64,000 nt of DNA, from positions 2,604,001-2,668,000 of the forward strand of contig NZ_CP027869.1 in assembly GCF_005490985.1 (NCBI RefSeq), in the 5' to 3' direction. The DNA comes from Curtobacterium sp. SGAir0471 (GTDB lineage Bacteria > Actinomycetota > Actinomycetes > Actinomycetales > Microbacteriaceae). Position 1 is the first letter of the stretch. The number at the start of each line of letters is the position of its first letter. The translations under genes were made by a program, and so were the position numbers. The notes below the pieces were generated by a model. The model was not told where the DNA came from and ran no database searches. It saw nothing but the letters and a program-made list of their open reading frames with translations. Below, piece after piece: positions 1-64,000 of the stretch.

Positions 1-1031
1 ACTCCGGCCTGGTGTCGGCATCGGTGGCTGCCCGGTCGGGTGGGACCCCGTCGACGGACCCGGCCGCCGACCGCGCCGCCGTCCGTGCCGGGACGCTCGC
101 TCTGTTCGTCGAGTTCCCGGCGAAGCCGTCGGCCGAACCGATCCGGCTCGACGCGGCCGACCGCGGGCTGTTCGAGAACGGCGGCTACTCGACACTCGCC
201 GAGGGCGTGCTCGAGCGGAGCGTCGCGGACTCGGTCGGCGACGACGAGGCGGTCGCGCTCCTCCGCGCACCGCCGTCCACCGACCTGACGACCTACGCGG
301 ACGGCCGGATCGCGCCGGGCTGGTTGTCGATCGTGCCGCCCCTGCTGTTCCCCCTCGCGTTCTTCGGGATCGTGATCCTGCTCGCGACCCGGATGGTGAC
401 GGTCGTGGTCGAGGAGAAGGAGAACCGGATCTCCGAGATGATCCTGACGACCGTGACGGCGGGCGACCTGATCCGGGGCAAGGTGCTCGCCATGCTGCTC
501 GTCGGGCTCGTGCAGGTCGGGGTCGTCGTCGTGCCGGGGCTCGCGGTGGCGCTGGCAGCACTGCCCCTGGTCGCGTCGCGGCTCGGCGGCCTGACGGTGG
601 ACCCGTGGCGGATGGTCGTCGGCGCCCTGCTGCTGATCGGAGGCGTCCTGCTCGCCTGCGGGCTCTTCGTCGCCGTCGGCGCTGCCGTGCCCTCGATCAA
701 GGACGCCTCGACGCTGCAGTCCGCCGCGATCTTCGCCCTGATCATCCCGCTCTACGCGGCGTTCTTCGTGATGACGACGCCCTCGTCACCGGTCGCGGCG
801 TTCTTCACGTGGTTCCCGACCTTCACGCCGATCACGGCCATGGTGCGGAACGCGGTCGGCTCACTGTCCGTCGTCGAGTCGGTCGTGAGCATCGTCGAGG
901 TGTTCGTCGTCGCCGCGCTGCTGCTCTGGTTCGCCGAGTACCTGTTCCGTCACTCGGTCGCGCAGTACGGGTCGAAGGTCACGCTGCAGCAGATCGCGGG
1001 CTGGCGGAAGGGGCGACCCCGGACACGCTGA
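1..1031 (+). CDS. ABC-2 type transporter permease, 3' part
   Basis: The reading frame is open from the left edge, so the start lies outside the window; the GTG at 12 is probably internal. The visible part ends in six or so hydrophobic segments. The first of them is followed by a cytosolic stretch containing VVEEKENRISEMILTT, the signature of the NatB/YhaP-like ABC-2 permease family, which exports sodium, drugs or other small molecules with a separate ATPase. The region before the first visible membrane segment looks like the extracytoplasmic loop these permeases carry after their first helix. The ATPase is expected upstream, outside the window. It is convergent with the TetR gene that follows, with only 4 bases between the stops. 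The substrate cannot be told from sequence. Confidence 0.85.
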   Translation, partial: SGLVSASVAARSGGTPSTDPAADRAAVRAGTLALFVEFPAKPSAEPIRLDAADRGLFENGGYSTLAEGVLERSVADSVGDDEAVALLRAPPSTDLTTYADGRIAPGWLSIVPPLLFPLAFFGIVILLATRMVTVVVEEKENRISEMILTTVTAGDLIRGKVLAMLLVGLVQVGVVVVPGLAVALAALPLVASRLGGLTVDPWRMVVGALLLIGGVLLACGLFVAVGAAVPSIKDASTLQSAAIFALIIPLYAAFFVMTTPSSPVAAFFTWFPTFTPITAMVRNAVGSLSVVESVVSIVEVFVVAALLLWFAEYLFRHSVAQYGSKVTLQQIAGWRKGRPRTR

Positions 1032-1035
1032 ACCG

Positions 1036-1668
1036 CTAGCCGCGGACGAGCGCTGCGTCGAGGTCCCAGGCCACGGGCTCGGGTTCACGCCACCCGTGCC
1101 GGAGCGTGTGCACGGCACGGTCGTACTCGACCAGGACGTCCAGGTACGGACGGACGACCATCTGCACCTGCAGCCCCTCGTAGACGGCGAGCAGCTGCGT
1201 CGCCGCCTGGTGCGCGGGGATGCCGATGATCTCCGTGCCCGCGTCGACGTCGCGCTGCAGCCCGACGGTCAGCTCCTCGACGTACTCCTCGAACCGCTTC
1301 CGGAAGAAACCGGCGAAGTCGCGTTCCGAGGCGGCGAGGGGCAGGACGCCGGCGAGCAGCCGGACGAGCCCGGGGTCGGCGACGTCCTCGGCGAGGGTCG
1401 TCCGCACGTGGTCGAGGGTGCACCGGGGCACGGAGGAACGACGGGAGCCTCGGAGCTGCAGCCAGCGGTCGTAGACCACCAGCAGCAGGCCGTCCCAGGT
1501 CGGGAAGAGCCGGTCGACGGCGGCGCGGTCCACGCCGCAGGTCTCGGCGATCGTCGCCGCGTCGACGTCGTGGAAGGGGTGCAACCGGTAGGCGCGGATC
1601 GCTCCGCGCACGATCCGCTCGGCCAGCGTCGCGTCGTCGTCGACGCGCGCGCCGTGCATGTCTGCCAT
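1036..1668 (-). CDS. TetR family transcriptional regulator
   Basis: One-domain DNA-binding repressor of about 210 residues. The N-terminal helix-turn-helix is recognisable (LAERIVRGAIRAYRLHPF, then DAATIAETCGVDRAAVDRLF), followed by an all-helical ligand-binding region. The start is uncertain: a GTG at 1707 adds 13 residues unlikely to belong to the fold, so the ATG at 1668 is preferred; an ATG at 1659 is also possible. Tail-to-tail with the ABC-2 permease, which TetR proteins of this kind often control, but no operator is evident here. Ligand and target are unknown. Confidence 0.8.
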   Translation of the reverse strand: MADMHGARVDDDATLAERIVRGAIRAYRLHPFHDVDAATIAETCGVDRAAVDRLFPTWDGLLLVVYDRWLQLRGSRRSSVPRCTLDHVRTTLAEDVADPGLVRLLAGVLPLAASERDFAGFFRKRFEEYVEELTVGLQRDVDAGTEIIGIPAHQAATQLLAVYEGLQVQMVVRPYLDVLVEYDRAVHTLRHGWREPEPVAWDLDAALVRG

Positions 1669-1742
1669 CCCGACATCCCACCGCACCGGGGCCCTGTGTG
1701 TCTCCACCCAGTGCGGGGGTCAGGCGACACCTGTCGAGCGGG

Positions 1743-2408
1743 TCAGCCCACCGTCACCGGCGCGGCCGAGGGCTTCCGCCCCTGCTGCATCCAGACGAAG
1801 AACCCGGTCAGGGTGAAGACGCCGTAGAAGACGTACATCAGGCCGGATGCGTAGTACCCGGCCGAGAAGAGCAGCGGCACGCCGACCAGGTCGACGGCGA
1901 CCCAGATCAGCCAGAACTCGACCCACCCCTTGGCCATGCCGTAGGTCGCCAGCACCGACCCGACGAAGATCCAGGCATCGCTCCACACCGGCTCGTACGA
2001 GCCGAGGGCGCGGAACACCGGGGTCAGGACGGCGGTGCCGCCCACCAGCGCGAGCACGAGCAGGCCACGGGTCGGCCAGGAGGCCCACCGCGGCTCGACG
2101 ACGGTCGTCGCCTCGTCCGCGCGGTGCGTCCACCGGTACCACCCGTAGACGCTGACCGCGATGAACATGACCTGTCGGCCGGCCTGGCCGAGCAGGTTCA
2201 CCGGGTTCGGGGTGCCGAAGAGCGCCCCCATGAAGACCGTGAAGAGCAGGGCGTTGCCGAGGATCCCCACCGGCCATGCCCAGACCCGGCGGCGCATCCC
2301 GCCGAGCGCACTGAGCAGTCCGAACAGGTTGCCGATCACCTCGCGCCAGAGCACGGTCTGGTCGCCGATGACGAGCTGCGCGTCGAACAGCCACCGCACG
2401 ATGCCCAT
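1743..2408 (-). CDS. pnuC: Nicotinamide riboside/NMN transporter PnuC
   Basis: PnuC proteins carry vitamin B3 nucleosides across the membrane by facilitated diffusion, with intracellular phosphorylation trapping the substrate. The protein of about 221 residues has seven hydrophobic segments and the family's Trp- and Tyr-rich stretches (for example VSVYGWYRW near the middle and WIFVGSVLATYGMAKGWVE later). The ATG at 2408 is chosen over an upstream in-frame start at 2462 because a strong GAGGAGG lies a few bases ahead of it and hydrophobic sequence begins soon after. It stands alone between a TetR gene and a divergent hypothetical gene. No NAD riboswitch was recognised upstream. Confidence 0.9.
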   Translation of the reverse strand: MGIVRWLFDAQLVIGDQTVLWREVIGNLFGLLSALGGMRRRVWAWPVGILGNALLFTVFMGALFGTPNPVNLLGQAGRQVMFIAVSVYGWYRWTHRADEATTVVEPRWASWPTRGLLVLALVGGTAVLTPVFRALGSYEPVWSDAWIFVGSVLATYGMAKGWVEFWLIWVAVDLVGVPLLFSAGYYASGLMYVFYGVFTLTGFFVWMQQGRKPSAAPVTVG

Positions 2409-2507
2409 GGGCCCTCCTCGTTCCGAGACCGTGCAACCGTACGGGCAGCGGGCGCATTCCACCGGCCGCGAGACCCCGCGTGACGCACCGGTCTAGGCTC
2501 GGGCAGC

Positions 2508-3050
2508 GTGACGGACGGGGTCGTGCAGGACGCGGTGCAGCGCACGCGTGCCGCCCTCGACGCCGCCGCGGACCGCCTCCGGGACGCCGAGGTCCGCGAC
2601 GAGGCACTCGGCGAGTACGTCGAGCCGCGTGCCGTCCTCGGCATCCGACGGGAGCCCACGATCCGCTCCCTCGGTCGGGTCTGGCGTGTGGGCGCCCTGC
2701 TGCTCGGGTCCTCGCCCGAGACCGCGGGCCGGGTGTGGGCGACCGGCCGCATCACCCGGGTGACCGATCCCGGCCGGCAGCAGTTCGTCTCGGTCTCCGC
2801 CGAGGTGCGTCGCGCGTACCGGGCCGCCGCGGCGAAGGGGCACTTCACCGAGGGCGACACCGTCAACCACGGAGCGATGCCGATCGCGCTCGACGACTCG
2901 CTCGTCGACGCCGAGGGCGTGCTCGCCGTGGTCGACGGGGAGCCGGTCGTCCGCTGGTCCCCCACCGCCGGCACGGCCGTGCCGCTCGAGGACTACCTAC
3001 GTGACCGGGTCGCCCTGCTCGTCGATCCGCCGCGCGGTGCGACCGACTGA
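2508..3050 (+). CDS. Hypothetical protein, 180 residues
   Basis: Not recognised as a characterised family. It starts with GTG at 2508. The first 30 residues look helical and charged. The middle (residues 45-110) is alpha/beta-like with several Arg-rich patches, and the C-terminal part holds a hydrophobic strand (VLAVVDGEPVVRW). There is no signal peptide or membrane segment, so it is probably cytoplasmic. It is divergent from pnuC and has no obvious operon partner. Codon usage is like its neighbours and the frame is intact over its full length, which supports it as a real gene. Confidence 0.65.
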   Translation: MTDGVVQDAVQRTRAALDAAADRLRDAEVRDEALGEYVEPRAVLGIRREPTIRSLGRVWRVGALLLGSSPETAGRVWATGRITRVTDPGRQQFVSVSAEVRRAYRAAAAKGHFTEGDTVNHGAMPIALDDSLVDAEGVLAVVDGEPVVRWSPTAGTAVPLEDYLRDRVALLVDPPRGATD

Positions 3051-3087
3051 ACGGTGGAGCCGGTGCGGCGACGCAGCCCGTCGATCG

Positions 3088-3828
3088 TCAGTGCGCGGCC
3101 GGCACGGCGACCCACTCGTCGAACGAGGGCCCGACGATCTCGGCCTCCGGCCCGGGCAGGAGCGCACCGTCACGGAAGGCCCGCCCGAGCGTCCCGGGGA
3201 GCCGCACCGGCACGATGCGCCCGGCCCGGTCCGGCAGCGCCTCGGTCATCGCACGCAGGGTCGTGACCTGTGGGCCGGCGACCTCGACACGTCCCCCTGA
3301 TCGCGCGCCCGTGACCACGTCGCCGACGACCGCGGCCACCGTCTCCAGGGCGACCGGCGCGACGGTCATCCCCGGGACGAGGACGAACCGCCCGACCCGG
3401 AACCGTCCAGCGTTCTGCTCCGCGAACTCGTGCCACTGCGTCGATCGCACCACCGACAGCTCAGCACCGGTCGTCGCCGCTGCCCGCTCCTGGGCGGCCT
3501 TGCCGGCGAAGTAGCCGTACCCCTGCACCTCCGCCCGCTCGCACCCGAGGATCGACAGCAGGACGTGCCGGGCACCGACCGCCGCTGCAGCCGAACCGAT
3601 CGCCGTGGTCGACCGGACGAAGAAGTCGGTCGCGCGACGGCGGCTCGTCGTGAAGCGACCCGTCGCCTCGACCACCACGTCGGCGCCCCGGAGCGCGGCG
3701 ATGAGGTCGTCGCGCAGGACGTCGACCCCGGTCCTCCTGGACGCCACCTGCACCGTCCATCCGCGCGCTGCGATGGCCGCCCTGACGGCGCGACCCGATG
3801 CTCCTCCGCCGATGACGACTGCGTGCAC
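3088..3828 (-). CDS. NAD(P)-binding protein, NmrA/atypical SDR type
   Basis: The protein opens directly with a Rossmann fold: HAVVIGGGASGRAVRAAI carries a Gly-rich GxxGxxG-like dinucleotide loop, followed by strand VVVEATG and a segment RHVLLSILGCE as in NmrA-like reductases and anthrone-oxygenase-type SDRs. Length (246 residues) fits the family. It starts with GTG at 3828 behind a clear GGGAGGG. The YGYFAGKAAQE stretch may supply the Tyr/Lys pair of extended SDRs. It is divergent from a TetR gene with a 68-base gap that holds a palindrome, so it is probably the target of that repressor. The substrate is unknown. Confidence 0.8.
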   Translation of the reverse strand: MHAVVIGGGASGRAVRAAIAARGWTVQVASRRTGVDVLRDDLIAALRGADVVVEATGRFTTSRRRATDFFVRSTTAIGSAAAAVGARHVLLSILGCERAEVQGYGYFAGKAAQERAAATTGAELSVVRSTQWHEFAEQNAGRFRVGRFVLVPGMTVAPVALETVAAVVGDVVTGARSGGRVEVAGPQVTTLRAMTEALPDRAGRIVPVRLPGTLGRAFRDGALLPGPEAEIVGPSFDEWVAVPAAH

Positions 3829-3847
3829 GACACCCTCCCGATCGTCC

Positions 3848-3868
3848 CTCTACATCTGTAGAGAACAG
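3848..3868. promoter_or_regulatory. Putative TetR operator
   Basis: The two arms CTCTACA (3848-3854) and TGTAGAG (3857-3863) form a perfect palindrome with a 2-base centre. An overlapping CTGT/ACAG pair reaches 3868. It lies in the short gap between the NAD(P)-binding gene and the TetR gene, the usual place for a TetR-family self-operator. Function is inferred from position and symmetry only. Confidence 0.5.
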
Positions 3869-3896
3869 TACGATGTCCAAGCGGGAAGGGGAAGCC

Positions 3897-4451
3897 ATGG
3901 GACGACGCGAGGACCTCGCCGACGCGGCAGTCCGCCTCGTCGCCCGCGGCGGTTCCAGGTCGCTCACTCATCGTGGTGTCGATGCCGAGGCAGGGCTCCC
4001 GTCCGGGTCGACGACGTACTACGCGTCCACACGCCGAGCCCTGCTCGCGCTGGTCACCGCACGGATCACCGAGCAGCTGGCGTCGGACGTCGCCCGACTC
4101 CGGCTGCCGGAGGATCCGGACGACGCCGCGGTCGCGGCCGTCGCGACCGGGTTCCTCGACGCGCTCGCCGCACGTGGCGATGCACAGGCCGCCCGGCTCG
4201 CGCTCCTCGTCGAACTGCGCGACGACACCGAGCTCCGCGCTCCCCTGACCGGGTCCGACCCGGTGCGCGACGAGCTCGTCCGGGCGGCGCGGACCCTGCT
4301 CGACGGAATCGGTGTCGATGGTCCGGACGCGGCCGCGCGGGATCTCGTCGGGGTCGTCGACGCCCTGCTGCTCTACCGCGTCGGCGCAGTGGGCCCGGTC
4401 GATCCCGCCGCGGTGCTCACGGCCTACGTCGCCGGGCTCCCGCGCCGCTGA
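3897..4451 (+). CDS. TetR family transcriptional regulator
   Basis: Repressor of 184 residues. The N-terminal helix-turn-helix reads REDLADAAVRLVARGGSRSL followed by HRGVDAEAGLPSGSTTYYA, typical of TetR proteins. The C-terminal domain is helical and Ala-rich. The ATG at 3897 is preferred over one at 3873 because GGGAAGGGG precedes it by a few bases. It probably represses itself and the divergent NAD(P)-binding gene through the palindrome at 3848-3863. Its inducer is unknown. Confidence 0.85.
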   Translation: MGRREDLADAAVRLVARGGSRSLTHRGVDAEAGLPSGSTTYYASTRRALLALVTARITEQLASDVARLRLPEDPDDAAVAAVATGFLDALAARGDAQAARLALLVELRDDTELRAPLTGSDPVRDELVRAARTLLDGIGVDGPDAAARDLVGVVDALLLYRVGAVGPVDPAAVLTAYVAGLPRR

Positions 4452-4463
4452 CGCCCACCACGG

Positions 4464-5348
4464 TCAGCCCGCGACGCGGTCGACCACCGCTGCGCGGGCC
4501 ATCGCGTCGAGGCCGTCGTCGAGCGCTCCCCTGCTCACCGACCACAGCGCCGACTCGACCAGGCGTGCCGTGCACCACGCGGTGATCCGGTCCGCGGACT
4601 CGCCGGTCACGTCCGCGAGCACGGCGACGCGCTCGCGGACGACCCGCAGGGGCTCAGCGCCACGGAACGGATCGTCGACCTGCACGAGCAACGGGCACAG
4701 GTCGTAGGCCGGATCGCCGACCATCGGCTTCGGGTCGATGACGAGCCACGGCTCCCGCTCCGCCGCGAGCACGTTGCCGGGGTTCGCGTCGCCGTGCACG
4801 ACCACCGACCGCGATGCTCCGATCGGCAGGGTGCGGAGCATCTCGGTCCCGCGGCGCACGAGTCCGGGGTCGAACGGCGGTGCGAGCTCGCGCATCCGGT
4901 CCTCGGCGAGCGCCGCCCACCCGGTGGTGACCTCGGCGAGCGACGCGAACGGACCGCCCTCGGGGACCCCGGCCGCCCAGAGCCGGGTGAGCAGGCCGCC
5001 AGCGGTGCGGAGACGATCCTCGACCGGCAGGTCGTCGCGCTCTGCGAGTCGGGCGCCGGGGTCGCAGCGCTCGACCAGCAGCACGAAGGGGTCGTCCGGG
5101 TCCGTGGCGAGCAGGCGGACCGCGCCGGCGCCGTCCCACCACGCGAGCGCTGCGGCCTCGTGCTCGGCCTCGCGGTGCGGGAGCGACAGCTTGAGGACGC
5201 CATCACCTCCGTCGGGCAACCGCACGGGCACCACGTGCGAGACGGTGCCGCCGGTGTACGGCTCGCCGGGGTGCAGGTCCCAGCGCTCGACCGCGCGGGC
5301 CAGCCGGCGCGGGACGGACGCACGCCAGTCCTGCTCGGTCGGCCACAT
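4464..5348 (-). CDS. APH(6)/hydroxyurea-type phosphotransferase
   Basis: The 294-residue protein belongs to the aminoglycoside phosphotransferase superfamily, in the subgroup that includes streptomycin 6-kinase and hydroxyurea phosphotransferase. Residues 185-192 are HGDANPGN, the catalytic-loop motif with the Asp base, and residues 204-216 are IDPKPMVGDPAYD, holding the metal-binding Asp and the subgroup's DPKP signature. An N-lobe Lys is present in VLKLSLPHREAEHEAAAL. The ATG at 5348 is chosen because upstream in-frame sequence is Arg/Pro-rich and unlike the family. It could inactivate an aminoglycoside, but many actinobacterial members have no known resistance role; the substrate is not shown by sequence. 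It is convergent with the TetR gene upstream. Confidence 0.8.
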   Translation of the reverse strand: MWPTEQDWRASVPRRLARAVERWDLHPGEPYTGGTVSHVVPVRLPDGGDGVLKLSLPHREAEHEAAALAWWDGAGAVRLLATDPDDPFVLLVERCDPGARLAERDDLPVEDRLRTAGGLLTRLWAAGVPEGGPFASLAEVTTGWAALAEDRMRELAPPFDPGLVRRGTEMLRTLPIGASRSVVVHGDANPGNVLAAEREPWLVIDPKPMVGDPAYDLCPLLVQVDDPFRGAEPLRVVRERVAVLADVTGESADRITAWCTARLVESALWSVSRGALDDGLDAMARAAVVDRVAG

Positions 5349-5527
5349 GCGCGCAGCGTACCGACCGCGGGACGGAGCGTGACGAGGCGGCGGTGGGACG
5401 AGCCTCCCGGACGACCCCCGAACGGGGTACGCGCTTGTCCGCCGCAGCACCGACTGCCGCGGCGTCCGGTCGGGTCTAGCGTCTGTTGCGGGCGGCAACG
5501 GGGCCACCCGACGACGAATCGAGCATC

Positions 5528-7309
5528 ATGCAACGACGGATGAGCACGCTCCTCGCGACGATCACGGCGGTCGGCCTGGTCGGCGCCCTGGCGCCGGCCG
5601 TGCAGGCACAGGCAGCCGTCCCGACCAGCGACACCCCGGACTTCGGGAGCAACGTCAAGGTCTACGACCAGTCCACCCCCGCCTCGACGATCCAGTCCGA
5701 CGTCGACGCGGCCTTCAACTCGCAGCTCCGCAGCAGCACGGCGCAGTTCGGCTCGCAGCGGTACGCCTTCCTGTTCAAACCGGGGAGCTACGGCCGGGTC
5801 TGGGCGAACCTCGGCTTCTACACGTCGGTGGCGGGCCTCGGGAAGAACCCCGACGACGTGACGATCAACGGTGCGCTCAACGTCGACTCCGGTTGGAACG
5901 CCGGCGACGAGAAGAACGCGACGCAGAACTTCTGGCGGTCGGCGGAGAACCTGTCCGTCGTGCCGGAGAGCGGCACGGACCGGTGGGCGGTGTCCCAGGC
6001 CGCGCCGATGCGACGCGTCCACATCAAGGGGAACCTGACCATGGGGCCGTCCAACCAGGACGGCGGGCAGGGGTACTCGTCCGGCGGCTACATCGCCGAC
6101 TCGAAGGTCGACGGCACGGTCACGAGCGGCTCGCAGCAGCAGTGGTACACGCGGAACTCCTCGCTCGGCAGCTGGCAGGGCGGCAACTGGAACATGGTGT
6201 TCTCGGGCGTGCAGGGCGCCCCGGCGAACGACTTCTCGAAGAGCTGGACCACGCTGTCGAGCACCCCGGTGACGCGGGAGAAGCCCTACCTGTACGTCGA
6301 CTCGTCGAACAAGTACCACGTGTTCGTGCCGTCGCTGCAGACGAACTCGGCCGGGGTGACGTGGCCGAACACGCCGGGGACGGACATCCCGATGCGCAAC
6401 TTCTACGTCGCGCACCCCGGTGACAGCGCGGCGACGATCAACAGCGCGCTGTCGCAGGGGCTGAACCTGTTCTTCACCCCGGGCACGTACCAGCTGAACG
6501 CCGCGCTGAACGTCACGCGCCCGGACACCGTCGTCACCGGCATCGGCTTCCCGACGCTTGTGCCGACCGCAGGCAACGCGGTGCTCACCACCTCCGACGT
6601 CTCCGGGGTCAACGTGTCGAACCTCGTCGTGGACGCGGGGACGCAGAACAGCGCGCAGCTCGTCCGACTCGGCACCAGCGGCTCGCACGTCGACCACGCC
6701 TCGGACCCGCAGAGCATCCAGGACGTGTTCTTCCGCGTCGGATCGAGCATCCAGGGCAAGGCGTCGACGACACTGCAGGTGAACGCCGACGACACCCTCG
6801 TCGACCACATCTGGGCGTGGCGGGCCGACCACGGCGGCGCTGCGACGGGCTGGAACGTCAACACCGGCGCCACCGGCGTCGAGGTGAACGGCGACGACGT
6901 CCTCGCGACCGGGCTGTTCGTCGAGCACTACCAGAAGTACGAGGTGCTCTGGAACGGTAACCGCGGTCGGACGATCTTCTTCCAGAACGAGATGCCGTAC
7001 GACGTGCCGGACAACGCGTCGTGGCAGAGCCCGACCGGAGCCGGGTACGCGGCCTACAAGGTCGCGTCGGGTGTGACGAACCACGAGATCTGGGGCGGCG
7101 GTGTGTACTGCTTCTTCAACACGAACCCGTCCGTGCACGCCGACCGGGCGTTCGAGACCCCGACGGGCTCGGGCATCCGGGCGCACGGGCTCGTGACGGT
7201 GTCACTCGGGGACACGGGCACGATCTCGAGCGTGATCAACGGCGTCGGTGGAGCGGTGCCGACCCCGGCGGGCAACACCGCGCCGAACCGTCTCGGGTCG
7301 TACAACTGA
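5528..7309 (+). CDS. Secreted right-handed beta-helix protein
   Basis: A 593-residue exported protein. The first 30 residues form a signal peptide (basic MQRR, hydrophobic core, cleavage near VQAQA). The mature part has the rhythm of a parallel beta-helix of the pectate-lyase/GH55-like superfamily: repeated short strands with Asn/Asp/Gly turns such as VNVSNLVVDAG and VEVNGDDVLATGLFVEHY. Aromatic motifs (NFWRSAENLSV, SQQQWYTRNSS, EKPYLYVDSS) match a family of actinomycete secreted proteins often labelled adenylyl cyclase or factor 5/8 protein; I see no cyclase motif. A role on a polysaccharide is plausible but unproven. The start could be ATG 5528 or ATG 5540; neither has a strong ribosome site. 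It is a monocistronic unit with a hairpin after the stop. Confidence 0.8.
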   Translation: MQRRMSTLLATITAVGLVGALAPAVQAQAAVPTSDTPDFGSNVKVYDQSTPASTIQSDVDAAFNSQLRSSTAQFGSQRYAFLFKPGSYGRVWANLGFYTSVAGLGKNPDDVTINGALNVDSGWNAGDEKNATQNFWRSAENLSVVPESGTDRWAVSQAAPMRRVHIKGNLTMGPSNQDGGQGYSSGGYIADSKVDGTVTSGSQQQWYTRNSSLGSWQGGNWNMVFSGVQGAPANDFSKSWTTLSSTPVTREKPYLYVDSSNKYHVFVPSLQTNSAGVTWPNTPGTDIPMRNFYVAHPGDSAATINSALSQGLNLFFTPGTYQLNAALNVTRPDTVVTGIGFPTLVPTAGNAVLTTSDVSGVNVSNLVVDAGTQNSAQLVRLGTSGSHVDHASDPQSIQDVFFRVGSSIQGKASTTLQVNADDTLVDHIWAWRADHGGAATGWNVNTGATGVEVNGDDVLATGLFVEHYQKYEVLWNGNRGRTIFFQNEMPYDVPDNASWQSPTGAGYAAYKVASGVTNHEIWGGGVYCFFNTNPSVHADRAFETPTGSGIRAHGLVTVSLGDTGTISSVINGVGGAVPTPAGNTAPNRLGSYN

Positions 7310-7329
7310 GCGGGCTGACCGGCTGCAGG

Positions 7330-7359
7330 GGCCGTCGACGACTCCGGTCGTCGGCGGCC
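7330..7359. terminator. Hairpin after the beta-helix gene
   Basis: Arms of 13 bases (7330-7342 and 7347-7359) pair with one mismatch around a 4-base loop, 20 bases after the stop codon. There is no T-run, as is usual at this GC content. Confidence 0.55.
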
Positions 7360-7375
7360 CTCGGTCGTCGAGGCG

Positions 7376-7487
7376 CGCGACGTGCTGTCGGCATACGTTC
7401 CGGTCGCACGACGTGCCGCTGCGGACGTTCCGGTCGCACGACGTGCCGTCGGCGTCGAAGCTGAGCGGCAGGTCGTACGACGAGGAC
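7376..7487. repeat. Palindromic intergenic repeat, locus 1
   Basis: Two exact 24-base direct copies (7395-7418 and 7425-7448) share the core GGTCGCACGACGTGCCG, and a reverse-oriented arm GCGGCAGGTCGTACGACGAG follows at 7465-7484. A degraded arm starts near 7376. The same arms recur at 28000-28250 and 31678-31766. No reading frame of its own is evident, so it looks like a REP-type element between the beta-helix and photolyase genes. Confidence 0.7.
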
Positions 7488-7553
7488 AGCGGGGCACCGC
7501 CGGGGCACACGCGCCGTCAGCCGGTCGTCACGCGCCGCCGGTAGCGTCCGGGC

Positions 7554-9059
7554 ATGACACCCGAGCGCGGCAGCACCGAAGCCGGCAGCACCGAACGCAC
7601 CCGGCTCGTCCTCCCCGGGCAGTACGGCCCGCTGTTCGACGACGGCGGCCCCGCGCTCGTGGTCGAGGCGCGTGAGTTCTTCACCGCCCGCCCGATGCAC
7701 CGGGCGAAGGCGCACCTCTGGCTGAGCGCCCTGCGACACCGGGTGCGCGAGCTCGGCGACCGGGCCGAGCACGTGCAGGTGGAGAGCCTGAAGGACGCCC
7801 TGGTCGGACGCGACGACCTCGACGTGGTCGACCCGCCCTCCCGTACCCTCCGCGCGCAGGTCCGGCACTGGGGCCGCGGCACCGAGATCCTGCCGAGCCG
7901 CGGGTTCATCACCGACGAGGCCGAGTTCGCCGAGTGGGCCGCCGAGCGCACCGGTCGCTTCCGGATGGAGACCCACTACGAGCGGGTCCGCCGCCGTGAG
8001 GGCTGGCTGATGCAGTCGGACAAGCCGATCGGTGGGAAGTTCAGCCTCGACGACCAGAACCGCGAACCCCCGCCCAAGGGTGCGACGACGCTCGGGCTGC
8101 CGGAACCCTGGTGGCCGACCGAGGACGACATCGACGACGAGGTCCGGCACGACCTCGACCGCTGGGAGCGCGACGGCGAGGTCCGGTTCGTCGGCCGGGA
8201 CGACACGCGCCGCTTCGCCGTCACCGCCGACGAGGCCAGGCAGGCGCTCGACGACTTCGTGCAGGTCCGCCTGGGCGACTTCGGCCCGTTCGAGGACGCC
8301 ACGCTCACCAACGACTGGACGATGGCGCACTCGCTGCTCAGCGTGCCGATGAACCTCGGCGTGCTCGACCCCTTCGAGGTCGTCGAGGCAGCACTCACCG
8401 CCCACCGCGACCACGACGCCCCGCTCGCGAGCGTCGAGGGCTTCGTCCGCCAGGTCGCCGGCTGGCGGGACTACGTCTGGCACCTCTACTGGTGGTTCGG
8501 CGACGACTACGGCGCCGAGGAGAACGCCCTCGACGCGCACGAGCGGCTCCCCCGCTGGTGGCGCGAGCTCGACGCGTCGGAGATCGACGCGGTCTGCCTG
8601 TCCACCGCGATCGAGGGCCTGCACGACCACGGCTGGCTGCACCACATCCAGCGACTGATGGTGCTCGGCAACTGGGCGCTGCAGCGCGGCTACGACCCGG
8701 TCCACCTGACCGAGTGGTTCACCGACGTCTTCGTCGACGGCACCGACTGGGTGATGCCGGCGAACATCATCGGGATGTCGCAGCACGCCGACGGCGGCAT
8801 GGTGGCGACGAAGCCGTACGCGTCCGGCGGCCGGTACATCGACCGGATGTCCGACCACTGCGGCGGGTGCCGGTACGACCCGACGAAGCGGCTCGGCGAG
8901 GACGCCTGCCCCTTCACCGCCGGCTACTGGGCGTTCCTGTCGCGCACCGAGCCCGCCCTGCGGGACAACAACCGGATGGCGCGGCCGCTCCAGCAGATGC
9001 GGAAGCTGGCGGACCTCGACGAGGTGGTGGCGCAGGAGGCGCGACGCGGCACGCCCTGA
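7554..9059 (+). CDS. Iron-sulfur bacterial photolyase (PhrB/FeS-BCP type)
   Basis: A 501-residue flavoprotein of the deoxyribodipyrimidine-photolyase-related family, whose known members repair (6-4) photoproducts in light with FAD, a ribityllumazine antenna and a 4Fe-4S cluster. The family's four cluster cysteines are in place: Cys348 in EIDAVCLST, Cys436 and Cys439 in DHCGGC, and Cys452 in EDACPF. Their spacing is the same as in the characterised Agrobacterium PhrB. The C-terminal FAD-binding region is recognisable (TDWVMPANIIGMSQHADGG, then KPYASGGRYIDRMS). It starts at ATG 7554. It lies alone, after a repeat element and before a strong hairpin. It is full length, so an active repair enzyme is likely; a cryptochrome-like signalling role cannot be excluded. 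Confidence 0.93.
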   Translation: MTPERGSTEAGSTERTRLVLPGQYGPLFDDGGPALVVEAREFFTARPMHRAKAHLWLSALRHRVRELGDRAEHVQVESLKDALVGRDDLDVVDPPSRTLRAQVRHWGRGTEILPSRGFITDEAEFAEWAAERTGRFRMETHYERVRRREGWLMQSDKPIGGKFSLDDQNREPPPKGATTLGLPEPWWPTEDDIDDEVRHDLDRWERDGEVRFVGRDDTRRFAVTADEARQALDDFVQVRLGDFGPFEDATLTNDWTMAHSLLSVPMNLGVLDPFEVVEAALTAHRDHDAPLASVEGFVRQVAGWRDYVWHLYWWFGDDYGAEENALDAHERLPRWWRELDASEIDAVCLSTAIEGLHDHGWLHHIQRLMVLGNWALQRGYDPVHLTEWFTDVFVDGTDWVMPANIIGMSQHADGGMVATKPYASGGRYIDRMSDHCGGCRYDPTKRLGEDACPFTAGYWAFLSRTEPALRDNNRMARPLQQMRKLADLDEVVAQEARRGTP

Positions 9060-9090
9060 CCGGCCACGGTCCGTCAGGTGACGACACGAC

Positions 9091-9132
9091 GGACGGGAGG
9101 CCCGTGGCGGCACCGCCACGGGTCTCCCGTCC
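9091..9132. terminator. Strong hairpin after the photolyase gene
   Basis: Arms of 20 bases (9091-9110 and 9113-9132) are complementary except for one G-T pair. The outer part is GGACGGGAG...CTCCCGTCC, a core shared by hairpins at several other gene ends in this window. A second short hairpin (CCTCCG 9141-9146 with CGGAGG 9155-9160) follows. Confidence 0.75.
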
Positions 9133-9194
9133 GCCGTCCCCCTCCGCCTGCAGACGGAGGCTCCCACAGCGGAGGCACCGGTAGGGTCGGGCCC

Positions 9195-10526
9195 GTGGCC
9201 AGCAACGAAGCGTTCGACGACCGGTACGACCTGCGCGAGTTCGCGCCCACGACCGACGCGCAGGGGGCGCCGTCAGCGGAGACGGAGGCGTGGATGCACG
9301 CCGTGGAGCTGGGGTTCCACGAGGCGCACCCCGATGCCGAGGGCGCCGCGCGGATGGCGTCGCACTTCATCGCCGACCAGGAGACGTTCCTCGGGGTCTA
9401 CCTGCGCGACCCCTTCCCCGGTTCGGTCGACGAGACCTGGCCGGCCGGCACCTTCACGTGGTTCCGCAAGCGCCTGACGTGGGGCGAGGGCGCCTCGATC
9501 GACACCCAGGCGATCTCCGCCGTGACGGTGCGCCCGACCGAGCGTCGGCGCGGGATCCTCCGCCGGATGATGACCCACGCGCTCGAGCGTGGCGTGGCCG
9601 AGGGCTACGCCGTCGCGTCGCTCACCGCCTCCGAGGGGACGATCTACCGACGCTTCGGGTTCGGGTGCGCGATCCGCGAGCGGGCCGTCCGCGTCCGTCG
9701 TGCGCGCGCGCTGCCGTTGATCGCCCCGACCACCGGCACCGTGACCGTCGTGACGCCGGAGTGGCTCGCCGCCGGCCCCGGCCGCGCCGTCTTCGACCGC
9801 TTCGACGCCCGGACGCCGGGGTCCATGGTCCGGAACACCGGCACCTGGCCGATCGTCTTCGGCGAGCGGAACGGCGACGGCTCCCCCGCGAAGGACGTCC
9901 GTGCCGCGGTGCACCGCCCGGAGGTGGCAGGGTCCGACCCTGCAGAGATCGACGGCTACGTGACCTGGCGCGTCAAGGAGGGCCGTGGTGAGGACACCGT
10001 GCTCGAGGTCGTGGATCTCGTGTACGCGACCGACGACGCCTACCTGTCCCTGTGGGAGTTCCTGTTGTCGATCGACCTGAACGACGTGGTGCGGTACAAC
10101 CGCTCACGCCTCGACGACCCGATCGTCGCGGCCCTCGGCGACAACCGCGCGTACGACGTCGAGCACGAGGAGGACCACGTCTGGTTGCGGGTGCTCGACA
10201 TGCCGGCGGTGCTCACCAGCCGGCCGTACGCGGTCGACGGCACGCTGACGCTCGCGGTGTCGGACGCGATGGGGTTCGCAGCGGGGACCTACCGGCTCGA
10301 CGTCGTCGACGGGCAGGGCACGGTCACGCGCCTGTCCGACCGTGACGACGGCGAGGCCGATCTGCGGCTCGACGTGGCGGACCTCGGCGCGGTGCTCATC
10401 GGCTCGGTGTCCCCGGTGACGCTGGCGGCGGCCGGACTCGTGCGTGCGGTGGACCCGGCGGCGCCGGCGTTGCTCCGGGCGATGCTCACGCCGGCGCGGA
10501 CGCCGCACGGGATCACCTACTTCTGA
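9195..10526 (+). CDS. Eis-family GNAT N-acetyltransferase
   Basis: A 443-residue protein with the tripartite layout of Eis: an N-terminal GNAT domain with the acetyl-CoA loop VRPTERRRGILRRMM near residue 110, a second GNAT-like domain, and a C-terminal SCP2-like domain ending in a free Phe (GITYF). In Eis the C-terminal Phe carboxylate is the catalytic base, so activity is likely conserved. Eis enzymes acetylate amines, including aminoglycosides and protein lysines; the natural substrate here is unknown. The GTG at 9195 is chosen because an earlier in-frame ATG at 9078 would run through the hairpin region. The stop overlaps the next gene's start, so the two are translationally coupled. Confidence 0.85.
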   Translation: MASNEAFDDRYDLREFAPTTDAQGAPSAETEAWMHAVELGFHEAHPDAEGAARMASHFIADQETFLGVYLRDPFPGSVDETWPAGTFTWFRKRLTWGEGASIDTQAISAVTVRPTERRRGILRRMMTHALERGVAEGYAVASLTASEGTIYRRFGFGCAIRERAVRVRRARALPLIAPTTGTVTVVTPEWLAAGPGRAVFDRFDARTPGSMVRNTGTWPIVFGERNGDGSPAKDVRAAVHRPEVAGSDPAEIDGYVTWRVKEGRGEDTVLEVVDLVYATDDAYLSLWEFLLSIDLNDVVRYNRSRLDDPIVAALGDNRAYDVEHEEDHVWLRVLDMPAVLTSRPYAVDGTLTLAVSDAMGFAAGTYRLDVVDGQGTVTRLSDRDDGEADLRLDVADLGAVLIGSVSPVTLAAAGLVRAVDPAAPALLRAMLTPARTPHGITYF

Positions 10527-10990
10527 TGCCGGACGGCGAGCTCTCCACGTCGATCGGACGTGCGCGGCAGGCCGTGGCCGTGCTGGCCTCCCCGACGCTC
10601 CGCGCCGCAGTGGTCGGAGGCGGGACGCTCGACGACCGGACCGCGGCGGCCGTGGCGGCGTTCGACTGGCTGGGCGACGACGGACCGGACAGCGCCGTGC
10701 TCGGACGGACGACGAAGGACCTGCAGCGGTTGCAGGGCGCGGCGGCGCTGCTCGAGTTCGGGCGGATCGAGCGCGTGCCCGCGCCGGAGGACCAGCGGCA
10801 CCCGCTGTCGGTGCGCATCGTCGGAATCGTCGGGGATCGCCTCGGTCGAACGCGTCCGGTGTCGGAGCGCGAGCTCAACGCGGCGATCGCGATGCTCTGC
10901 GCCGACGTCGCGATCGTGCGGCGCGACGCGGTCGACCTCAGCGTGCTCGAGCGGACAGACGACGGCGCGGCGTACCGCTTCGTCGGCTGA
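10526..10990 (+). CDS. DUF2087-containing protein
   Basis: A 154-residue cytoplasmic protein. The C-terminal third carries the pattern of DUF2087: RPVSERELNAAIAMLCADVA, then a basic RRDAVDLSVLERTDDGAAYR that ends the domain, which resembles a small winged helix. The N-terminal half is helical and may be another winged helix. The start ATG shares a base with the previous stop (TGATG), so it is co-translated with the Eis-like enzyme. A DNA-binding role is plausible but not shown. Confidence 0.7.
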   Translation: MPDGELSTSIGRARQAVAVLASPTLRAAVVGGGTLDDRTAAAVAAFDWLGDDGPDSAVLGRTTKDLQRLQGAAALLEFGRIERVPAPEDQRHPLSVRIVGIVGDRLGRTRPVSERELNAAIAMLCADVAIVRRDAVDLSVLERTDDGAAYRFVG

Positions 10991-11014
10991 CACGCAGCGC
11001 CGCCTCCGCAGAAC

Positions 11015-11108
11015 GCAACGGCGGCGACTCCTCGCCGCGGTGTACCGCTGCGAGGAGCCGCCGACGTTGCGTGTCGAGGAGGCCCGGGCAGGTCCTGCTG
11101 CCCGGGCC
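11015..11108. terminator. Two hairpins between convergent genes
   Basis: First hairpin: 21-base arms at 11015-11035 and 11050-11070 with two mismatches. Second: GGCCCGGGCAG at 11081-11091 and CTGCCCGGGCC at 11098-11108, perfect. They sit between the convergent DUF2087 and NlpC/P60 genes and can terminate both strands. Confidence 0.65.
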
Positions 11109-11116
11109 CCCTCACG

Positions 11117-12649
11117 TCACTGCGCCAGGATCGCGGGGCTGGTCCCCGGTTGCATCCCCACGCCGAACGACGTCGCTGCATCGTCGTTCGTGACCGACCA
11201 GAGGTCGCTGCTGTTGGTCTGCACCGCCACCACGTACCCGCTGCCGACCTCGGCGATCGCCGGGCTGGTCCCGGCAGCCATGCCGATGTCGAACGCGGTC
11301 GCCGCCTTGCCGTCGGTGATCGTCCAGAGCTTCCCGGTGTTCGTCTGCACCGCGATGACGTACCCGCCGGACGGGAGCGCCAGGATCGACGGACTCGTAC
11401 CGGCGAGCATGCCCACCGGGAACGCCGTCGCGGCCTTCGTGTTCGTCACGCTCCACAGGGCGCCGGTGTTCGTCTGCGCCGCGATGACGTAGCCGCCGTT
11501 CGCCGTAGCGGTGATCGACGGACTCGTCCCCGCCTTCATGCCGACGTTGAAGTCGGTCGCGGCCTTGGTGTCGGTGATGCTCCAGAGGTCACCACTGTTC
11601 GTCTGCACTGCAACCACGTAGCCGCTGCCGACCTTCGCGATGGACGGGCTGGTCCCTGCTGCCATCCCCACCGGGAACGCCGTGGCGGCCTTGGTGTTCG
11701 TGATCGTCCAGAGCGCGCCCGTGTTCGTCTGCACTGCGATGACGTACCCACCACCCGAGGTCGGGATGATCGACGGACTCGTCCCCGCCTTCATCCCCAC
11801 CGGGAACGAGGTCGCTGCGCCGTCGGACGTGATCGTCCACAGGGCGCCGCCCGCGGCCTGGAAGGCGGTGACGTACTTGCCCCCACCGAGCGTCGCGATC
11901 GCGGGGCTGGTCCCCGATGCGACGCCGACCGGGTACGCCGTCGCCGCCTTGCTCGCGGTGACGCTCCAGAGCTTCCCGGTGTTGACCTGCTCGGCTGTCA
12001 CGTACGAGGTCGTGTGCACGGTGCCCGCGCCGGACCCGGATCCGGACAGCGAGCCGCTCGGGCGCCCGACCACGTCGAGGAGTTGCTCCCCGGGCTCGGA
12101 CCAGAGCGTCTGCTCCTTCACGCCCTCACCCGGAGCAGCCGCTGCCACCATGTACCCGTTGCCCAGGTAGATGCCGTCGTGCAGGAAGTTGCCCGAGGTC
12201 GTGCCGTCCGAGGTCCAGAACAGGACGTCCCCGGGCTCGGCGTCCGCGCGGGAGACCAGGTGCCCCGCGAGTGCGGCGTACTCGTCCCCGACGACCGGGC
12301 GGGACGCCCCGTCGGACAGGTCGACGCCTGCCTGCAGGTACGACTTCCACACCAGGCCCGAGCAGTCCCAGGCACTGGGACCGTTACCCCCGAGCTGGTA
12401 GTAGGTGCTCGAGTTCGGCCCGCCGTCGCTCGAGCTCCACATGCTCTCGGCGTAGGCGATCGCACTGTTCGCAGCAGCCGAGGGCCCACCCCCGGTGTCC
12501 AGGCCTGGTTGGCTCGCCACGGCCGGGGCCGCGAGGCCGATCGACCCGACGATGGCGACCGCGGCAGCCGCGACCCCGATGAACGTCTTCTTCGCCCGCC
12601 AGCGCACCGACACCGGTGACACTGCGGGATCCCCATGCGTGTTGATCAC
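11117..12649 (-). CDS. Secreted NlpC/P60 peptidase with seven propeller-like repeats
   Basis: A 510-residue exported protein. Residues 15-46 are a signal peptide with basic RWRAKK and a long hydrophobic core. Residues 60-195 are an NlpC/P60 domain, with catalytic Cys96 in AWDCSGLVW and His157 in FLHDGIYLG; such enzymes cut peptidoglycan stem peptides. Residues 212-510 are seven tandem repeats of about 43 residues, each with a hydrophobic strand, AVQTNTGALWTI-type segment, KAATAFPVGM and AGTSPSI. Seven such units would close a beta-propeller, as in PLL-type sugar lectins or tectonins. The repeats could anchor the enzyme to cell-wall sugars. The start may be the ATG at 12649 or a GTG closer to the signal peptide. 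It is monocistronic. Confidence 0.85.
   Translation of the reverse strand: MINTHGDPAVSPVSVRWRAKKTFIGVAAAAVAIVGSIGLAAPAVASQPGLDTGGGPSAAANSAIAYAESMWSSSDGGPNSSTYYQLGGNGPSAWDCSGLVWKSYLQAGVDLSDGASRPVVGDEYAALAGHLVSRADAEPGDVLFWTSDGTTSGNFLHDGIYLGNGYMVAAAAPGEGVKEQTLWSEPGEQLLDVVGRPSGSLSGSGSGAGTVHTTSYVTAEQVNTGKLWSVTASKAATAYPVGVASGTSPAIATLGGGKYVTAFQAAGGALWTITSDGAATSFPVGMKAGTSPSIIPTSGGGYVIAVQTNTGALWTITNTKAATAFPVGMAAGTSPSIAKVGSGYVVAVQTNSGDLWSITDTKAATDFNVGMKAGTSPSITATANGGYVIAAQTNTGALWSVTNTKAATAFPVGMLAGTSPSILALPSGGYVIAVQTNTGKLWTITDGKAATAFDIGMAAGTSPAIAEVGSGYVVAVQTNSSDLWSVTNDDAATSFGVGMQPGTSPAILAQ
11120..12016 (-). repeat. Seven in-frame tandem repeats of about 128 bases
   Basis: The repeats encode the propeller-like region of the NlpC/P60 protein. 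Copies 3 to 6 are the most alike. The third and sixth, and the fourth and seventh, share details such as VGSGYVVAVQTNS, suggesting block duplication of several units. Confidence 0.8.
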
Positions 12650-12767
12650 GACCGAACTCTCGATCGCCGTCCACGCCGCGACAAGTCCCGCAATGTGCGG
12701 ACCGGCGGGGGACGAACCCAGTGTCCGTCAGGGCTCCGGCCCGTCGAGGTGTGGAGAGTCTCAGCGG

Positions 12768-12795
12768 CACGCCCGGGATCCGGGTCCCCGGCGTG
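12768..12795 (-). terminator. Hairpin after the peptide importer operon
   Basis: CACGCC (12768-12773) pairs with GGCGTG (12790-12795) and a GGG/CCC pair extends inward past a mismatch. It follows the last gene of the importer operon by 9 bases. Confidence 0.4.
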
Positions 12796-12804
12796 TGGGA
12801 AGGT

Positions 12805-13803
12805 TCAGGCCCGGCGGCGCACCCGCGGGTCGACGAACGCGTACACCACGTCCACGATCACGTTCGCGGTGACGATGAGGAGCGCCGAGAACACCGTGAA
12901 GCCGACGACCACCTGCAGGTCGAGGGTGTGCACCGCGTCGATGAGCAGCGCCCCGAGGCCCTGCATCGAGAACACCTTCTCGGTGATGACCGCACCGCCG
13001 AGCAGCGACCCGAGGTCGAGCCCGAACAGCGTCACGACGGGCAGGATCGCCGTCCGGAGCCCGTGCCGCACGACGACCTGGCGCTCGCGCAGCCCCTTGG
13101 CCCGAGCGGTCCGGACGAAGTCCTGCGACATCGACTCGAGCATCTCGCCACGGGTGAGCCGAGCGTAGATCGCCGCGCTGATGAACGCGAGCACGCACCA
13201 CGGCAGCACCAGGTGCGTCACCCAGCCGACCGGGTCCTCGACGAACGGCACGTACCCGCTCGTGGGCAACCACCCGAGGGTGAAGCCGAAGAGCAGGATC
13301 GCGAGCAGCCCGATCAGGTACGCGGGCGAGGACACCCCGGCGACGGCGACGGTCATGACGGCGCGGTCGGCGAGCGTCCCCCGCTTCAGCGCCGACACGG
13401 TACCGCCCGCGACACCGGCGACGAGCCACAGCACGGCGGCACCGACGGCGATCGACGCGGTGACGGGCAGGCGCGACGCGATGAGGTTCGTGACGCTGTC
13501 GTGCAGCTGGAACGAGTACCCGAAGCAGGGTGCCGCGCACGTGATCGTCGACGCGCCGGAGCCGAACGTGCGACCGGCGAAGATGCCGGCGAGGTACGCC
13601 CCGAACTGCGCGAACCACGGCTTGTCCGTGCCGAGGAACGCCCGCACCTCCGCGAGTCGCTCCGGCGTGCACGGCTTGTCGCAGATCGCACGCGCCGGGT
13701 TCGTCGGCAGCAGCATGAACAGCGCGTAGGTGATCGCCGCGACGACGAACAGCACGACGACGGCGCCGAGGATCCGGATCGCCAGGAAGCGGAAGGTCGT
13801 CAC
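12805..13803 (-). CDS. Peptide/nickel-type ABC importer permease (DppB-like)
   Basis: A 332-residue inner permease of the DppB/OppB/NikB family. Six hydrophobic segments are visible, with the first starting at residue 8 and the family's extracytoplasmic region after it (residues 35-95). That region contains extra cysteines: ICDKPC at the start and ITCAAPCFGYS later. The coupling motif is EMLESMSQDFVRTARAKGL, which docks on the ATPase. It starts with GTG at 13803, overlapping the upstream permease's stop (GTGA). It is the last gene of the operon, pairing with the DppC-like permease to form the pore. The substrate may be a peptide or another solute of this family. Confidence 0.92.
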   Translation of the reverse strand: MTTFRFLAIRILGAVVVLFVVAAITYALFMLLPTNPARAICDKPCTPERLAEVRAFLGTDKPWFAQFGAYLAGIFAGRTFGSGASTITCAAPCFGYSFQLHDSVTNLIASRLPVTASIAVGAAVLWLVAGVAGGTVSALKRGTLADRAVMTVAVAGVSSPAYLIGLLAILLFGFTLGWLPTSGYVPFVEDPVGWVTHLVLPWCVLAFISAAIYARLTRGEMLESMSQDFVRTARAKGLRERQVVVRHGLRTAILPVVTLFGLDLGSLLGGAVITEKVFSMQGLGALLIDAVHTLDLQVVVGFTVFSALLIVTANVIVDVVYAFVDPRVRRRA

Positions 13804-14738
13804 CGGTCGACTCCTCGCGGGTCGAGGGCGTCGCGCAGGGCGTCACCGAGCACGTTGAAGGCGAGGGTGATGAGGAACAGTGCGGCTCCGGGGAAGACGA
13901 GGTACATCGGGTCGGTCTGCACCCAGCCGATGGCGTCGCCGATGCTGCGGCCCCACGACGGCGTCGGCGGGTTCACCCCGACGGCCAGGAAGGACAGCGC
14001 GGCCTCGGCACCGATCATCGACGGGATCGAGATGGTCGCGTAGACGGTGATCGTCGCGGCGAGGTTCGGCAGGAGCTGCTTGCGGATGACGTGCCAGCGC
14101 CCCGCGCCCATCGCCGTCGAGGCGACGACGTAGTTCCGGCTGACGAGCGAGAGCGTCTGCCCCCGCACGACGCGGGCGACCGAGGGCCAGCCGAAGAACC
14201 CGATCACGAGCACGACGAGCAGCGGCTTCGGGAACGACGTCGGCACGACCGCGGTGAGCGCGATCATGAAGACCAGGGACGGGAACCCGAAGATCACGTC
14301 GACGACGCGCGACAGCACCCGGTCGTACCACCCGCCGAGGAACCCCGTGGTGACACCGACGAGGACCCCGATGACGATCGACACGGCGGTCGCGGCGAGC
14401 CCGATCCCCAGCGAGGTCCGCGCGCCGTACGTCACGATCGCGAAGAGGTCGCGGCCGGTCAGCGGCTCGACGCCGAACCAGTGATCGCCGCTCACCCCGC
14501 CGGCAGCGCCGCGGGGCGCCCCGAAGTCGTTCAGCGCGTCGACGTCGTAGCGGTACGGGTCGCGCCCGGTGACGGCTGCGATGAGCGGTGCGGCGATCGC
14601 CACGACCACGAACACCGCGATGACGACCGCAGCGGCCACCGCCCAGCGGTCCCGACGGACCCGGCGCACGACGGCGCGGAACCCGGTGCTCCGTCCGGCC
14701 GACGCGGAGACGGGCCGGTCGACGACGTTCGCGGTCAC
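13800..14738 (-). CDS. Peptide/nickel-type ABC importer permease (DppC-like)
   Basis: A 312-residue partner permease. It has a first hydrophobic segment near residue 35, an extracytoplasmic loop (GDHWFGVEPLTGRDLFAIVTYGARTSL, the DppC signature HxxGTDxxGRD-like region) and five further segments. The ATPase-coupling helix contains SRNYVVASTAMGAGRWHVIRKQLLPN. It starts with GTG at 14738, overlapping the stop of the fused ATPase gene (GTGA); its own stop overlaps the start of the next gene. These overlaps point to tight translational coupling of the whole operon. Confidence 0.92.
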   Translation of the reverse strand: MTANVVDRPVSASAGRSTGFRAVVRRVRRDRWAVAAAVVIAVFVVVAIAAPLIAAVTGRDPYRYDVDALNDFGAPRGAAGGVSGDHWFGVEPLTGRDLFAIVTYGARTSLGIGLAATAVSIVIGVLVGVTTGFLGGWYDRVLSRVVDVIFGFPSLVFMIALTAVVPTSFPKPLLVVLVIGFFGWPSVARVVRGQTLSLVSRNYVVASTAMGAGRWHVIRKQLLPNLAATITVYATISIPSMIGAEAALSFLAVGVNPPTPSWGRSIGDAIGWVQTDPMYLVFPGAALFLITLAFNVLGDALRDALDPRGVDR

Positions 14739-16495
14739 GAGACCACTCCTTCCCAGGCACGCCAGGCCTCGCGGCGGGCTGCCTGTCGCTCGGGATCGGC
14801 GACCGGGGCCGCCGCGAGCAGCATGCGCGTGTAGTCCTGCTGCGGGTGGTCGAGCACGGCCGACGTCGTGCCGCGTTCGACGATGCGGCCGTCGTGCAGC
14901 ACGACGACGTCGTCGGCGAGCTGGCGCACCACGGCCAGGTCGTGGCTGATGAGCAGCATGCCGAAGCCGAACTCGTCCTGCAGGTCCGCGAGCAGGTCGA
15001 GCACGGCGGCCTGCACCGTCACGTCGAGGGCGCTGGTCGGCTCGTCGGCGATCACCAGCGCGGGCCGCAGCGCCAGTGCCCGCGCGACGGCGACGCGCTG
15101 CCGCTGCCCGCCGGACAGCTGGTGCGGGAACCGTTCCGTCCACGACGGGTCGAGCTGCACCGCCGTCAGGAGCTCGCGGGCGCGGTCGGCACGCGACGTC
15201 GACGTGCCCTCGCCGTGCACGAGCAGTGGTTCGGCGATGCTCCACCCGATGGTCTGTCGCGGGTTCAGTGACGACGCCGGGTCCTGGAAGACGATGCCCA
15301 CACGGCTGCGGAGCTCGCGGAGGCGCTTCCCGCGCGCGGTGCGCAGGTCGTGGCCGTCGACCTCGACCGATCCGTCGACGACGGGGACGAGCCCGGCGAG
15401 CGCCCGCCCGATGGTGGACTTGCCCGAGCCGGACTCCCCCACCAGGCCGAGCGTGCGTCCGGCGGCGAGCTCGAGGTCGATCCCGCGAACGGTGGGCTCG
15501 CCGCGGCGTGCGTAGCGCACCGCGACGTCGCGCAGGCGCGCGACCACGGCGTCCGGCCGGGAGGCGCTGGGCGCGTCGGGTGCGTCAGCACCTTTCGCGC
15601 TCAGCGACAGTTCACGGCCCTCGTTCGGCGTGAACTGTCGCTCAGCACGCGAGGACGATGCGTCCCACCCGGCCGAGTGTGCGTCCGCAGCCGGCCTGAC
15701 GGACGCGGGTCGTGCCTCCAGGGCGGGGACCGCGGCGAGGAGCTCGCGCGTGTACTCGGCGGTCGGGTGCGCGAAGACCTCGGCGACCGTCCCGTGCTCG
15801 ACGGGGTCGCCGCGGCGCATCACCAGTACCTCGTCCGCGACGTCCGCGACCACGCCCATGTCGTGGGTGATGAGCAGGACGGCAAGGTTGCGCTCGCGAC
15901 CGAGCCGACGCAGCAGGTCGAGGATCCCGGCCTGCACGGTGACGTCCAGCGCGGTGGTCGGCTCGTCGGCGAACAGCGCCACCGGGTCGCCCGCCAGCGC
16001 CATCGCGATCATCGCTCGCTGGAGCTGTCCGCCGGACAGCTCGTGCGGGTACGCCTTCCGGATCCGCGCGGGATCCTGCAGACCGGCGGCGCGGAGCAGC
16101 TCGTCCACGCGCGCCGAGACCCCGGCACGGTCGAGGTCGGTCGGGTGCGCCCGCACGGCCTCGGCGATCTGCGTGCCGATCGACAGCACGGGGGTGAACG
16201 AGTTCATCGGTTCCTGGAACACGACCCCGATGCCCGCACCACGGACGGCACGCAGCTCGTCCGCGGAGGCACCGATGAGCTCGGTCCCACGGAAGCGGGC
16301 GCTGCCCGACACCCGGGCGGCGGGTGGCAGGAGTCCGAGCACGCTCATCGCGCTGACGGACTTGCCCGAGCCGGACTCGCCGACGAGTGCGAGCACCCGG
16401 CCGGGCATCAGGGTGAAGGAGACGTCACGGACGACGGGCTCCGCGTCGCCGAACGCGACGCGGAGCCCCTCGACCTCGAGCAGCGGTGCACTCAC
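14735..16495 (-). CDS. Fused dual ATPase of a peptide/nickel-type ABC importer (DppD-DppF)
   Basis: One 586-residue protein carries both nucleotide-binding domains. Domain 1 (about 1-260) has Walker A GESGSGKS at 39-46, signature LSGGQLQR at 153-160 and Walker B with FADEPT; domain 2 (about 316-586) has Walker A at 353-360, LSGGQRQR and IADEPT. Both end with the oligopeptide-family C-terminal part (HPTAEYTRELLAAVP and HPQQDYTRMLLAAAP). Residues 262-315 form an Ala/Ser-rich linker, part of which is encoded by a long palindrome. It starts with GTG at 16495, overlapping the stop of the binding-protein gene. Fusions of this type occur in actinobacteria. It energises the two permeases downstream. 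Confidence 0.93.
   Translation of the reverse strand: MSAPLLEVEGLRVAFGDAEPVVRDVSFTLMPGRVLALVGESGSGKSVSAMSVLGLLPPAARVSGSARFRGTELIGASADELRAVRGAGIGVVFQEPMNSFTPVLSIGTQIAEAVRAHPTDLDRAGVSARVDELLRAAGLQDPARIRKAYPHELSGGQLQRAMIAMALAGDPVALFADEPTTALDVTVQAGILDLLRRLGRERNLAVLLITHDMGVVADVADEVLVMRRGDPVEHGTVAEVFAHPTAEYTRELLAAVPALEARPASVRPAADAHSAGWDASSSRAERQFTPNEGRELSLSAKGADAPDAPSASRPDAVVARLRDVAVRYARRGEPTVRGIDLELAAGRTLGLVGESGSGKSTIGRALAGLVPVVDGSVEVDGHDLRTARGKRLRELRSRVGIVFQDPASSLNPRQTIGWSIAEPLLVHGEGTSTSRADRARELLTAVQLDPSWTERFPHQLSGGQRQRVAVARALALRPALVIADEPTSALDVTVQAAVLDLLADLQDEFGFGMLLISHDLAVVRQLADDVVVLHDGRIVERGTTSAVLDHPQQDYTRMLLAAAPVADPERQAARREAWRAWEGVVS
15599..15646. repeat. Palindrome inside the fused ATPase gene
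   Basis: Arms of 14 bases, AGCGACAGTTCACG (15603-15616) and its exact complement (15629-15642), are extended by GCT/AGC after one mismatch. It is in frame and encodes about residues 283-300 of the interdomain linker. It looks like the gene-end hairpins elsewhere in the window but sits in coding sequence. Confidence 0.75.
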
Positions 16496-18159
16496 TGGGA
16501 GAGCGAGACCTTGAGGTAGTTCGGGTAGGCCGGGAAGTCCGCGATGCGGAAGTTCTCGACGTTCGACCCGGCCAAGAACGACTGCTTCGCGTAGATCAGC
16601 GGGACGACGGGGGCGTCCTCCATGATGCGGCGGTCCGCCTGCGCCCACAGCTGCTGCGCCTCGGACTGGTCGACCGTGCCGGTCGCCTTCGCGATGAGGG
16701 CGTCGACCTCGGGGTTGCTGTACTTCGAGACGTTGTAGCCGCCCCCACCGATCTGCGACGAGTCGTAGAGCGGCTGGATGTTGGCGTTCGCGCTCGGGAA
16801 GTCCGGCTGCCAGCTCGACAGCGACAGGTCGAAGTCGGTGCCGTTCGTGGTGGCCTGCGTGAAGGAGTCGTAGTCGAGCGGCTTGAGCGTCACGGTGATG
16901 CCGGCGCGCTTGAGCCCGGCCTGCAGCGCCTGCGCCTGCGCCAGGTACGTCGGGTCGTTCTGCGTCACGAGAGTGAGCCGCAGGTCCGTTGCACCGGCCT
17001 CCTGCAGGAGCTGCTTCGCCTTGTCGACGTCGCCGGTCGCTCCGGTCTTGTACAGGTCGTAGTCCTTGCGCCCGGCGATGCCCGGCGTCACGAGCGTCGA
17101 CGCGTACTCGCCGGCGAGCGCACCGCCCGCCGCGATGCGGAAGGACTTGCGGTCGACCGCGTACTGCAGCGCCTGGCGGACCTTGAGGTCCGTGAGCTTC
17201 CCGCGCTGGGTGTTGATCGCCATGTAGGTGATCGGGCCGGCCTTGCTCGTGGCGAGGCGGTCCTGCGCGGCCGGGTTGGCGCGCACCTGGTTGAGCTCGG
17301 CGGCGCCGAGGAACTGCGCGCCGAAGGAGTTCTTCGCGTCGCCGTTGTCGGCGATCAGGCTCTGCGTCGTGGTGGAGGCGTCCTGGCTCTCCTTGAAGAC
17401 GATCTTCGACGGACCGGCGGTGCGGACGCTGTCGGTCTTCGCGCTCCACTCCTTGTTCCGGACGAGCGTGACCTGCGAGCCCTGGGTGTTCGACTCGATC
17501 TGGTACGGGCCGCTCGACACGGGCTTCGCGTCGTAGGCGCCGGTGTCCGTGCCCTCACCCTCGGGCACCGGAGCGAAAGCCGGCATCGAGGCGAGCCACG
17601 GCCAGTCGCCGTACGGGGCGTCGAGCTTGAACACGATCGTCTTGTCGTCCGGGGTCTCGATGCTGTCGAGCGTCTTGCCCTCGAAGGGGCCCTGGTAGTC
17701 CGAGCCGCCGACGAGCAGGGACTTGTGGTAGCTCAGACCACCGGTGAGGTTCGGCGCGAAGGACCGCTCGATCCCCCACTTGATGTCCTTCGTGGTGATC
17801 GGCGTGCCGTCCTGGAACTTCAGACCGTCCTTGAGCGTGTACGTCCAGGTCTTCCCACCGTCGCTCGACTCACCGGTGGTGGTCGCGAGGTCCGGCACCA
17901 CCTTCGCGGTCTTGCCGGGCTGGACGTCCCACGTGGTCAGGCGCCGGGCGACCAGGCCCATCGAGGTGATGCCGAGGCTCTGGCTGGTCGCCGGGTCCCA
18001 GTGCAGCGCGGTCTGCGCCGTCAGGATGTCGAGCGTGCCGCCCTTGCTCGTGCCGGTGGACGCGTCGTCCGACGCGCCGCCACCGGAGCAGCCGGTCAGC
18101 ACGAGGGCTGCGGCGGCGGCGACGGCCGCGGTGATGGTCAAGCGCTTGGGGCGGTGCAT
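16492..18159 (-). CDS. Substrate-binding lipoprotein of a peptide/nickel-type ABC importer (family 5)
   Basis: A 555-residue lipoprotein. Residues 1-25 form a lipoprotein signal with lipobox LTGC; Ser/Gly/Asp-rich sequence follows. The mature part is a family 5 solute-binding protein: DGGKTWTYTLKDGLKFQDGTPITTKDIKWGIERSF-type sequence (residues about 100-140) is the family signature, with the usual duplicated lobes and a C-terminal IYAKQSFLAGSNVENF. The ATG at 18159 is chosen because it directly precedes the signal peptide and has AGGAG upstream; the longer frame is Pro/Arg-rich. It is the first gene of a four-gene operon (binding protein, fused ATPase, DppC-like, DppB-like). The ligand may be an oligopeptide but could be another solute. 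Confidence 0.93.
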   Translation of the reverse strand: MHRPKRLTITAAVAAAAALVLTGCSGGGASDDASTGTSKGGTLDILTAQTALHWDPATSQSLGITSMGLVARRLTTWDVQPGKTAKVVPDLATTTGESSDGGKTWTYTLKDGLKFQDGTPITTKDIKWGIERSFAPNLTGGLSYHKSLLVGGSDYQGPFEGKTLDSIETPDDKTIVFKLDAPYGDWPWLASMPAFAPVPEGEGTDTGAYDAKPVSSGPYQIESNTQGSQVTLVRNKEWSAKTDSVRTAGPSKIVFKESQDASTTTQSLIADNGDAKNSFGAQFLGAAELNQVRANPAAQDRLATSKAGPITYMAINTQRGKLTDLKVRQALQYAVDRKSFRIAAGGALAGEYASTLVTPGIAGRKDYDLYKTGATGDVDKAKQLLQEAGATDLRLTLVTQNDPTYLAQAQALQAGLKRAGITVTLKPLDYDSFTQATTNGTDFDLSLSSWQPDFPSANANIQPLYDSSQIGGGGYNVSKYSNPEVDALIAKATGTVDQSEAQQLWAQADRRIMEDAPVVPLIYAKQSFLAGSNVENFRIADFPAYPNYLKVSLSQ

Positions 18160-18332
18160 GGTGAGCTGCTCCTCGTGGGGGGGGTGGGGTGTCGGGCGGA
18201 CGACCGGGTAGCGATCGTCGTGCGGCCCGCGTCGTCGTGGTGGACGGGGTGTCCGTCCCGGTTCGGGTGGCCGGGCGGTCCATGGTGGCACCGGTCGGTG
18301 CGCGGGTCCGAACGCCCGCGGGGTCCGGACGA

Positions 18333-18353
18333 CATGCAACGCAACATTGCATG
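18333..18353. promoter_or_regulatory. Inverted repeat upstream of the peptide importer operon
   Basis: CATGCAA (18333-18339) and TTGCATG (18347-18353) form a 7+7 inverted repeat with a 7-base spacer, about 175 bases upstream of the operon start and AT-rich relative to its surroundings. It could be an operator or part of the promoter. The rest of 18160-18457 shows no gene; the in-frame extension of the binding protein there is not convincing. Confidence 0.35.
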
Positions 18354-18457
18354 ACGCAACGTGCCAACGTCCGCGCCCCGAGCGTATTCCCGAACCGCGC
18401 GGGTCGGCCGGATCGCGATGGGTCCGCGATCACCTCGGACCGGCCGGGAGGCACGGC

Positions 18458-18590
18458 GCGGCCCCGTCAGGCCGGGACCGTCGCGCGGGCGGCACGTGCG
18501 GACGCGTGCGGCCCCGTCACACCGGGACCGTCGCGCGGGCGGCACGTGCGGACGCGTGCGGCCCCGTCAGGCCGCGATCGTCGTGCGCGC
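18458..18590. repeat. 50-base tandem repeat at the 3' end of the MFS gene
   Basis: Units at 18458-18507 and 18508-18557 are nearly identical, differing at two or three positions. A third, diverged and partial unit begins at 18558 and covers the last codons of the MFS gene. Each unit contains a copy of the end of the coding sequence with a stop (TCA on the + strand). Confidence 0.75.
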
Positions 18591-19847
18591 TGCCCGCCCG
18601 GCGATCGCGCCCACGCCGAGTGCCGAGCCGAGGAACACGACGGCGAGGATCCCCCAGCCGATCGTCCCGAGGTCGACGGTCGTCAGGGTGACGACGGTGG
18701 GCGCGATCATCGCCGCAACCGCGTAGCCGGTGCCGTACACCCCCTGGTAGGCGCCGACCCGGTCCGCCGGTGCGAGCTCGAAGCTCAGCGCCCACCCGGC
18801 GACACTCGAGGTGATCTCCGCGAGCGAGTGGGCGACGGCCGCGACCACGAGCACGGCCGTGGCGATCGCCGCTGGCACCCAGTCGTCCCCGCGGACCCAC
18901 CCGGCGGCGGCCCAGAGTCCGCACGCCACCGCCATGACCCAGCCCGCGTGCCGCATCACCCGGGCCGCCCCCGCGACGGTGTCGGTCCCGCGGCTCAGCC
19001 GGACCTGCAGCAGCACGACGATCACCGTGTTCACGAGCAGCAGCGGCGAGACGAGCACGTCCGGCGCGACGGTGTGCTGGACGACCCAGATCGGTACGCC
19101 GACCTCGAACAGGCCGAACTGCATGCCGAACAACCCGGTCAGTGCGGTGACCGCGAGGAACCGCAGGTCCCGGTAAGGGCTGCGGCCGGCGGGCTCCCGA
19201 CGGACGATCGTGCCCGTGTCGGTCCGATCGGCCGGTGCCGCGTCGACCCGCACCGCCGGGAGACCGGCGACGAGGACCGCGGACGCCAGGAACAGCGCGC
19301 CCGACAGGATCATCGTCACGCGGTAGGCCTCGCCGGTTCCGATCGCGAGCGGGACCGCGGCGAGTGCCGTACCCACGCCGATGCCGACGTTCGTGACCGT
19401 GCGCATCGTCGCGCGCACCCGGACGCGCTCGGTGCCGGGGAACGCCCGACCGACCGCGGCGCCCCGGACGGAACCGCCGCCCTGCTGGGCCAACGTCACG
19501 ACGGACGCCGTCGCGATGAGCGTCGGCAGGTCGTGGACGAGCACGTAGCTGATGAGCGCGAGACCCTGCACGAGGTGCAGCCAGACGAGCATCCGCCGTG
19601 CGCTGAACCGGTCCGCGAGGTGCCCGAACACGAGCGACGATGCCACGCCGACCGCGCCGGCGACGGTGAGCCCGAGGCCGACGACGACGGCCGGGATCCC
19701 GACGATCGTGATGAGGTACAGCGAGGTCAGCGTGAAGAAGGCACCGCGACCGAGGGTGTCCACCAGTGTGACGGTGAGCAGGCGTCGGAGGGTCGCGTCC
19801 CGTCGGACGAGGGTGCGGATCGGGACCGGTTGCTCCGTGGTGCTCAC
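18567..19847 (-). CDS. MFS transporter
   Basis: A 426-residue major facilitator with twelve hydrophobic segments. The cytoplasmic loop between segments 2 and 3 has the MFS motif FGHLADRFSARRM. A hydrophilic central loop (residues about 200-230) separates the two halves. It resembles actinobacterial drug or metabolite exporters, but the substrate is unknown. It is divergent from an ArsR-type regulator, with 56 bases between the starts, so it is probably under its control. The 3' end is followed by two tandem copies of itself. Confidence 0.88.
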   Translation of the reverse strand: MSTTEQPVPIRTLVRRDATLRRLLTVTLVDTLGRGAFFTLTSLYLITIVGIPAVVVGLGLTVAGAVGVASSLVFGHLADRFSARRMLVWLHLVQGLALISYVLVHDLPTLIATASVVTLAQQGGGSVRGAAVGRAFPGTERVRVRATMRTVTNVGIGVGTALAAVPLAIGTGEAYRVTMILSGALFLASAVLVAGLPAVRVDAAPADRTDTGTIVRREPAGRSPYRDLRFLAVTALTGLFGMQFGLFEVGVPIWVVQHTVAPDVLVSPLLLVNTVIVVLLQVRLSRGTDTVAGAARVMRHAGWVMAVACGLWAAAGWVRGDDWVPAAIATAVLVVAAVAHSLAEITSSVAGWALSFELAPADRVGAYQGVYGTGYAVAAMIAPTVVTLTTVDLGTIGWGILAVVFLGSALGVGAIAGRAARTTIAA

Positions 19848-19903
19848 GGTCCAGTTCTCGCACCGCTCCGGTGCTTCATCGAAGGGATGTAGCGTGGGGC
19901 TTC

Positions 19904-20860
19904 ATGATCCGGTACCGCCTCGACCCGTCGGACGTCTCCGCCGTGCGCTTCGGCATCTCACCGCTGTCGGAGCTCGGTCTCGGGCTCCGTGCCTTCCGAG
20001 CACCGGAGCGGTACCCGTTGCAGCGCCCGTGGCTCGAGCGCATCGCCGGCGTGCTGCCCCTCCTCGACCGGCCCGTGCTCGCCGGCCTGGTCGACGAGCG
20101 GCGATGGGTCGCGGACTTCGTCAACCCCCGCCCGGAGTCACCCCTCGGGTCGTTCGACGACGAGCTCCGGACCCTCGCCGACATCTCCCCCGCACGACTC
20201 CGGAGCGACCTGGAGCGGGTGCACGGGGTCGTGCCGGACGTGTTCGTCGGACGGCACGCGGACGTCGTCGACCGGCTCGTCCGGGCCCTGGCGACGACCT
20301 GGGAGCTCTGCTTCGCCCCGTACTGGCCGCGCATGCGCCGCGTGCTGCAGGCCGACGTCACGCACCGAGGCCGGATCGCCGCACACGAGGGCGTCGGGGC
20401 GGTGCTCGGCGGGCTGTCCGAGTCGGTGCGCTTCGACGGGCGGCACGTCGACGTCCGCTTGAACAGCCCGATCGCACGCGACCGCCCGGTGCAGGGCGAG
20501 GGCTTGACGCTCGTCCCCTCGGTGTTCGTCGTCCGTGCGTCGACGCCGATCGACGACGACCTGCCGCCGACCGTGATGTACCCGGCCCGCGGTCAGGGCG
20601 CGATGTGGTCGACCGCGTCGCACCCCGACGTCGGTGCCGTCCGGGACCTGCTCGGCGCGACCCGTGCCGCGCTCCTCGACGCGCTCGGTGAGCCGGCGTC
20701 GTCGACCGACCTCGCGATGCGGTTCGGCGTCTCCACCTCTGCCGTGAACCAGCACCTGCGCGTGATGGAGCGCGGCGGGCTGCTGAACCGGACCCGGTAC
20801 GGACGCGCGGTGCTGTACTACCGCAGTACGGTCGGCGACGCGCTCGTCCGGCGGGAGTGA
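19904..20860 (+). CDS. ArsR-type winged-helix regulator with N-terminal DUF5937-like domain
   Basis: A 318-residue regulator. The first 230 residues match the layout of actinobacterial DUF5937 proteins (RYRLDPSDVSAVRFGISPLSEL near the N-terminus, then VFVVRASTPIDD and VMYPARG). The last 80 residues are a winged helix of the ArsR type: ALLDALGEPASSTDLAMRFG, recognition helix STSAVNQHLRVMERGGLL, and wing RTRYGRAVLYYRST. No metal-binding ELCVCDL-type motif is present, so it is unlikely to sense metals through that site. The ATG at 19904 is preferred to one at 19871, which would overlap the divergent promoter. It probably regulates the MFS exporter. Confidence 0.85.
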   Translation: MIRYRLDPSDVSAVRFGISPLSELGLGLRAFRAPERYPLQRPWLERIAGVLPLLDRPVLAGLVDERRWVADFVNPRPESPLGSFDDELRTLADISPARLRSDLERVHGVVPDVFVGRHADVVDRLVRALATTWELCFAPYWPRMRRVLQADVTHRGRIAAHEGVGAVLGGLSESVRFDGRHVDVRLNSPIARDRPVQGEGLTLVPSVFVVRASTPIDDDLPPTVMYPARGQGAMWSTASHPDVGAVRDLLGATRAALLDALGEPASSTDLAMRFGVSTSAVNQHLRVMERGGLLNRTRYGRAVLYYRSTVGDALVRRE

Positions 20861-20878
20861 GCGCGTCGCCGCCGTGGA

Positions 20879-21844
20879 TCAGCGGTCGAAGAGCCCGCCG
20901 AGGAAGTCGTTGCCGAGGTTCGACGCCTGCTCGCCCAGCCCGGACGCCTGCTCGCCGAGCCCGGATGCCTGCTCACCCAGTCCGCCGAGGAACTGCTCGC
21001 CCTCGGCCGCGAAGCCCTCGACGCCGCCGCCGAGTTCCGCGAGGCCGAGGTCGCCCAGCCCTGCGGCGATGCCCTCGAAGTCGACCCCGAGATCGGCCGC
21101 GCCGGCCAGGACCGGAGCCGCCGCTGCGCTGAGCACGGCCCCACCCGCGACCGCCACCGCGAGCCCGCCGAGGGCCATCGCTCCGGCGCCGACTGCCGCG
21201 CCACCGGCGAAGGCGCCGCCACGCCCACCGCTGCCACCCGAGCGTCTCGATCCCCCGAGCACGCGGCGGATCAGTCCGGGTCGGGACATCTCGCCGCGGG
21301 TCATCGCCCGCGCCATGCCGCCGGACGAGTCGTCCCGCAGGTGCTCGTGCGGCGGGAGCTCCGAGTTCAACCGGTCCCGCACCTGCTGGCGCTGCGCCGG
21401 GGTGAGCCGCGCGAAGGCGTCGTGGTGCACCTGCTCGATCTGGTCCGGGCTCGCCGTCCGGAGCAGGTAGTCGTACTTCGCCAGGGCGACCTTGTCCGGG
21501 TCTGCCTGCCCGTGGTGCTGTTGCGCCCGACCGTGCTGCTGCTGCCCGTACTGCTGCTGCGGTTGCTGACCGTACTGCTGGTGCCCGTGCTGGGGCTGCT
21601 GGCCGTATCGCTGCTGCGGCTGCGGCTGGCCGTACTGCTGCTGCGGCTGCTGCTGGCGTGAGCGGTCGTCACCCGTCAGCTTGTCCGCCGCGCTGCGGAC
21701 GATGTCGCGCCAGTCGGTCCCACCCCCGGTACCGTGCGGGTTCTGCTGGTTGCCCGCGGCGCCGTTCCCCTGCGCGCGCTGCTTCTGCATCTGCTTGTCG
21801 ATGACCTTCGAGGCCATGCCGAGGATCCGGTTCAGGTTCGCCAT
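20879..21844 (-). CDS. Gln-rich, Gly/Ala-rich protein of unknown function
   Basis: A 321-residue protein conserved, as far as I recall, in Microbacteriaceae, sometimes labelled cation-transporting ATPase without support. Residues 1-20 (ANLNRILGMASKVIDKQMQK) are an amphipathic helix. Residues 60-115 are low complexity, rich in Gln, Tyr, Gly, His and Pro. Residues 120-170 form a helical domain (YDYLLRTASPDQIEQVHHDAF, LTPAQRQQVRDRLNSELP). A Gly/Ala hydrophobic stretch follows at about 205-260, and the C-terminus has three copies of GLGEQAS. It starts at ATG 21844 behind AAAGG; a TGTGATCACA palindrome (21856-21865) lies just upstream and may be an operator. I cannot assign a function. Confidence 0.75.
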   Translation of the reverse strand: MANLNRILGMASKVIDKQMQKQRAQGNGAAGNQQNPHGTGGGTDWRDIVRSAADKLTGDDRSRQQQPQQQYGQPQPQQRYGQQPQHGHQQYGQQPQQQYGQQQHGRAQQHHGQADPDKVALAKYDYLLRTASPDQIEQVHHDAFARLTPAQRQQVRDRLNSELPPHEHLRDDSSGGMARAMTRGEMSRPGLIRRVLGGSRRSGGSGGRGGAFAGGAAVGAGAMALGGLAVAVAGGAVLSAAAAPVLAGAADLGVDFEGIAAGLGDLGLAELGGGVEGFAAEGEQFLGGLGEQASGLGEQASGLGEQASNLGNDFLGGLFDR

Positions 21845-22090
21845 GCCCCAACCTTTGTGATCACACATGTGAGCACTCAGCGACGGAGCAGTGCGCCACC
21901 CGCCGATCAGGTTCGAGTGCGCTGGGAGCGCCTTCTCAGCCGAACACCTCTGCCAGCCGGACGAAGAAGAGCGCACCACTGACGAGGCCGAGGATGACGG
22001 AGGCGCGACGGATCGGTGGTACATCACCGGACGGTTCGGTAGGGTTTCCTCGGCCGCGCACCCGCCGGAGCGCGGCCAGGTGAACGCGCG

Positions 22091-22209
22091 AGGCCCGGAT
22101 CTGCTGGAACAGATCCGGGCCTCAGTTCGCCTCCCGAGTGGAGGGCCAGGGATGCAACACCATCCCCGAGCTCAGCGCTCGGACTGATGGTAGCCGAGCC
22201 CGCTCGGCT
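22091..22209. other. Structured intergenic stretch (three hairpins)
   Basis: In the 423-base gap 21845-22267 three perfect hairpins follow each other: 13-base arms at 22091-22103 and 22110-22122; GGGATG/CATCCC at 22149-22154 and 22161-22166; AGCCGAG/CTCGGCT at 22192-22198 and 22203-22209. They lie upstream of a 36-residue reading frame. They could be a structured 5' leader or a small RNA. No known riboswitch or tRNA pattern was recognised. Confidence 0.5.
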
Positions 22210-22267
22210 TCGCACCCCTGGCTCGACGCTCTTCGTGTCCGCCGGCGACGACACCAGGAGGTCCTCG

Positions 22268-22378
22268 ATGTCGCAAGACGACGACGGCCGGAACAGGCGT
22301 CACGCACTCTGGCTGGGGATCGCGAGCTTGCTCGTGAACACCACCAGACTGCTGGTCGACCTGCTCCGCAAGGGCTGA
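22268..22378 (+). CDS. 36-residue small membrane protein
   Basis: The ATG at 22268 is preceded by a good AGGAGG with 6-base spacing. The product starts acidic-basic (SQDDDGRNRRHALW), then has one hydrophobic stretch (LGIASLLVNTTRLLVDLL) and ends KG. It could be a single-pass or amphipathic membrane peptide. The function is unknown. A bidirectional hairpin follows the stop. Confidence 0.55.
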   Translation: MSQDDDGRNRRHALWLGIASLLVNTTRLLVDLLRKG

Positions 22379-22386
22379 GGATGCGG

Positions 22387-22419
22387 GTGCCCCTCGTCGC
22401 AGCCAGCGGCGAGGGACAC
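22387..22419. terminator. Bidirectional hairpin
   Basis: Arms of 14 bases at 22387-22400 and 22406-22419 pair with two mismatches around a 5-base loop, between the small protein gene and the convergent alditol oxidase gene. Confidence 0.55.
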
Positions 22420-22426
22420 CCCGTCG

Positions 22427-22470
22427 GTCAGGACTGCGCCGCGTCAGGACTGCAGACGCGTCAGGACAGC
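22427..22470. repeat. Short tandem copies of the aldO gene end
   Basis: GTCAGGACTGC occurs at 22427-22437 and 22443-22453, and GTCAGGACAGC at 22460-22470, about 16 bases apart. The last copy contains the aldO stop codon. The pattern resembles the larger tandem copies at the MFS gene end. Confidence 0.55.
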
Positions 22471-23726
22471 AGGCGCGCCAGGAACGCGTTGCGGAAGCGC
22501 CCGGTCGGGTCGACGTCCCGGGCGAGCGCCGAGAAGTCGTCGAGCCGCGGGTAGGCCTCGTGCAGACGTTCGACGCTCGCGGCCGAGACCTTCCCCCAGT
22601 GCGGGCGGGGGTCGAAGGGCGCAAGGGCCTCCTCGATCCGCTCGACCGCGCCGGCGACCGCGGCGGCATCCCGACGGAAGGTGAAGTGCAGCCCGACCGA
22701 CTGTCGGCCGGACGAGGGCGCGAGCCACGCCGTGTCGGCCGCGATCGTCCGGACCTCCGCGGCGATGAGCAGCGGCGCGAACACCGGCTCGAGTGGTCGG
22801 AGCGCCTCGAGCGCGGCGACGGCCGACGACGCCGGGACCAGGTACTCGGCCTGGATCTCGGCGCCCGTGGACGGCTCGAACGTCGACCGGAAGTGCGGCA
22901 GCCGCTCGGACCACGGCCCGGGCACACCGCCCTGTTCGGTGACGCTCGCGGCGTCGTTCTCCCCCGGGTGCACCGGGCCGTCGGCACGGCGGGCGCCGAG
23001 CGCGACCAGGTCGACCGACGGCGCGGGTTCGTCCGCGCGGTGCTTCGTCCAGACCTGCCGGGCGCCGCGGTCGTCGAAGGACGTGAACAGCGACACCGAG
23101 TACGCGTCCGACACCACCTGGTCGAACTGTCCGAGGACGACGTCCCACGGCAGGTCGAGGTGCACCGTCGTGGCGACCTCGAACGACGGCTCGATCGCGA
23201 GCTCGACCGCGGTGACGACCCCGAGCGCGCCGAGCGCCACCCGGTGCGCGTCGAGCGCGTCGTCCGGCGTCGACCCATCGACGGACGCGACGGAGCCGTC
23301 CGGGCGGACGACCTCGAGACCGACCACCGCCTGTGCGAGCGACGGGTTGCGGACGCCGGAGCCGTGCGTACCGGTGGCGACCGCGCCGGCGACCGAGATG
23401 TGCGGCAGGGAGGCGAGGTTCGCGAGGGCCCAGCCACGAGCCTCCAGACCGGCCGCCACCTGTGCGTGCGTCATGCCGGCGGCGACCCGCACCACCCGAC
23501 GGTCGGCGTCGATCTCGAGCAGCGGCGGCAGGCCGGCGAGCGTGACCTGGACGGCGTCGGTGTCGGCGATCTCGTTGAACGAGTGCGTCGACCCGAGCGC
23601 CGTCAGGCGCGGCGTGGCCGCGACGAGCTGCTGGAGCGCCGCCACCGAGGTGGGGCGTTCCAGCCGGGATGCACGGTAGGTGACGTTCCCCGCCCAGTTC
23701 GTGCGCGTCGTCGCGGCCACGGTCAC
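22461..23726 (-). CDS. aldO: Alditol oxidase (AldO type, covalent FAD)
   Basis: A 421-residue flavoenzyme of the vanillyl-alcohol-oxidase fold. It resembles Streptomyces coelicolor AldO along its whole length. Recognisable points are NWAGNVTYRA at the start, GSTHSFNEIADT with the His that binds FAD covalently, SLPHISVAGAVATGTHGSG, GALGVVTAVEL, AYSVSLFTSF, GPWSERLPHFR, AEYLVP, EVRTIAADTAWLAP and RPHWGKV. AldO oxidises sugar alcohols such as xylitol and sorbitol at C1 to aldoses with release of hydrogen peroxide. It starts with GTG at 23726, 4 bases after araA, so it is the fourth gene of the arabinose operon. In that context L-arabinitol to L-arabinose is an attractive reaction, but this is inference. 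Confidence 0.9.
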   Translation of the reverse strand: MTVAATTRTNWAGNVTYRASRLERPTSVAALQQLVAATPRLTALGSTHSFNEIADTDAVQVTLAGLPPLLEIDADRRVVRVAAGMTHAQVAAGLEARGWALANLASLPHISVAGAVATGTHGSGVRNPSLAQAVVGLEVVRPDGSVASVDGSTPDDALDAHRVALGALGVVTAVELAIEPSFEVATTVHLDLPWDVVLGQFDQVVSDAYSVSLFTSFDDRGARQVWTKHRADEPAPSVDLVALGARRADGPVHPGENDAASVTEQGGVPGPWSERLPHFRSTFEPSTGAEIQAEYLVPASSAVAALEALRPLEPVFAPLLIAAEVRTIAADTAWLAPSSGRQSVGLHFTFRRDAAAVAGAVERIEEALAPFDPRPHWGKVSAASVERLHEAYPRLDDFSALARDVDPTGRFRNAFLARLLS

Positions 23727-23730
23727 GGTC

Positions 23731-25254
23731 CTAGAACCCGCGGTCGAGACGGTGCCACGCCTGCTGCAGGCGGAGCTCGTCCTTGAAGGTGCGGGCCGAC
23801 GTGTGCTCGTCGATGACGAGGAACTCCGTGCCGACCATGGTCGCGAAGTCCTCGACGACCTGCAGGCCGACGGCGGTCGTCATGACCGTGTGGTGGGCGG
23901 CACCGGCGGTGAGCCAGGCCTCCGCGGCGACCGGGAAGGACGGACGCGGCTCCCACACGGCACGGCCGACGGGGAGCTTCGGCAGCGCCTCGGTCGGGGG
24001 CACGACGTCGACGACGTTTGCGGTGAGGCGGAAGCCGTCGCGGGTGTCGGACAGGGCGACGACGACGGCCTCACCCGCGTCGGCGGTGAAGACCAGGCGG
24101 ACCGGGTCGTCCTTGCCGCCGATGCCGAGCGGGTGGATCTCGAGGGTCGGCTTCGTCGTGGTGAGCGTCGGCGAGACCTCGAGCATGTGGGCGCCGAGGA
24201 TCTTCTCGGCACCCGGGGTGAGGTCGTAGGTGTAGTCCTCCATCAGGCTCGCACCACCGGACAGCCCCGCGCCGGCGACGTTCATCGCGCGGACGAGGAC
24301 CGCGGTCTTCCAGTCGCCCTCGGCGCCGAAGCCGTAGCCGTCGGCCATGAGCCGCTGCACCGCGAGTCCGGGCAGCTGCTTGAGCGTGCCGAGGTCCTCG
24401 AAGTTCGTCGTGAACGCGGCCGAGACGTTCTGCTCCAGGAGTGCACGGAGACCGAGCTCGATCGCGGCCCCGTCACGGAGCGCCTGGCGACGGGCGCCGC
24501 CGTCCTGCAGCTCGGGCACGAGGTCGTAGGACCCGTCGTACTCCGCGACGAGTGCGTCGACGGCGGCGGTGTCCGCCTCCGCCGCCTCGACCGCCGCCGC
24601 GAGCTCGTTCACGGCCCAGGTGTTCACCTGCACGCCGAGCTCGATCTCCGCCTCGGTCTTGTCGCCCTCGGTGACGGCGACGTAGCGCATGTTGTCGCCG
24701 AAGCGGGTCAGCTTCAGCTCGCGCACGGCGGCGGCACCGGCTGCGGCGCGGGTCCAGTCGGACACGCGCTGCTGCACGCGGGGGTCGGACACGTGCCCGA
24801 CCGCGGTCGCGTGCCGGACGCCGAGACGTGCCAGGGCGTAGCCGAACTCGCGGTCGCCGTGCGCGGCCTGGTTGAGGTTCATGAAGTCGAAGTCGATGTC
24901 GCCCCACGGCAGCGCGACGTTCGCCTGCGTGTGCAGGTGCAGCAGCGGCTTCGTGAGCGCCTGCAGGCCGCCGATCCACATCTTCGCCGGGCTGAACGTG
25001 TGCATCCACGTCGTGACACCGATGACCCGGTCGTCGGCGCTCGCGTCGATGAGCGCTCGGCGGATGCCGTCGGCGTCCTTGAGGACCGGCTTCCAGACCA
25101 GCTTCACCGGCACGGTCGGCGCGAGCTCCGCGTGCACGGCCTTGCTCTGCTGCTCCACCTGGCGCAGGGTCTCCTCGCCGTACAGGCCCTGCGACCCGGT
25201 GAGGAACCAGACCTCGTAGCTGTCGAGGGTGGCCTGGGGGTTCACCTGCGTCAT
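23731..25254 (-). CDS. araA: L-arabinose isomerase
   Basis: A 507-residue cytoplasmic Mn-dependent isomerase that converts L-arabinose to L-ribulose. Family motifs are clear: [20 protein letters not shown] at the N-terminus, [68 protein letters not shown] and [11 protein letters not shown] with active-site Glu residues, and [13 protein letters not shown] with a metal-binding His. Length matches bacterial AraA. The ATG overlaps the araD stop (ATGA). Third gene of araB-araD-araA-aldO, under the tandem GTGAGCGCTCAC operators. Confidence 0.97.
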
Positions 25255-25961
25255 CGCATGGCTCCTTCGGGGTTCTGTCCGTAGACGTTCTGGTAGCGAT
25301 CGAAGAGTCGATCGATGTCGTCGGGGGCGATGGGCACGAGCTCGCCGCCCTGCTTCGCGATGTGCACGGTGCGCGCGACGTCCTCGCACATCACCGCCGC
25401 CTTGACGGCGTCCTTCGCGTCCTTGCCGATCGTGAAGACGCCGTGGTTCTGCATGAGCACGGCGCGGCTGCGGTGACCGGCGAGGGTGTCGACGATGCCG
25501 CGGCCGATCGAGTCGTCACCGATGATCGCGAACGGCCCGACCGGGATCGGTCCGCCGAACTCGTCTGCCATCGCGGTGATGACGCACGGGATCTCCTCGG
25601 CGCGGGCGGCCCACGCGGTGGCGTACGTCGAGTGGGTGTGCACGACGCCGCCGACCTCGGGCATGTTCCGGTACACGAACGCGTGCGCCGCGGTGTCGGA
25701 CGACGGACCGTGCGCGTTGCCCCACCCGTCGGCGGGGACACCGTCGAGGGTGCAGACCACCTGGTTCTCCGGGGTCAGGTCGTCGCTGGCGACGCCCGAC
25801 GGCTTGATGACGAACAGGTCCGTGCCCGGCACCCGCTGCGAGACGTTGCCGCCGGTCCAGATCACCAGGCCGTAGCGGACGAGTTCGCCGTGCAGGGCGG
25901 CGACCCGCTCCCGCGCGGCGGCGACCGCCTTCCTCGTGTCGTCGGTGGGCGCGTCGGTCAT
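25251..25961 (-). CDS. araD: L-ribulose-5-phosphate 4-epimerase
   Basis: A 236-residue class II aldolase-fold zinc enzyme that converts L-ribulose 5-phosphate to D-xylulose 5-phosphate. Seen are [10 protein letters not shown] and [10 protein letters not shown] for phosphate binding, [13 protein letters not shown] with two zinc His residues, and [21 protein letters not shown] with the third His. Length is typical. The start ATG overlaps the araB stop (ATGA). The araB-araD-araA order is the common actinobacterial arrangement. Confidence 0.96.
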
Positions 25962-27745
25962 CGGGTCGGCTCCTGTTCGGTCTGGAGGCGCGCCTCGACC
26001 ACGTCGGTCGGCTCGCCCTGGTGGGTGGGTGCGGCTTGGTCCGTCGGTGCGGCCTGGTCGGTCGGTGCGGCCTGGTCGGCCTGGTCGGCTGGTGCGGCCC
26101 GGTCGGCTGGTGCGCTGGTGCGGGTCGCCGCAGCTGCGACGTCCTGCACGGGCAGGGCCGCTCGGTAGCGGGCCAGGTAGTCCTGGAAGCCCCGGACGTC
26201 GCGTTCCTCGGGCTCGGCGACGTGCACGGCCTCGCCGCCGAACACCGTGTCGGCGAGGAAGTCCTCGAGCGGGCGGTCGGTGTGCTCGAGGTAGGCCGCG
26301 AGCACGGCGATGCCCCAGGCGCCGCCCTCTCCCGCGGTCTCCTCCAGCGCGACCGGCACGCGGAGCGCTGCGGCGAGCAGGCGCTGCGGGGTGCCCGGCG
26401 TGCGGAAGAGCCCGCCGTGCGCGGTCATCCGGTCGACGGCGACCTGTTCGCCGTGCAGGACGTCCATGCCGATCGCCAGGGTTGCGAAGGCGCCGTGCAC
26501 CTCGGAGCGGACGAGGTTGCCGAGGGTGAAGCGTGCGCCGGGGGTGCGGAGCAGCAGGGGTCGACCGTCCTCGACCCGGGTGACGGGTTCGCCCGCCAGG
26601 TAGTTGAACGAGAGCAGCCCGCCGGCGTCCGGGTCGGCGTCTGCCGCCTCGGCCAGCAGGGTCGCGTAGACGTCGTCGACCGCGACGGAGGCGCCGCCGG
26701 TCCGCTCGCTCGTGGCCTCGGCGAAGCGGCCGAAGACGCGGGCCCAGGCCGCGATCTCGCTCGCGCCGTTGTTGCAGTGCACCATCGCGACCGCGTCGCC
26801 CGCCGGGGTCGTGACGACGTCGAGTTCCTCGTGCGGGGTCCGGAGCGCCCGTTCGAGGACGACCATCGCGAAGATGCTCGTGCCGACGCTGACGTTGCCG
26901 GTGCGCGGGGCGACGGCGTTCGTGGCGACCATGCCCGTGCCGGCGTCACCCTCGGGCGGGCAGAACGGGACGCCGGGCTCCAGCGTGCCGGTCGGATCGA
27001 GCCACGCGGCGCCCTCGGGGGTGAGTGCGCCGGCGTCCTCGCCCGCGACGAGCACCTCGGGCAGCAGGGCGCGGAGGTCGGGGACGTGCTCGCCGAGCAG
27101 CTCCTGCGTCGTGGCGAGCATGGCTGCGTCGTAGTCGCGGCGACCGGGCTCCCCCGGCCCGCTGTCGACCGGCCCGGACTCGATCGGGAACATGCCGCTC
27201 GCGTCGCCGACACCAAGGACGTCACGGCCCGTGAGCATGCGGTGCACGTACCCCGCCAGGGTCGTGATCCCGGCGAGCTGTGCGACGTGCGGCTCCTCGT
27301 CGAGCACGGCCTGCACCAGGTGCGCGATCGACCAGCGCTGCGGCACGTTGAAGTCGAGGGCCGCGCTGAGCCGCTCGGCCGCGGGGCCGGTCGAGGTGTT
27401 GCGCCAGGTGCGGAACGGGACGAGGAGCTCGCCGTCCGCATCGAACGCCAGGTAGCCGTGCATCATCGCCGAGACGCCGGCCGCGCGGAAGGTCGTCGGG
27501 CGGACGCCGTACTGCCGTTCGACGTCGGCGACCAGGTCGGCGTAGGCCGCGCGGACCCCCGTCTCGACGGCGATCAGCGGGTAGGTCCACCGGCCGTCGA
27601 CGTACTCGTTCTCCCACTCGTGGGAGCCGCTCGCGATCGGGCGGAGCTGCTCGTCGACGAGCACGGCCTTGATGCGGGTGGAACCCAGCTCGATGCCGAG
27701 GGTCGTGCGGCCGCCCTCGACCTGCTGTCGGCGGTCGTCGCTCAT
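25958..27745 (-). CDS. araB: L-ribulokinase (FGGY family)
   Basis: A 595-residue kinase that phosphorylates L-ribulose. The N-terminal FGGY lobe starts TLGIELGSTRIKAVLVD with the ATP-binding loop; later points are AAGVSAMMHGYLAFD, SVGTSIFAMVVLER and the C-terminal lobe GEGGAWGIAVLAAY. The closest relatives are the actinobacterial ATPase-like FGGY ribulokinases. Residues about 546-582 form a low-complexity tail with repeated AAPTDQ units, encoded by an 18-base tandem repeat, which is not part of the kinase fold. The ATG at 27745 has GGGAGG upstream. Two LacI-type operators lie 29-62 bases upstream. First gene of the operon. Confidence 0.93.
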   Translation of the reverse strand: MSDDRRQQVEGGRTTLGIELGSTRIKAVLVDEQLRPIASGSHEWENEYVDGRWTYPLIAVETGVRAAYADLVADVERQYGVRPTTFRAAGVSAMMHGYLAFDADGELLVPFRTWRNTSTGPAAERLSAALDFNVPQRWSIAHLVQAVLDEEPHVAQLAGITTLAGYVHRMLTGRDVLGVGDASGMFPIESGPVDSGPGEPGRRDYDAAMLATTQELLGEHVPDLRALLPEVLVAGEDAGALTPEGAAWLDPTGTLEPGVPFCPPEGDAGTGMVATNAVAPRTGNVSVGTSIFAMVVLERALRTPHEELDVVTTPAGDAVAMVHCNNGASEIAAWARVFGRFAEATSERTGGASVAVDDVYATLLAEAADADPDAGGLLSFNYLAGEPVTRVEDGRPLLLRTPGARFTLGNLVRSEVHGAFATLAIGMDVLHGEQVAVDRMTAHGGLFRTPGTPQRLLAAALRVPVALEETAGEGGAWGIAVLAAYLEHTDRPLEDFLADTVFGGEAVHVAEPEERDVRGFQDYLARYRAALPVQDVAAAATRTSAPADRAAPADQADQAAPTDQAAPTDQAAPTHQGEPTDVVEARLQTEQEPTR

Positions 27746-27773
27746 GTGTCCTCCCGAGACCTCGTCGTCCTGC

Positions 27774-27807
27774 GTGAGCGCTCACATCCTGGCACGTGAG
27801 CGCTCAC
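27774..27807. promoter_or_regulatory. Tandem LacI-type operators of araBDA-aldO
   Basis: GTGAGCGCTCAC is found at 27774-27785 and again at 27796-27807, with centres 22 bases apart (two helical turns). The same 12-mer stands ahead of three other transcription units of arabinose use in this window. It is a typical LacI/GalR operator with a central CG step. Confidence 0.85.
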
Positions 27808-27999
27808 GCGTGCAACGCACCGGCGCGCCGCCGTCCCGGGCCCCCGCCGCGTCGACCCGCCCAACCCCGCCTGGCGGTGCCGAGCGGGCACGATCTGTCA
27901 CGCTCGATGCCCATGGCCGACGCATCTCACCCGCTCGACGGCACGCACGCGGCACGTCCTGCCCGCTCGGAATGGCGGCCCACCGCGCTCGCGGGCAGC

Positions 28000-28250
28000 T
28001 TCTCGTCGCAGGACATGCCGCTCGACTTCCCCGCGAACGGCATGTCGTGCGACCGGAGCATCTCCGGGCGGCAAGTCGTGCGACGAGGACACGCCCGCAG
28101 CGCCCGGCCTGCTCGACACCCGCGCAGGTGTCGTTGCGGCGGAGCACCGAAGGCGCGCGTCCCGATGCCACGACACGCCGTCGGTGATCGTCCTCGTCGC
28201 AGGACGTGCCGTTGCGGGCGGAACTGAGCGGCAGGTCGTGCGCCGAGAAC
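28000..28250. repeat. Palindromic intergenic repeats, loci 2 and 3
   Basis: The 474 bases between the araB operators and the LacI gene hold no convincing gene. Arms at 28002-28020, 28037-28058 and 28066-28090 form one element (GTCGCAGGACATGCCG pairs with CGGCATGTCGTGCGAC with one mismatch), and arms at 28193-28211 and 28226-28250 form another. All share the core of the elements at 7376-7487 and 31678-31766. A weak extra arm may lie near 27950. Confidence 0.7.
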
Positions 28251-28281
28251 GCCAGCGCAGCCGCGCAGCAGCGCAGCCGGG

Positions 28282-29286
28282 CTACGCGCCGATGGTGCTC
28301 CCGCGGACGACGAGCCACGGGGTCACGGCCGTCGACGCCGGGGTCCCGCCCGCCACGAGCTCGAGCAGCGCCCGCCCCGCGATCCGCCCGAGTTCGTCGA
28401 GCCGCATGTCGACGGTGGTCAGCGGCGGCCGTGACGCGAGCGCCACCACGTCCCAGTCGTCGTACCCGGTGACGGCGACGTCACCCGGCACCGTCCGTCC
28501 GGTCTCACGCAGCCGGTCGCACACACCCCGGGCGATCTGGTCGTTCCCGCACAGCACCGCGTCGACCGCCGACGACGACCGGTCGAGCAGGTCCACGGCC
28601 CGACGCCCCCACCGCTCGGACCACTCGCCGTGCATCGCAGCGCCCACCATCCGGTCCCCGAGCTCCGCCGCGGCCCCTCGTGCGCGCTCGACCGCCGAGC
28701 GGGCGTCCTCCGGCCCGGTGACCACGGCCACCCGCCGGCGTCCGAGTCCGAGCAGGTGCGCGGCGGCCGCAGCGGCACCGGCGGCGTCGTCGAGGGTGAT
28801 CGACACGTCGGACGGGTCGGTCGACGGCGTCAACGCGTAGACGACCGGGACCGGCAGTGGGACCTCGACGGGCGGGCGCGCATCGGCGGACCGACCCGTG
28901 ACGACGATGCCGTCCACGCCCCGGGCGACGAGCGTGCGGAGGTAGTGGGCCTCGCGGACGTGGTCGTCGCGGGTGTCGCCGACGAGCACCATCATCTCGC
29001 CGGCGGACAGGGCGTCCTCGGCCCCGAGCAGCACGGGCATGGTGAACCGTCCGAACGAGTCGGTCGTGATCATGCCCACCGTGAAGGTCCGGCCGGACGA
29101 CAGCGCCCGCGCCCGTGCATCCCCGACGAAGCCGAGCTTGTCGGCGGCGTCCTTCACCCGACGACGGGTCTCGTCCCGCAGCTGCCCGGTGTCGTTGAGC
29201 GCCTTCGACGCCGTCCCGATCGACACTCCGGCGAGCGCCGCCACGTCGGTGATGCGGACGGAGCGACTCCGAGGCTCGACGGGCAC
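28282..29286 (-). CDS. LacI family repressor (probably of the GH127 gene)
   Basis: A 334-residue LacI/GalR protein. The helix-turn-helix is RITDVAALAGVSIGTASKAL, followed by the hinge helix KLGFVGDARARALSSGRT and a periplasmic-binding-protein-like sensor domain (VGMITTDSFGRFTMPVLLG, GVDGIVVTGRS, GNDQIARGV, TGYDDWDVV, PPLTTVDM). The Ala-to-Ser/Lys changes in the hinge (TASKAL) suit the non-GTGAGC palindrome found nearby. It starts with GTG at 29286 behind GGAAAGGA. It is divergent from the GH127 gene and likely acts at 29373-29390. Confidence 0.9.
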   Translation of the reverse strand: MPVEPRSRSVRITDVAALAGVSIGTASKALNDTGQLRDETRRRVKDAADKLGFVGDARARALSSGRTFTVGMITTDSFGRFTMPVLLGAEDALSAGEMMVLVGDTRDDHVREAHYLRTLVARGVDGIVVTGRSADARPPVEVPLPVPVVYALTPSTDPSDVSITLDDAAGAAAAAAHLLGLGRRRVAVVTGPEDARSAVERARGAAAELGDRMVGAAMHGEWSERWGRRAVDLLDRSSSAVDAVLCGNDQIARGVCDRLRETGRTVPGDVAVTGYDDWDVVALASRPPLTTVDMRLDELGRIAGRALLELVAGGTPASTAVTPWLVVRGSTIGA

Positions 29287-29372
29287 GGCAACGTCCTTTC
29301 CGGTGGGTCGACTGTCGGGATCGTAGCGCGGAAGCCTCTTGTGCACGCGCCGACCGTGCCGTAGCGTCACCG

Positions 29373-29390
29373 ACGGAAAGCGCTTTCCGT
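29373..29390. promoter_or_regulatory. LacI-type operator of the GH127 gene
   Basis: ACGGAAAGCGCTTTCCGT is a perfect 18-base palindrome, 35 bases before the GH127 start and in the gap shared with the divergent LacI gene. It differs clearly from the GTGAGCGCTCAC sites. Confidence 0.75.
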
Positions 29391-29424
29391 ACGGACGGGC
29401 GCCCGTCAGACGCAAGGAGGCGCC

Positions 29425-31662
29425 ATGACCACCACGACCGGCACCACACGCGCCGCTGCCACGACCGGCACCACACCCGCCGCCGCGACGACCGGCACCA
29501 CGCCCGGCACCAAGACGGCCGACGGCACCACGACCGGTCGTCGCCCGCGCACCGCGACCCCGGCCCTCCCGACCGCCGGTGCGCACCTGACGCTCCGTCC
29601 GCTCCCCGTCGGCGGTGCCCGGATCACCGGCGGCTTCTGGGCCCTGCGTCAGGACCGCAACGGACGGGACGCGATCCGGAGCGGGTACGAACGGCTCGAC
29701 GCCGCCGGGAACTTCCGGAACCTCCGGATCGCGGCCGGCGACGAGCAGGGCGAGGCCGTGGGACCGGTCTTCATGGACTCCGACGTGACGAAGTGGCTCG
29801 AGGCCGTCGCGTGGGAGTACGGCCGCGCCCCCGCCGAGGACCTGCTCGCCCTGCAGCGCGAGGTGACCGCGCTGTACGCCCGCGCCCAGGCCGCGGACGG
29901 CTACGTCGACTCCGTGCAGCAGATCCGCGGCGAGGGCGCGCGGTACACGGACCTGAAGTGGAGCCACGAGCTCTACTGCGCCGGACACCTGTACCAGGCC
30001 GCCGTCGCGCAGCACCGGGCGACGGGCGACACCGGGCTGCTCGAGGTCGCCACGAAGAACGCCGACCACCTCGTCGCCACCTTCGGCCCCGGCGACGACC
30101 ACGCGCAGGACGTCGACGGACACCCCGTCGTCGAGACGGGCCTCGTCGAGCTCTTCCGCGAGACCGGGAACCGGGCCTACCTCGACCTCGCGCACTGGTT
30201 CGTCGACGCCCGCGGCCACGGGATGATCGAGCGCGCCGGCGGCGAGCCCACCTACTTCTCCGACCGGGTGCCGGTCCGCGAGGCCACGACCGTCGAGGGC
30301 CACGCCGTCCGTGCCGTCTACCTGGCGGCCGGCGCGGTGGACGTCGCGATCGAGACCGGCGATGCCGAGCTCCTGACGGCGAGCGAACGGCAGTTCGCGG
30401 ACATGACGGCGACGAAGGCGTTCATCACCGGCGGCCTCGGTGCCCGCTGGGACCGGGAGGCGTTCGGCGACCCGTACGAGCTCCCCACCGACCGCGGCTA
30501 CGCCGAGACCTGTGCGGCGATCGGCGGGATCCAGTGGGCCTGGCGCCTGCTGCTCGCGACCGGCAAGCCCGTCTACGCCGACGCGATCGAACGGCTGCTG
30601 TACAACGCGTTCCTGCCCGGGGTCAGCCTCGCGGGCACCGAGTACTTCTACGTCAACCCGCTGCAGCACCGCGACGGTGCGCACCGCGACGAGAACCGCT
30701 CCCCCGCCCACGGCCGCCGCGGTTGGTTCGACTGCGCCTGCTGCCCGCCGAACATCATGCGGACCTTCGCGAGCCTCGACGGCTACCTGGCGACCGTCAC
30801 CGACGGCGGTCTGCAGGTCCACCAGTACGCGGACGCCGACCTCGGCCCGGTCCACGTCCGCACCGGGTACCCGCACGACGGTCACGTGGTCGTCACGGTG
30901 GCCCAGGACGGCCCGCTGGCCCTCGGGTTGCGCATCCCTGCCTGGTCCGACGTCACGTCCGTCACCGGCGCGGGAGGCGAGGCGAGCCCTGCCCCTGGCA
31001 CCCTGCACGTGGTCGAGCGCGACTGGACCGCCGGCGACACCGTCGAGCTCACCTTCGACACGACACCGCACCGGTACGTCGCCGACCCCCGCATCGACGC
31101 GGCCCGTGGCCAGGTCGCCATCGAGCGCGGGCCGCTCGTCTACGCCGTCGAGCAGGCCGACCAGCAGGGCTTCACGGTCGACGACCTGACGGTCGACGCC
31201 GACGCCGAGCTCACGGAGGAGCGTCGTGACGACCTGCTCGACGGGGTCGTCACGCTGCGCGTGCCCGGGCACGCCCCGGCGCGGCACGAGCAGGCAGCGT
31301 GGCCGTACCGTCGACTCGACCGGCCGGGAGGCGCGCCCCACCCCGCAGGCGCGACCACCGGTACCGGGGCGGCCGGCTCCACGGCCGCGACCGACCCCGC
31401 AGACGCGGCTACCGTCGCCGACACGGCCACCCCCACGACCGCAGCCGGCACCGCCGACACCACCACCGCTGCCGACGCGACCGCCCCCGCAACCGCAAAC
31501 GGCAGCGCCGACGCGACCACCCCCGCAACCGCAGCCGGCACCGCGGACACGGCCACGGGCCTCCCGGCCGGCACGTCCGTCACCGCGATCGCGGTGCCGT
31601 ACTACGCCTGGGCGAACCGGGGGCCCGACCCGATGCGCGTCTGGCTCCCGCTCGTCCCCTGA
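29425..31662 (+). CDS. GH127 beta-L-arabinofuranosidase
   Basis: A 745-residue glycoside hydrolase. Family 127 enzymes remove beta-L-arabinofuranose with a zinc-bound cysteine nucleophile. The catalytic set is present: Glu361 and Cys363 in YAETCAAIGG, and Cys439-Cys440 in FDCACCPPNIMR, matching Glu338, Cys340, Cys417 and Cys418 of HypBA1. The toroid start (ITGGFWALRQDRN) and the C-terminal sandwich (VAIERGPLVYAVEQ, AVPYYAWANRGPDPMRVWLP) are in place. Two parts are odd: a Thr-rich first 45 residues and an Ala/Thr/Asp insert at about 635-711 just before the final strands. No signal peptide, so it acts inside the cell on imported oligosaccharides. It has its own promoter with a LacI operator. 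Confidence 0.93.
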   Translation: MTTTTGTTRAAATTGTTPAAATTGTTPGTKTADGTTTGRRPRTATPALPTAGAHLTLRPLPVGGARITGGFWALRQDRNGRDAIRSGYERLDAAGNFRNLRIAAGDEQGEAVGPVFMDSDVTKWLEAVAWEYGRAPAEDLLALQREVTALYARAQAADGYVDSVQQIRGEGARYTDLKWSHELYCAGHLYQAAVAQHRATGDTGLLEVATKNADHLVATFGPGDDHAQDVDGHPVVETGLVELFRETGNRAYLDLAHWFVDARGHGMIERAGGEPTYFSDRVPVREATTVEGHAVRAVYLAAGAVDVAIETGDAELLTASERQFADMTATKAFITGGLGARWDREAFGDPYELPTDRGYAETCAAIGGIQWAWRLLLATGKPVYADAIERLLYNAFLPGVSLAGTEYFYVNPLQHRDGAHRDENRSPAHGRRGWFDCACCPPNIMRTFASLDGYLATVTDGGLQVHQYADADLGPVHVRTGYPHDGHVVVTVAQDGPLALGLRIPAWSDVTSVTGAGGEASPAPGTLHVVERDWTAGDTVELTFDTTPHRYVADPRIDAARGQVAIERGPLVYAVEQADQQGFTVDDLTVDADAELTEERRDDLLDGVVTLRVPGHAPARHEQAAWPYRRLDRPGGAPHPAGATTGTGAAGSTAATDPADAATVADTATPTTAAGTADTTTAADATAPATANGSADATTPATAAGTADTATGLPAGTSVTAIAVPYYAWANRGPDPMRVWLPLVP

Positions 31663-31677
31663 GGTCGGCCCCGCCCG

Positions 31678-31766
31678 GGTCGCACGACATGCCGTCAGCA
31701 GCCGCGCCGGACGGCATGTCGTGCGACGGGAACGGCAGCACTCGGCAGGTCGTGCGACCGGAACCG
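31678..31766. repeat. Palindromic intergenic repeat, locus 4
   Basis: GTCGCACGACATGCCGTC (31679-31696) and its exact complement (31710-31727) form an 18-base stem. A third arm CGGCAGGTCGTGCGACCGGA follows at 31743-31762. It fills the gap between the convergent GH127 and LacI genes, where it may also act as a terminator. Confidence 0.75.
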
Positions 31767-31834
31767 CCTCGGCCGGGACCACCGTGGCGGGGGGCAGGCA
31801 CCGCGACGACCGGACCCGCGACCGGTGGAACCGC

Positions 31835-32884
31835 TCAGGCGGAGCGCCGCACCACGAGCTCGGGCAGCAGCAGCGTCTCGTCGCGGGGCTCCCCCTCGAC
31901 CACGGCCACGACCGCCTCGAGCACCCGCTGCCCCATCGCCATGAAGTCCTGCCGCACGGTGGTGAGCGGCGGGGTGAAGTGCGCCGCCTCGGGGATGTCG
32001 TCGAACCCGACCACGGCGATGTCGTCCGGCACGCGGAGCCCCTCGTCGGCGAAGGCGTGGAGCACCCCGAGCGCCATCTGGTCGTTCCCGGCGAAGACGG
32101 CGTCGACCGCGTGCACGTCGATCGTCCGCGCCGCCGCGAAGCCGCTCGCCGGGGTCCAGTCGCCGTCGAGCACGACCGGCTCGAGCCCCGCCTCGCGCAT
32201 GATCCGGCCGTAGGTCGCTCGGCGCACCTCGGACTCCTGTGACACCGCCGGTCCGGCGATGTGCACCACCCGGCGGTACCCGCGGGCGAACAGGTGCTCC
32301 ATCACGAGCGTGGTGCCCGCGGCCTGGTCGATCGCGACGGCGGCGACGCTCCGCGCGGCGGGGGTCCGGACCGCATCGCGCTGCACGGCGTTCGCGACGA
32401 CGACGGGGACGGTCACCGGGATCGTCAGCGACGCGAGGGCGTCGAGCACGCGGTTGTCGGCCGCGACGAGCACGATCGCGGCGACGTCCTGCGCGAGCAG
32501 CGTGGTGAGCGCGCCGGACAGGTCCACGGGTCGGGGGTCGTCCGGCAGCGTCGAGAGCAGCACGTGGTACCCGGCCGACCGGGCGGCCCGCTCGAACCCG
32601 ACCGCGGTGCTCGACGGTCCGTACAGCGCGTCGCCCGCCGTGATGATGCCGAGCGCACGGCTGCGCCCGCCCGCGAGGGCCCTGGCGGCCGCGCGGGGCC
32701 GGTACCCGAGCTCCGCGACGGCGTCGGTGACCTGCGAGCGGTAGGCGTCACGGACGGTGGGGTCGCCGTTGATCACCCGGGAGACGGTCTGGTGCGAGAC
32801 ACCCGCGCGCTCGGCGACGTCGAAGATCGTCGGGGCCTTGCGGCGTCTGCCGCCGGGGCCCCCGAGCGCGGTCGTCGTGGTCAC
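31835..32884 (-). CDS. LacI family repressor (candidate arabinose regulator)
   Basis: A 349-residue LacI/GalR protein. After a flexible N-terminus the helix-turn-helix reads TIFDVAERAGVSHQTVSRVI, with the hinge YRPRAAARALAGGRS, then the sensor domain (LGIITAGDALYGPSS, VAIDQAAGTTLVMEHLF, HIAGPAVSQESEVRR, AGNDQMALGVLHAF, VGFDDIPEAAHFTPPLTTV). It starts with GTG at 32884. It is divergent from the monosaccharide importer, whose upstream gap holds one GTGAGCGCTCAC, so it is the best candidate for the protein that binds all five copies. The classical hinge (ARAL) suits a CG-centred operator. Confidence 0.9.
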   Translation of the reverse strand: MTTTTALGGPGGRRRKAPTIFDVAERAGVSHQTVSRVINGDPTVRDAYRSQVTDAVAELGYRPRAAARALAGGRSRALGIITAGDALYGPSSTAVGFERAARSAGYHVLLSTLPDDPRPVDLSGALTTLLAQDVAAIVLVAADNRVLDALASLTIPVTVPVVVANAVQRDAVRTPAARSVAAVAIDQAAGTTLVMEHLFARGYRRVVHIAGPAVSQESEVRRATYGRIMREAGLEPVVLDGDWTPASGFAAARTIDVHAVDAVFAGNDQMALGVLHAFADEGLRVPDDIAVVGFDDIPEAAHFTPPLTTVRQDFMAMGQRVLEAVVAVVEGEPRDETLLLPELVVRRSA

Positions 32885-32973
32885 CTGGCCGAGCGTAGCG
32901 CTCGGTCCGCGTGACGCAACAACATCTCGGAACGGTCACGACGAGTTGACACCCCGGAACGGAACCCTCAGTA

Positions 32974-32987
32974 TGTGAGCGCTCACA
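32974..32987. promoter_or_regulatory. LacI-type operator of the monosaccharide importer
   Basis: TGTGAGCGCTCACA is a perfect 14-base palindrome in the gap between the divergent LacI gene and the importer, 79 bases before the importer start. Confidence 0.85.
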
Positions 32988-33065
32988 CGAGCACATCCCA
33001 CGGGGCACAGCAGCCCCAGCACCCGAGCGCGTCGAGGACGACGCGAGAGGAACAGAGGTACTTCG

Positions 33066-34199
33066 ATGATGAAGCGCAAGGTCATCGCGGGGGTCGCGGC
33101 CCTCGGCATCGCGTTCTCCCTGGCAGCCTGCTCGGCCGGCGGCCGTGCAGCGACCACCGGCGGCGGCGACACCGCGGACGGCAACAAGGGCGCCCTGGTC
33201 GGCGTCGCGATGCCGACCAAGGTCTCCGAGCGGTGGATCAAGGACGGCGACGCCGTCAAGAGCGACCTCGAGAAGGCCGGCTACAAGGTCGACCTCGAGT
33301 ACGGCGACAACAAGGTCCAGCAGCAGGCCCAGCAGGTCAGCAACATGATCACGAAGGGCGCGAAGGTCCTGATCATCGCGTCGATCGACGGTGGGGCGCT
33401 GTCCGACCAGCTCGACCAGGCGGCGAAGGCCGGCATCAAGGTGATCTCCTACGACCGCCTGCTCACCGGCAACAAGAACGTCGACTACTACGTGTCGTTC
33501 GACAACTACAAGGTCGGCGTCGACCAGGCCACGTCGCTGCTCACGGGCCTCGGCGTGCTCGACGACAAGGGCGAGAAGACCGGCAAGAAGGGCCCGTTCA
33601 ACATCGAGGTCTTCGCCGGCTCGCTCGACGACAACAACGCCGGGTTCTTCTTCAACGGCGCGATGGACACCCTCAAGCCGTACCTCGAGGACGGCACGCT
33701 GAAGATCGGCTCCGGCCAGGACCAGCTCTCGCAGGCCGCCACGCAGCAGTGGGACCCGGCGACCGCCAAGGCCCGCATGCAGAACCTCGTCGCGTCGACC
33801 TACTCGGGCGGCACGAAGCTCGACGGTGTGCTCTCGCCCTACGACGGCATGTCGATCGGCATCATCTCGGCCCTGCAGGGCGCCGGCTACGGCTCGGGTG
33901 ACCGTCCGCTGCCGATCGTGACCGGTCAGGACGCCGAGGCCGCCTCGGTCAAGTCGATCATCGCGGGCCAGCAGTACTCCACCATCTACAAGGACACGCG
34001 CAAGCTCGCGAAGCAGTCCGTGACGATGGCCGAGGACCTGCTCTCGGGCAAGACCCCCGAGGTCAACGACACCAAGAGCTACGACAACAAGGTCAAGGTC
34101 GTCCCGACCTACCTGTTCCAGCCCACGGTGGTGACGAAGGCCAACTACAAGGAGGTCCTCGTCGACAGCGGGTACTACACCGAGGCCGACCTCAAGTAG
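33066..34199 (+). CDS. chvE: Sugar-binding lipoprotein of a monosaccharide ABC importer (ChvE type)
   Basis: A 377-residue lipoprotein with signal peptide [20 protein letters not shown] and lipobox LAAC. The mature part is a ChvE-like periplasmic-binding protein type [90 protein letters not shown] and [10 protein letters not shown]. ChvE homologues bind arabinose, xylose, galactose or glucose. The nearby operator and genes favour L-arabinose. The ATG at 33066 has AGAGG ahead of it; the adjacent ATG at 33069 is possible. First gene of a three-gene operon, separated from the ATPase gene by two hairpins that may set a higher level of the binding protein. Confidence 0.92.
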
Positions 34200-34208
34200 G
34201 TCCCCCGA

Positions 34209-34304
34209 CCCGCGGCCGGCGCACGCCGGTCGCGGGAGCGACACGGTCGCAACCACTCACAGGACTGGAGGCGCGGTGCACCCGGCGCACCGCGCCTCCA
34301 GTCC
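34209..34304 (+). terminator. Double hairpin between importer genes, likely attenuator
   Basis: Hairpin 1: 12-base arms 34209-34220 and 34225-34236 with one mismatch. Hairpin 2: perfect 18-base arms GGACTGGAGGCGCGGTGC (34262-34279) and complement (34287-34304). They lie between the binding protein gene and the ATPase gene of the same operon, so partial termination or mRNA 3'-end protection is likely. Confidence 0.65.
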
Positions 34305-34349
34305 GTCTCCACCCGCGCTCACGCGCGCAACGACGGAAAGGCGGTCCAC

Positions 34350-35886
<1,537 letters not shown>

Positions 35887-35900
<14 letters not shown>

Positions 35901-37068
35901 GTCCGCCGTCGGCTACCTCACCGGGCAGCTCCGACAGATCGGCCTGTTCATCGCGCTGATCGTCATCGTCATCTTCTTCCAGGTGGCGACGAACGGCATC
36001 ACCCTGGCCCCGATCAACGTCTCGAACCTGATCGTCCAGAACAGCTACATCCTCATCCTCGCCATCGGCATGGTGATGGTCATCATCGCCGGCCACATCG
36101 ACCTGTCCGTCGGGTCCGTCGTCGCCTTCAGCGGTGCGATGGCCGGTGTGATGATCACGCAGTGGGGACTCCCCTGGCCCGTCGCGGCGGTCCTCTGCCT
36201 GGTCGTCGGCGCCCTCGTCGGCGCGTGGCAGGGCTTCTGGATCGCGTACTTCGGGATCCCGGCGTTCATCGTGACGCTCGCGGGCATGCTCGCCTTCCGC
36301 GGTGCGACCCAGATCGTGCTGCAGAACCAGCAGATCTCGCCGTTCCCGGAGGGCTTCCGCTCGCTCGGCTCCGGCTTCCTGCCGTCGTTCGGCACCACGG
36401 GCTACGAGCCCCTCACGATGATCCTCGGCATCGCGGCAGCCGCCGTCATGGTGATCACCGCGTTCCGTGGTCGCATCACGCGGCGCAAGTACCAGCTCGA
36501 GAGCGAGCCGTTCGCCTGGTTCATCGTGAAGACGGCCTTCGGTGCCGCCCTCGTGATCTACGTGGCGCTGCTGCTCGCCAGCTACAACGGCACGCCCATC
36601 GTGCTCGTCGTGCTCGGTCTGCTCGTGGTGATCTACTCGGTGGTCATGCGCAGCTCCGTGTTCGGTCGCCACGTCTACGCGATCGGCGGCAACGCCCTCG
36701 CCGCGCAGCTGTCCGGCGTGAAGACGAAGCGCGTCACGTTCCTGCTCTTCGTGAACATGGGCGTCATCGCGGCCCTGGCGGGCGTGGTCTTCACCGGCCA
36801 GCTCAACCTCGCCGCCCCGGGTGCCGGCAACGGCTTCGAGCTCGACGCCATCGCGGCCGTCTTCATCGGTGGCGCCGCGGTCACCGGCGGCATCGGCACG
36901 GTCCCGGGTGCGATCGTCGGTGGTCTCATCATCGGCATCCTGAACAACGGCATGTCGATCCTCGGTGTCGGCACCGAGTACCAGTCGCTCATCAAGGGCC
37001 TGGTGCTGCTCGCCGCCGTCGCGTTCGACGTGTTCAACAAGCGCCGGGCGGCGTCCGCGCGCAAGTAG
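35887..37068 (+). CDS. mmsB: Permease of a monosaccharide ABC importer
   Basis: A 393-residue CUT2-type permease with about ten hydrophobic segments. Family points are [57 protein letters not shown] with the ATPase-coupling region, and [19 protein letters not shown] near the end. The longer loop at about residues 150-210 ([17 protein letters not shown]) is typical of the GguB/xylose-type group. It works as a homodimer with the ATPase and ChvE-like protein. It starts inside the end of the ATPase gene. A 16-base tandem repeat and a very long hairpin follow. Confidence 0.95.
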
Positions 37069-37082
37069 GGTCCGCTGCTCAC

Positions 37083-37114
37083 GTAGCGCTCGCTGCTCGT
37101 AGCGCTCGCTGCTC
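37083..37114. repeat. 16-base tandem duplication
   Basis: GTAGCGCTCGCTGCTC occurs twice in direct succession, 14 bases after the permease stop and just before the long hairpin. Confidence 0.8.
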
Positions 37115-37124
37115 CCGAGTACCC

Positions 37125-37177
37125 CGCGAAAGCGACAGACCTCCACGGAAGTTCCGTGGAGGTCTGTCGCTTTCGCG
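37125..37177. terminator. Long perfect hairpin between convergent genes
   Basis: Arms of 26 bases (37125-37150 and 37152-37177) are perfectly complementary around a single base, so the real loop is a few bases. It serves the convergent permease and GH13 genes. The outer CGCGAAAGCGACAG shares AGCGACAG with the palindrome inside the fused ATPase gene. Confidence 0.8.
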
Positions 37178-37194
37178 TCCTGGTCACCGTGGGA

Positions 37195-38535
37195 TCACGC
37201 GGTCAGGACGGCCCACCCGGCGGCCGGGAGGCGCAGGGTCCCGTCCCGCAGGTCGCCGCCGCCCGCCTCGACCCGCGTCGCGTCGGCCGCGGGCACCTCG
37301 ACGGGGTCGTCCGCCAGGTTCAGGGCGGTCACCACCGCAGCGTCCGCCGTCGCCGTCCGCAGGACCACCGCCGTGTTGGTCAGGTGGATGACGTCGGTGT
37401 GCGCGCGGTGCAGCCAGGGGTTCCGCCGCCGCAGGGCGATCAGGGCCTCGTGCGCGTGGGTCAGACCGGTCGCCTCGGGAGGCGCCGGCGGGAGTTCCGG
37501 GCGGACGGCGTCGTCGCCACCCTCGCGCTCCTCCTTGACCGCCGTCCAGCCGTACTCGTCGCCCGCGTACACGACCGGTGTCCCGGCGACGGTGAACAGC
37601 ACCGCTGCGGCGTGGCCGGCGAACCGCTCCCCCACCGCGCTCGCGATGCGGGTGACGTCGTGGTTGCCGACGAAGGTGGTGGGCACGAACGTGGGGAGCA
37701 GGGCGTCGTGGCGTTCGACGGCGTGCGCGAGCTCGAAGCAGTTCCGGTCGGCGATCCCGTGCCAGACGGCCTGCCAGAGCTCGTACTGCGTGGTCGAGTC
37801 CATCGTCGAGGCGCGCACGATCGCCGCAGCGTCACCGTGGATGACCTCACCGCTGGACCAGGCGTCCGGGAAGCGCTCGCGCACCCGCGGGAGCACCCGC
37901 GCCCAGAACGACGGTGGCACCGCGTAGGCCGCGTCGAGCCGCCACCCGTCGATCCCGCGGTCGAGCCAGTGGGTCATCACCTCGACCACCAGGTCCTCCG
38001 CCGCCCGACCGCCGTGGTCGAGGGCGACGAGGATGTCGTGCCCCTCGAAGTCGCGCACCGGCACCGGGTCACCGGCCTGCCAGCCCGACCGCTCCACCGC
38101 GAACAGCTCGGCGGTCGGAGCACCGGGCCCCTGCTCCTCGAGGGCTCGGAACGCCGGGTGCTCGCGTCCGACGTGGTTGAAGACGCCGTCGAGCACCACG
38201 CGGATCCCGCGCTCGTGCGCCGCGGACACGAGCGCCACGAGGTCCGACTCGTCGCCGAGCCGGGGGTCCACCCGGAAGTGGTCGACGGTGTCGTACCCGT
38301 GCGTCGAGGATGCGAACACGGGGCCGAGCAGCAGACCGTTCAGCCCGAGGTCCACCACGTGGTCGAGCCACGGCACGAGCCGCTGGAGGCGGTGTTCGAC
38401 CGGGCGGTCGTCGACCGGCGTCGACGGACGGACCTCGGCACCGACGGCGCCGAGCGGGTACACGTGCCACCACATCGCGTGCTCGACCCACGCGGGTTCG
38501 GCGGGACGGACGGGGGTGGTGTCGTCGGCGTTCAC
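37195..38535 (-). CDS. GH13 alpha-amylase family enzyme
   Basis: A 446-residue glycoside hydrolase with the four conserved GH13 regions: VVLDGVFNHVG (I), DGWRLDAAYAVP with the nucleophile Asp (II), WSSGEVIHG with the acid/base Glu (III) and TFVGNHDVTR (IV). The start MWWHVYPLGAVG resembles intracellular amylases and trehalose/maltodextrin-type enzymes. A C-terminal beta domain (residues about 370-446) closes the protein. No signal peptide. The GTG at 38535 is the likely start, with a weak GGAG before it; the exact subfamily and substrate cannot be told. It stands alone, convergent with the monosaccharide importer and divergent from the DUF3253 gene. Confidence 0.85.
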   Translation of the reverse strand: MNADDTTPVRPAEPAWVEHAMWWHVYPLGAVGAEVRPSTPVDDRPVEHRLQRLVPWLDHVVDLGLNGLLLGPVFASSTHGYDTVDHFRVDPRLGDESDLVALVSAAHERGIRVVLDGVFNHVGREHPAFRALEEQGPGAPTAELFAVERSGWQAGDPVPVRDFEGHDILVALDHGGRAAEDLVVEVMTHWLDRGIDGWRLDAAYAVPPSFWARVLPRVRERFPDAWSSGEVIHGDAAAIVRASTMDSTTQYELWQAVWHGIADRNCFELAHAVERHDALLPTFVPTTFVGNHDVTRIASAVGERFAGHAAAVLFTVAGTPVVYAGDEYGWTAVKEEREGGDDAVRPELPPAPPEATGLTHAHEALIALRRRNPWLHRAHTDVIHLTNTAVVLRTATADAAVVTALNLADDPVEVPAADATRVEAGGGDLRDGTLRLPAAGWAVLTA

Positions 38536-38602
38536 CGCTCCGATCGTGCCAGCCGAGCCTGGGCTGTGGGCCGTGTCGGACCGCAGGACGAGGATGGTGC
38601 GC

Positions 38603-39001
38603 ATGGGACGAGCGATCAGGACCGCCGCGGACGCCTCGGCATCGGAGGAGGCACACGCGGAGCGGACCTGCGCGTCGTGCGGTCGACGGATGCCGTCGTC
38701 CGCCTCCCCTGACGCGAAGTGGTGCTCGGCGGCGTGCCGGAAGCACGGCGTCGACGACACCGACCGTGCACTCGAACAGCGGATCGACGAACTGCTCGCC
38801 GCACGCTCGCGGTCCTCGAGCATCTGCCCCTCCGAGGTCGCGCGGTCGCTCGCACCCGACGACTGGCGGCCCCTGATGGAACCCGCACGACGGGCAGCGC
38901 GTCGCATGGTCGCCCGGGGTGAGGTCGAGATCACCCAGAACGGCAGCGTCGTCGACCCGTCGACCGCGAAGGGCCCCATCCGGATCCGCCGCCCCCGGTA
39001 G
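38603..39001 (+). CDS. DUF2256-like zinc motif plus DUF3253 protein
   Basis: A 132-residue protein in two parts. Residues about 24-52 hold CASCGRRMPS...KWCSAACRKHG, a four-cysteine zinc site like DUF2256. Residues 58-132 match DUF3253: ELLAARSRSSSICPSEVARSL, WRPLMEPARRAARRMVARG, EITQNGSVVD, KGPIRIRR, which is a small winged helix. The combination suggests a nucleic-acid-binding protein. The ATG at 38603 is preferred (AGGA about 8 bases upstream) over one at 38594. Confidence 0.75.
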   Translation: MGRAIRTAADASASEEAHAERTCASCGRRMPSSASPDAKWCSAACRKHGVDDTDRALEQRIDELLAARSRSSSICPSEVARSLAPDDWRPLMEPARRAARRMVARGEVEITQNGSVVDPSTAKGPIRIRRPR

Positions 39002-39037
39002 GGAACACGTGTCGCCCGTGTACGTTGCACCACCACG

Positions 39038-40132
39038 ATGACGAACACGACCGAACCGACCCCTGCCCGTCCCGAAGCCCTCGTCGTGGGTGCCAGCGGC
39101 ATCACCGGCTCCGCCCTCGTCGACCACCTGCTCGACCGCGGCTGGGCCGTGACCGCGCTCTCCCGCCGTCCGCTCGCCCGCGACGGTGTGCGCACCGTCG
39201 CCGCCGACCTCCGCGACCCGGACTCCCTGACAGCCGCGCTCGCGGCCGAACGGCCGACGCACGTGTTCTTCACCGCGTGGCAGCGGCAGGAGACCGAGGC
39301 CGAGAACATCCGCGTCAACGGTGGGATGGTGCGCGACCTGCTCGCCGCCCTGGCACACGCGCCGCTGGAGCACGTCGCCCTGGTCACCGGCCTGAAGCAC
39401 TACCTCGGCCCGTTCGAGGCGTACGCCGCGGGCGAGATGCCGGACACGCCCTTCCACGAGGAGGAACCGCGGCTCGACACCCCGAACTTCTACTACGCGC
39501 AGGAGGACGAGCTCTTCGCCGCCGCCGAGCGCCAGGGGTTCACCTGGTCGGTGCACCGCTCGCACACGGTGATCGGGTACGCGGTCGGCAACGCCATGAA
39601 CATGGGCCTCACCATCGCCGTGCAGGCCACCCTGGCGAAGGAGCTCGACCTCGACTTCGTCTTCCCGGGCAGCGAGGCGCAGTGGAACGGCCTGACGGAC
39701 ATGACCGACGCCGGCATCCTCGCCGAGCACATGGTCTGGGCTGCCACCAGCCCCGAGGGTGCCGACGAGCCCTTCAACGTCGTGAACGGCGACGTCTTCC
39801 GGTGGCGGTGGATGTGGCCGCGGCTCGCCGCCCACCTCGGCGTCGACCCGGCACGGGTGATCGGGTACCAGGACCGTCCGCGGCCGCTCGAGGAGCAGAT
39901 GAGCCCGCACGAGGGTGCGTGGGCCGGTATCGCCGAGCGGTACGGACTGGTCGAGCCGGACATCACGCGACTGGCGTCGTGGTGGCACACCGACGCCGAC
40001 CTCGGTCGCGCCATGGAGGTCGTCACCGACATGGGCAAGAGCCGTGAGGCCGGGTTCACCGCGTTCCGACGGACCGAGCGGGCCTTCACCGACCTGTTCG
40101 ACCGGTACCGCGCCGAGCGACTCGTCCCGTAG
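39038..40132 (+). CDS. PRISE-like SDR family reductase
   Basis: A 364-residue extended SDR. The N-terminal Rossmann loop is VVGASGITGSALVDHLL. LVTGLKHYLGPFEAYA and NFYYAQEDELFAAAE carry the Lys and Tyr that characterise the progesterone 5-beta-reductase/iridoid synthase (PRISE) group, which reduce activated C=C bonds with NADPH. VHRSHTVIGYAVGNAMN and PFNVVNGDVFRWRWMWP follow as in that group. The natural substrate is unknown. It starts at ATG 39038, 36 bases after the DUF3253 stop, and could be cotranscribed with it. A hairpin follows. Confidence 0.82.
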   Translation: MTNTTEPTPARPEALVVGASGITGSALVDHLLDRGWAVTALSRRPLARDGVRTVAADLRDPDSLTAALAAERPTHVFFTAWQRQETEAENIRVNGGMVRDLLAALAHAPLEHVALVTGLKHYLGPFEAYAAGEMPDTPFHEEEPRLDTPNFYYAQEDELFAAAERQGFTWSVHRSHTVIGYAVGNAMNMGLTIAVQATLAKELDLDFVFPGSEAQWNGLTDMTDAGILAEHMVWAATSPEGADEPFNVVNGDVFRWRWMWPRLAAHLGVDPARVIGYQDRPRPLEEQMSPHEGAWAGIAERYGLVEPDITRLASWWHTDADLGRAMEVVTDMGKSREAGFTAFRRTERAFTDLFDRYRAERLVP

Positions 40133-40134
40133 TC

Positions 40135-40161
40135 GTACCCCGATCGGCCTGGTCGGGGTAC
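40135..40161 (+). terminator. Hairpin after the PRISE-like gene
   Basis: GTACCCCGA (40135-40143) pairs perfectly with TCGGGGTAC (40153-40161), starting 2 bases after the stop. Confidence 0.65.
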
Positions 40162-40262
40162 ACGAACCTCCGACCGGGCCGCGAACCCGGGCCGGCGGCG
40201 TGGTTGTCTCGGTTCCACAGGCGCCGGGGACCCTCGGCGGTTCCCGGAGGAAGGAAGACACC

Positions 40263-40439
40263 ATGTCGCTCGGAGACAAGGCCAAGGACGTCACGCAGAA
40301 GGTCGTCGGCAAGGTCGAGGAGGCCGTCGGCAAGCACACCGACGACGCGGAGCTCACCCACCAGGGCCAGAAGGACCAGGTCATGGGCGAGGGTCGCCTC
40401 GACAAGGAGAAGGCCAAGGACGCGTTCGACGGCAAGTGA
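40263..40439 (+). CDS. CsbD family stress protein
   Basis: A 58-residue, highly charged protein: GDKAKDVTQKVVGKVEEAVG followed by DAELTHQGQKDQVMGEGR and DKEKAKDAFDGK, the pattern of CsbD/YjbJ proteins, which are induced by general stress and bind no known ligand. A strong GGAGGAAGGAAG stands before the ATG, suggesting high expression. It is monocistronic between hairpins. No stress-sigma promoter could be assigned with confidence. Confidence 0.92.
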   Translation: MSLGDKAKDVTQKVVGKVEEAVGKHTDDAELTHQGQKDQVMGEGRLDKEKAKDAFDGK

Positions 40440-40455
40440 CCGTCGACCACCGCTG

Positions 40456-40484
40456 ACGCCCGTACCGCTCGTCGGTGCGGGCGT
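40456..40484. terminator. Hairpin after csbD-like gene
   Basis: ACGCCCGTACC (40456-40466) pairs with GGTGCGGGCGT (40474-40484) with one mismatch, between the CsbD gene and the convergent radical SAM gene. Confidence 0.6.
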
Positions 40485-40535
40485 TCGCTGTGCCCGGCAC
40501 GGTCGTCTCCGCCGGGTCCGCCCGAACGAGCCGGT

Positions 40536-41609
40536 TCAGAAGGCGTAGCGGATGCGGCAGGACGGCAGGTGCTCGGCGACGAGCTCGCGGAACCGCTCCA
40601 CGAGCTGCCCCTTCATGCCGGACCGGTAGCGCACGTTGACGGCGCCGTTCTGCGAGACCTTCTGCTCCTGCAGGTCCGGGCGCCAGAGCAGGTCCTCGGC
40701 CTTCGGGTGCCAGCCGAGGTTGACCTCGTGCAGCGGCTGGTTGTGGGTCAGGAAGATCACCTCGGCCGCGAGCTGCGCCTTGGCCGCGGGTGACAGCACG
40801 TCGTCGACCTGTCGCAGCAGCTCGGCCCAGTCGGACTCCCACGTCGGCGTGACGATGACCGGCGAGAAGTTGAGGTGGACCTCGTACCCGGCATCGACGA
40901 AGTCGTTCACGGCGGCGATGCGCTCGGCGATCGGGCTCGTGCGGATGTCGGTGACCTTCGCCGTCTCGTGGGGCATGAGCGAGAACCGGATGCGCGTCCG
41001 ACCCATCGGGTCCCAGTCGAGCAGGTCGCGGTTGACGTACTTCGTCGCGAAGGAGGCCTTGGCCGTGGGCGTCATCCGGAAGAGGTCGCAGAGGTCGCGG
41101 ACGTTGTCGCTGATCATCGCGTCGACCGAGCAGTCGCTGTTCTCGCCGATGTCGTAGACCCAGGCGTCCGGGTCGCACTGGTTCGGTTCGGTCTTCGGTC
41201 CCTGCTTCGCGATGTTCCGCGCGACGTGCTTGGTGATCTGCTCGATGTTCGCGAAGACCGTCACCGGGTTCGAGTAGCCCTTGCGTCTCGGCACGTAGCA
41301 GTAGGCGCACGCCATCGCGCAGCCGTTCGCGGTCGACGGGGCGATGAAGTCCGCGGAGCGCCCGTTCGGTCGGGTGACGAGCGACTTCTTGACGCCGAGC
41401 ACGAGCGCCTCGGTCTTGATCCGGACCCAGCGCTGCACGTTCCGCTCGTCACCGTGCACCTCGGGGATGTTCCAGTGCGACGCCACCGGCACGATCTCGG
41501 CGTCGGGCCAGCGTCCGAGCACCTCCTGTCCACGGGGGAGCTCGAGGGCGGCGTCCTCGGCGTAGATCCGCTTGACGTCGAGCATGGGTCGCACGCGTGG
41601 TTCCGTCAT
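40536..41609 (-). CDS. Spore photoproduct lyase-like radical SAM protein
   Basis: A 357-residue member of the SplB-like family found in non-sporulating actinobacteria. The radical SAM cluster motif is CAMACAYCY (near residue 98), followed by VPRRKGYSNPVTVFANIEQI. RFSLMPHETAKVTDIRTSPIAERI and VHLNFSPVIVTPTW are also family-typical. SplB reverses the spore photoproduct in DNA; this branch has not, to my knowledge, been shown to do so. The ATG at 41609 is used; an alternative at 41585 removes eight residues. It is close to the App1-like gene on the same strand (29 bases downstream of it), so the two may be cotranscribed. Confidence 0.85.
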   Translation of the reverse strand: MTEPRVRPMLDVKRIYAEDAALELPRGQEVLGRWPDAEIVPVASHWNIPEVHGDERNVQRWVRIKTEALVLGVKKSLVTRPNGRSADFIAPSTANGCAMACAYCYVPRRKGYSNPVTVFANIEQITKHVARNIAKQGPKTEPNQCDPDAWVYDIGENSDCSVDAMISDNVRDLCDLFRMTPTAKASFATKYVNRDLLDWDPMGRTRIRFSLMPHETAKVTDIRTSPIAERIAAVNDFVDAGYEVHLNFSPVIVTPTWESDWAELLRQVDDVLSPAAKAQLAAEVIFLTHNQPLHEVNLGWHPKAEDLLWRPDLQEQKVSQNGAVNVRYRSGMKGQLVERFRELVAEHLPSCRIRYAF

Positions 41610-41638
41610 CGACACCTGTCTACCGCCGACCACCGACG

Positions 41639-42667
41639 CTACGGGCTCCGCCGCTCGCCCAGCGCAGCACGGAGCAGGGGCAGGAGCGCGTGGCCGTCGC
41701 GACCGCGGACGACGGGGACGCCGGCGACGTCGGTCGCGTCGTCGACCACCGGGGCGTCGGGTGCGACCTGGCGCAGCGCGATCGCGTCGACCGATGCCGG
41801 GTGGGCGCGCGCGAACGCCTCGTAGAGCTCCGGGTCGTGCTCGCCGTCGTCGCCGACGAGGACCCATGACACCTCGGGCAGGTCCTCGTGCAGGCGCACG
41901 AGCGAGGACCGCTTGTGCGCCTGGCCGTCCCGGAACCAGCGGGTCGGCTCGACGCCCCAGTCGGTCATGAGGACGGCGCCCGCCGGGAAGCCCTTCTTCC
42001 GCAGGAAGCGTGTCACGACCCCGGCGAAGTTCCAGGGACCGTTGCTGAGGTACACGACGGCAGCGCCCCGCTGACTCCGTGCCGCCTCGCGGACGAGTGC
42101 AGCCATGCCCGGCACCGCTTCGCGGGTCGAGCTCGTGCCGAACAGCGTCCGCCGCGCCGCCTGCAGCGGGTGGCCGATCCCGGTCACCCACACGGTGTCG
42201 TCGATGTCGCACACGACGCCGTGCCCGCCGGTGACGACGTGGACCGGGACGCGGACGGCGACGCGACGGCCGACGGACAGCCTCGCGTCGACCGGACCGT
42301 CACCGAGCGCTGCGTGCACGGGCACGGTGACGTCCACCAGGCCTGCTGGATCGCTCGCCACGACCGTGGTCGTGCCGGCGAACTCGACACGGACCTCGGT
42401 GTCCGGGCACTCCAGGGTCAGCAGGCGCCGCCACGCAGCGATGCCACGACGGGCGGCGGGGTCGACCCCGGCCGGAGCGAGCACCACGCGGGCGAGGACC
42501 CGGGCACCCTCGGGGCTCGCGTACCCGGAGTACGGCAGGAGCGCGGGCCGCCACCCGACGCGCTCGGCCACGGCGGAGAGTGCCCGACGGAGCGTCGTCT
42601 CCGCCCCGTACGCGATCGAGACGGCCCCCTGTCGGACCGAGCGCGGGACGCGGAGGAGGGGAGCCAC
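41639..42667 (-). CDS. App1-like phosphatidate phosphatase (DUF2183)
   Basis: A 342-residue protein. The C-terminal half (about 148-330) is the App1 catalytic domain, a HAD-type fold with DIDDTVWVTG (DxDxT nucleophile motif), VYLSNGPWNF and LVGDDGEHDPELYEAFA. The N-terminal half is a beta-rich domain (VEFAGTTTVVASDPAGLVDVTVP). In yeast App1 hydrolyses phosphatidic acid; bacterial members are little studied. It starts with GTG at 42667 and is divergent from a small hypothetical gene. Confidence 0.85.
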   Translation of the reverse strand: MAPLLRVPRSVRQGAVSIAYGAETTLRRALSAVAERVGWRPALLPYSGYASPEGARVLARVVLAPAGVDPAARRGIAAWRRLLTLECPDTEVRVEFAGTTTVVASDPAGLVDVTVPVHAALGDGPVDARLSVGRRVAVRVPVHVVTGGHGVVCDIDDTVWVTGIGHPLQAARRTLFGTSSTREAVPGMAALVREAARSQRGAAVVYLSNGPWNFAGVVTRFLRKKGFPAGAVLMTDWGVEPTRWFRDGQAHKRSSLVRLHEDLPEVSWVLVGDDGEHDPELYEAFARAHPASVDAIALRQVAPDAPVVDDATDVAGVPVVRGRDGHALLPLLRAALGERRSP

Positions 42668-42708
42668 CGATCCACCCTACGCACGGTCGACGGTGCAGAC
42701 TCGGGAGC

Positions 42709-43011
42709 ATGACCGCCGAGCCCGACGACCACTTCTTCGTCGTGGACGGCCGACGGCGGCGCCGCACGGACCCCGCGCTGCCCGAGGAGCTCGCCGCCGC
42801 CCTCCGCTCGCACCTGGGCCGCGGACGCAACGGCGTGAGGGCGGCGAAGCGTGCGGGCGACGACGAGGCCCTCGCAGCGGCCCGGCACCGGAACGGCCTG
42901 GCGAAGCACGGGCTCGGCGAGCGCGGCCCCGAGTGGTGGACCCGCCCCGAGGCCGATCGCATCGCCGACGCGCGCCGCGCCCTGGACGACCTCGACGCCC
43001 TCGACGCTTGA
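42709..43011 (+). CDS. Hypothetical protein, 100 residues
   Basis: A small basic protein: FFVVDGRRRRRTDPALPEELAAALRSHLGRGRNGVRAAKR, then helix and NGLAKHGLGERGPEWWTRPE. The pattern of an N-terminal VVDGRRRR...DP and a LGERGPEWW motif occurs in small actinobacterial proteins sometimes labelled biopolymer transporter Tol; I see no support for that name. The ATG at 42709 has GGGAG just before it. No signal or membrane segment. Confidence 0.7.
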   Translation: MTAEPDDHFFVVDGRRRRRTDPALPEELAAALRSHLGRGRNGVRAAKRAGDDEALAAARHRNGLAKHGLGERGPEWWTRPEADRIADARRALDDLDALDA

Positions 43012-43057
43012 CGCCTGATCCTGCCCGATCCTTCCCAGAACACCCGCGGTGGAAAGC

Positions 43058-43106
43058 GAGAACGGGCGTACCTGGTCGATCCGTCCGACCAGGTACGCCC
43101 GTTCTC
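43058..43106. terminator. Perfect 21-base-pair hairpin
   Basis: Arms 43058-43078 and 43086-43106 are perfectly complementary around a 7-base loop, between the convergent hypothetical gene and the beta-galactosidase gene. A third partial copy of the arm (ACCAGGTACGCCCG) follows at about 43107-43121. Confidence 0.75.
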
Positions 43107-43158
43107 ACCAGGTACGCCCGGAAGTGCCCGGCGCCCGGCCCCCGGACACGCGCCCGCG

Positions 43159-45009
43159 CTACGCCTCGGTGTGGCCCAGGTCGGGCTCGAGGAGCATGCA
43201 GACCGAGCGGGACGCCGACGCGTGCAGTTCGAACACGACGACCTCGTTCCGGCCGGCACGGAGCACCGGTCCCGGGACGGCGAGGGTCTTCTGGGGTCCC
43301 CGCGACCAGTACCGTCCGAGGCAGAAGCCGTTCACCCAGGCGACGCCTCTGCGGAAGCCGTCGAGCGACAGGTACCGGTCCTCGGTGGACGACAGGTCGA
43401 ACGACCCCGCGGCGAGCACCGGCCCGGCCAGCACGTCGCCGTCGGAAGCAGCCAGCGCGGCGAGCTGGTCGAGTGCGGCGGGTGCGATCGGGTCGAGCGC
43501 GAGCGGCGACGCTGACCACCGGGAGAGCGGGACGCCGTGGACCGCGATGCCGCCGATCAGGCCCTTCGGCTCGCCGATGCGCGGCCCGTAGTCGACGCGC
43601 CCCTGGTCCTCGACGAGGAGCTCGAGCGTGCCGGTGACCGGCGGGAGCGCGATCGCCCGGTCGTGGTGCTCGCGCTCCAGGACACCCACGACGACCCCGT
43701 CCACGGACACGATCGCCCGGTCGCGGACCTCTGTGCCGACGGTCAGGACGCCACCGTCGGGCAGGTCGACCTCGGTCCGGTACAGCACGAAGCCGCTGGC
43801 GGCGCCGAGCGCGTCGAAGGTCGGCGGCTCGTCGTGCGTCGTCCAGTCCGTCAGCGCGGGCAGCAGGGCACGCAGGGGTGCGACCCGGTCGAGCCGGACG
43901 GCGACGTCCGTGGCGGGGGTGGGGCGCGCCTCCAGGCCGGCGCCCGGACCCACGGACCCGGCAGCCGACGTGTCGGGCGCGGGCAGCACGCCCGACCCAC
44001 CCGGCTGCATCGAGTCGGGCAGCGGCGGCACGGGCGCGTACCGCTCGATCACCGACCGGAACGCGTGGAACTTCTCCGTGGGTCGACCGGCCTCGTCGAG
44101 CGGTGCGTCGTAGTCGTACGACGTCGCGATCGGCCGGTACACGCCCTTGTCGTTCGCCCCGTTCGTGAAGCCGAAGTTCGTGCCCCCGTGGAACATGTAG
44201 ATGTTCACCGAGCCGCCGGCGGCGAGCAGGTCGTCGAGGTCCGACGCCGAGGCGGCCGCGGGCGTGGTGTGGTGGTGCTCGCCCCAGCTGTCGAACCAGC
44301 CGTCCCAGAACTCCGAGCACATCAGCGGCCCGGTCGGCTGTGCCTGCCGGAGCCGCTCCAGACGCGAGGTCGAGCGGGACCCGAAGGACCCGGTCTTGTG
44401 CAGCGACGGCAACGAGCCGTCCTCGAGCATCGTGCCCATCGGCTGGTCGACGCTGGTGAACGGCACGGTGAGCCCGATGTCGCGGTGCATCTGCTCGAGC
44501 GCACGCAGGTAGGACGCGTCCGAGCCGTACGCGCCGTACTCGTTCTCGACCTGCACGAGCACGATCGGCCCGCCCTGGTCGATCTGCCGCGGCACGAGGA
44601 CCGGTGCGAGCTGCTCGAGGTAGTCGCGGACGGCGGCCAGGAACCCCGGCTCGTTGCGCCGGACCCCGACGGTCCCGTCGGCGAAGAGCCAGTACGGCAG
44701 GCCGCCGTTCGACCACTCGGCGCAGATGTACGGCCCGGGGCGGACGATGGCGTGCATGCCCTCGGCGGCGACGAGGTCGAGGAAGCGACCGAGGTCGAGT
44801 CCGCCCGCGAAGCTGAAGGTCCCCGGCTGCGGCGCGTGGGCGTTCCACGCGACGTAGGTCTCGATGGTGTTGAGGCCCATCAGCCGCGCCTTGCGGATCC
44901 GGTCCTGCCAGAGGTCCGGGTGCACGCGGAAGTAGTGGATCGCGCCGGACAGGACCCGGTGCGGCTCGCCGTCGAGCAGGAAGTCGGAGTCGCCGATGGC
45001 GAAGCGCAT
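43159..45009 (-). CDS. GH35 beta-galactosidase
   Basis: A 616-residue family 35 enzyme that removes terminal beta-galactose. The catalytic barrel is clear: LSGAIHYFRVHPDLWQDR, NTIETYVAWNAHAP, RPGPYICAEW, acid/base Glu157 in VENEYGAYG and nucleophile Glu233 in CSEFWDGWFDSWG, then YMFHGGTNFGFTNGA. C-terminal beta domains follow, ending in the jelly-roll VAWVNGFCLGRYWSRGPQKTL. No signal peptide, so it acts on imported galactosides. The ATG at 45009 begins directly at the conserved start. It is the last gene of an operon with two permeases and a binding protein, under a LacI regulator. Confidence 0.95.
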   Translation of the reverse strand: MRFAIGDSDFLLDGEPHRVLSGAIHYFRVHPDLWQDRIRKARLMGLNTIETYVAWNAHAPQPGTFSFAGGLDLGRFLDLVAAEGMHAIVRPGPYICAEWSNGGLPYWLFADGTVGVRRNEPGFLAAVRDYLEQLAPVLVPRQIDQGGPIVLVQVENEYGAYGSDASYLRALEQMHRDIGLTVPFTSVDQPMGTMLEDGSLPSLHKTGSFGSRSTSRLERLRQAQPTGPLMCSEFWDGWFDSWGEHHHTTPAAASASDLDDLLAAGGSVNIYMFHGGTNFGFTNGANDKGVYRPIATSYDYDAPLDEAGRPTEKFHAFRSVIERYAPVPPLPDSMQPGGSGVLPAPDTSAAGSVGPGAGLEARPTPATDVAVRLDRVAPLRALLPALTDWTTHDEPPTFDALGAASGFVLYRTEVDLPDGGVLTVGTEVRDRAIVSVDGVVVGVLEREHHDRAIALPPVTGTLELLVEDQGRVDYGPRIGEPKGLIGGIAVHGVPLSRWSASPLALDPIAPAALDQLAALAASDGDVLAGPVLAAGSFDLSSTEDRYLSLDGFRRGVAWVNGFCLGRYWSRGPQKTLAVPGPVLRAGRNEVVVFELHASASRSVCMLLEPDLGHTEA

Positions 45010-45030
45010 GGTGTGTCTCTCTCGTACGAC

Positions 45031-45063
45031 GGGGCCGTGCGGACGTGGTGTCCGCACGGCCCC
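45031..45063 (-). terminator. Hairpin between binding protein and beta-galactosidase genes
   Basis: GGGGCCGTGCGGAC (45031-45044) and its exact complement (45050-45063) enclose a 5-base loop. Being inside the operon it may attenuate or stabilise mRNA rather than end transcription fully. Confidence 0.65.
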
Positions 45064-45084
45064 GGGGTGTGGGGAACGCGGGTG

Positions 45085-46416
45085 TTACTTGCTCTCGACC
45101 GTGAAGCCCTGGTCCTTGCCGTACTTCACGAGCACCTTCTGCCAGGCCTCGAGACCGCTCTCGAGCGAGGTGCCGTTCTGGTACGCCTGGCCGACGGTGT
45201 CGGCGTAGACGCTGTTCGCGTACACCTGGTACGGCAGGTAGGTGAAGTCGTTCGCCGAGGTCTTCGAGGCGTCGACGAGGACCTTGTTGATGTCCTGACC
45301 GCCGAAGTACTCCGGCTTCTCGTCCAGGAACGAGGCCGAGTCGAGGTCGGCGGTGGTCGACGGGAAGCCACCCGACTGCATGAAGACCTTCGTGGACTCC
45401 TCCGACGAGTTGAGCCACTTGAGGAAGCCGGCGGCCAGGGCCGGGTTCTTCGACTGCTTCATGACGACCTCGGAGCTGCCGCCGTTGCTGGCCGTCTGGG
45501 CCTTGCCGCCGTCGTAGGTCGGCATCGGGGCGACGCGCCAGTCACCCTTGGCGTCCGGCACGCTGGCCATCAGGTTGCCGGGCATCCATGCACCGGTGAC
45601 CATCGTGGCGATCTCGCCGTTGCCGAGCTGCTTGTACCAGTCGTCGGTCCAGCCGGTGGTCTTCGACAGCAGGCCCTGCTCGACGAGCTGGTCCCAGGTC
45701 TTCGCCCACTTCTGCGAGCCGGCGTCGTGCAGGTCGATGGTGATCTTGTCGCCGTCGGTCGTGAACGGGGTGCCACCGGCCTGGGCGATCATGCTCGTGG
45801 TGAAGCCGGCGTCACCGGAGTCCGCCGCGATGTACTTCGACGGGTCCGCCTCGTGCAGCTTCTTGGCCGCGGCGATGTACTCGTCCCACGTCGACGGCAC
45901 CTCGATGCCGTACTCGTCGAAGACCTTCTTGTTGTAGAACAGCGCCATGGGGCCGGAGTCCTGCGGCAGGCCGTAGACCTTGCCGTCCATGGCGACGTTG
46001 CTCCAGGTGCCCTTCGAGAACTTGCTCTCGAGGTCGCCGAACCCGTACGACGACAGGTCGACGAGCGAGTCGGACAGGGCGAACTGCGGCAGCGCGTAGT
46101 ACTCGACCTGGGCGACGTCGGGCGCACCCGAGCCGGCCTTGATCGTGTTCTGCAGCTTGGTGTACTGGTCGGCGCCGGTGCCGGCGTTGACGAGCTTCAC
46201 CTTCACCTTGGGGTACTGCTTCTCGAAGGCGGCGACCTGGTCCTTGGCCGAGGGGGTCCAGGACCAGTAGGTCAGCGTGCCGCCGTCCTTCAGGGCCTTG
46301 TCGATGTCGTCGGCCGAGCCGCCGGCGGAGCTGCCGGAGGCGCAGGCGGTCATCGCGATGGCGGCGGTGACGCCGATGGCGAGGGCGCTGAGCCCGCGCC
46401 GGAGACGCTTGTTCAT
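45085..46416 (-). CDS. Sugar-binding lipoprotein (CUT1 type)
   Basis: A 443-residue family 1 solute-binding protein. The N-terminus MNKRLRRGLSALAIG leads to lipobox MTAC. Mature landmarks are GTLTYWSWTPSAKDQVAAFEKQYPKVKV, DVAQVEYYALPQF, KVYGLPQDSGPMALFYNKKVFDEYGI and GAWMPGNLMASVP. It binds an oligo- or disaccharide; the downstream GH35 gene suggests a beta-galactoside. Unusually, the gene follows the two permease genes in the operon. Hairpins flank it on both sides. Confidence 0.92.
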   Translation of the reverse strand: MNKRLRRGLSALAIGVTAAIAMTACASGSSAGGSADDIDKALKDGGTLTYWSWTPSAKDQVAAFEKQYPKVKVKLVNAGTGADQYTKLQNTIKAGSGAPDVAQVEYYALPQFALSDSLVDLSSYGFGDLESKFSKGTWSNVAMDGKVYGLPQDSGPMALFYNKKVFDEYGIEVPSTWDEYIAAAKKLHEADPSKYIAADSGDAGFTTSMIAQAGGTPFTTDGDKITIDLHDAGSQKWAKTWDQLVEQGLLSKTTGWTDDWYKQLGNGEIATMVTGAWMPGNLMASVPDAKGDWRVAPMPTYDGGKAQTASNGGSSEVVMKQSKNPALAAGFLKWLNSSEESTKVFMQSGGFPSTTADLDSASFLDEKPEYFGGQDINKVLVDASKTSANDFTYLPYQVYANSVYADTVGQAYQNGTSLESGLEAWQKVLVKYGKDQGFTVESK

Positions 46417-46470
46417 GGGTTGCCTTCCACTTCTTCGTGATCTGGGGCTGGGGTGGTGCTGCTGTGTGCC

Positions 46471-46516
46471 GGTCGGGAGGAGCGTGGCGGGCTGCCGACG
46501 TGCCTCCCGTCCGACC
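46471..46516 (-). terminator. Imperfect hairpin between malG-like and binding protein genes
   Basis: GGTCGGGAGG (46471-46480) pairs with CCTCCCGTCCGACC (46503-46516) with a 4-base bulge. It has the GGGAGG/CCTCCC core seen at other gene ends here. Position is inside the operon, directly downstream of the second permease gene. Confidence 0.45.
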
Positions 46517-46518
46517 GG

Positions 46519-47511
46519 TCAGGCCTTGACGGAGCCGGCCGCGAGGCCGGACTGCCAGAAGCGCTGGAGGAAGAGGAACGCGACCACGATCGGGATGATC
46601 GTGAGGAGCGATCCGGTGACGACGAGGTTGTAGATCGGCTGCGCGCCGGAGCCGGTGGCCTGCGCGTTCCACTGGTTGAGGCCGACCGTGAGGGGGTACC
46701 ACTTCGGGTCGCTCAGCATGATGAGCGGCAGGAAGTAGTTGTTCCAGGTGGCGACGACCGCGAAGAGCAGGACGGTGACGACGCCGGGGGTGAGGAGCTT
46801 CAGCGCGATGGTGAAGAAGATCCGGAACTCGCCGGCGCCGTCCATGCGGGCGGCCTCGATGAGCTCGGTCGGGATCGCGTCGATCGCGTAGGTCCAGATG
46901 AGGTACATGCCGAACGGGCTGATGAGCGACGGCAGGATGATCGCCCACGGGGTGTTCGTCAGGCCGAACTGCGAGAAGAGCAGGAAGGTCGGGACGGCGA
47001 GGGCGGTGCCGGGGACGGCGATCGCGCCGAGGACGACGGCGAAGACCGCACGACGGCCGGGGAACTGGAACTTCGCCATGCCGTAGCCGGCGACCGTGGC
47101 GAGCAGGGTCGCGCCACCGGCACCCACGACCACGTACAGCAGCGTGTTGCCGAGCCACTGCATGAAGATGCCGTCGTTGTAGGTGAGCGTGTCGACGATG
47201 TTCTGCCACAGGTTGAAGTCGCCGCCGAACCACAGGCCGAACGTCGACAGCAGCGATGCCTGGGTCTTCGTGCTGTTCACCAGCAGGTAGAACAGCGGCG
47301 CGAACGAGTAGACGACGAAGACGACCATCACGGCGGTCAGGAGACCGGAGCGCTTCACCTTGCGTCCGTCGACGGGCTTGCCGGCGCGGCGCGGCCGGGA
47401 GGCACGGGTCGCGCGGTCGCGCGGGTCGCGCTGCGTGGTGGTCGCCTCGGTGACCGTGGCCGGTCCGGTCCCGCCGGCGGGGCCGGTCGCGGGGTGCTGC
47501 AGGGTGCTCAT
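46519..47511 (-). CDS. Sugar ABC importer permease (MalG-like)
   Basis: A 330-residue CUT1 permease with a long, Thr/Pro/Arg-rich cytoplasmic N-terminus (about 50 residues), then six hydrophobic segments. The ATPase-coupling motif is EAARMDGAGEFRIFFTIALKLLTPG. It pairs with the MalF-like permease; the ATG overlaps that gene's stop (ATGA). No ATPase gene is in the cluster. Confidence 0.93.
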   Translation of the reverse strand: MSTLQHPATGPAGGTGPATVTEATTTQRDPRDRATRASRPRRAGKPVDGRKVKRSGLLTAVMVVFVVYSFAPLFYLLVNSTKTQASLLSTFGLWFGGDFNLWQNIVDTLTYNDGIFMQWLGNTLLYVVVGAGGATLLATVAGYGMAKFQFPGRRAVFAVVLGAIAVPGTALAVPTFLLFSQFGLTNTPWAIILPSLISPFGMYLIWTYAIDAIPTELIEAARMDGAGEFRIFFTIALKLLTPGVVTVLLFAVVATWNNYFLPLIMLSDPKWYPLTVGLNQWNAQATGSGAQPIYNLVVTGSLLTIIPIVVAFLFLQRFWQSGLAAGSVKA

Positions 47512-48443
47512 CGGTTCTCCTGGCGGGTTCCGCGGACCTGGACGACGTAGGCGATCACGGCGGTGATGACGCCCATGACGATGGCGACGGTGGCGGAGTA
47601 GTTGAACTGCTGGCCGCTGAAGGACAGCGAGTAGGCGTACATGTTCGGGGTGAAGGCGCTGCCGATGACGTTCGGGGCGAGGGTCTTCAGCAGGTTCGGC
47701 TCGTTGAAGAGCTGGAAGCTGCCGATGATCGAGAAGATCGTGGCGATGACCATCGGGCCGCGCAGGGCGGGCAGCTTGATCGAGAAGACGGTGCGCAGCG
47801 GGCCGGCGCCGTCGAGCTCGGCGGCCTCGTAGAGCTCACCGGGGACGACGCGGAGGGCCGCGTAGAAGATCAGCATGTTGTAGCCGAGGAACTCCCACGT
47901 GACCACGTTGCCGATGGACGTGAGGACCCAGGTCGGGCTGAACGGCTGGAGCAGGTCGATGCCGAGCGCGCTGTTCGCGGCGCCGGTGAGACCGAACTGG
48001 TTGCCGTAGATGAAGCCCCAGATGAGGGCCGCGACGACGCCCGGCACCGCGTAGGGCAGGAACACCGCGATGCGGAAGAACCCGGTGCCCCAGAGCCGAG
48101 CGCTGTCGAGCGCGAGGGCCGCGACGAGGGCGAGGCCGAGCATGATCGGGACCTGCACGACGAGGAACAGCGCGACGCGGCCGAGGCCCGACCAGAACTG
48201 TGCGTCCTGGAACAGCTGCACGTAGTTGGCGAACCAGACGAACTGGTTGCCACCGATGAGCTGGTCGCGGAACAGGCTGAGCCAGAGCGCGTACCCGATC
48301 GGCACGATGAGCATCGCCACGAGGACGACGACGAAGGGGCCGACGAACAGCCAGCCGGTGTACCGCCCCCGGACCTTCGGGCGGCGAGCGGACGGCCGCG
48401 CGGGCGGTGCCGCCTCGGCCGGGCGCGCTGCGAGCGTGCTCAT
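47508..48443 (-). CDS. Sugar ABC importer permease (MalF-like)
   Basis: A 311-residue CUT1 permease with six hydrophobic segments starting with GWLFVGPFVVVLVAMLIVP. The coupling motif is ELYEAAELDGAGPLRTVFSIKLPALRG. The ATG at 48443 is preferred to an upstream start at 48485 because the family N-terminus begins here. It is the first gene of the operon (MalF-like, MalG-like, binding protein, GH35), downstream of a LacI operator pair and divergent from the regulator gene. Confidence 0.93.
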   Translation of the reverse strand: MSTLAARPAEAAPPARPSARRPKVRGRYTGWLFVGPFVVVLVAMLIVPIGYALWLSLFRDQLIGGNQFVWFANYVQLFQDAQFWSGLGRVALFLVVQVPIMLGLALVAALALDSARLWGTGFFRIAVFLPYAVPGVVAALIWGFIYGNQFGLTGAANSALGIDLLQPFSPTWVLTSIGNVVTWEFLGYNMLIFYAALRVVPGELYEAAELDGAGPLRTVFSIKLPALRGPMVIATIFSIIGSFQLFNEPNLLKTLAPNVIGSAFTPNMYAYSLSFSGQQFNYSATVAIVMGVITAVIAYVVQVRGTRQENR

Positions 48444-48540
48444 GTGACTCCCTTGTCTGCTGCGTTCGGGTTCCGGACCGTGCACCTGTCGGTGCGATCG
48501 GGACGTGCCCTGCCTGCGCTGGCACCGATCCGGAGGACGT

Positions 48541-48560
48541 CGATGTTGACGTCAACATCG
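48541..48560. promoter_or_regulatory. LacI-type operator of the beta-galactoside operon
   Basis: CGATGTTGACGTCAACATCG is a perfect 20-base palindrome. A weaker second site lies at 48576-48595 (GCATG and CATGC around GCAACGTCAA). Both are between the divergent importer operon and its LacI gene. The TGTTGACGTCAACA core is like other GalR/LacI operators. Confidence 0.8.
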
Positions 48561-48631
48561 GACGACGCCACCGTAGCATGGCAACGTCAACATGCACTAG
48601 CGTTCGAGGACGCCGAACGGAGGGAACAGCG

Positions 48632-49672
48632 TTGTCGACCGACCTGACCGCACCGCGTCGTGCGCCGTCGCTGGCCGCCGTCGCCGATGCTGCCGGCGTC
48701 TCCATGCAGACCGTCTCGCGGGTCGCCCGGGGGTTCGACAACGTCAGTCCGGACACCCGCGACCGGGTCCAGCGCGCGATGGACGAGCTGGGCTACCGGC
48801 CGAACCGGGCGGCGCGGGCGCTGCGGTCCGGTCGCTTCCGGACCATCGGCGTGATCATGTTCACGCTCGCGTCGTTCGGCAACATGCGCACGCTCGAGGC
48901 GATCTCGGCAGCAGCGGCGGCGGCGGACTTCACCATCACCCTGCTGCCGATGGCGTCGCGCACCGGCGAGGGTGTCCGCACCGCGCTCTCGCGGCTGCAC
49001 GAGCAGGCGGTCGACGGCGTCGTCATCGTCATCGAGTCGCACATCATCGACACGGCCGAGGTCGTGCTGCCGAGCGGTGTCCCGCTCGTGGTGGTGGACT
49101 CGACGGGCACGACCGACCGTCCCTCGATCGACATCGACCAGGCCGAGGGTGCCCGGCTCGCCACGCAGCACCTGCTCGACCTCGGGCACGAGACCGTCTG
49201 GCACGTCGCCGGGCCCTCCGCCTCGTACTCCGCCGAGCGCCGACTGTCCGCGTGGCGGGAGACGCTGGAGCGCGCGGGTCGCGCCGTCCCACCGGTCTTC
49301 CCCGGCGGCTGGTCCACGGCCGACGGGCACCGCGCCGGGCTGGAGATCGCGGCGCGCCCCGAGATCACCGCCGTCTTCGCGGTGAACGACCAGACCGCGC
49401 TCGGCGTGCTCCGGGCCGCGCACGAGGCCGGTCGGGCCGTGCCGGAGAGCCTGAGCGTCGTGGGGTTCGACGACTTCCCCGAGTCGGAGTCGTTCTGGCC
49501 GCCGCTCACCACCGTGCACCAGTCCTTCGACGAGGTCGGGCGCCGTGCGGTCGCGACGCTGCTCGCGCAGATCGAGGGCACGGCCGTCCGGACCTCGACC
49601 GACCTGGTGCCGGTCAGCCTGGTCGAGCGGGCGAGCACCGCCCCACCGCCGCCGACCCGGGCACCGGCCTGA
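48632..49672 (+). CDS. LacI family repressor of the beta-galactoside operon
   Basis: A 346-residue LacI/GalR protein: SLAAVADAAGVSMQTVSRVA is the helix-turn-helix, YRPNRAARALRSGRFR the hinge, and GVIMFTLASFGNMRTLEAI begins the sensor domain, which contains PSIDIDQAEGARLATQHLL, WHVAGPSASYSAERRLSAW, VNDQTALGVLRAA and VGFDDFPESESFWPPLTTVHQSF. It is of the galactosidase-regulator type. The start is a TTG at 48632, chosen because a strong GGAGGGA stands 6 bases ahead; no ATG or GTG is as well placed. It probably autoregulates through 48541-48595. Confidence 0.9.
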   Translation: MSTDLTAPRRAPSLAAVADAAGVSMQTVSRVARGFDNVSPDTRDRVQRAMDELGYRPNRAARALRSGRFRTIGVIMFTLASFGNMRTLEAISAAAAAADFTITLLPMASRTGEGVRTALSRLHEQAVDGVVIVIESHIIDTAEVVLPSGVPLVVVDSTGTTDRPSIDIDQAEGARLATQHLLDLGHETVWHVAGPSASYSAERRLSAWRETLERAGRAVPPVFPGGWSTADGHRAGLEIAARPEITAVFAVNDQTALGVLRAAHEAGRAVPESLSVVGFDDFPESESFWPPLTTVHQSFDEVGRRAVATLLAQIEGTAVRTSTDLVPVSLVERASTAPPPPTRAPA

Positions 49673-49691
49673 GCACCCCTAGAATCTCGGG

Positions 49692-51200
49692 ATGGAACTC
49701 GTCGCCCCCTCCCCCGAGTACTTCCCGTCCTTCCGCCGCGCCCTGCAGGAGTGGGGCGGCGCGCACCAGGACGGTGCCGGTATCCGCGACGCCGCCGCAC
49801 TGCAGGCCCGAGCGGGCTTCGAGCACTGGGTGGAGCAGCTGCTCGCCGAGGAGACCGTCCCCGCCAGCCCGGGACACGTCACCTGCACCTACCGCTGGAT
49901 CGTCGAGGGCGACGAGTACCTCGGCAGCATCGCCCTCCGGCACGAGCTGAACGACTTCCTCCGCTCGTACGGCGGGCACGTCGGGTACGGCGTCCGTCCG
50001 TCGGCCCGGGGGCGGGGCCTGGCGTCCGCTGCACTCGCCCAGGTCGTCGCGCTCGCGGCCGAGCGCGGGCTGCCCGAGGTGATGCTGACCTGCGACGCGA
50101 CGAACCCCGCGTCGCGTCGGGTCATCGAGCACGCCGGCGGCCGGTACGAGCGCAGCGTGGTCGACCCGGACGGGCACACCCTGCTCCACCACTGGATCCG
50201 TACGGGTTCGCACGCGCAGACCGACGTCTCCGCGGTGGACATCGTCGGCGGCCCCGAACCGCTGACCGTCGGACTGCACGACCACGACCCCGCCTGGTCC
50301 GCCCGCTACGCGGAGCACCGCGCACGGATCGCCGCGGCCCTGTCCGGGCAGCACGTCACGATCGAGCACATCGGGTCGACGTCCGTGCCGGGCCTCGCCG
50401 CGAAGCCGATCGTCGACGTGGCGGTGGCCGTGCCGGACGTCACCGACGAATCCGCGTACCTCGCCCCGCTGCTCGACGCCGGGTACGAGCTCCGCGTGCG
50501 GGAACCCGGGCACCGGCTCGTCCGCACGCCCGGGCGGGACGCCCACGTGCACGTCTACGAGCACGGCGCCCCCGAGCTCGACGACTACCTGCTGCTCCGC
50601 GACCAGCTCCGCCGCGACGACGCCGACCGGCAGCGGTACGAGGACACCAAGCGTGCGCTCATGGAGCAGTCGTGGGAGGACACGAACGCGTACGCCGACG
50701 CCAAGTCCGCCGTGATCGCGGACATCAAGGCCCGCGCCCGCTCGAGGACGGTGCACATCCGCCCGGTCCGGTCGACGGACGCCGACGCCTGGCAGGCCCT
50801 GTACGCCGGCTACCGCGCCTTCTACCGCCTGCCCGAGGACGCCGAGGCGGTCCGTACCACCTGGCACTGGGTGTCGACGGGCGCGCACGGGCTGTCCGGT
50901 CTGGTCGCCGAGGACGCCGACGGCCACCTGCTCGGGCTCGCCGACCTCCGGCGCTTCGCCCGCCCGTCGTCGGCGACGACCGGGCTGTACCTCGACGACC
51001 TGTTCACCGCGCCCGACGCCCGGGGACGCGGCGTCGCGACCGCGCTGCTGCACGCGGCCGCCGCCACCGCCGCCGCCGAGGGTGCGAGCGTCGTCCGCTG
51101 GATCACCGCCGAGGACAACGCGACCGCGCGGGCGGTCTACGACCGCGTCGCCGAGGCGACGCCGTGGGTCACGTACGACATGCGGCCGTCCGCGGACTGA
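49692..51200 (+). CDS. GNAT-GrpB-GNAT three-domain fusion
   Basis: A 502-residue cytoplasmic protein with three recognisable modules. Residues 1-170 are a GNAT acetyltransferase with acetyl-CoA loop VRPSARGRGLASAAL (101-115) and LTCDATNPASRRVIEHAGG. Residues about 190-350 are a GrpB/UPF0157 domain of the nucleotidyltransferase fold: HIGSTSVPGLAAKPIVDVAV (226-245), then HVHVYEHGAPELDDYLLLRD and YADAKSAVI. Residues 352-502 are a second GNAT with PDARGRGVATALL and ITAEDNATARAVYDRV. All three look intact. GrpB domains are known alone or fused with other enzymes; two flanking GNATs is unusual to me. It starts at ATG 49692, 19 bases after the LacI stop, and may be read through from it. Substrates are unknown. 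Confidence 0.88.
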   Translation: MELVAPSPEYFPSFRRALQEWGGAHQDGAGIRDAAALQARAGFEHWVEQLLAEETVPASPGHVTCTYRWIVEGDEYLGSIALRHELNDFLRSYGGHVGYGVRPSARGRGLASAALAQVVALAAERGLPEVMLTCDATNPASRRVIEHAGGRYERSVVDPDGHTLLHHWIRTGSHAQTDVSAVDIVGGPEPLTVGLHDHDPAWSARYAEHRARIAAALSGQHVTIEHIGSTSVPGLAAKPIVDVAVAVPDVTDESAYLAPLLDAGYELRVREPGHRLVRTPGRDAHVHVYEHGAPELDDYLLLRDQLRRDDADRQRYEDTKRALMEQSWEDTNAYADAKSAVIADIKARARSRTVHIRPVRSTDADAWQALYAGYRAFYRLPEDAEAVRTTWHWVSTGAHGLSGLVAEDADGHLLGLADLRRFARPSSATTGLYLDDLFTAPDARGRGVATALLHAAAATAAAEGASVVRWITAEDNATARAVYDRVAEATPWVTYDMRPSAD

Positions 51201-51209
51201 CCCACCGGC

Positions 51210-51301
51210 GGACGGGAGGCGCGCGACCGGACCGTGCCGCGCCTCCCGTCCAGTGCGTCTCGGGTCGGGAGGCGCGCGACCGGACCGCGCCGCGCCTCCC
51301 G
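51210..51301. terminator. Two near-identical hairpins
   Basis: First: GGACGGGAGGCGCG (51210-51223) and complement (51238-51251). Second: CGGGAGGCGCG (51266-51276) and complement (51291-51301). Their loops are also almost the same, so one is a copy of the other. They follow the fusion gene. Confidence 0.75.
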
Positions 51302-51308
51302 TCCGGCA

Positions 51309-51380
51309 CCGGCCCGTGCACGCTGACACGGGCCGGACACGAGCGAAGGGCACCGGTCCGCTCGCGCGGGCCGGTGCCCT
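51309..51380. terminator. Two further hairpins before the convergent abfA gene
   Basis: CCGGCCCGTG (51309-51318) with complement at 51327-51336, and AGGGCACCGG (51347-51356) with complement at 51371-51380, both perfect. With the preceding pair they make four hairpins in 171 bases between convergent genes. Confidence 0.65.
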
Positions 51381-51450
51381 CCGTGCTCACTCGACGCTCA
51401 CCGGAGCGCTCGCCGAGGCGTTCGTGCGCCGACCGTGGTCGGCGGTCGGG

Positions 51451-52953
51451 TCAGCCGATCGACACCGCGGTCCAGGAGACCGGCGGCAGCTCGATCGTGA
51501 TCGTGTCGCCCTCGCGGCGGACGGTCTCGTTCGTGCGGAGCCCGACCCGCTCACGGTCCGCGAGGTCGTTGACGGCGTGCACGTCGTCGTCCCAGATCCC
51601 CTCGGCACGGACGTCGCCGTCGGCGCCGATGCCCGCGAGGTCGATCGTGACGGTGGTGGTCTCGGTCTGGTGGCGGTTCACCAGGAACACCGCGGCCTTG
51701 CCGTCCTCGACCGTGGCGGCCGAGTCGACGACCGGCACCTCGCCGTACTTGCCGCCGTCGACCGTGTCGCCCGACGCCTTGACCTGCAGCGAGGTGCCGG
51801 TGGCCAGCTTCGAGGTGACCGAGAACGGGAAGAACGTCGTCTGCCGCCAAGCGGGGCCGCCCGGCTCGGTCATGATCGGGCCGATGACGTTGACGAGCTG
51901 GGCGATGCTCGCCGAGGCGACCCGGTCGGCGTGGCGGAGCAGCGAGATGAGCAGACCGCCGACGACGACCGCGTCCGCCACCGTGTAGACGTCCTCGAGC
52001 AGGCGCGGGGCGACCGGCCAGTCCTGCAGCTCGAAGGTCTTCTGCTGCTCGTTCCACTTGCTGAGCGACCAGACGTTCCACTCGTCGAACGAGATGTCGA
52101 TCCGCTTGTCCGACTTCTTGTGCGCCTTGACGTGGTCGGCGGCGGTCGTGACGGTGTCGATGAAGTGGTCCATGTTCACTCCCGAGGCGAGGAACGAGGT
52201 CAGGTCGCCCTCCTCCTCGTAGTAGGCGTGGGCGGAGATGTAGTCGACGTCGTCGTAGGCGTGCTCGAGGACGGTGCGCTCCCACTCGCCGAACGTCGGC
52301 ATCGAGGCGCCGGACGAACCGCACGCGACGAGTTCGAGGTCAGGCTGGATCTGCCGCATGGCCTTCGCGGTCATCGCGGCGAGCTTGCCGTAGTCCTCCG
52401 CGTTCTTGTGGCCCAGCTGCCACGGGCCGTCCATCTCGTTGCCGAGGCACCACATCTTGATCGCGAACGGCTCCTGGCGGCCGTTCGAGCGGCGGTACTC
52501 GCTGAGCGCGGTACCGGCGTCGATGTTCGCGTACTCGAGGAGCTCGATGGCCTCCTGCGTGCCGCGGGTACCGAGGTTCACGGCGAGCATGAGCTCGGAG
52601 TCGACCGCGTCGAGCCAGTGCTGGAACTCGTGCAGGCCGACCTCGTTGGTCTCGGTCGAGTGCCAGGCGAGGTCGAGGCGACGCGGACGCTGCTCGACGG
52701 GGCCGACGCCGTCCTCCCACTTGTAGCCGGAGACGAAGTTGCCGCCGGGGTAGCGGATCGCCGAGACGTTCAGCTCCTTGACGAGGTCGATGACGTCCCT
52801 GCGGAAGCCGTGCTCGTCGGCGGTCTCGTGGGCGGGCTCGTGGATGCCGTCGTAGACGTGGCGTCCGAGGTGCTCGACGAACCCACCGAACAGGCGACGG
52901 CGCACCGGCCCCACGGTGAACGCGGCGTCGAGGACGAGGTGTGTGCGGGGCAT
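51451..52953 (-). CDS. abfA: GH51 alpha-L-arabinofuranosidase
   Basis: A 500-residue family 51 enzyme that releases alpha-L-arabinofuranose from arabino-oligosaccharides. Landmarks are RRLFGGFVEHLGRHVYDGI, IRYPGGNFVSGYKWEDG, acid/base Glu173 in CLGNEMDGPWQLGH, HAYYEEEGD, and nucleophile Glu291 in SFDEWNVW. The C-terminal beta domain ends PPVSWTAVSIG. No signal peptide, so it is intracellular. It starts at ATG 52953 behind AAAGGAGA. A GTGAGCGCTCAC lies 59 bases upstream, and it is divergent from the oligosaccharide importer that carries the same operator. Confidence 0.96.
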   Translation of the reverse strand: MPRTHLVLDAAFTVGPVRRRLFGGFVEHLGRHVYDGIHEPAHETADEHGFRRDVIDLVKELNVSAIRYPGGNFVSGYKWEDGVGPVEQRPRRLDLAWHSTETNEVGLHEFQHWLDAVDSELMLAVNLGTRGTQEAIELLEYANIDAGTALSEYRRSNGRQEPFAIKMWCLGNEMDGPWQLGHKNAEDYGKLAAMTAKAMRQIQPDLELVACGSSGASMPTFGEWERTVLEHAYDDVDYISAHAYYEEEGDLTSFLASGVNMDHFIDTVTTAADHVKAHKKSDKRIDISFDEWNVWSLSKWNEQQKTFELQDWPVAPRLLEDVYTVADAVVVGGLLISLLRHADRVASASIAQLVNVIGPIMTEPGGPAWRQTTFFPFSVTSKLATGTSLQVKASGDTVDGGKYGEVPVVDSAATVEDGKAAVFLVNRHQTETTTVTIDLAGIGADGDVRAEGIWDDDVHAVNDLADRERVGLRTNETVRREGDTITIELPPVSWTAVSIG

Positions 52954-53011
52954 GGATCTCCTTTGATCGACGTAGGGGCTCGCGGTGCGACGTGATCAGC
53001 CCGGTACGAAA

Positions 53012-53023
53012 GTGAGCGCTCAC
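53012..53023. promoter_or_regulatory. LacI-type operator of abfA
   Basis: GTGAGCGCTCAC, 59 bases before the abfA start on the other strand. Same 12-mer as at araB and both arabinose-linked importers. Confidence 0.82.
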
Positions 53024-53127
53024 GTCTCATGGAACGCTAGCGGGTCCGGACCGGTTGGGGAAGCGGCGGCGCGCCCGAGTCGTAACGTTCACGAAAGGGG
53101 TGGCGCACCCCCGACCGTGCCGCTACT

Positions 53128-53139
53128 GTGAGCGCTCAC
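53128..53139. promoter_or_regulatory. LacI-type operator of the oligosaccharide importer
   Basis: GTGAGCGCTCAC, 46 bases before the binding-protein start, 105 bases from the abfA copy in the same divergent gap. Confidence 0.82.
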
Positions 53140-53184
53140 GGAGCAACGACCGCTCCGCTCGGCCCGTCCCGATGGAGTGATGCC

Positions 53185-54552
53185 ATGCCGATCCGATCAG
53201 CCGTACCCACCCCGCAGTCCCGCGGCGGTGCCTTCACCCGCAGGACACTGCTCGCCGGTGCAGCCGCCGGCGCCGCGGTCCTCCCCCTCGCCGCGTGCTC
53301 GAGCCCGCTCGCCGCCGGTGTCGCCGGTGCCCCGCTCAACCCCGAGACCCTCGTCTTCTGGAACCTGTTCGGCGGTGGTGACGGCGTCCGCATGCAGACG
53401 ATGGAGGCCGGCTACGCGAAGCAGCACGGCGGGCCGTCCTCGCTGCAGGCGACGACGTTCGCCTGGGGCAACCCGTACTACTCGAAGGTCACACTGGCGA
53501 CCGTCGGCAACAAGCCGCCGGACGTGGCGATCGCCCACCTGACCCGCGCGAAGCCGCTGTGGGACGGCGACCTGCTCGACCCGATCACCGGCGACGACCT
53601 GGCGAGCGTCGGCCTGAGCGCGAGCGACTTCAACCAGAAGGCCTGGACCGCGCAGAAGACCGACGGCAAGAACATCTGCATCCCGCTCGACACGCACCCC
53701 TTCGTGCTCTTCTACAACGTTGACGTGTGCCAGAAGGCGGGGCTGATCGACGCCGACGGGAAGCTCAAGGACCTGAACGGCCTCGAGAACTTCGAAGCAG
53801 CCCTCGCCGCGGTCGCGAAGGTCACCGGCGGCACCGCGCTCAACGTCGCGAACGTCAGCGAGGTCGCGACCCCGTGGCGCTTCTTCTGGACGATGTACAA
53901 CCAGATCAACGGGGCGACGCCGTTCATCAGCGACGGCGGCGCGAAGCTCACCGTGAACGAGGACGCGTACACGAAGGTCACCGACATGACCCAGAAGTGG
54001 GTGCAGAACGGCTGGCTGAACAAGGGTCTCGACTACGCAACCGCGCAGACGCTGATGTTCACCGGCAAGGCGGGCTTCTTCATGCAGGGCGAGTGGGAGA
54101 TCAGCACCGCCCAGTCGATCAAGGGGCTGAAGTTCGGCATGGTGCCGATCCCGCAGCTCTTCGACAAGCCGGCGACGCAGGCCGACTCGCACACCTTCAT
54201 CCTGCCGCGGAAGGACCGGACGCCCGAGCAGCGCAAGGCCCACATGCTCTTCATCAAGCAGATGCTCGAACAGAGCCTGACCTGGGCCGAGGGCGGTCAC
54301 GTCCCCGCGTACTTGCCGACGTTCGACAGCAAGCAGTTTAAGGACCTCACGCCGCAGTCGAACTACGCCTCGGCCGCGGAGACCGCGGTCTTCGACGACC
54401 CCGCCTGGTACGGCGGGTCCGGGTCGACCTTCGAGAACACCGTCGGGGCCCAGCTCGCGCTGGTGCAGCAGGGCAGCAGCTCGCCCGCCCAGGCGCTCTC
54501 GGCGATCAAGGACCAGCTGTCCACCTACCTGAACACCCCGAGCCCGCTGTGA
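53185..54552 (+). CDS. Sugar-binding lipoprotein, Tat-type signal (CUT1-like)
   Basis: A 455-residue solute-binding protein. The N-terminus has a twin-arginine lipoprotein signal: FTRRTLLAGAAAGAAVLP followed by LAAC. The mature part begins LVFWNLFGGGDGVRMQ and contains YSKVTLATVGNKPPDVAIAHL, DTHPFVLFYNVDVCQKAGL and GKAGFFMQGEWEIS, typical of family 1 binding proteins. The GTGAGCGCTCAC operator and the divergent GH51 gene suggest arabino-oligosaccharides. The ATG at 53185 (GGAG upstream) is used. First gene of a three-gene operon; the permease follows after 54 bases. Confidence 0.92.
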   Translation: MPIRSAVPTPQSRGGAFTRRTLLAGAAAGAAVLPLAACSSPLAAGVAGAPLNPETLVFWNLFGGGDGVRMQTMEAGYAKQHGGPSSLQATTFAWGNPYYSKVTLATVGNKPPDVAIAHLTRAKPLWDGDLLDPITGDDLASVGLSASDFNQKAWTAQKTDGKNICIPLDTHPFVLFYNVDVCQKAGLIDADGKLKDLNGLENFEAALAAVAKVTGGTALNVANVSEVATPWRFFWTMYNQINGATPFISDGGAKLTVNEDAYTKVTDMTQKWVQNGWLNKGLDYATAQTLMFTGKAGFFMQGEWEISTAQSIKGLKFGMVPIPQLFDKPATQADSHTFILPRKDRTPEQRKAHMLFIKQMLEQSLTWAEGGHVPAYLPTFDSKQFKDLTPQSNYASAAETAVFDDPAWYGGSGSTFENTVGAQLALVQQGSSSPAQALSAIKDQLSTYLNTPSPL

Positions 54553-54606
54553 CCGGGCACGCCACCCCGACGTCCGTAGTGAACACCGCACGAGAGGCAC
54601 GATGAC

Positions 54607-55572
54607 GTGACCGCTGCACCAGTTCTCACCCGACCCACGGACGCGGCCGCGATCACCCGTGGCACGCGCTCCCGCGTGAACTCCACCAACCGGGGACAGG
54701 GCCGCACCGGCTGGCTCTTCCTCGCGCCCTTCGGCCTGTTCTACGTGGCCTTCCTGCTCGGCCCGACCGTGTGGATGCTCGTCACGAGCTTCTTCAACAC
54801 CTCGACCGTGCGCACCGGCCTCGGCAGCTTCGCGGGCTTCGCGAACTACGCGGAGATGCTCGGACGCGCCGACTTCTGGTCGTCGCTCTGGCACACCCTG
54901 CAGTTCACGCTCTACACGACACCGCCACTGGTGGTCCTGGCGTTCGTCTTCGCCGTGCTGACGAACCGGATGAACCGCGGGCAGTGGTTCTTCCGCCTGG
55001 CGTTCTTCCTGCCGTTCATCCTGCCGTCGGCGACGATCTCGCTCATCTGGGTGTTCATCTTCACGCCGGCGACCGGCCTGTTCGCCTCGATCCAGCAGGC
55101 GATCGGCCTCACCCCCGGGGCCGGCGTGCTGGCGAGCCCGAACACGGCCATGATCGGCGTCGCGATCGCCACCGTGTGGTGGACCCTCGGCTTCAACTTC
55201 GTGCTGTACCTCGCCGGTCTGCAGGAGATCCCCCGCGAGCTGTACGAGGCCGCCGCGGTAGACGGTGCGTCGAACTGGCAGCAGATCAAGTCGATCACGC
55301 TGCCGCTGCTCGGCCGCACGACGACGCTGGTGATCCTGCTGCAGATCATCGCGAGCCTGAAGATCTTCGACCAGGTGTACCTGATGACGAACGGCGGCCC
55401 GGGCATCTCGACCCAGGTCTCACTGCAGCTCATCACCGGTGTCGGCTTCACCGACAACCGACTCGGGGCAGCATCCGCCGCGTCGGTGCTCCTGTTCATC
55501 GTGATCGTCGCGATCGCGGTCATCCGGCAGCTCGTCGAGCGCGCTGCCGCCAAGCGAGAGATCGGGGCCTGA
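54607..55572 (+). CDS. Sugar ABC importer permease (MalF-like)
   Basis: A 321-residue CUT1 permease with six hydrophobic segments, beginning GWLFLAPFGLFYVAFLLGP. Coupling motif ELYEAAAVDGASNWQQIKSITLPLL. It starts with GTG at 54607 behind GAGAGG; a nearby ATG is immediately out of frame with a stop. It works with the next gene. Confidence 0.93.
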   Translation: MTAAPVLTRPTDAAAITRGTRSRVNSTNRGQGRTGWLFLAPFGLFYVAFLLGPTVWMLVTSFFNTSTVRTGLGSFAGFANYAEMLGRADFWSSLWHTLQFTLYTTPPLVVLAFVFAVLTNRMNRGQWFFRLAFFLPFILPSATISLIWVFIFTPATGLFASIQQAIGLTPGAGVLASPNTAMIGVAIATVWWTLGFNFVLYLAGLQEIPRELYEAAAVDGASNWQQIKSITLPLLGRTTTLVILLQIIASLKIFDQVYLMTNGGPGISTQVSLQLITGVGFTDNRLGAASAASVLLFIVIVAIAVIRQLVERAAAKREIGA

Positions 55573-55573
55573 C

Positions 55574-56488
55574 ATGACCGCCACCGAGAGCATCACGACG
55601 AACCGGCCGAGGTTCCGCTCCGGCGTCTCGTCCGCCGCCCCCGCCAACGCCGCGAAGATCGGCGTCTCCGGCAAGGGCTTCAACGTCGCCGCCGCGATCA
55701 TCCTCACGGTGTTCGCGATCATCTGGTTGATCCCGAGCCTGTTCGCCCTGAAGACGTCGCTGTCCGACAACGGGGTCGCGGCCCTGGGCACGAACGCGAT
55801 CCTGTCGAACTGGAACCCGACGCTGCACTCCTACGCGTCGCTGTTCCAGTCCGGCGACATCTGGAACTGGTACCTCGCCAGCGGCGTGACGAGCCTCGTC
55901 ACGACGGCGCTGACGGTGCTGTTCGCCTCGATGGCGGCCTTCGCGCTGTCCCGTCTGGCGTTCCGCGGCCGGAACGTCGCGTTCCTGCTCATCATCCTGG
56001 GCATCATGATCCCGACGCAGGTCCTGATCATCCCGATCTTCCAGGAACTCAACGCGGTCAACCTGCTCAACACGTACTGGTCGGTGATCTTCCCGCAGGT
56101 ACCGGCCGTGATCGCGGTCTTCATCTTCAAGCAGTTCTTCGACGGCATCCCGAAGGAGCTCGAGGAGGCCGCACGCATCGACGGCGCGGGCATGTGGAAG
56201 ATCTACTGGTCGGTCATCCTGCCGCTGTCCCGTCCGGTGATCGCCGCGGTCGCGATCCTGACCTTCGTCGGTGTCTGGAACAACCTGCTCCTGCCGCTGT
56301 TCGTGCTGTCGAACCCGGACCTCATGACGATCCCGGTCGGGCTCGCCACGGTGCAGGGCAGCTTCGGGCAGCGCTACGCCGACATCCAGGCCGGCGCGAT
56401 CCTCGCGGCGCTGCCGCTGATCATCCTCTACCTGATCTTCCAGCGGCAGATCGTGGAGGGCGTGACGGGCTCGGGCCTCAAGGGCTGA
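55574..56488 (+). CDS. Sugar ABC importer permease (MalG-like)
   Basis: A 304-residue CUT1 permease with six hydrophobic segments and coupling motif ELEEAARIDGAGMWKIYWSVILPLSRP. It starts at ATG 55574, directly after the previous stop, and ends the operon before a 40-base perfect palindrome. No ATPase gene is present, so a shared ATPase is expected. Confidence 0.93.
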   Translation: MTATESITTNRPRFRSGVSSAAPANAAKIGVSGKGFNVAAAIILTVFAIIWLIPSLFALKTSLSDNGVAALGTNAILSNWNPTLHSYASLFQSGDIWNWYLASGVTSLVTTALTVLFASMAAFALSRLAFRGRNVAFLLIILGIMIPTQVLIIPIFQELNAVNLLNTYWSVIFPQVPAVIAVFIFKQFFDGIPKELEEAARIDGAGMWKIYWSVILPLSRPVIAAVAILTFVGVWNNLLLPLFVLSNPDLMTIPVGLATVQGSFGQRYADIQAGAILAALPLIILYLIFQRQIVEGVTGSGLKG

Positions 56489-56503
56489 CCCGGGTCACAG
56501 ACC

Positions 56504-56543
56504 GACGGGAGGCACGGTGCCAGCTGGCACCGTGCCTCCCGTC
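56504..56543. terminator. Perfect 40-base palindrome
   Basis: Arms 56504-56523 and 56524-56543 are perfectly complementary; the outer half is GACGGGAGGCACGGTGCC. It lies between the importer operon and the convergent VOC gene. Confidence 0.82.
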
Positions 56544-56564
56544 CGTCGTGTGGTCGGGCGTCGG

Positions 56565-56942
56565 TCAGATCGGGTCGAGCCGCGTCCGCAGCAGGCAGAA
56601 CTCGTTGCCCTCGGGGTCCTGCAGCACGTGCCAGGACTCCTCGCCGGTCTGTCCGACGTCCGCCGGTCGGGCACCGAGCGCGAGCAGCCGTTCGAGCTCC
56701 GCATCCTGGTCCTGGTCGACCGGCGACAGGTCGATGTGGAGCCGCAGGGTCTGGCTCGGCGCGTGGTCGACCCGGTTGAGGATGATCGTCGGGGTCGCAC
56801 CACCGAAGCCGGACGCGGGTCCGATCTCGACGCCGTCCTCGTCCTTGCCGAGTTCGACGTAGTCCAGCACCGCGCACCAGAAGCGCGACAGCGCCTCGGG
56901 GTCACGGCAGTTCAGCACGAGTTCGCTCAGTCGGACGCCCAT
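56565..56942 (-). CDS. VOC family protein (glyoxalase-like)
   Basis: A 125-residue protein of one VOC module pair: LSELVLNCRDPEALSRFWCAVL, then TIILNRVDHAPSQTLRLHIDLSP and HVLQDPEGNEFCLLR. His residues in LHIDL and the Glu of GNEFCLL could bind a metal. Members serve as glyoxalases, resistance proteins or binding proteins; the function here is unknown. Start at ATG 56942. It is downstream of the siderophore-interacting gene by 23 bases and could be cotranscribed with it. Confidence 0.85.
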   Translation of the reverse strand: MGVRLSELVLNCRDPEALSRFWCAVLDYVELGKDEDGVEIGPASGFGGATPTIILNRVDHAPSQTLRLHIDLSPVDQDQDAELERLLALGARPADVGQTGEESWHVLQDPEGNEFCLLRTRLDPI

Positions 56943-56965
56943 GCCCGCACGCTACCCGGCCGGGC

Positions 56966-57805
56966 TCAGGCGGGGACGGCCTGCCGAGCCTCGTGCTTCC
57001 AGAAGCCCGAGAAGGTGATGCGCGACTTCGGGACCCCGGCCCGGTGCAGGTGCCGACGGCCGGCGGTGGCGAGGCGCGACTCCCCCACGACGAAGGCGTA
57101 GACCCGGTCGTCGCACGGCACGTGCCGCTCGAGCTCGGCGAGCGCCGCACGCCCGGGGACCTCGTGCGGGCCGACGTGCTCGCGGACGATCCAGGTGACC
57201 TCGACGCCGACGGGGGCGTCGAGCACGCGGACGTCGGCGGCGGTCGGGACCTCCTGGATGATGCGGCCGACGGTGTCACGGGGCAGCGAGGCGGCGATGC
57301 CGACGACGGCGGGCAGTCCGGTCTCCTCGGCCGCGACCACGACCTGGCTGACGTCGTCCGGGCAGTCGAAGATGCGGCCCTGGTCGAGCACCGCGAGCTG
57401 GTCGCCCGGTCGAGCGGCGCAGGCCCAGACGGCCGCGCCGCCCTCGAGCACGCCGTCGTCGTCGGTGTGCACGACGAAGTCGACGTCCATCTCGGCCGTG
57501 CCGTCGGGCAGGCGTCGGAAGGCGGCGACCGTGTAGTTCGCCAGGTGCGGGCGCTCGTCCTGCGGGATCGCGAGGTACTGCGGGTACCAGCGGGTGCCGT
57601 CGATCTCCGGCAGCGTGAAGGTCTGCTGGTGCGGGAGCTGCAGGAACAGCCGGAACCAGTGGTCGTACCCGGCGAAGGGGAACTCGTGCAGGTCGTCGCC
57701 CGTGACCGTCACCCGCTGCACCGAGGGGCTGTACCGGACGGAGCGGAGCACCCGGGCGCGGAAGAGCCGGGGTGCCTCGGGCATGAGCCGCGGGATCTTC
57801 GCCAT
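56966..57805 (-). CDS. Siderophore-interacting protein (ferric reductase)
   Basis: A 279-residue FAD-dependent reductase of the ViuB/SIP family, which releases iron from imported ferric siderophores. The FAD domain has RVTVTGDDLHEF, YTVAAFRRLPDGTAEMDVDFVVH (the family's RxYT-like FAD motif is YTV here) and GPAAVWA-like GGAAVWACAARPGD. The C-terminal domain has VVAAEETGLPAVVGI and YAFVVGESRLATAGRRHL. It starts at ATG 57805, with a DtxR-like box ending just before it. It is divergent from the FecCD permease genes, its natural partners. Confidence 0.92.
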   Translation of the reverse strand: MAKIPRLMPEAPRLFRARVLRSVRYSPSVQRVTVTGDDLHEFPFAGYDHWFRLFLQLPHQQTFTLPEIDGTRWYPQYLAIPQDERPHLANYTVAAFRRLPDGTAEMDVDFVVHTDDDGVLEGGAAVWACAARPGDQLAVLDQGRIFDCPDDVSQVVVAAEETGLPAVVGIAASLPRDTVGRIIQEVPTAADVRVLDAPVGVEVTWIVREHVGPHEVPGRAALAELERHVPCDDRVYAFVVGESRLATAGRRHLHRAGVPKSRITFSGFWKHEARQAVPA

Positions 57806-57824
57806 GAAGGGAAGGCTACCCTAA
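57806..57824. promoter_or_regulatory. DtxR/IdeR-like iron box
   Basis: On the minus strand the 19-mer starts TTAGGGTAGCC; 13 of 19 positions match the TTAGGTTAGGCTAACCTAA consensus. It touches the start codon of the siderophore-interacting gene and lies 10 bases before the first permease gene, so one repressor can serve both. Confidence 0.7.
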
Positions 57825-57834
57825 GCTGGTCCGC

Positions 57835-58914
57835 GTGCCATCCCCCGAGACCGTCCTGACGCCCACGCGCGCAGCCCGGACCGACGCGACCTCGCGTGCC
57901 GACAGTGTGCACCGCCGGGCGGTCTGTCGTCGGCTGGTGGTGGTCGCGGCGCTGGTCGTCGTGCTCGTCGTCGCCGCGGTCGCGAGCATGCTCCTCGGGA
58001 GCAACCGGCTCGGCGTCGACCAGGTGCTCGCGGGGCTGACGCGGTCCGGGTCGAGCACCGCCGAGGCCGTCGTGTGGGGCTCGCGCATCCCGCGCACCCT
58101 CATCGGCGCTGCCGTCGGAGCGGCCCTCGGCATCGCCGGACTCCTCATGCAGGGGCACACCCGGAGCCCGCTCGCCGACCCCGGCCTGTTCGGCGTCTCG
58201 TCCGGCGCTGGCCTCGCGGTGGTGCTCGGCGTCTACGTCTTCGGCGTCACGAGCACCGGTGCCACGGTGTGGTTCGCCCTGGTCGGCGCCGTCGTGGCGA
58301 GCGTCGTCGTGTTCTCGGTGACCGTCGCCGGCAGCGGGACCGCGAGCCCGGTCCCCCTCGCCCTGGCCGGTGCCGCCGTGTCCGCCCTGCTCGGGGCCGT
58401 CACCTCGTTCATCGTCCTGACCGACCAGGACTCCCTCGACGCCTACCGGCTCTGGGTCGTCGGGTCGCTCGCCGCCCGGCAGCTGGACGTGCTCGCGGCC
58501 GCGGCACCGTTCCTGCTCGTCGGCGCCGTGCTCGCGGTCTGGAACACCCGCGCGCTCGACGCCCTCGGACTCGGCGCGGAGCTCGCGAAGGGCCTCGGCG
58601 AGAACGTCCTCGTCGCCCGGCTCGTCGGACTCGGCGGCATCACGCTCCTGGCCGCCGGGGCCACCGCCGCCGCGGGGCCGATCGGCTTCGTCGGTCTCAC
58701 CGTGCCGCACGTCGCCCGGGCCCTGGTCGGCACCGGACACCGCTGGACGCTGCCCGTCTCGGCACTCGTCGGGGCGGCGCTCGTGCTCGTCGCCGACGTG
58801 GTGGGACGACTCGTCGGCGGGTTCTCCGAGGTCGAGGTCGGGATCGTGCTCGCCGTGCTCGGCGGCCCGGTGTTCGTCGCCGTCGCCCGTCGTCGATCGC
58901 TGGTGTCGCTGTGA
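57835..58914 (+). CDS. Ferric siderophore ABC importer permease (FecCD family)
   Basis: A 359-residue permease of the BtuC/FecD fold with about ten hydrophobic segments after a 30-residue cytoplasmic start. Landmarks are SRIPRTLIGAAVGAALGIAGLLMQG, NPLADP-like SPLADPGLFGVSSGAGLAVVLG, AAGPIGFVGLTVPHVARAL and EVEVGIVLAVLGGPVFVAV. It starts with GTG at 57835 next to the iron box. The stop overlaps the second permease start (GTGA). Confidence 0.94.
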   Translation: MPSPETVLTPTRAARTDATSRADSVHRRAVCRRLVVVAALVVVLVVAAVASMLLGSNRLGVDQVLAGLTRSGSSTAEAVVWGSRIPRTLIGAAVGAALGIAGLLMQGHTRSPLADPGLFGVSSGAGLAVVLGVYVFGVTSTGATVWFALVGAVVASVVVFSVTVAGSGTASPVPLALAGAAVSALLGAVTSFIVLTDQDSLDAYRLWVVGSLAARQLDVLAAAAPFLLVGAVLAVWNTRALDALGLGAELAKGLGENVLVARLVGLGGITLLAAGATAAAGPIGFVGLTVPHVARALVGTGHRWTLPVSALVGAALVLVADVVGRLVGGFSEVEVGIVLAVLGGPVFVAVARRRSLVSL

Positions 58915-60035
58915 GCGCCGCGACCGACACGCGGCGCGGACCGCAGCAGCCGAGCACCGGCGCGCACGCGGGCCGTGCACCCGCCGGCCGTCGTGGCGTC
59001 CGCCTCGGCCCGGTCGGACTCGCCTGGCGTCCGCGGGTGCTCGGCTGGACGGTCGGTGCGATCGCCGTCGCCCTGGTGCTCGTCGTGCTCGGCGTCGCCG
59101 TCGGCAGCACGTTCATCGCCCCGGCCACCGTCGTCCGCGCGCTGCTCGGTGCCGAGGACGGCCCCGACGGCTTCATCGTCACGACCCTCCGACTCCCCCG
59201 CGTCCTCACCGGGGCGCTGGTCGGCCTGGTGCTCGGGACTGCGGGCGCGCTGACGCAGACGGTCACCAGGAATCCCCTCGGCACACCGGACATCATCGGC
59301 GTCACCTCCGGCGCGAGCGTCGGCGCGGTCGCCGCGATCGTGCTCGGCGGCGGCACCTACTCGGTCTCGTCGGTCGTCCTGAGCGGCGGGATCCCGGTCG
59401 CGGCGACGATCGGGGCGCTCGTGGCCGCGGCCGCCGTGTACGGCCTCGGCTGGCGGGGCGGGGTGCAGAGCTACCGGCTCGTCCTCGTCGGCATCGGGGT
59501 GAGCGCCACGCTCGACGCCGTGACGAGCTACCTGCTCGTCCGCGCGAAGATCACCGTCGCCACCGCGGCGTCGCAGTGGCTCGTCGGCAGCCTGTCGAGC
59601 ACCTCGTGGACGACCGTGTGGCCGCTCCTGATCGTCGCCGCGGTGTGCGTGCCGATCGCCCTGGCCACCAGTGCCGCGCTCGGCATCGGGCAGCTCGGCG
59701 ACGAGGTCGCCACCGGTGTCGGGCTCGGCGTCCAGCGGCACCGGCTGCTCGTCCTGGCACTCGCCGTCGTCCTGACCGCGGCCGCCGTCGCCGCCGCGGG
59801 ACCGATCGGCTTCGTCGCGTTCGTCGTCCCCCAGGTCGCCCTGCGCCTGGCCGGCACGAACCGACCACCACTGCTGCTCGCCGGGGCGCTCGGGGCGGTC
59901 CTCGTCCTCGGCGCCGACCTGCTCGCCCGCTCCGTCTTCCCGTGGCAGGTGCCCGTCGGCATCGTCACGACCGTCGTCGGCGCCCCGTACCTGATCTGGC
60001 TCCTCGTCCGCCACCGCAAGGAGATGTCCCGATGA
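58911..60035 (+). CDS. Ferric siderophore ABC importer permease (FecCD family)
   Basis: A 374-residue partner permease: TLRLPRVLTGALVGLVLGTAGALTQ, NPLGTPDIIGVTSGASVGAVAAI, AAGPIGFVAFVVPQVALRLAG and WQVPVGIVTTVVGAPYLIWLL. A Gly/Arg-rich 40-residue cytoplasmic N-terminus precedes the first segment. It starts with GTG at 58911, overlapping the previous stop. It forms a heterodimer with the preceding permease. Confidence 0.94.
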   Translation: MSAATDTRRGPQQPSTGAHAGRAPAGRRGVRLGPVGLAWRPRVLGWTVGAIAVALVLVVLGVAVGSTFIAPATVVRALLGAEDGPDGFIVTTLRLPRVLTGALVGLVLGTAGALTQTVTRNPLGTPDIIGVTSGASVGAVAAIVLGGGTYSVSSVVLSGGIPVAATIGALVAAAAVYGLGWRGGVQSYRLVLVGIGVSATLDAVTSYLLVRAKITVATAASQWLVGSLSSTSWTTVWPLLIVAAVCVPIALATSAALGIGQLGDEVATGVGLGVQRHRLLVLALAVVLTAAAVAAAGPIGFVAFVVPQVALRLAGTNRPPLLLAGALGAVLVLGADLLARSVFPWQVPVGIVTTVVGAPYLIWLLVRHRKEMSR

Positions 60036-60919
60036 CCGCGACCACCGCGCACAGCGCCACCGCAGCGAGCACCGCACGGACGCACAAGGCCGGCGGTGTC
60101 GACGCGACCGGCACCGTGCCTCCCGTCCTGGAGGCCCGCGGTCTGTCCGTCGGCTACGACCGCGACCCCGTCCTCCGTGACCTCGACCTGCGGATCGAAC
60201 GGGGCACCGTGACGACGTTCCTCGGGGCGAACGGCTGCGGCAAGTCGACCCTGCTGAAGGCGTTCGGCCGCGTGCTCAAGCCGCAGTCGGGCGAGGTGCT
60301 GCTGGACGGCGCCCCGATCCGGAAGGAGCCGAACCGCGCCGTGGCCCGGCGGCTCGCGATCCTGCCGCAGACCCCGGTGGCTCCCGCTGGCACGAGCGTC
60401 CTCGACCTGGTGATGCGCGGGCGCAACCCCCACCAGTCGTGGGCGAAGCCCTGGACCGCGGACGACGCAGACGTCGCCGAGCAGGCCATCGCGGCGACGG
60501 GCCTGACCGAGGTGGCGCACCGTGACGTCGCGAGCCTGTCCGGCGGCCAGCGGCAGCGCGCGTGGATCGCGCTCGTCGTGGCACAGCAGGCGCAGACCCT
60601 GCTGCTCGACGAACCGACGACCTACCTGGACCTCGCGCACCAGCTCGACGTGCTCCGACTCGTGCGGCGGTTGAACCGCGAGCAGGGGTCCACCGTCGTG
60701 ATGGTGCTGCACGACCTGACGCTCGCCGCGCGCTACTCGGACCGACTGGTCGTGCTGCACGACGGCGGGGTGGTCGCGGACGGCACCCCGGACGAGGTCC
60801 TCACGCCCGCGGTGCTCGAGACCGCGTTCGGCCTGCACGCCCGCGTGGTGCCGGACCCGGTGACGGGCGCGCCGATGATCGTGCCCGAGGCCGACGAGCA
60901 CGACACCCCGGCAGCCTGA
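60032..60919 (+). CDS. Ferric siderophore ABC importer ATPase
   Basis: A 295-residue FepC-like ATPase. After a 30-residue Ala/Thr-rich leader it has LSVGYDRDPVLRDLDLRI, Walker A GANGCGKST, Q-loop LPQTPVAP, signature LSGGQRQRAWIAL, Walker B LLLDEPTTYLDLAHQ and the switch His in VLHDLTLAARY. The ATG overlaps the previous stop (ATGA). It drives the two FecCD permeases. Confidence 0.95.
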   Translation: MTATTAHSATAASTARTHKAGGVDATGTVPPVLEARGLSVGYDRDPVLRDLDLRIERGTVTTFLGANGCGKSTLLKAFGRVLKPQSGEVLLDGAPIRKEPNRAVARRLAILPQTPVAPAGTSVLDLVMRGRNPHQSWAKPWTADDADVAEQAIAATGLTEVAHRDVASLSGGQRQRAWIALVVAQQAQTLLLDEPTTYLDLAHQLDVLRLVRRLNREQGSTVVMVLHDLTLAARYSDRLVVLHDGGVVADGTPDEVLTPAVLETAFGLHARVVPDPVTGAPMIVPEADEHDTPAA

Positions 60920-60950
60920 GCGCGACGCCATGCTGGCGGTCCTCACAGAG

Positions 60951-60969
60951 TTAGGTTAGGCTCTCCTAA
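60951..60969. promoter_or_regulatory. DtxR/IdeR iron box
   Basis: TTAGGTTAGGCTCTCCTAA matches 17 of 19 positions of the consensus. It ends one base before the GTG of the siderophore-binding gene, so RNA made from this promoter would be leaderless or nearly so. Confidence 0.88.
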
Positions 60970-60970
60970 C

Positions 60971-62005
60971 GTGAAGATCCCCCGCCGCGGCTCCCTGCGC
61001 GCCGCCCTCGTGACCTCCGTGGCCGTCCCGGCCCTCCTGCTCGCCGGTTGCTCCGGAGCGAACGGCTCCGACGACACCGCCCGATCCGGGGACACCGCCG
61101 GCAACGCCTCGACCGCCTCCGGCCCCTGGTCGTACAAGGACGCCACCGGCGCGACCGTGCGGACCGACAGCACCCCGAAGCGCGTCGTCGTCCTGAACGA
61201 CATCGCCATCTCGTTCATCGAGTACGGTCTGCGTCCGGTCGGCACCTTCGGGCAGCTCACCATGGCGAAGGACGCCCGCTTCGACGACCTCGACAAGGAC
61301 GGCATCACCCAGCTCGGCCAGGCGTACGGGGACATCGACCTCGAGCAGCTCGCGGCGCTGAAGCCGGACCTCGTCGTCACGTCGGTGTACCCGACGGACG
61401 AGAAGGGCACCCTCGACGAGACCCAGCCCGGCTACGGCTTCAAGGACAAGGAGCAGCAGAAGCAGGTCGAGGCCATCGCTCCGGTCGTCCAGGTCGAGTG
61501 GGGCGGCAAGGGCGAGGACGTGATCGGGAAGATCGCCGACCTGGCCGAGTCGCTGGGGGCACCCGAGTCGAAGATCGAGGCAGCCGAGGACCGCTTCGAC
61601 GAGGCCGAGGACACCCTCGAGCAGGCCGCGAAGTCGAGCGACGTCTCGGTCGTCTCGATGTACGCGGACGGTGACGGCGCCTACGTGACCCGCCCGTCCG
61701 ACGAGCCGACCCTGCAGATGTACTCGTCGTTCGGTGTCGACTTCGTGGACCCTGCGCCGAAGGGCTTCTACTGGGGCATCTACTCGTGGGAGAACGCCGG
61801 ACAGATCAAGGGTGACGTGATCCTGCTCTCGCAGCAGGGCTACCAGGTCGCGGACCTCGAGAAGCAGCCGACGTTCGCCGACGACGCGGCGCTCAAGGCG
61901 GGCCAGGTGCACAGCTGGACCTTCCCCGCGCTCGACTACGCGTCGCAGGCGGACTACATGACGAAGCTCGCGGGCTGGCTCGAGGACAGCAAGAAGGTCT
62001 CGTAG
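60971..62005 (+). CDS. Siderophore-binding lipoprotein (FepB/FecB type)
   Basis: A 344-residue lipoprotein. MKIPRRGSLRAALVTS is followed by a hydrophobic core and lipobox LAGC, then a Ser/Asp/Gly-rich linker. The mature part is a type III binding protein: PKRVVVLNDIAISFIEYGLRPVGTF, DLEQLAALKPDLVVTSVYP, VIGKIADLAESLGAPESKIEAAEDRF and WTFPALDYASQADYMTKLAGWL. The latter half has a long helix as expected. It uses GTG at 60971, directly after the iron box. It supplies the FecCD importer upstream; the type of siderophore is not visible. Confidence 0.92.
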   Translation: MKIPRRGSLRAALVTSVAVPALLLAGCSGANGSDDTARSGDTAGNASTASGPWSYKDATGATVRTDSTPKRVVVLNDIAISFIEYGLRPVGTFGQLTMAKDARFDDLDKDGITQLGQAYGDIDLEQLAALKPDLVVTSVYPTDEKGTLDETQPGYGFKDKEQQKQVEAIAPVVQVEWGGKGEDVIGKIADLAESLGAPESKIEAAEDRFDEAEDTLEQAAKSSDVSVVSMYADGDGAYVTRPSDEPTLQMYSSFGVDFVDPAPKGFYWGIYSWENAGQIKGDVILLSQQGYQVADLEKQPTFADDAALKAGQVHSWTFPALDYASQADYMTKLAGWLEDSKKVS

Positions 62006-62010
62006 TCGCG

Positions 62011-62071
62011 ACCCGGGGACGGACTGGAGGCACGGTGCCGGCTGGCACCGTGCCTCCAGTCCGTCCCGGGT
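62011..62071. terminator. Very long hairpin after the siderophore-binding gene
   Basis: Arms of 29 and 28 bases (62011-62039 and 62044-62071) pair with a single bulged base around a 4-base loop. The inner GGAGGCACGGTGCC is the same as in the palindrome at 56504-56543. It serves the convergent penicillin-binding protein gene as well. Confidence 0.82.
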
Positions 62072-62080
62072 CAGGTCGGA

Positions 62081-64000
62081 TCAGCCGACGGGCAGCGCCG
62101 CGTTCACCGCCGTCTGCGCCTGCCGCCACACGTCCGCCCGCGATCCGGCGTAGGTCCCGCCCTGGCCGCTCCCGACGTACCGCAGGTTCGTCTTCCCGCC
62201 GTCGGTGTTGCCCTGCCAGTACGCCGTCACCGCACGGGAGGTCCCGCCGACGAGCCAGATCTGGTCCGCCGCGTCCGTGGTCCCGGTCTTGCCGAACAGC
62301 GTCGCCCCGTCGCGCGTCTGCCCGCCGGACGCCGTGCCGCCGCGGAACGCGCCCTGCATCACCGCGAAGGCCTGCGCCGCGACCGCGGGCGACACCGCCT
62401 GCGTGCAGGACCGCGGCTGCCCACCGAGCGCCGTACCGTCCGGGCCCGTGACCTGGTCGACGACGACGGGTGAGCAGTACACGCCGCCGTTCGCGATCCC
62501 GGCGTACGCGGCCGCCATCGTCAGCGGCGCGATGCTCGTCGTCCCGAGGATCGCCGCCGGGTTCGCGGGGAGCTCGCCGCCGGTCGCCGGGTGCACACCC
62601 AGTCGTGCGGCGGTGTCTCGGATGTCGCAGAGGTCGAGGCGCGAAGCCATGTCCGCGTACGCCGCGTTCACCGATTGCGCCGTCGCCGCGCGGACGGAGT
62701 ACGGCCCGGTCTGCCCCGGCGAGTCGTTCTTCGGGTCGTACGGGGTGTCCAACGTGATCCGCTGCCCGCACTGCGTCCACGTGCTCCGGGCCTTCCGCGT
62801 CCCGTCCACGACGATGTCGGGGCTCCTGCCGGACTCGAGCCACTGCAGCAGCGTGAACATCTTGTAGGTCGATCCGACCTGGAAGCCCTTCGAGCCGCCG
62901 TTCGACTCGTCGGTGGCGTAGTTGAGCGAGGTCGCCGTCGCCGGGGCGTCCGCGGAGCGGTCGAAGTCCTTGTTCTGCGCCATGGTCAGCACGCGGCCGG
63001 TCCCCGCTTCGACGGTGTCCAGCGTGGCGCCGAGGGCCAGGCGGCTCTCGGTCGCGGGGTCGTGCCGGGCGAGCAGGTCCTTCTGCTGCGTGTTGAGGTC
63101 GAGGTCGAGCGTGGTCTGCACGCGGTACCCGCCCGTGCGCCAGGCGGCGGCGCGTGCGGTGGGGTCGGCACCGAGCTGCGGCAGGCTCTGCGCCACCTGC
63201 TCGGCGTAGGCGCAGAAGAACTCCGCGCCACGCACCGCCGACTCGCACCCCTGCTGCGGAGCCGTGAGGCGGACGTAGTCGCCAGGGCGCGACGCGAGCG
63301 CCGTGGCGAGGTCCGCGTCGCTCAGGTGCCCCTGGTCGTGCATCGAGCGGAGGATGACGTCCCGCCGGGCCTGGTTGTCGGCGTGGTGCTCGGGTGTCGA
63401 CAGGTCGCGGCGCTCCGGCCACTGCACGATGGCGATGAGCGACGCGGCCTCGGCCGGGGTCAGGTCGGCGGCGTCCTTGCCGTAGTACCGCTGCGCGGCC
63501 GCCTGCACGCCGTAGGTCTGGTCGCCGAAGTAGGCGATGTTCAGGTAGGCGGCGAGGATCTCGTCCTTCGAGTACTCCTTCGCGAGTCCGATCGCCAGCT
63601 TCACCTCGGCGAGCTTCCGCTGCGGCGTCTTCGCGATCGCGTCGCGGTAGGCGGCGTCGCGCTCCTCGGCGGTGGGGAGCTCGCTCGCCTGCTGGATCTT
63701 GATGTTCCGCACGAGCTGCATCGTGATGGTCGACCCACCGGACCCACCGTGTCCGCCGGACGCGACGACGCTCGCGACCGACCGCACCAAGCTGGTCGGG
63801 TCGACGCCACCGGTCTCGCGGAAGCGCTTGTCCTCGCCGTCGATCGCGGCGTGCTCGAGGGTGTCGCTGATCTGGTCGAGCGACAGCTCCTGCCGGTTCT
63901 GGTCCCACACGTCGACCAGGTGCACGGGCTGTCCGCCCTGGTACGCCCAGATCTCGTTGCGCTCGGGCAGGTCACCGATCTCGATGTACTCCGGCATCGA
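62081..64000 (-). CDS. Class A penicillin-binding protein, 3' part
   Basis: The frame is open to the right edge, so the N-terminus, with its membrane anchor, lies outside; the ATG at 63997 is probably internal. About 640 residues are visible. First comes the glycosyltransferase domain (GT51): AAIDGEDKRFRETGGVDPTSLVRS with the catalytic Glu, GGSTITMQLVRNI, RKLAEVKLAIGLAKEYSKDEILAAYLN and AAQRYYGKDAADLTPAEAASL. Then comes a transpeptidase domain with GSTYKMFTLLQW (SxxK), SVNAAY (SxN) and GKTGTTDA (KTG). It builds and cross-links peptidoglycan at the outer face of the membrane. It is convergent with the siderophore-binding gene. Confidence 0.93.
   Translation of the reverse strand, partial: SMPEYIEIGDLPERNEIWAYQGGQPVHLVDVWDQNRQELSLDQISDTLEHAAIDGEDKRFRETGGVDPTSLVRSVASVVASGGHGGSGGSTITMQLVRNIKIQQASELPTAEERDAAYRDAIAKTPQRKLAEVKLAIGLAKEYSKDEILAAYLNIAYFGDQTYGVQAAAQRYYGKDAADLTPAEAASLIAIVQWPERRDLSTPEHHADNQARRDVILRSMHDQGHLSDADLATALASRPGDYVRLTAPQQGCESAVRGAEFFCAYAEQVAQSLPQLGADPTARAAAWRTGGYRVQTTLDLDLNTQQKDLLARHDPATESRLALGATLDTVEAGTGRVLTMAQNKDFDRSADAPATATSLNYATDESNGGSKGFQVGSTYKMFTLLQWLESGRSPDIVVDGTRKARSTWTQCGQRITLDTPYDPKNDSPGQTGPYSVRAATAQSVNAAYADMASRLDLCDIRDTAARLGVHPATGGELPANPAAILGTTSIAPLTMAAAYAGIANGGVYCSPVVVDQVTGPDGTALGGQPRSCTQAVSPAVAAQAFAVMQGAFRGGTASGGQTRDGATLFGKTGTTDAADQIWLVGGTSRAVTAYWQGNTDGGKTNLRYVGSGQGGTYAGSRADVWRQAQTAVNAALPVG

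Follow-up and report, generated by a model that had tools for sequence, protein, structure and literature searches.

The window, by which we mean the whole 64,000-nt stretch analysed, contains five identical copies of the 12-mer GTGAGCGCTCAC, through which a single LacI-type repressor most likely controls the uptake and the use of arabinose jointly. The predicted repressor, LacI1, is with good confidence an AraQ-like protein that would recognize this 12-mer at the promoters of araBDA, chvE-gguAB, arfA and the oligosaccharide importer, with a distant GH42 operon as a possible further target. The arrangement is conserved within the genus and is very similar to that of an arabinose regulator known from related bacteria.

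Table 1. Genes and candidate operators of the predicted arabinose regulon, in window coordinates
Feature	Coordinates	Strand	Remarks
araA, L-arabinose isomerase	23731..25389	-	AraA exceeds NCBIfam cut-off; frame overlaps araD; true start probably near 25250, since the family model aligns only from residue 54 on
araD, L-ribulose-5-phosphate 4-epimerase	25251..25961	-	AraD exceeds NCBIfam cut-off
araB, FGGY kinase (ribulokinase by context)	25958..27745	-	Domain calls; name rests on context because XylB, the best NCBIfam match, scores far under its cut-off
Operator araB-1	27774..27785	.	Just 3' of probable araB -10 (CAGGAT, by eye)
Operator araB-2	27796..27807	.	Between probable araB -35 (TTGCAC, by eye) and -10
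LacI2	28282..29286	-	Perfect palindrome CGGAAAGCGCTTTCCG at 29374-29389, between LacI2 and GH127 gene
LacI1, probable AraQ-like repressor	31835..32884	-	Recognition helix GVSHQTVSRVING
Operator between lacI1 and chvE	32975..32986	.	12-mer
chvE-type sugar-binding protein	33066..34199	+	NF040907 above cut-off
gguA, ATPase	34350..35900	+	Above NCBIfam cut-off
gguB, permease	35887..37068	+	Above NCBIfam cut-off
LacI3	48632..49672	+	Perfect palindrome ATGTTGACGTCAACAT at 48543-48558, between LacI3 and GH35/ABC operon
arfA, alpha-L-arabinofuranosidase	51451..52953	-	NF051901 above cut-off
Operator ahead of arfA	53012..53023	.	12-mer
Operator ahead of oligosaccharide importer	53128..53139	.	Directly 3' of TACT/TAAT -10-like element (by eye)
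Extracellular solute-binding protein of oligosaccharide importer	53185..54552	+	Pfam
Importer permease 1	54607..55572	+	Pfam
Importer permease 2	55574..56488	+	Pfam

All five sites named in the original prediction are present as exact copies, and each lies upstream of a start codon: that of araB at 27745 (-), chvE at 33066 (+), arfA at 52953 (-) or the importer solute-binding protein at 53185 (+). The window holds no further copy, as had been claimed; with up to two mismatches allowed, the sole additional match is at 21869 and carries two. The exact 12-mer occurs seven times genome-wide and its reversed control not at all, and 17 places match with at most one mismatch (seven for the control). 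The exact copies include a sixth site beyond the four units then envisaged. This site is non-coding; the other exact copy outside the window, at 976407, is rejected as an operator because it sits in a coding frame at a gene start, presumably that of treY. The ten one-mismatch sites are likewise rejected as regulon members, four of them lying in frames with strong codon bias. Of the other six, L012 and L014 appeared on first look to be within long frames; some of the six, which also comprise L009, L010, L310 and L311, could be weak sites. The 12-mer equals the core of the lac operator in its symmetric form, and LacI-promoter papers among the matches listed contain it too. An Rfam search of L018 gave no match, and a promoter scan of 27700-33100 found no promoter.

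Across the genus the flanks of these sites drift while the 12-mer is invariant. It precedes chvE in all 40 loci that hold the 5' end of this gene. Upstream of araB, 33 of the 38 named loci with its 5' end have two exact sites, four have one exact and one single-mismatch site, and one (L074) has a single site; wherever there is a pair, the spacing is 22 bp (37/37). All 30 arfA loci that were examined, that of the own genome among them, have both the arfA and the importer site, and arfA itself has a match in 60/60 genus genomes.

LacI1 combines a LacI-type HTH (PF00356) with a periplasmic-binding-protein-like effector domain (PF13377) and has a match in 58 of the 60 genus genomes; of the remaining two assemblies, one is in 790 contigs and the other is 73% complete. 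In the window its gene is 4 kb from araBDA, with GH127 and LacI2 between them. Elsewhere the linkage is closer: lacI1 is directly upstream of the araB sites in L038, L060, L069 and L070, and outside the genus (L257, L260, L261 and L279) the exact 12-mer lies between a LacI1 relative (45-51%) and ara genes. The chvE site with one base added on each side (32974-32987) is exactly TGTGAGCGCTCACA, the published AraQ consensus; the other four window sites share the 12-mer and differ from that consensus in one or both outer bases. One criterion for an AraQ protein is orthology to AraQ in a tree, with HTH domains up to 90% identical; a tree of LacI1 and other LacI proteins, many of which are linked to ara genes, did not resolve the deep order (it includes no AraQ sequence, and the LacI2 row was not usable).

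We infer the following mode of action. LacI1 would bind GTGAGCGCTCAC at the araBDA, chvE-gguAB, arfA and arabino-oligosaccharide importer promoters, where the sites appear to fall in the -35/-10 spacer, directly 3' of the -10 element or about 10 nt downstream of it, and would thereby obstruct RNA polymerase. Release would come from a signal of arabinose supply, which could be L-arabinose itself or an intermediate (L-ribulose-5-P or D-xylulose-5-P, for example), so that arabinose uptake, arabino-oligosaccharide uptake and cleavage, and catabolism would rise together.

The sixth site extends the set beyond these four units. It precedes an SBP-permease-permease-GH42 operon 320 kb away and is kept in 15/15 genus members that carry this operon, which encodes its own LacI (L017:7717-8838). 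It is possible, if unlikely, that several LacI paralogues share the operator, with LacI1 acting on the arabinose genes, the GH42-operon LacI on its own operon, and perhaps the 365 kb paralogue taking part. This explanation overlaps with the LacI1 model, and both can hold. The GH42-operon LacI does adjoin a site that all carriers keep, and in B. breve the operators bound by AraQ and by MalR1 are nearly identical (PMC6882875). Another importer operon, carried by 49 of 60 genomes and not found in that of Curtobacterium sp. SGAir0471, has an exact site in 22 of the 30 loci examined, one mismatch in six and none in two. Against such sharing, a different palindrome core, CTACGTAG, lies upstream of the GH42-operon LacI gene in 15/15 carriers, and the helix of this protein, QKTVSR, differs from the HQTVSR of LacI1. 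The LacI DNA-binding domain is matched 17 times in the genome, and another HQTVSR protein could share the site. In favour of LacI1, a paralogue in the genome has the same HQTVSR helix, and one of the palindromes upstream of that paralogue, ATGTGAACGTGCACAT, picked by eye, has the same GTGA half-site as the 12-mer.

Binding of the 12-mer by LacI2 or LacI3 is very improbable. The original prediction counted two LacI proteins in the window, where there are three such genes. LacI2 adjoins araB, and LacI3 is 2 kb from arfA and stays nearby in many related loci. However, each faces a different perfect palindrome and so is probably not the binder, which leaves LacI1 as the likely one. The LacI2 palindrome was found in only two of 42 loci scanned (L036 and L075), which weakens the case for its role and counts against the palindrome argument. 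Among the 38 loci that reach from lacI1 to the 5' end of araB, eight (L038, L060, L062, L069, L070, L072, L074 and L077) lack a LacI2 orthologue, scored as absent where there was no match or only 35% matches at LacI1, yet seven of these eight retain the araB pair, in L069 with one mismatch. That the sites arose by chance, or as a repeat without a regulator, has a negligible probability even with one of seven exact genome copies in a coding frame, since the 12-mer is invariant within drifting promoters, 60 genus genomes hold 339 exact copies in sum versus nine of the reversed control, and dinucleotide shuffles of the window average 0.02 copies and never reach five (0/100). The claim that one LacI would serve all four units has good comparative support from site invariance, gene neighbourhoods and the separate LacI2 and LacI3 palindromes, but with the GH42 site the set of sites goes beyond these units.

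The LacI1 system resembles the published AraQ regulon in its LacI-family regulator, its palindrome and its target araBDA. In other Actinobacteria the predicted targets of AraQ are araBDA and araFGH, in some cases together with arabino-oligosaccharide genes (PMC4746261, PMC5928203), and published tests found no effector for it (PMC6882875). Judged by sites only, both araBDA and an ABC arabinose importer are present here; ChvE/GguAB would correspond to araFGH, which is adjacent in Micrococcaceae, Geodermatophilaceae and Glycomycetaceae examples. A further likeness is the predicted control of alpha-arabino-oligosaccharide genes, which are under AraQ in P. denticolens and, in A. omnicolens and B. 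magnum, under both AraQ and AbfR. Unlike these systems, Curtobacterium has arfA and the importer at a distance of 20 kb from lacI1, each with an operator of its own, two araB operators 22 bp apart and a GH42-operon site; no distant AraQ sites were reported for other Actinomycetales in the 2016 paper (PMC4746261). Unlike in Bifidobacterium, central glycolytic genes have none of the seven exact sites of the genome, and control of glycolysis is not a defining feature of local AraQ in other Actinobacteria (PMC5928203). The bifidobacterial LacI proteins AbfR, AauR and BauR serve arabinofuranosidases and oligosaccharide importers, as here, and BauR with its beta-arabinofuranosidase genes resembles LacI2 facing GH127; their alpha-oligosaccharide genes mostly have their own LacI, whereas those of Curtobacterium share the site of the arabinose genes (PMC5928203).

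The novelty is small, and the contrast once drawn with an AraC/GntR-type AraR known elsewhere does not stand: LacI-type arabinose regulators have been published, namely AraQ, with the same operator, and AraR of C. glutamicum. The latter, in strain ATCC 31831, was reportedly described by Kuge in 2014 as a LacI-type, L-arabinose-responsive repressor of araA, araB, araD and the transporter gene araE. AraR and LacI1 are both LacI/GalR-family proteins, and the AraR regulon has AraE as its transporter where Curtobacterium has ABC importers. For Curtobacterium, arabinose and LacI together, no title among the literature matches listed concerns this regulon. No known principle is overturned; a published regulator type is extended to Curtobacterium, with a directly testable, genus-wide operator set that includes the remote arfA/importer unit, the GH42 site and, at araB, a natural double-operator promoter.

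Two divergent genus members lack the 12-mer ahead of arfA, so the arfA branch is not universal. L074 has a contiguous run of arfA, lacI1, one site and araBDA, and another palindrome, CTACAACGTTGTAA, precedes arfA instead. In G040 the importer permeases form such a run with lacI1, one site and araBDA; arfA and the importer SBP, neither of which has the 12-mer ahead of it, are separated by a further LacI gene (31% to LacI1), and the LacI beside the chvE site best matches LacI3 (44%). The G040 arrangement slightly lowers our confidence in the LacI1 model, which stays high. In both members another regulator may act on arfA and the importer; they may keep a local arrangement, with arfA and the oligosaccharide importer under another LacI. 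In the main group, we tentatively propose, a local AraQ-type repressor may have become a wider plant-cell-wall-sugar regulator that couples arabinose catabolism, the monosaccharide importer and the remote arabinofuranosidase and oligosaccharide importer, and overlays a GH42 import operon with its own LacI. If true, this would suit feeding on arabinogalactan, and the takeover of a local regulon could be traced in the arfA/importer sites, which change between divergent members and main group.

An exact search bears out the original observation of five GTGAGCGCTCAC copies in the window and none elsewhere in it: all five are recovered at the positions given, versus 0.02 copies in a shuffled window. 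A genome-wide search finds seven exact copies of this palindromic putative operator in 3.53 Mb. The copy at L001:1501-1512 (G000:C1:976407 in the same genome) lies at the start of a coding gene, presumably treY-like. It was rejected as a regulatory site because it reads VSAH within the gene and is apparently a coding coincidence.

Three LacI-family genes are present in the window. The araB sites lie directly downstream of that for LacI1, a probable AraQ-like repressor, in four related loci (L038, L060, L069, L070). A LacI2 orthologue is absent from 8 of the 38 loci that span the lacI1-araB stretch, and seven of these eight keep both araB sites. Of the 42 related loci, only two contain CGGAAAGCGCTTTCCG, and LacI2 and the GH127 gene possibly form a separate local regulon.

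LacI-family genes of the window and the sixth exact GTGAGCGCTCAC site of the genome (G000)
Feature	Position	Setting	Intervening sequence
LacI1	31835-32884 (-)	opposite chvE	GTGAGCGCTCAC
LacI2	28282-29286 (-)	opposite GH127 gene	CGGAAAGCGCTTTCCG
LacI3	48632-49672 (+)	opposite GH35/ABC operon	ATGTTGACGTCAACAT
Sixth GTGAGCGCTCAC site	L017:7668-7679 = G000:C1:2977667	between LacI gene and Tat-type solute-binding protein (SBP) gene	

The sequences facing LacI2 and LacI3 are both perfect palindromes, at 29374-29389 (beside the GH127 beta-L-arabinofuranosidase-like gene) and 48543-48558, respectively.

Related loci (n = 79) were collected by LacI1 protein match, not by site, and the closest 42 (L036-L077) comprise 40 from Curtobacterium and two assigned to Microbacteriaceae. 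Because LacI1 is 64-95% identical across these 42 (77-95% without the divergent L074), 40 of which are named Curtobacterium, we infer that the genome belongs to this genus. LacI1 is detected in 58 of 60 genus genomes; the exact 12-mer is present in all 60, at two to seven copies each, which sum to 339 versus 9 for the reversed pattern. When the 42 close loci are scanned, the chvE-side site is found in all 40 that hold the chvE 5' end. Ahead of araB, 33 of the 38 loci holding its 5' end have two exact sites, four have one exact and one single-mismatch site, and L074 has a single site; the pair is spaced by 22 bp in 37/37 loci. In the lacI1-side alignment (n = 41, the 40 sites beside chvE plus L051), 12/12 operator columns are invariant versus 1/75 flanking columns, with mean conservation of 1.00 versus 0.69.

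The arabinofuranosidase gene arfA has a match in 60/60 genus genomes. Both the arfA-side and importer-side sites occur in 30/30 of the best of 60 arfA loci, own genome included, with spacings of 81, 115-117 or 126 bp. All 12 operator columns are invariant on each side, versus 0/80 flanking columns at arfA and 12/80 at the importer. Beyond these 30, both copies occur in some loci seen through their sites, and neither occurs in the divergent genome G040.

The arfA and importer genes are nevertheless linked to lacI1 and ara, since lacI1 lies directly downstream of arfA in L074 and since arfA, the importer, lacI1 and araBDA all fall inside 14 kb in G040. Site linkage does not follow, because the 12-mer is absent ahead of arfA in both. 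L074 carries CTACAACGTTGTAA there instead. G040 has a further LacI gene (L218:3094-4086) between arfA and the importer SBP, and by eye different palindrome-like stretches: the one preceding arfA resembles TTACATCGTTGTAA, and the SBP is preceded by a similar half-site. Judged from sequence, a local regulator may have been exchanged for LacI1 in the main Curtobacterium group.

By eye, the chvE promoter reads TTGACA, 17 nt and CAGTAT, with the operator immediately after; that of araB has TTGCAC, operator 2 within the spacer, CAGGAT and operator 1. The importer operator is immediately downstream of TACT/TAAT, and the arfA operator is ~10 nt past TAGCGT. A strict scan of 27700-33100 found no promoter. 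Operator placement relative to these putative elements would suit repression.

The kind of regulator is already known, since AraQ and a LacI-type AraR have been published. Khoroshkin 2016 (PMC4746261) predicts AraQ, with sites of consensus TGTGAGCGCTCACA ahead of araBDA; for other Actinomycetales it describes distant homologues beside ara operons, with no remote sites. Arzamasov 2018 (PMC5928203) extends the regulon to araFGH and, for certain species, to arabino-oligosaccharide genes. AraQ binding is reported in Lanigan 2019 (PMC6882875), with no effector found in the experiments described. C. glutamicum AraR is LacI-type and responds to arabinose (PMC5956887; also the title of Kuge 2014), and the usual LacI-family operator is a CG-centred palindrome (Ravcheev 2014, PMC4052901).

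The 14-mer with at most one mismatch occurs in 78 of 199 family genomes; these 199 include four from the genus. Among the 30 loci returned from the family search (three from the genus), the exact 12-mer separates ara genes from a LacI1 relative (45-51%) in L257, L260, L261 and L279, and it lies ahead of chvE in L276-L278; in many others no ara or chvE link was seen. Of the more distant relatives, some that are encoded close to chvE or ara genes have TGTTAGCGCTCACA (L080, L095) or TGTTAGCGCTAACA (L105), and others, including L082 and L084, have neither.

Downstream of the sixth site are the Tat-type SBP, two permeases and a GH42 enzyme, in an operon with its own LacI. The site is exact in 15/15 carriers (15 of 60 genomes match this SBP), and all 15 have CTACGTAG upstream of the LacI. 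The site is in frame with the SBP twin-arginine motif without a stop in 7/15 and out of frame or stop-interrupted in 8/15, so it does not belong to the SBP reading. A second importer operon (L147:4001, L280-L309), not found in the own genome, is carried by 49/60 genus genomes; ahead of it the 12-mer is exact in 22/30 examined loci, has one mismatch in 6/30 and is missing in 2/30. At another locus, a LacI paralogue with HQTVSR (L219:7106-8125) lies beside a second ChvE/GguA/GguB-like importer (2608-6897), and the palindromes GTGACCGTTCAC and ATGTGAACGTGCACAT occur near the two.
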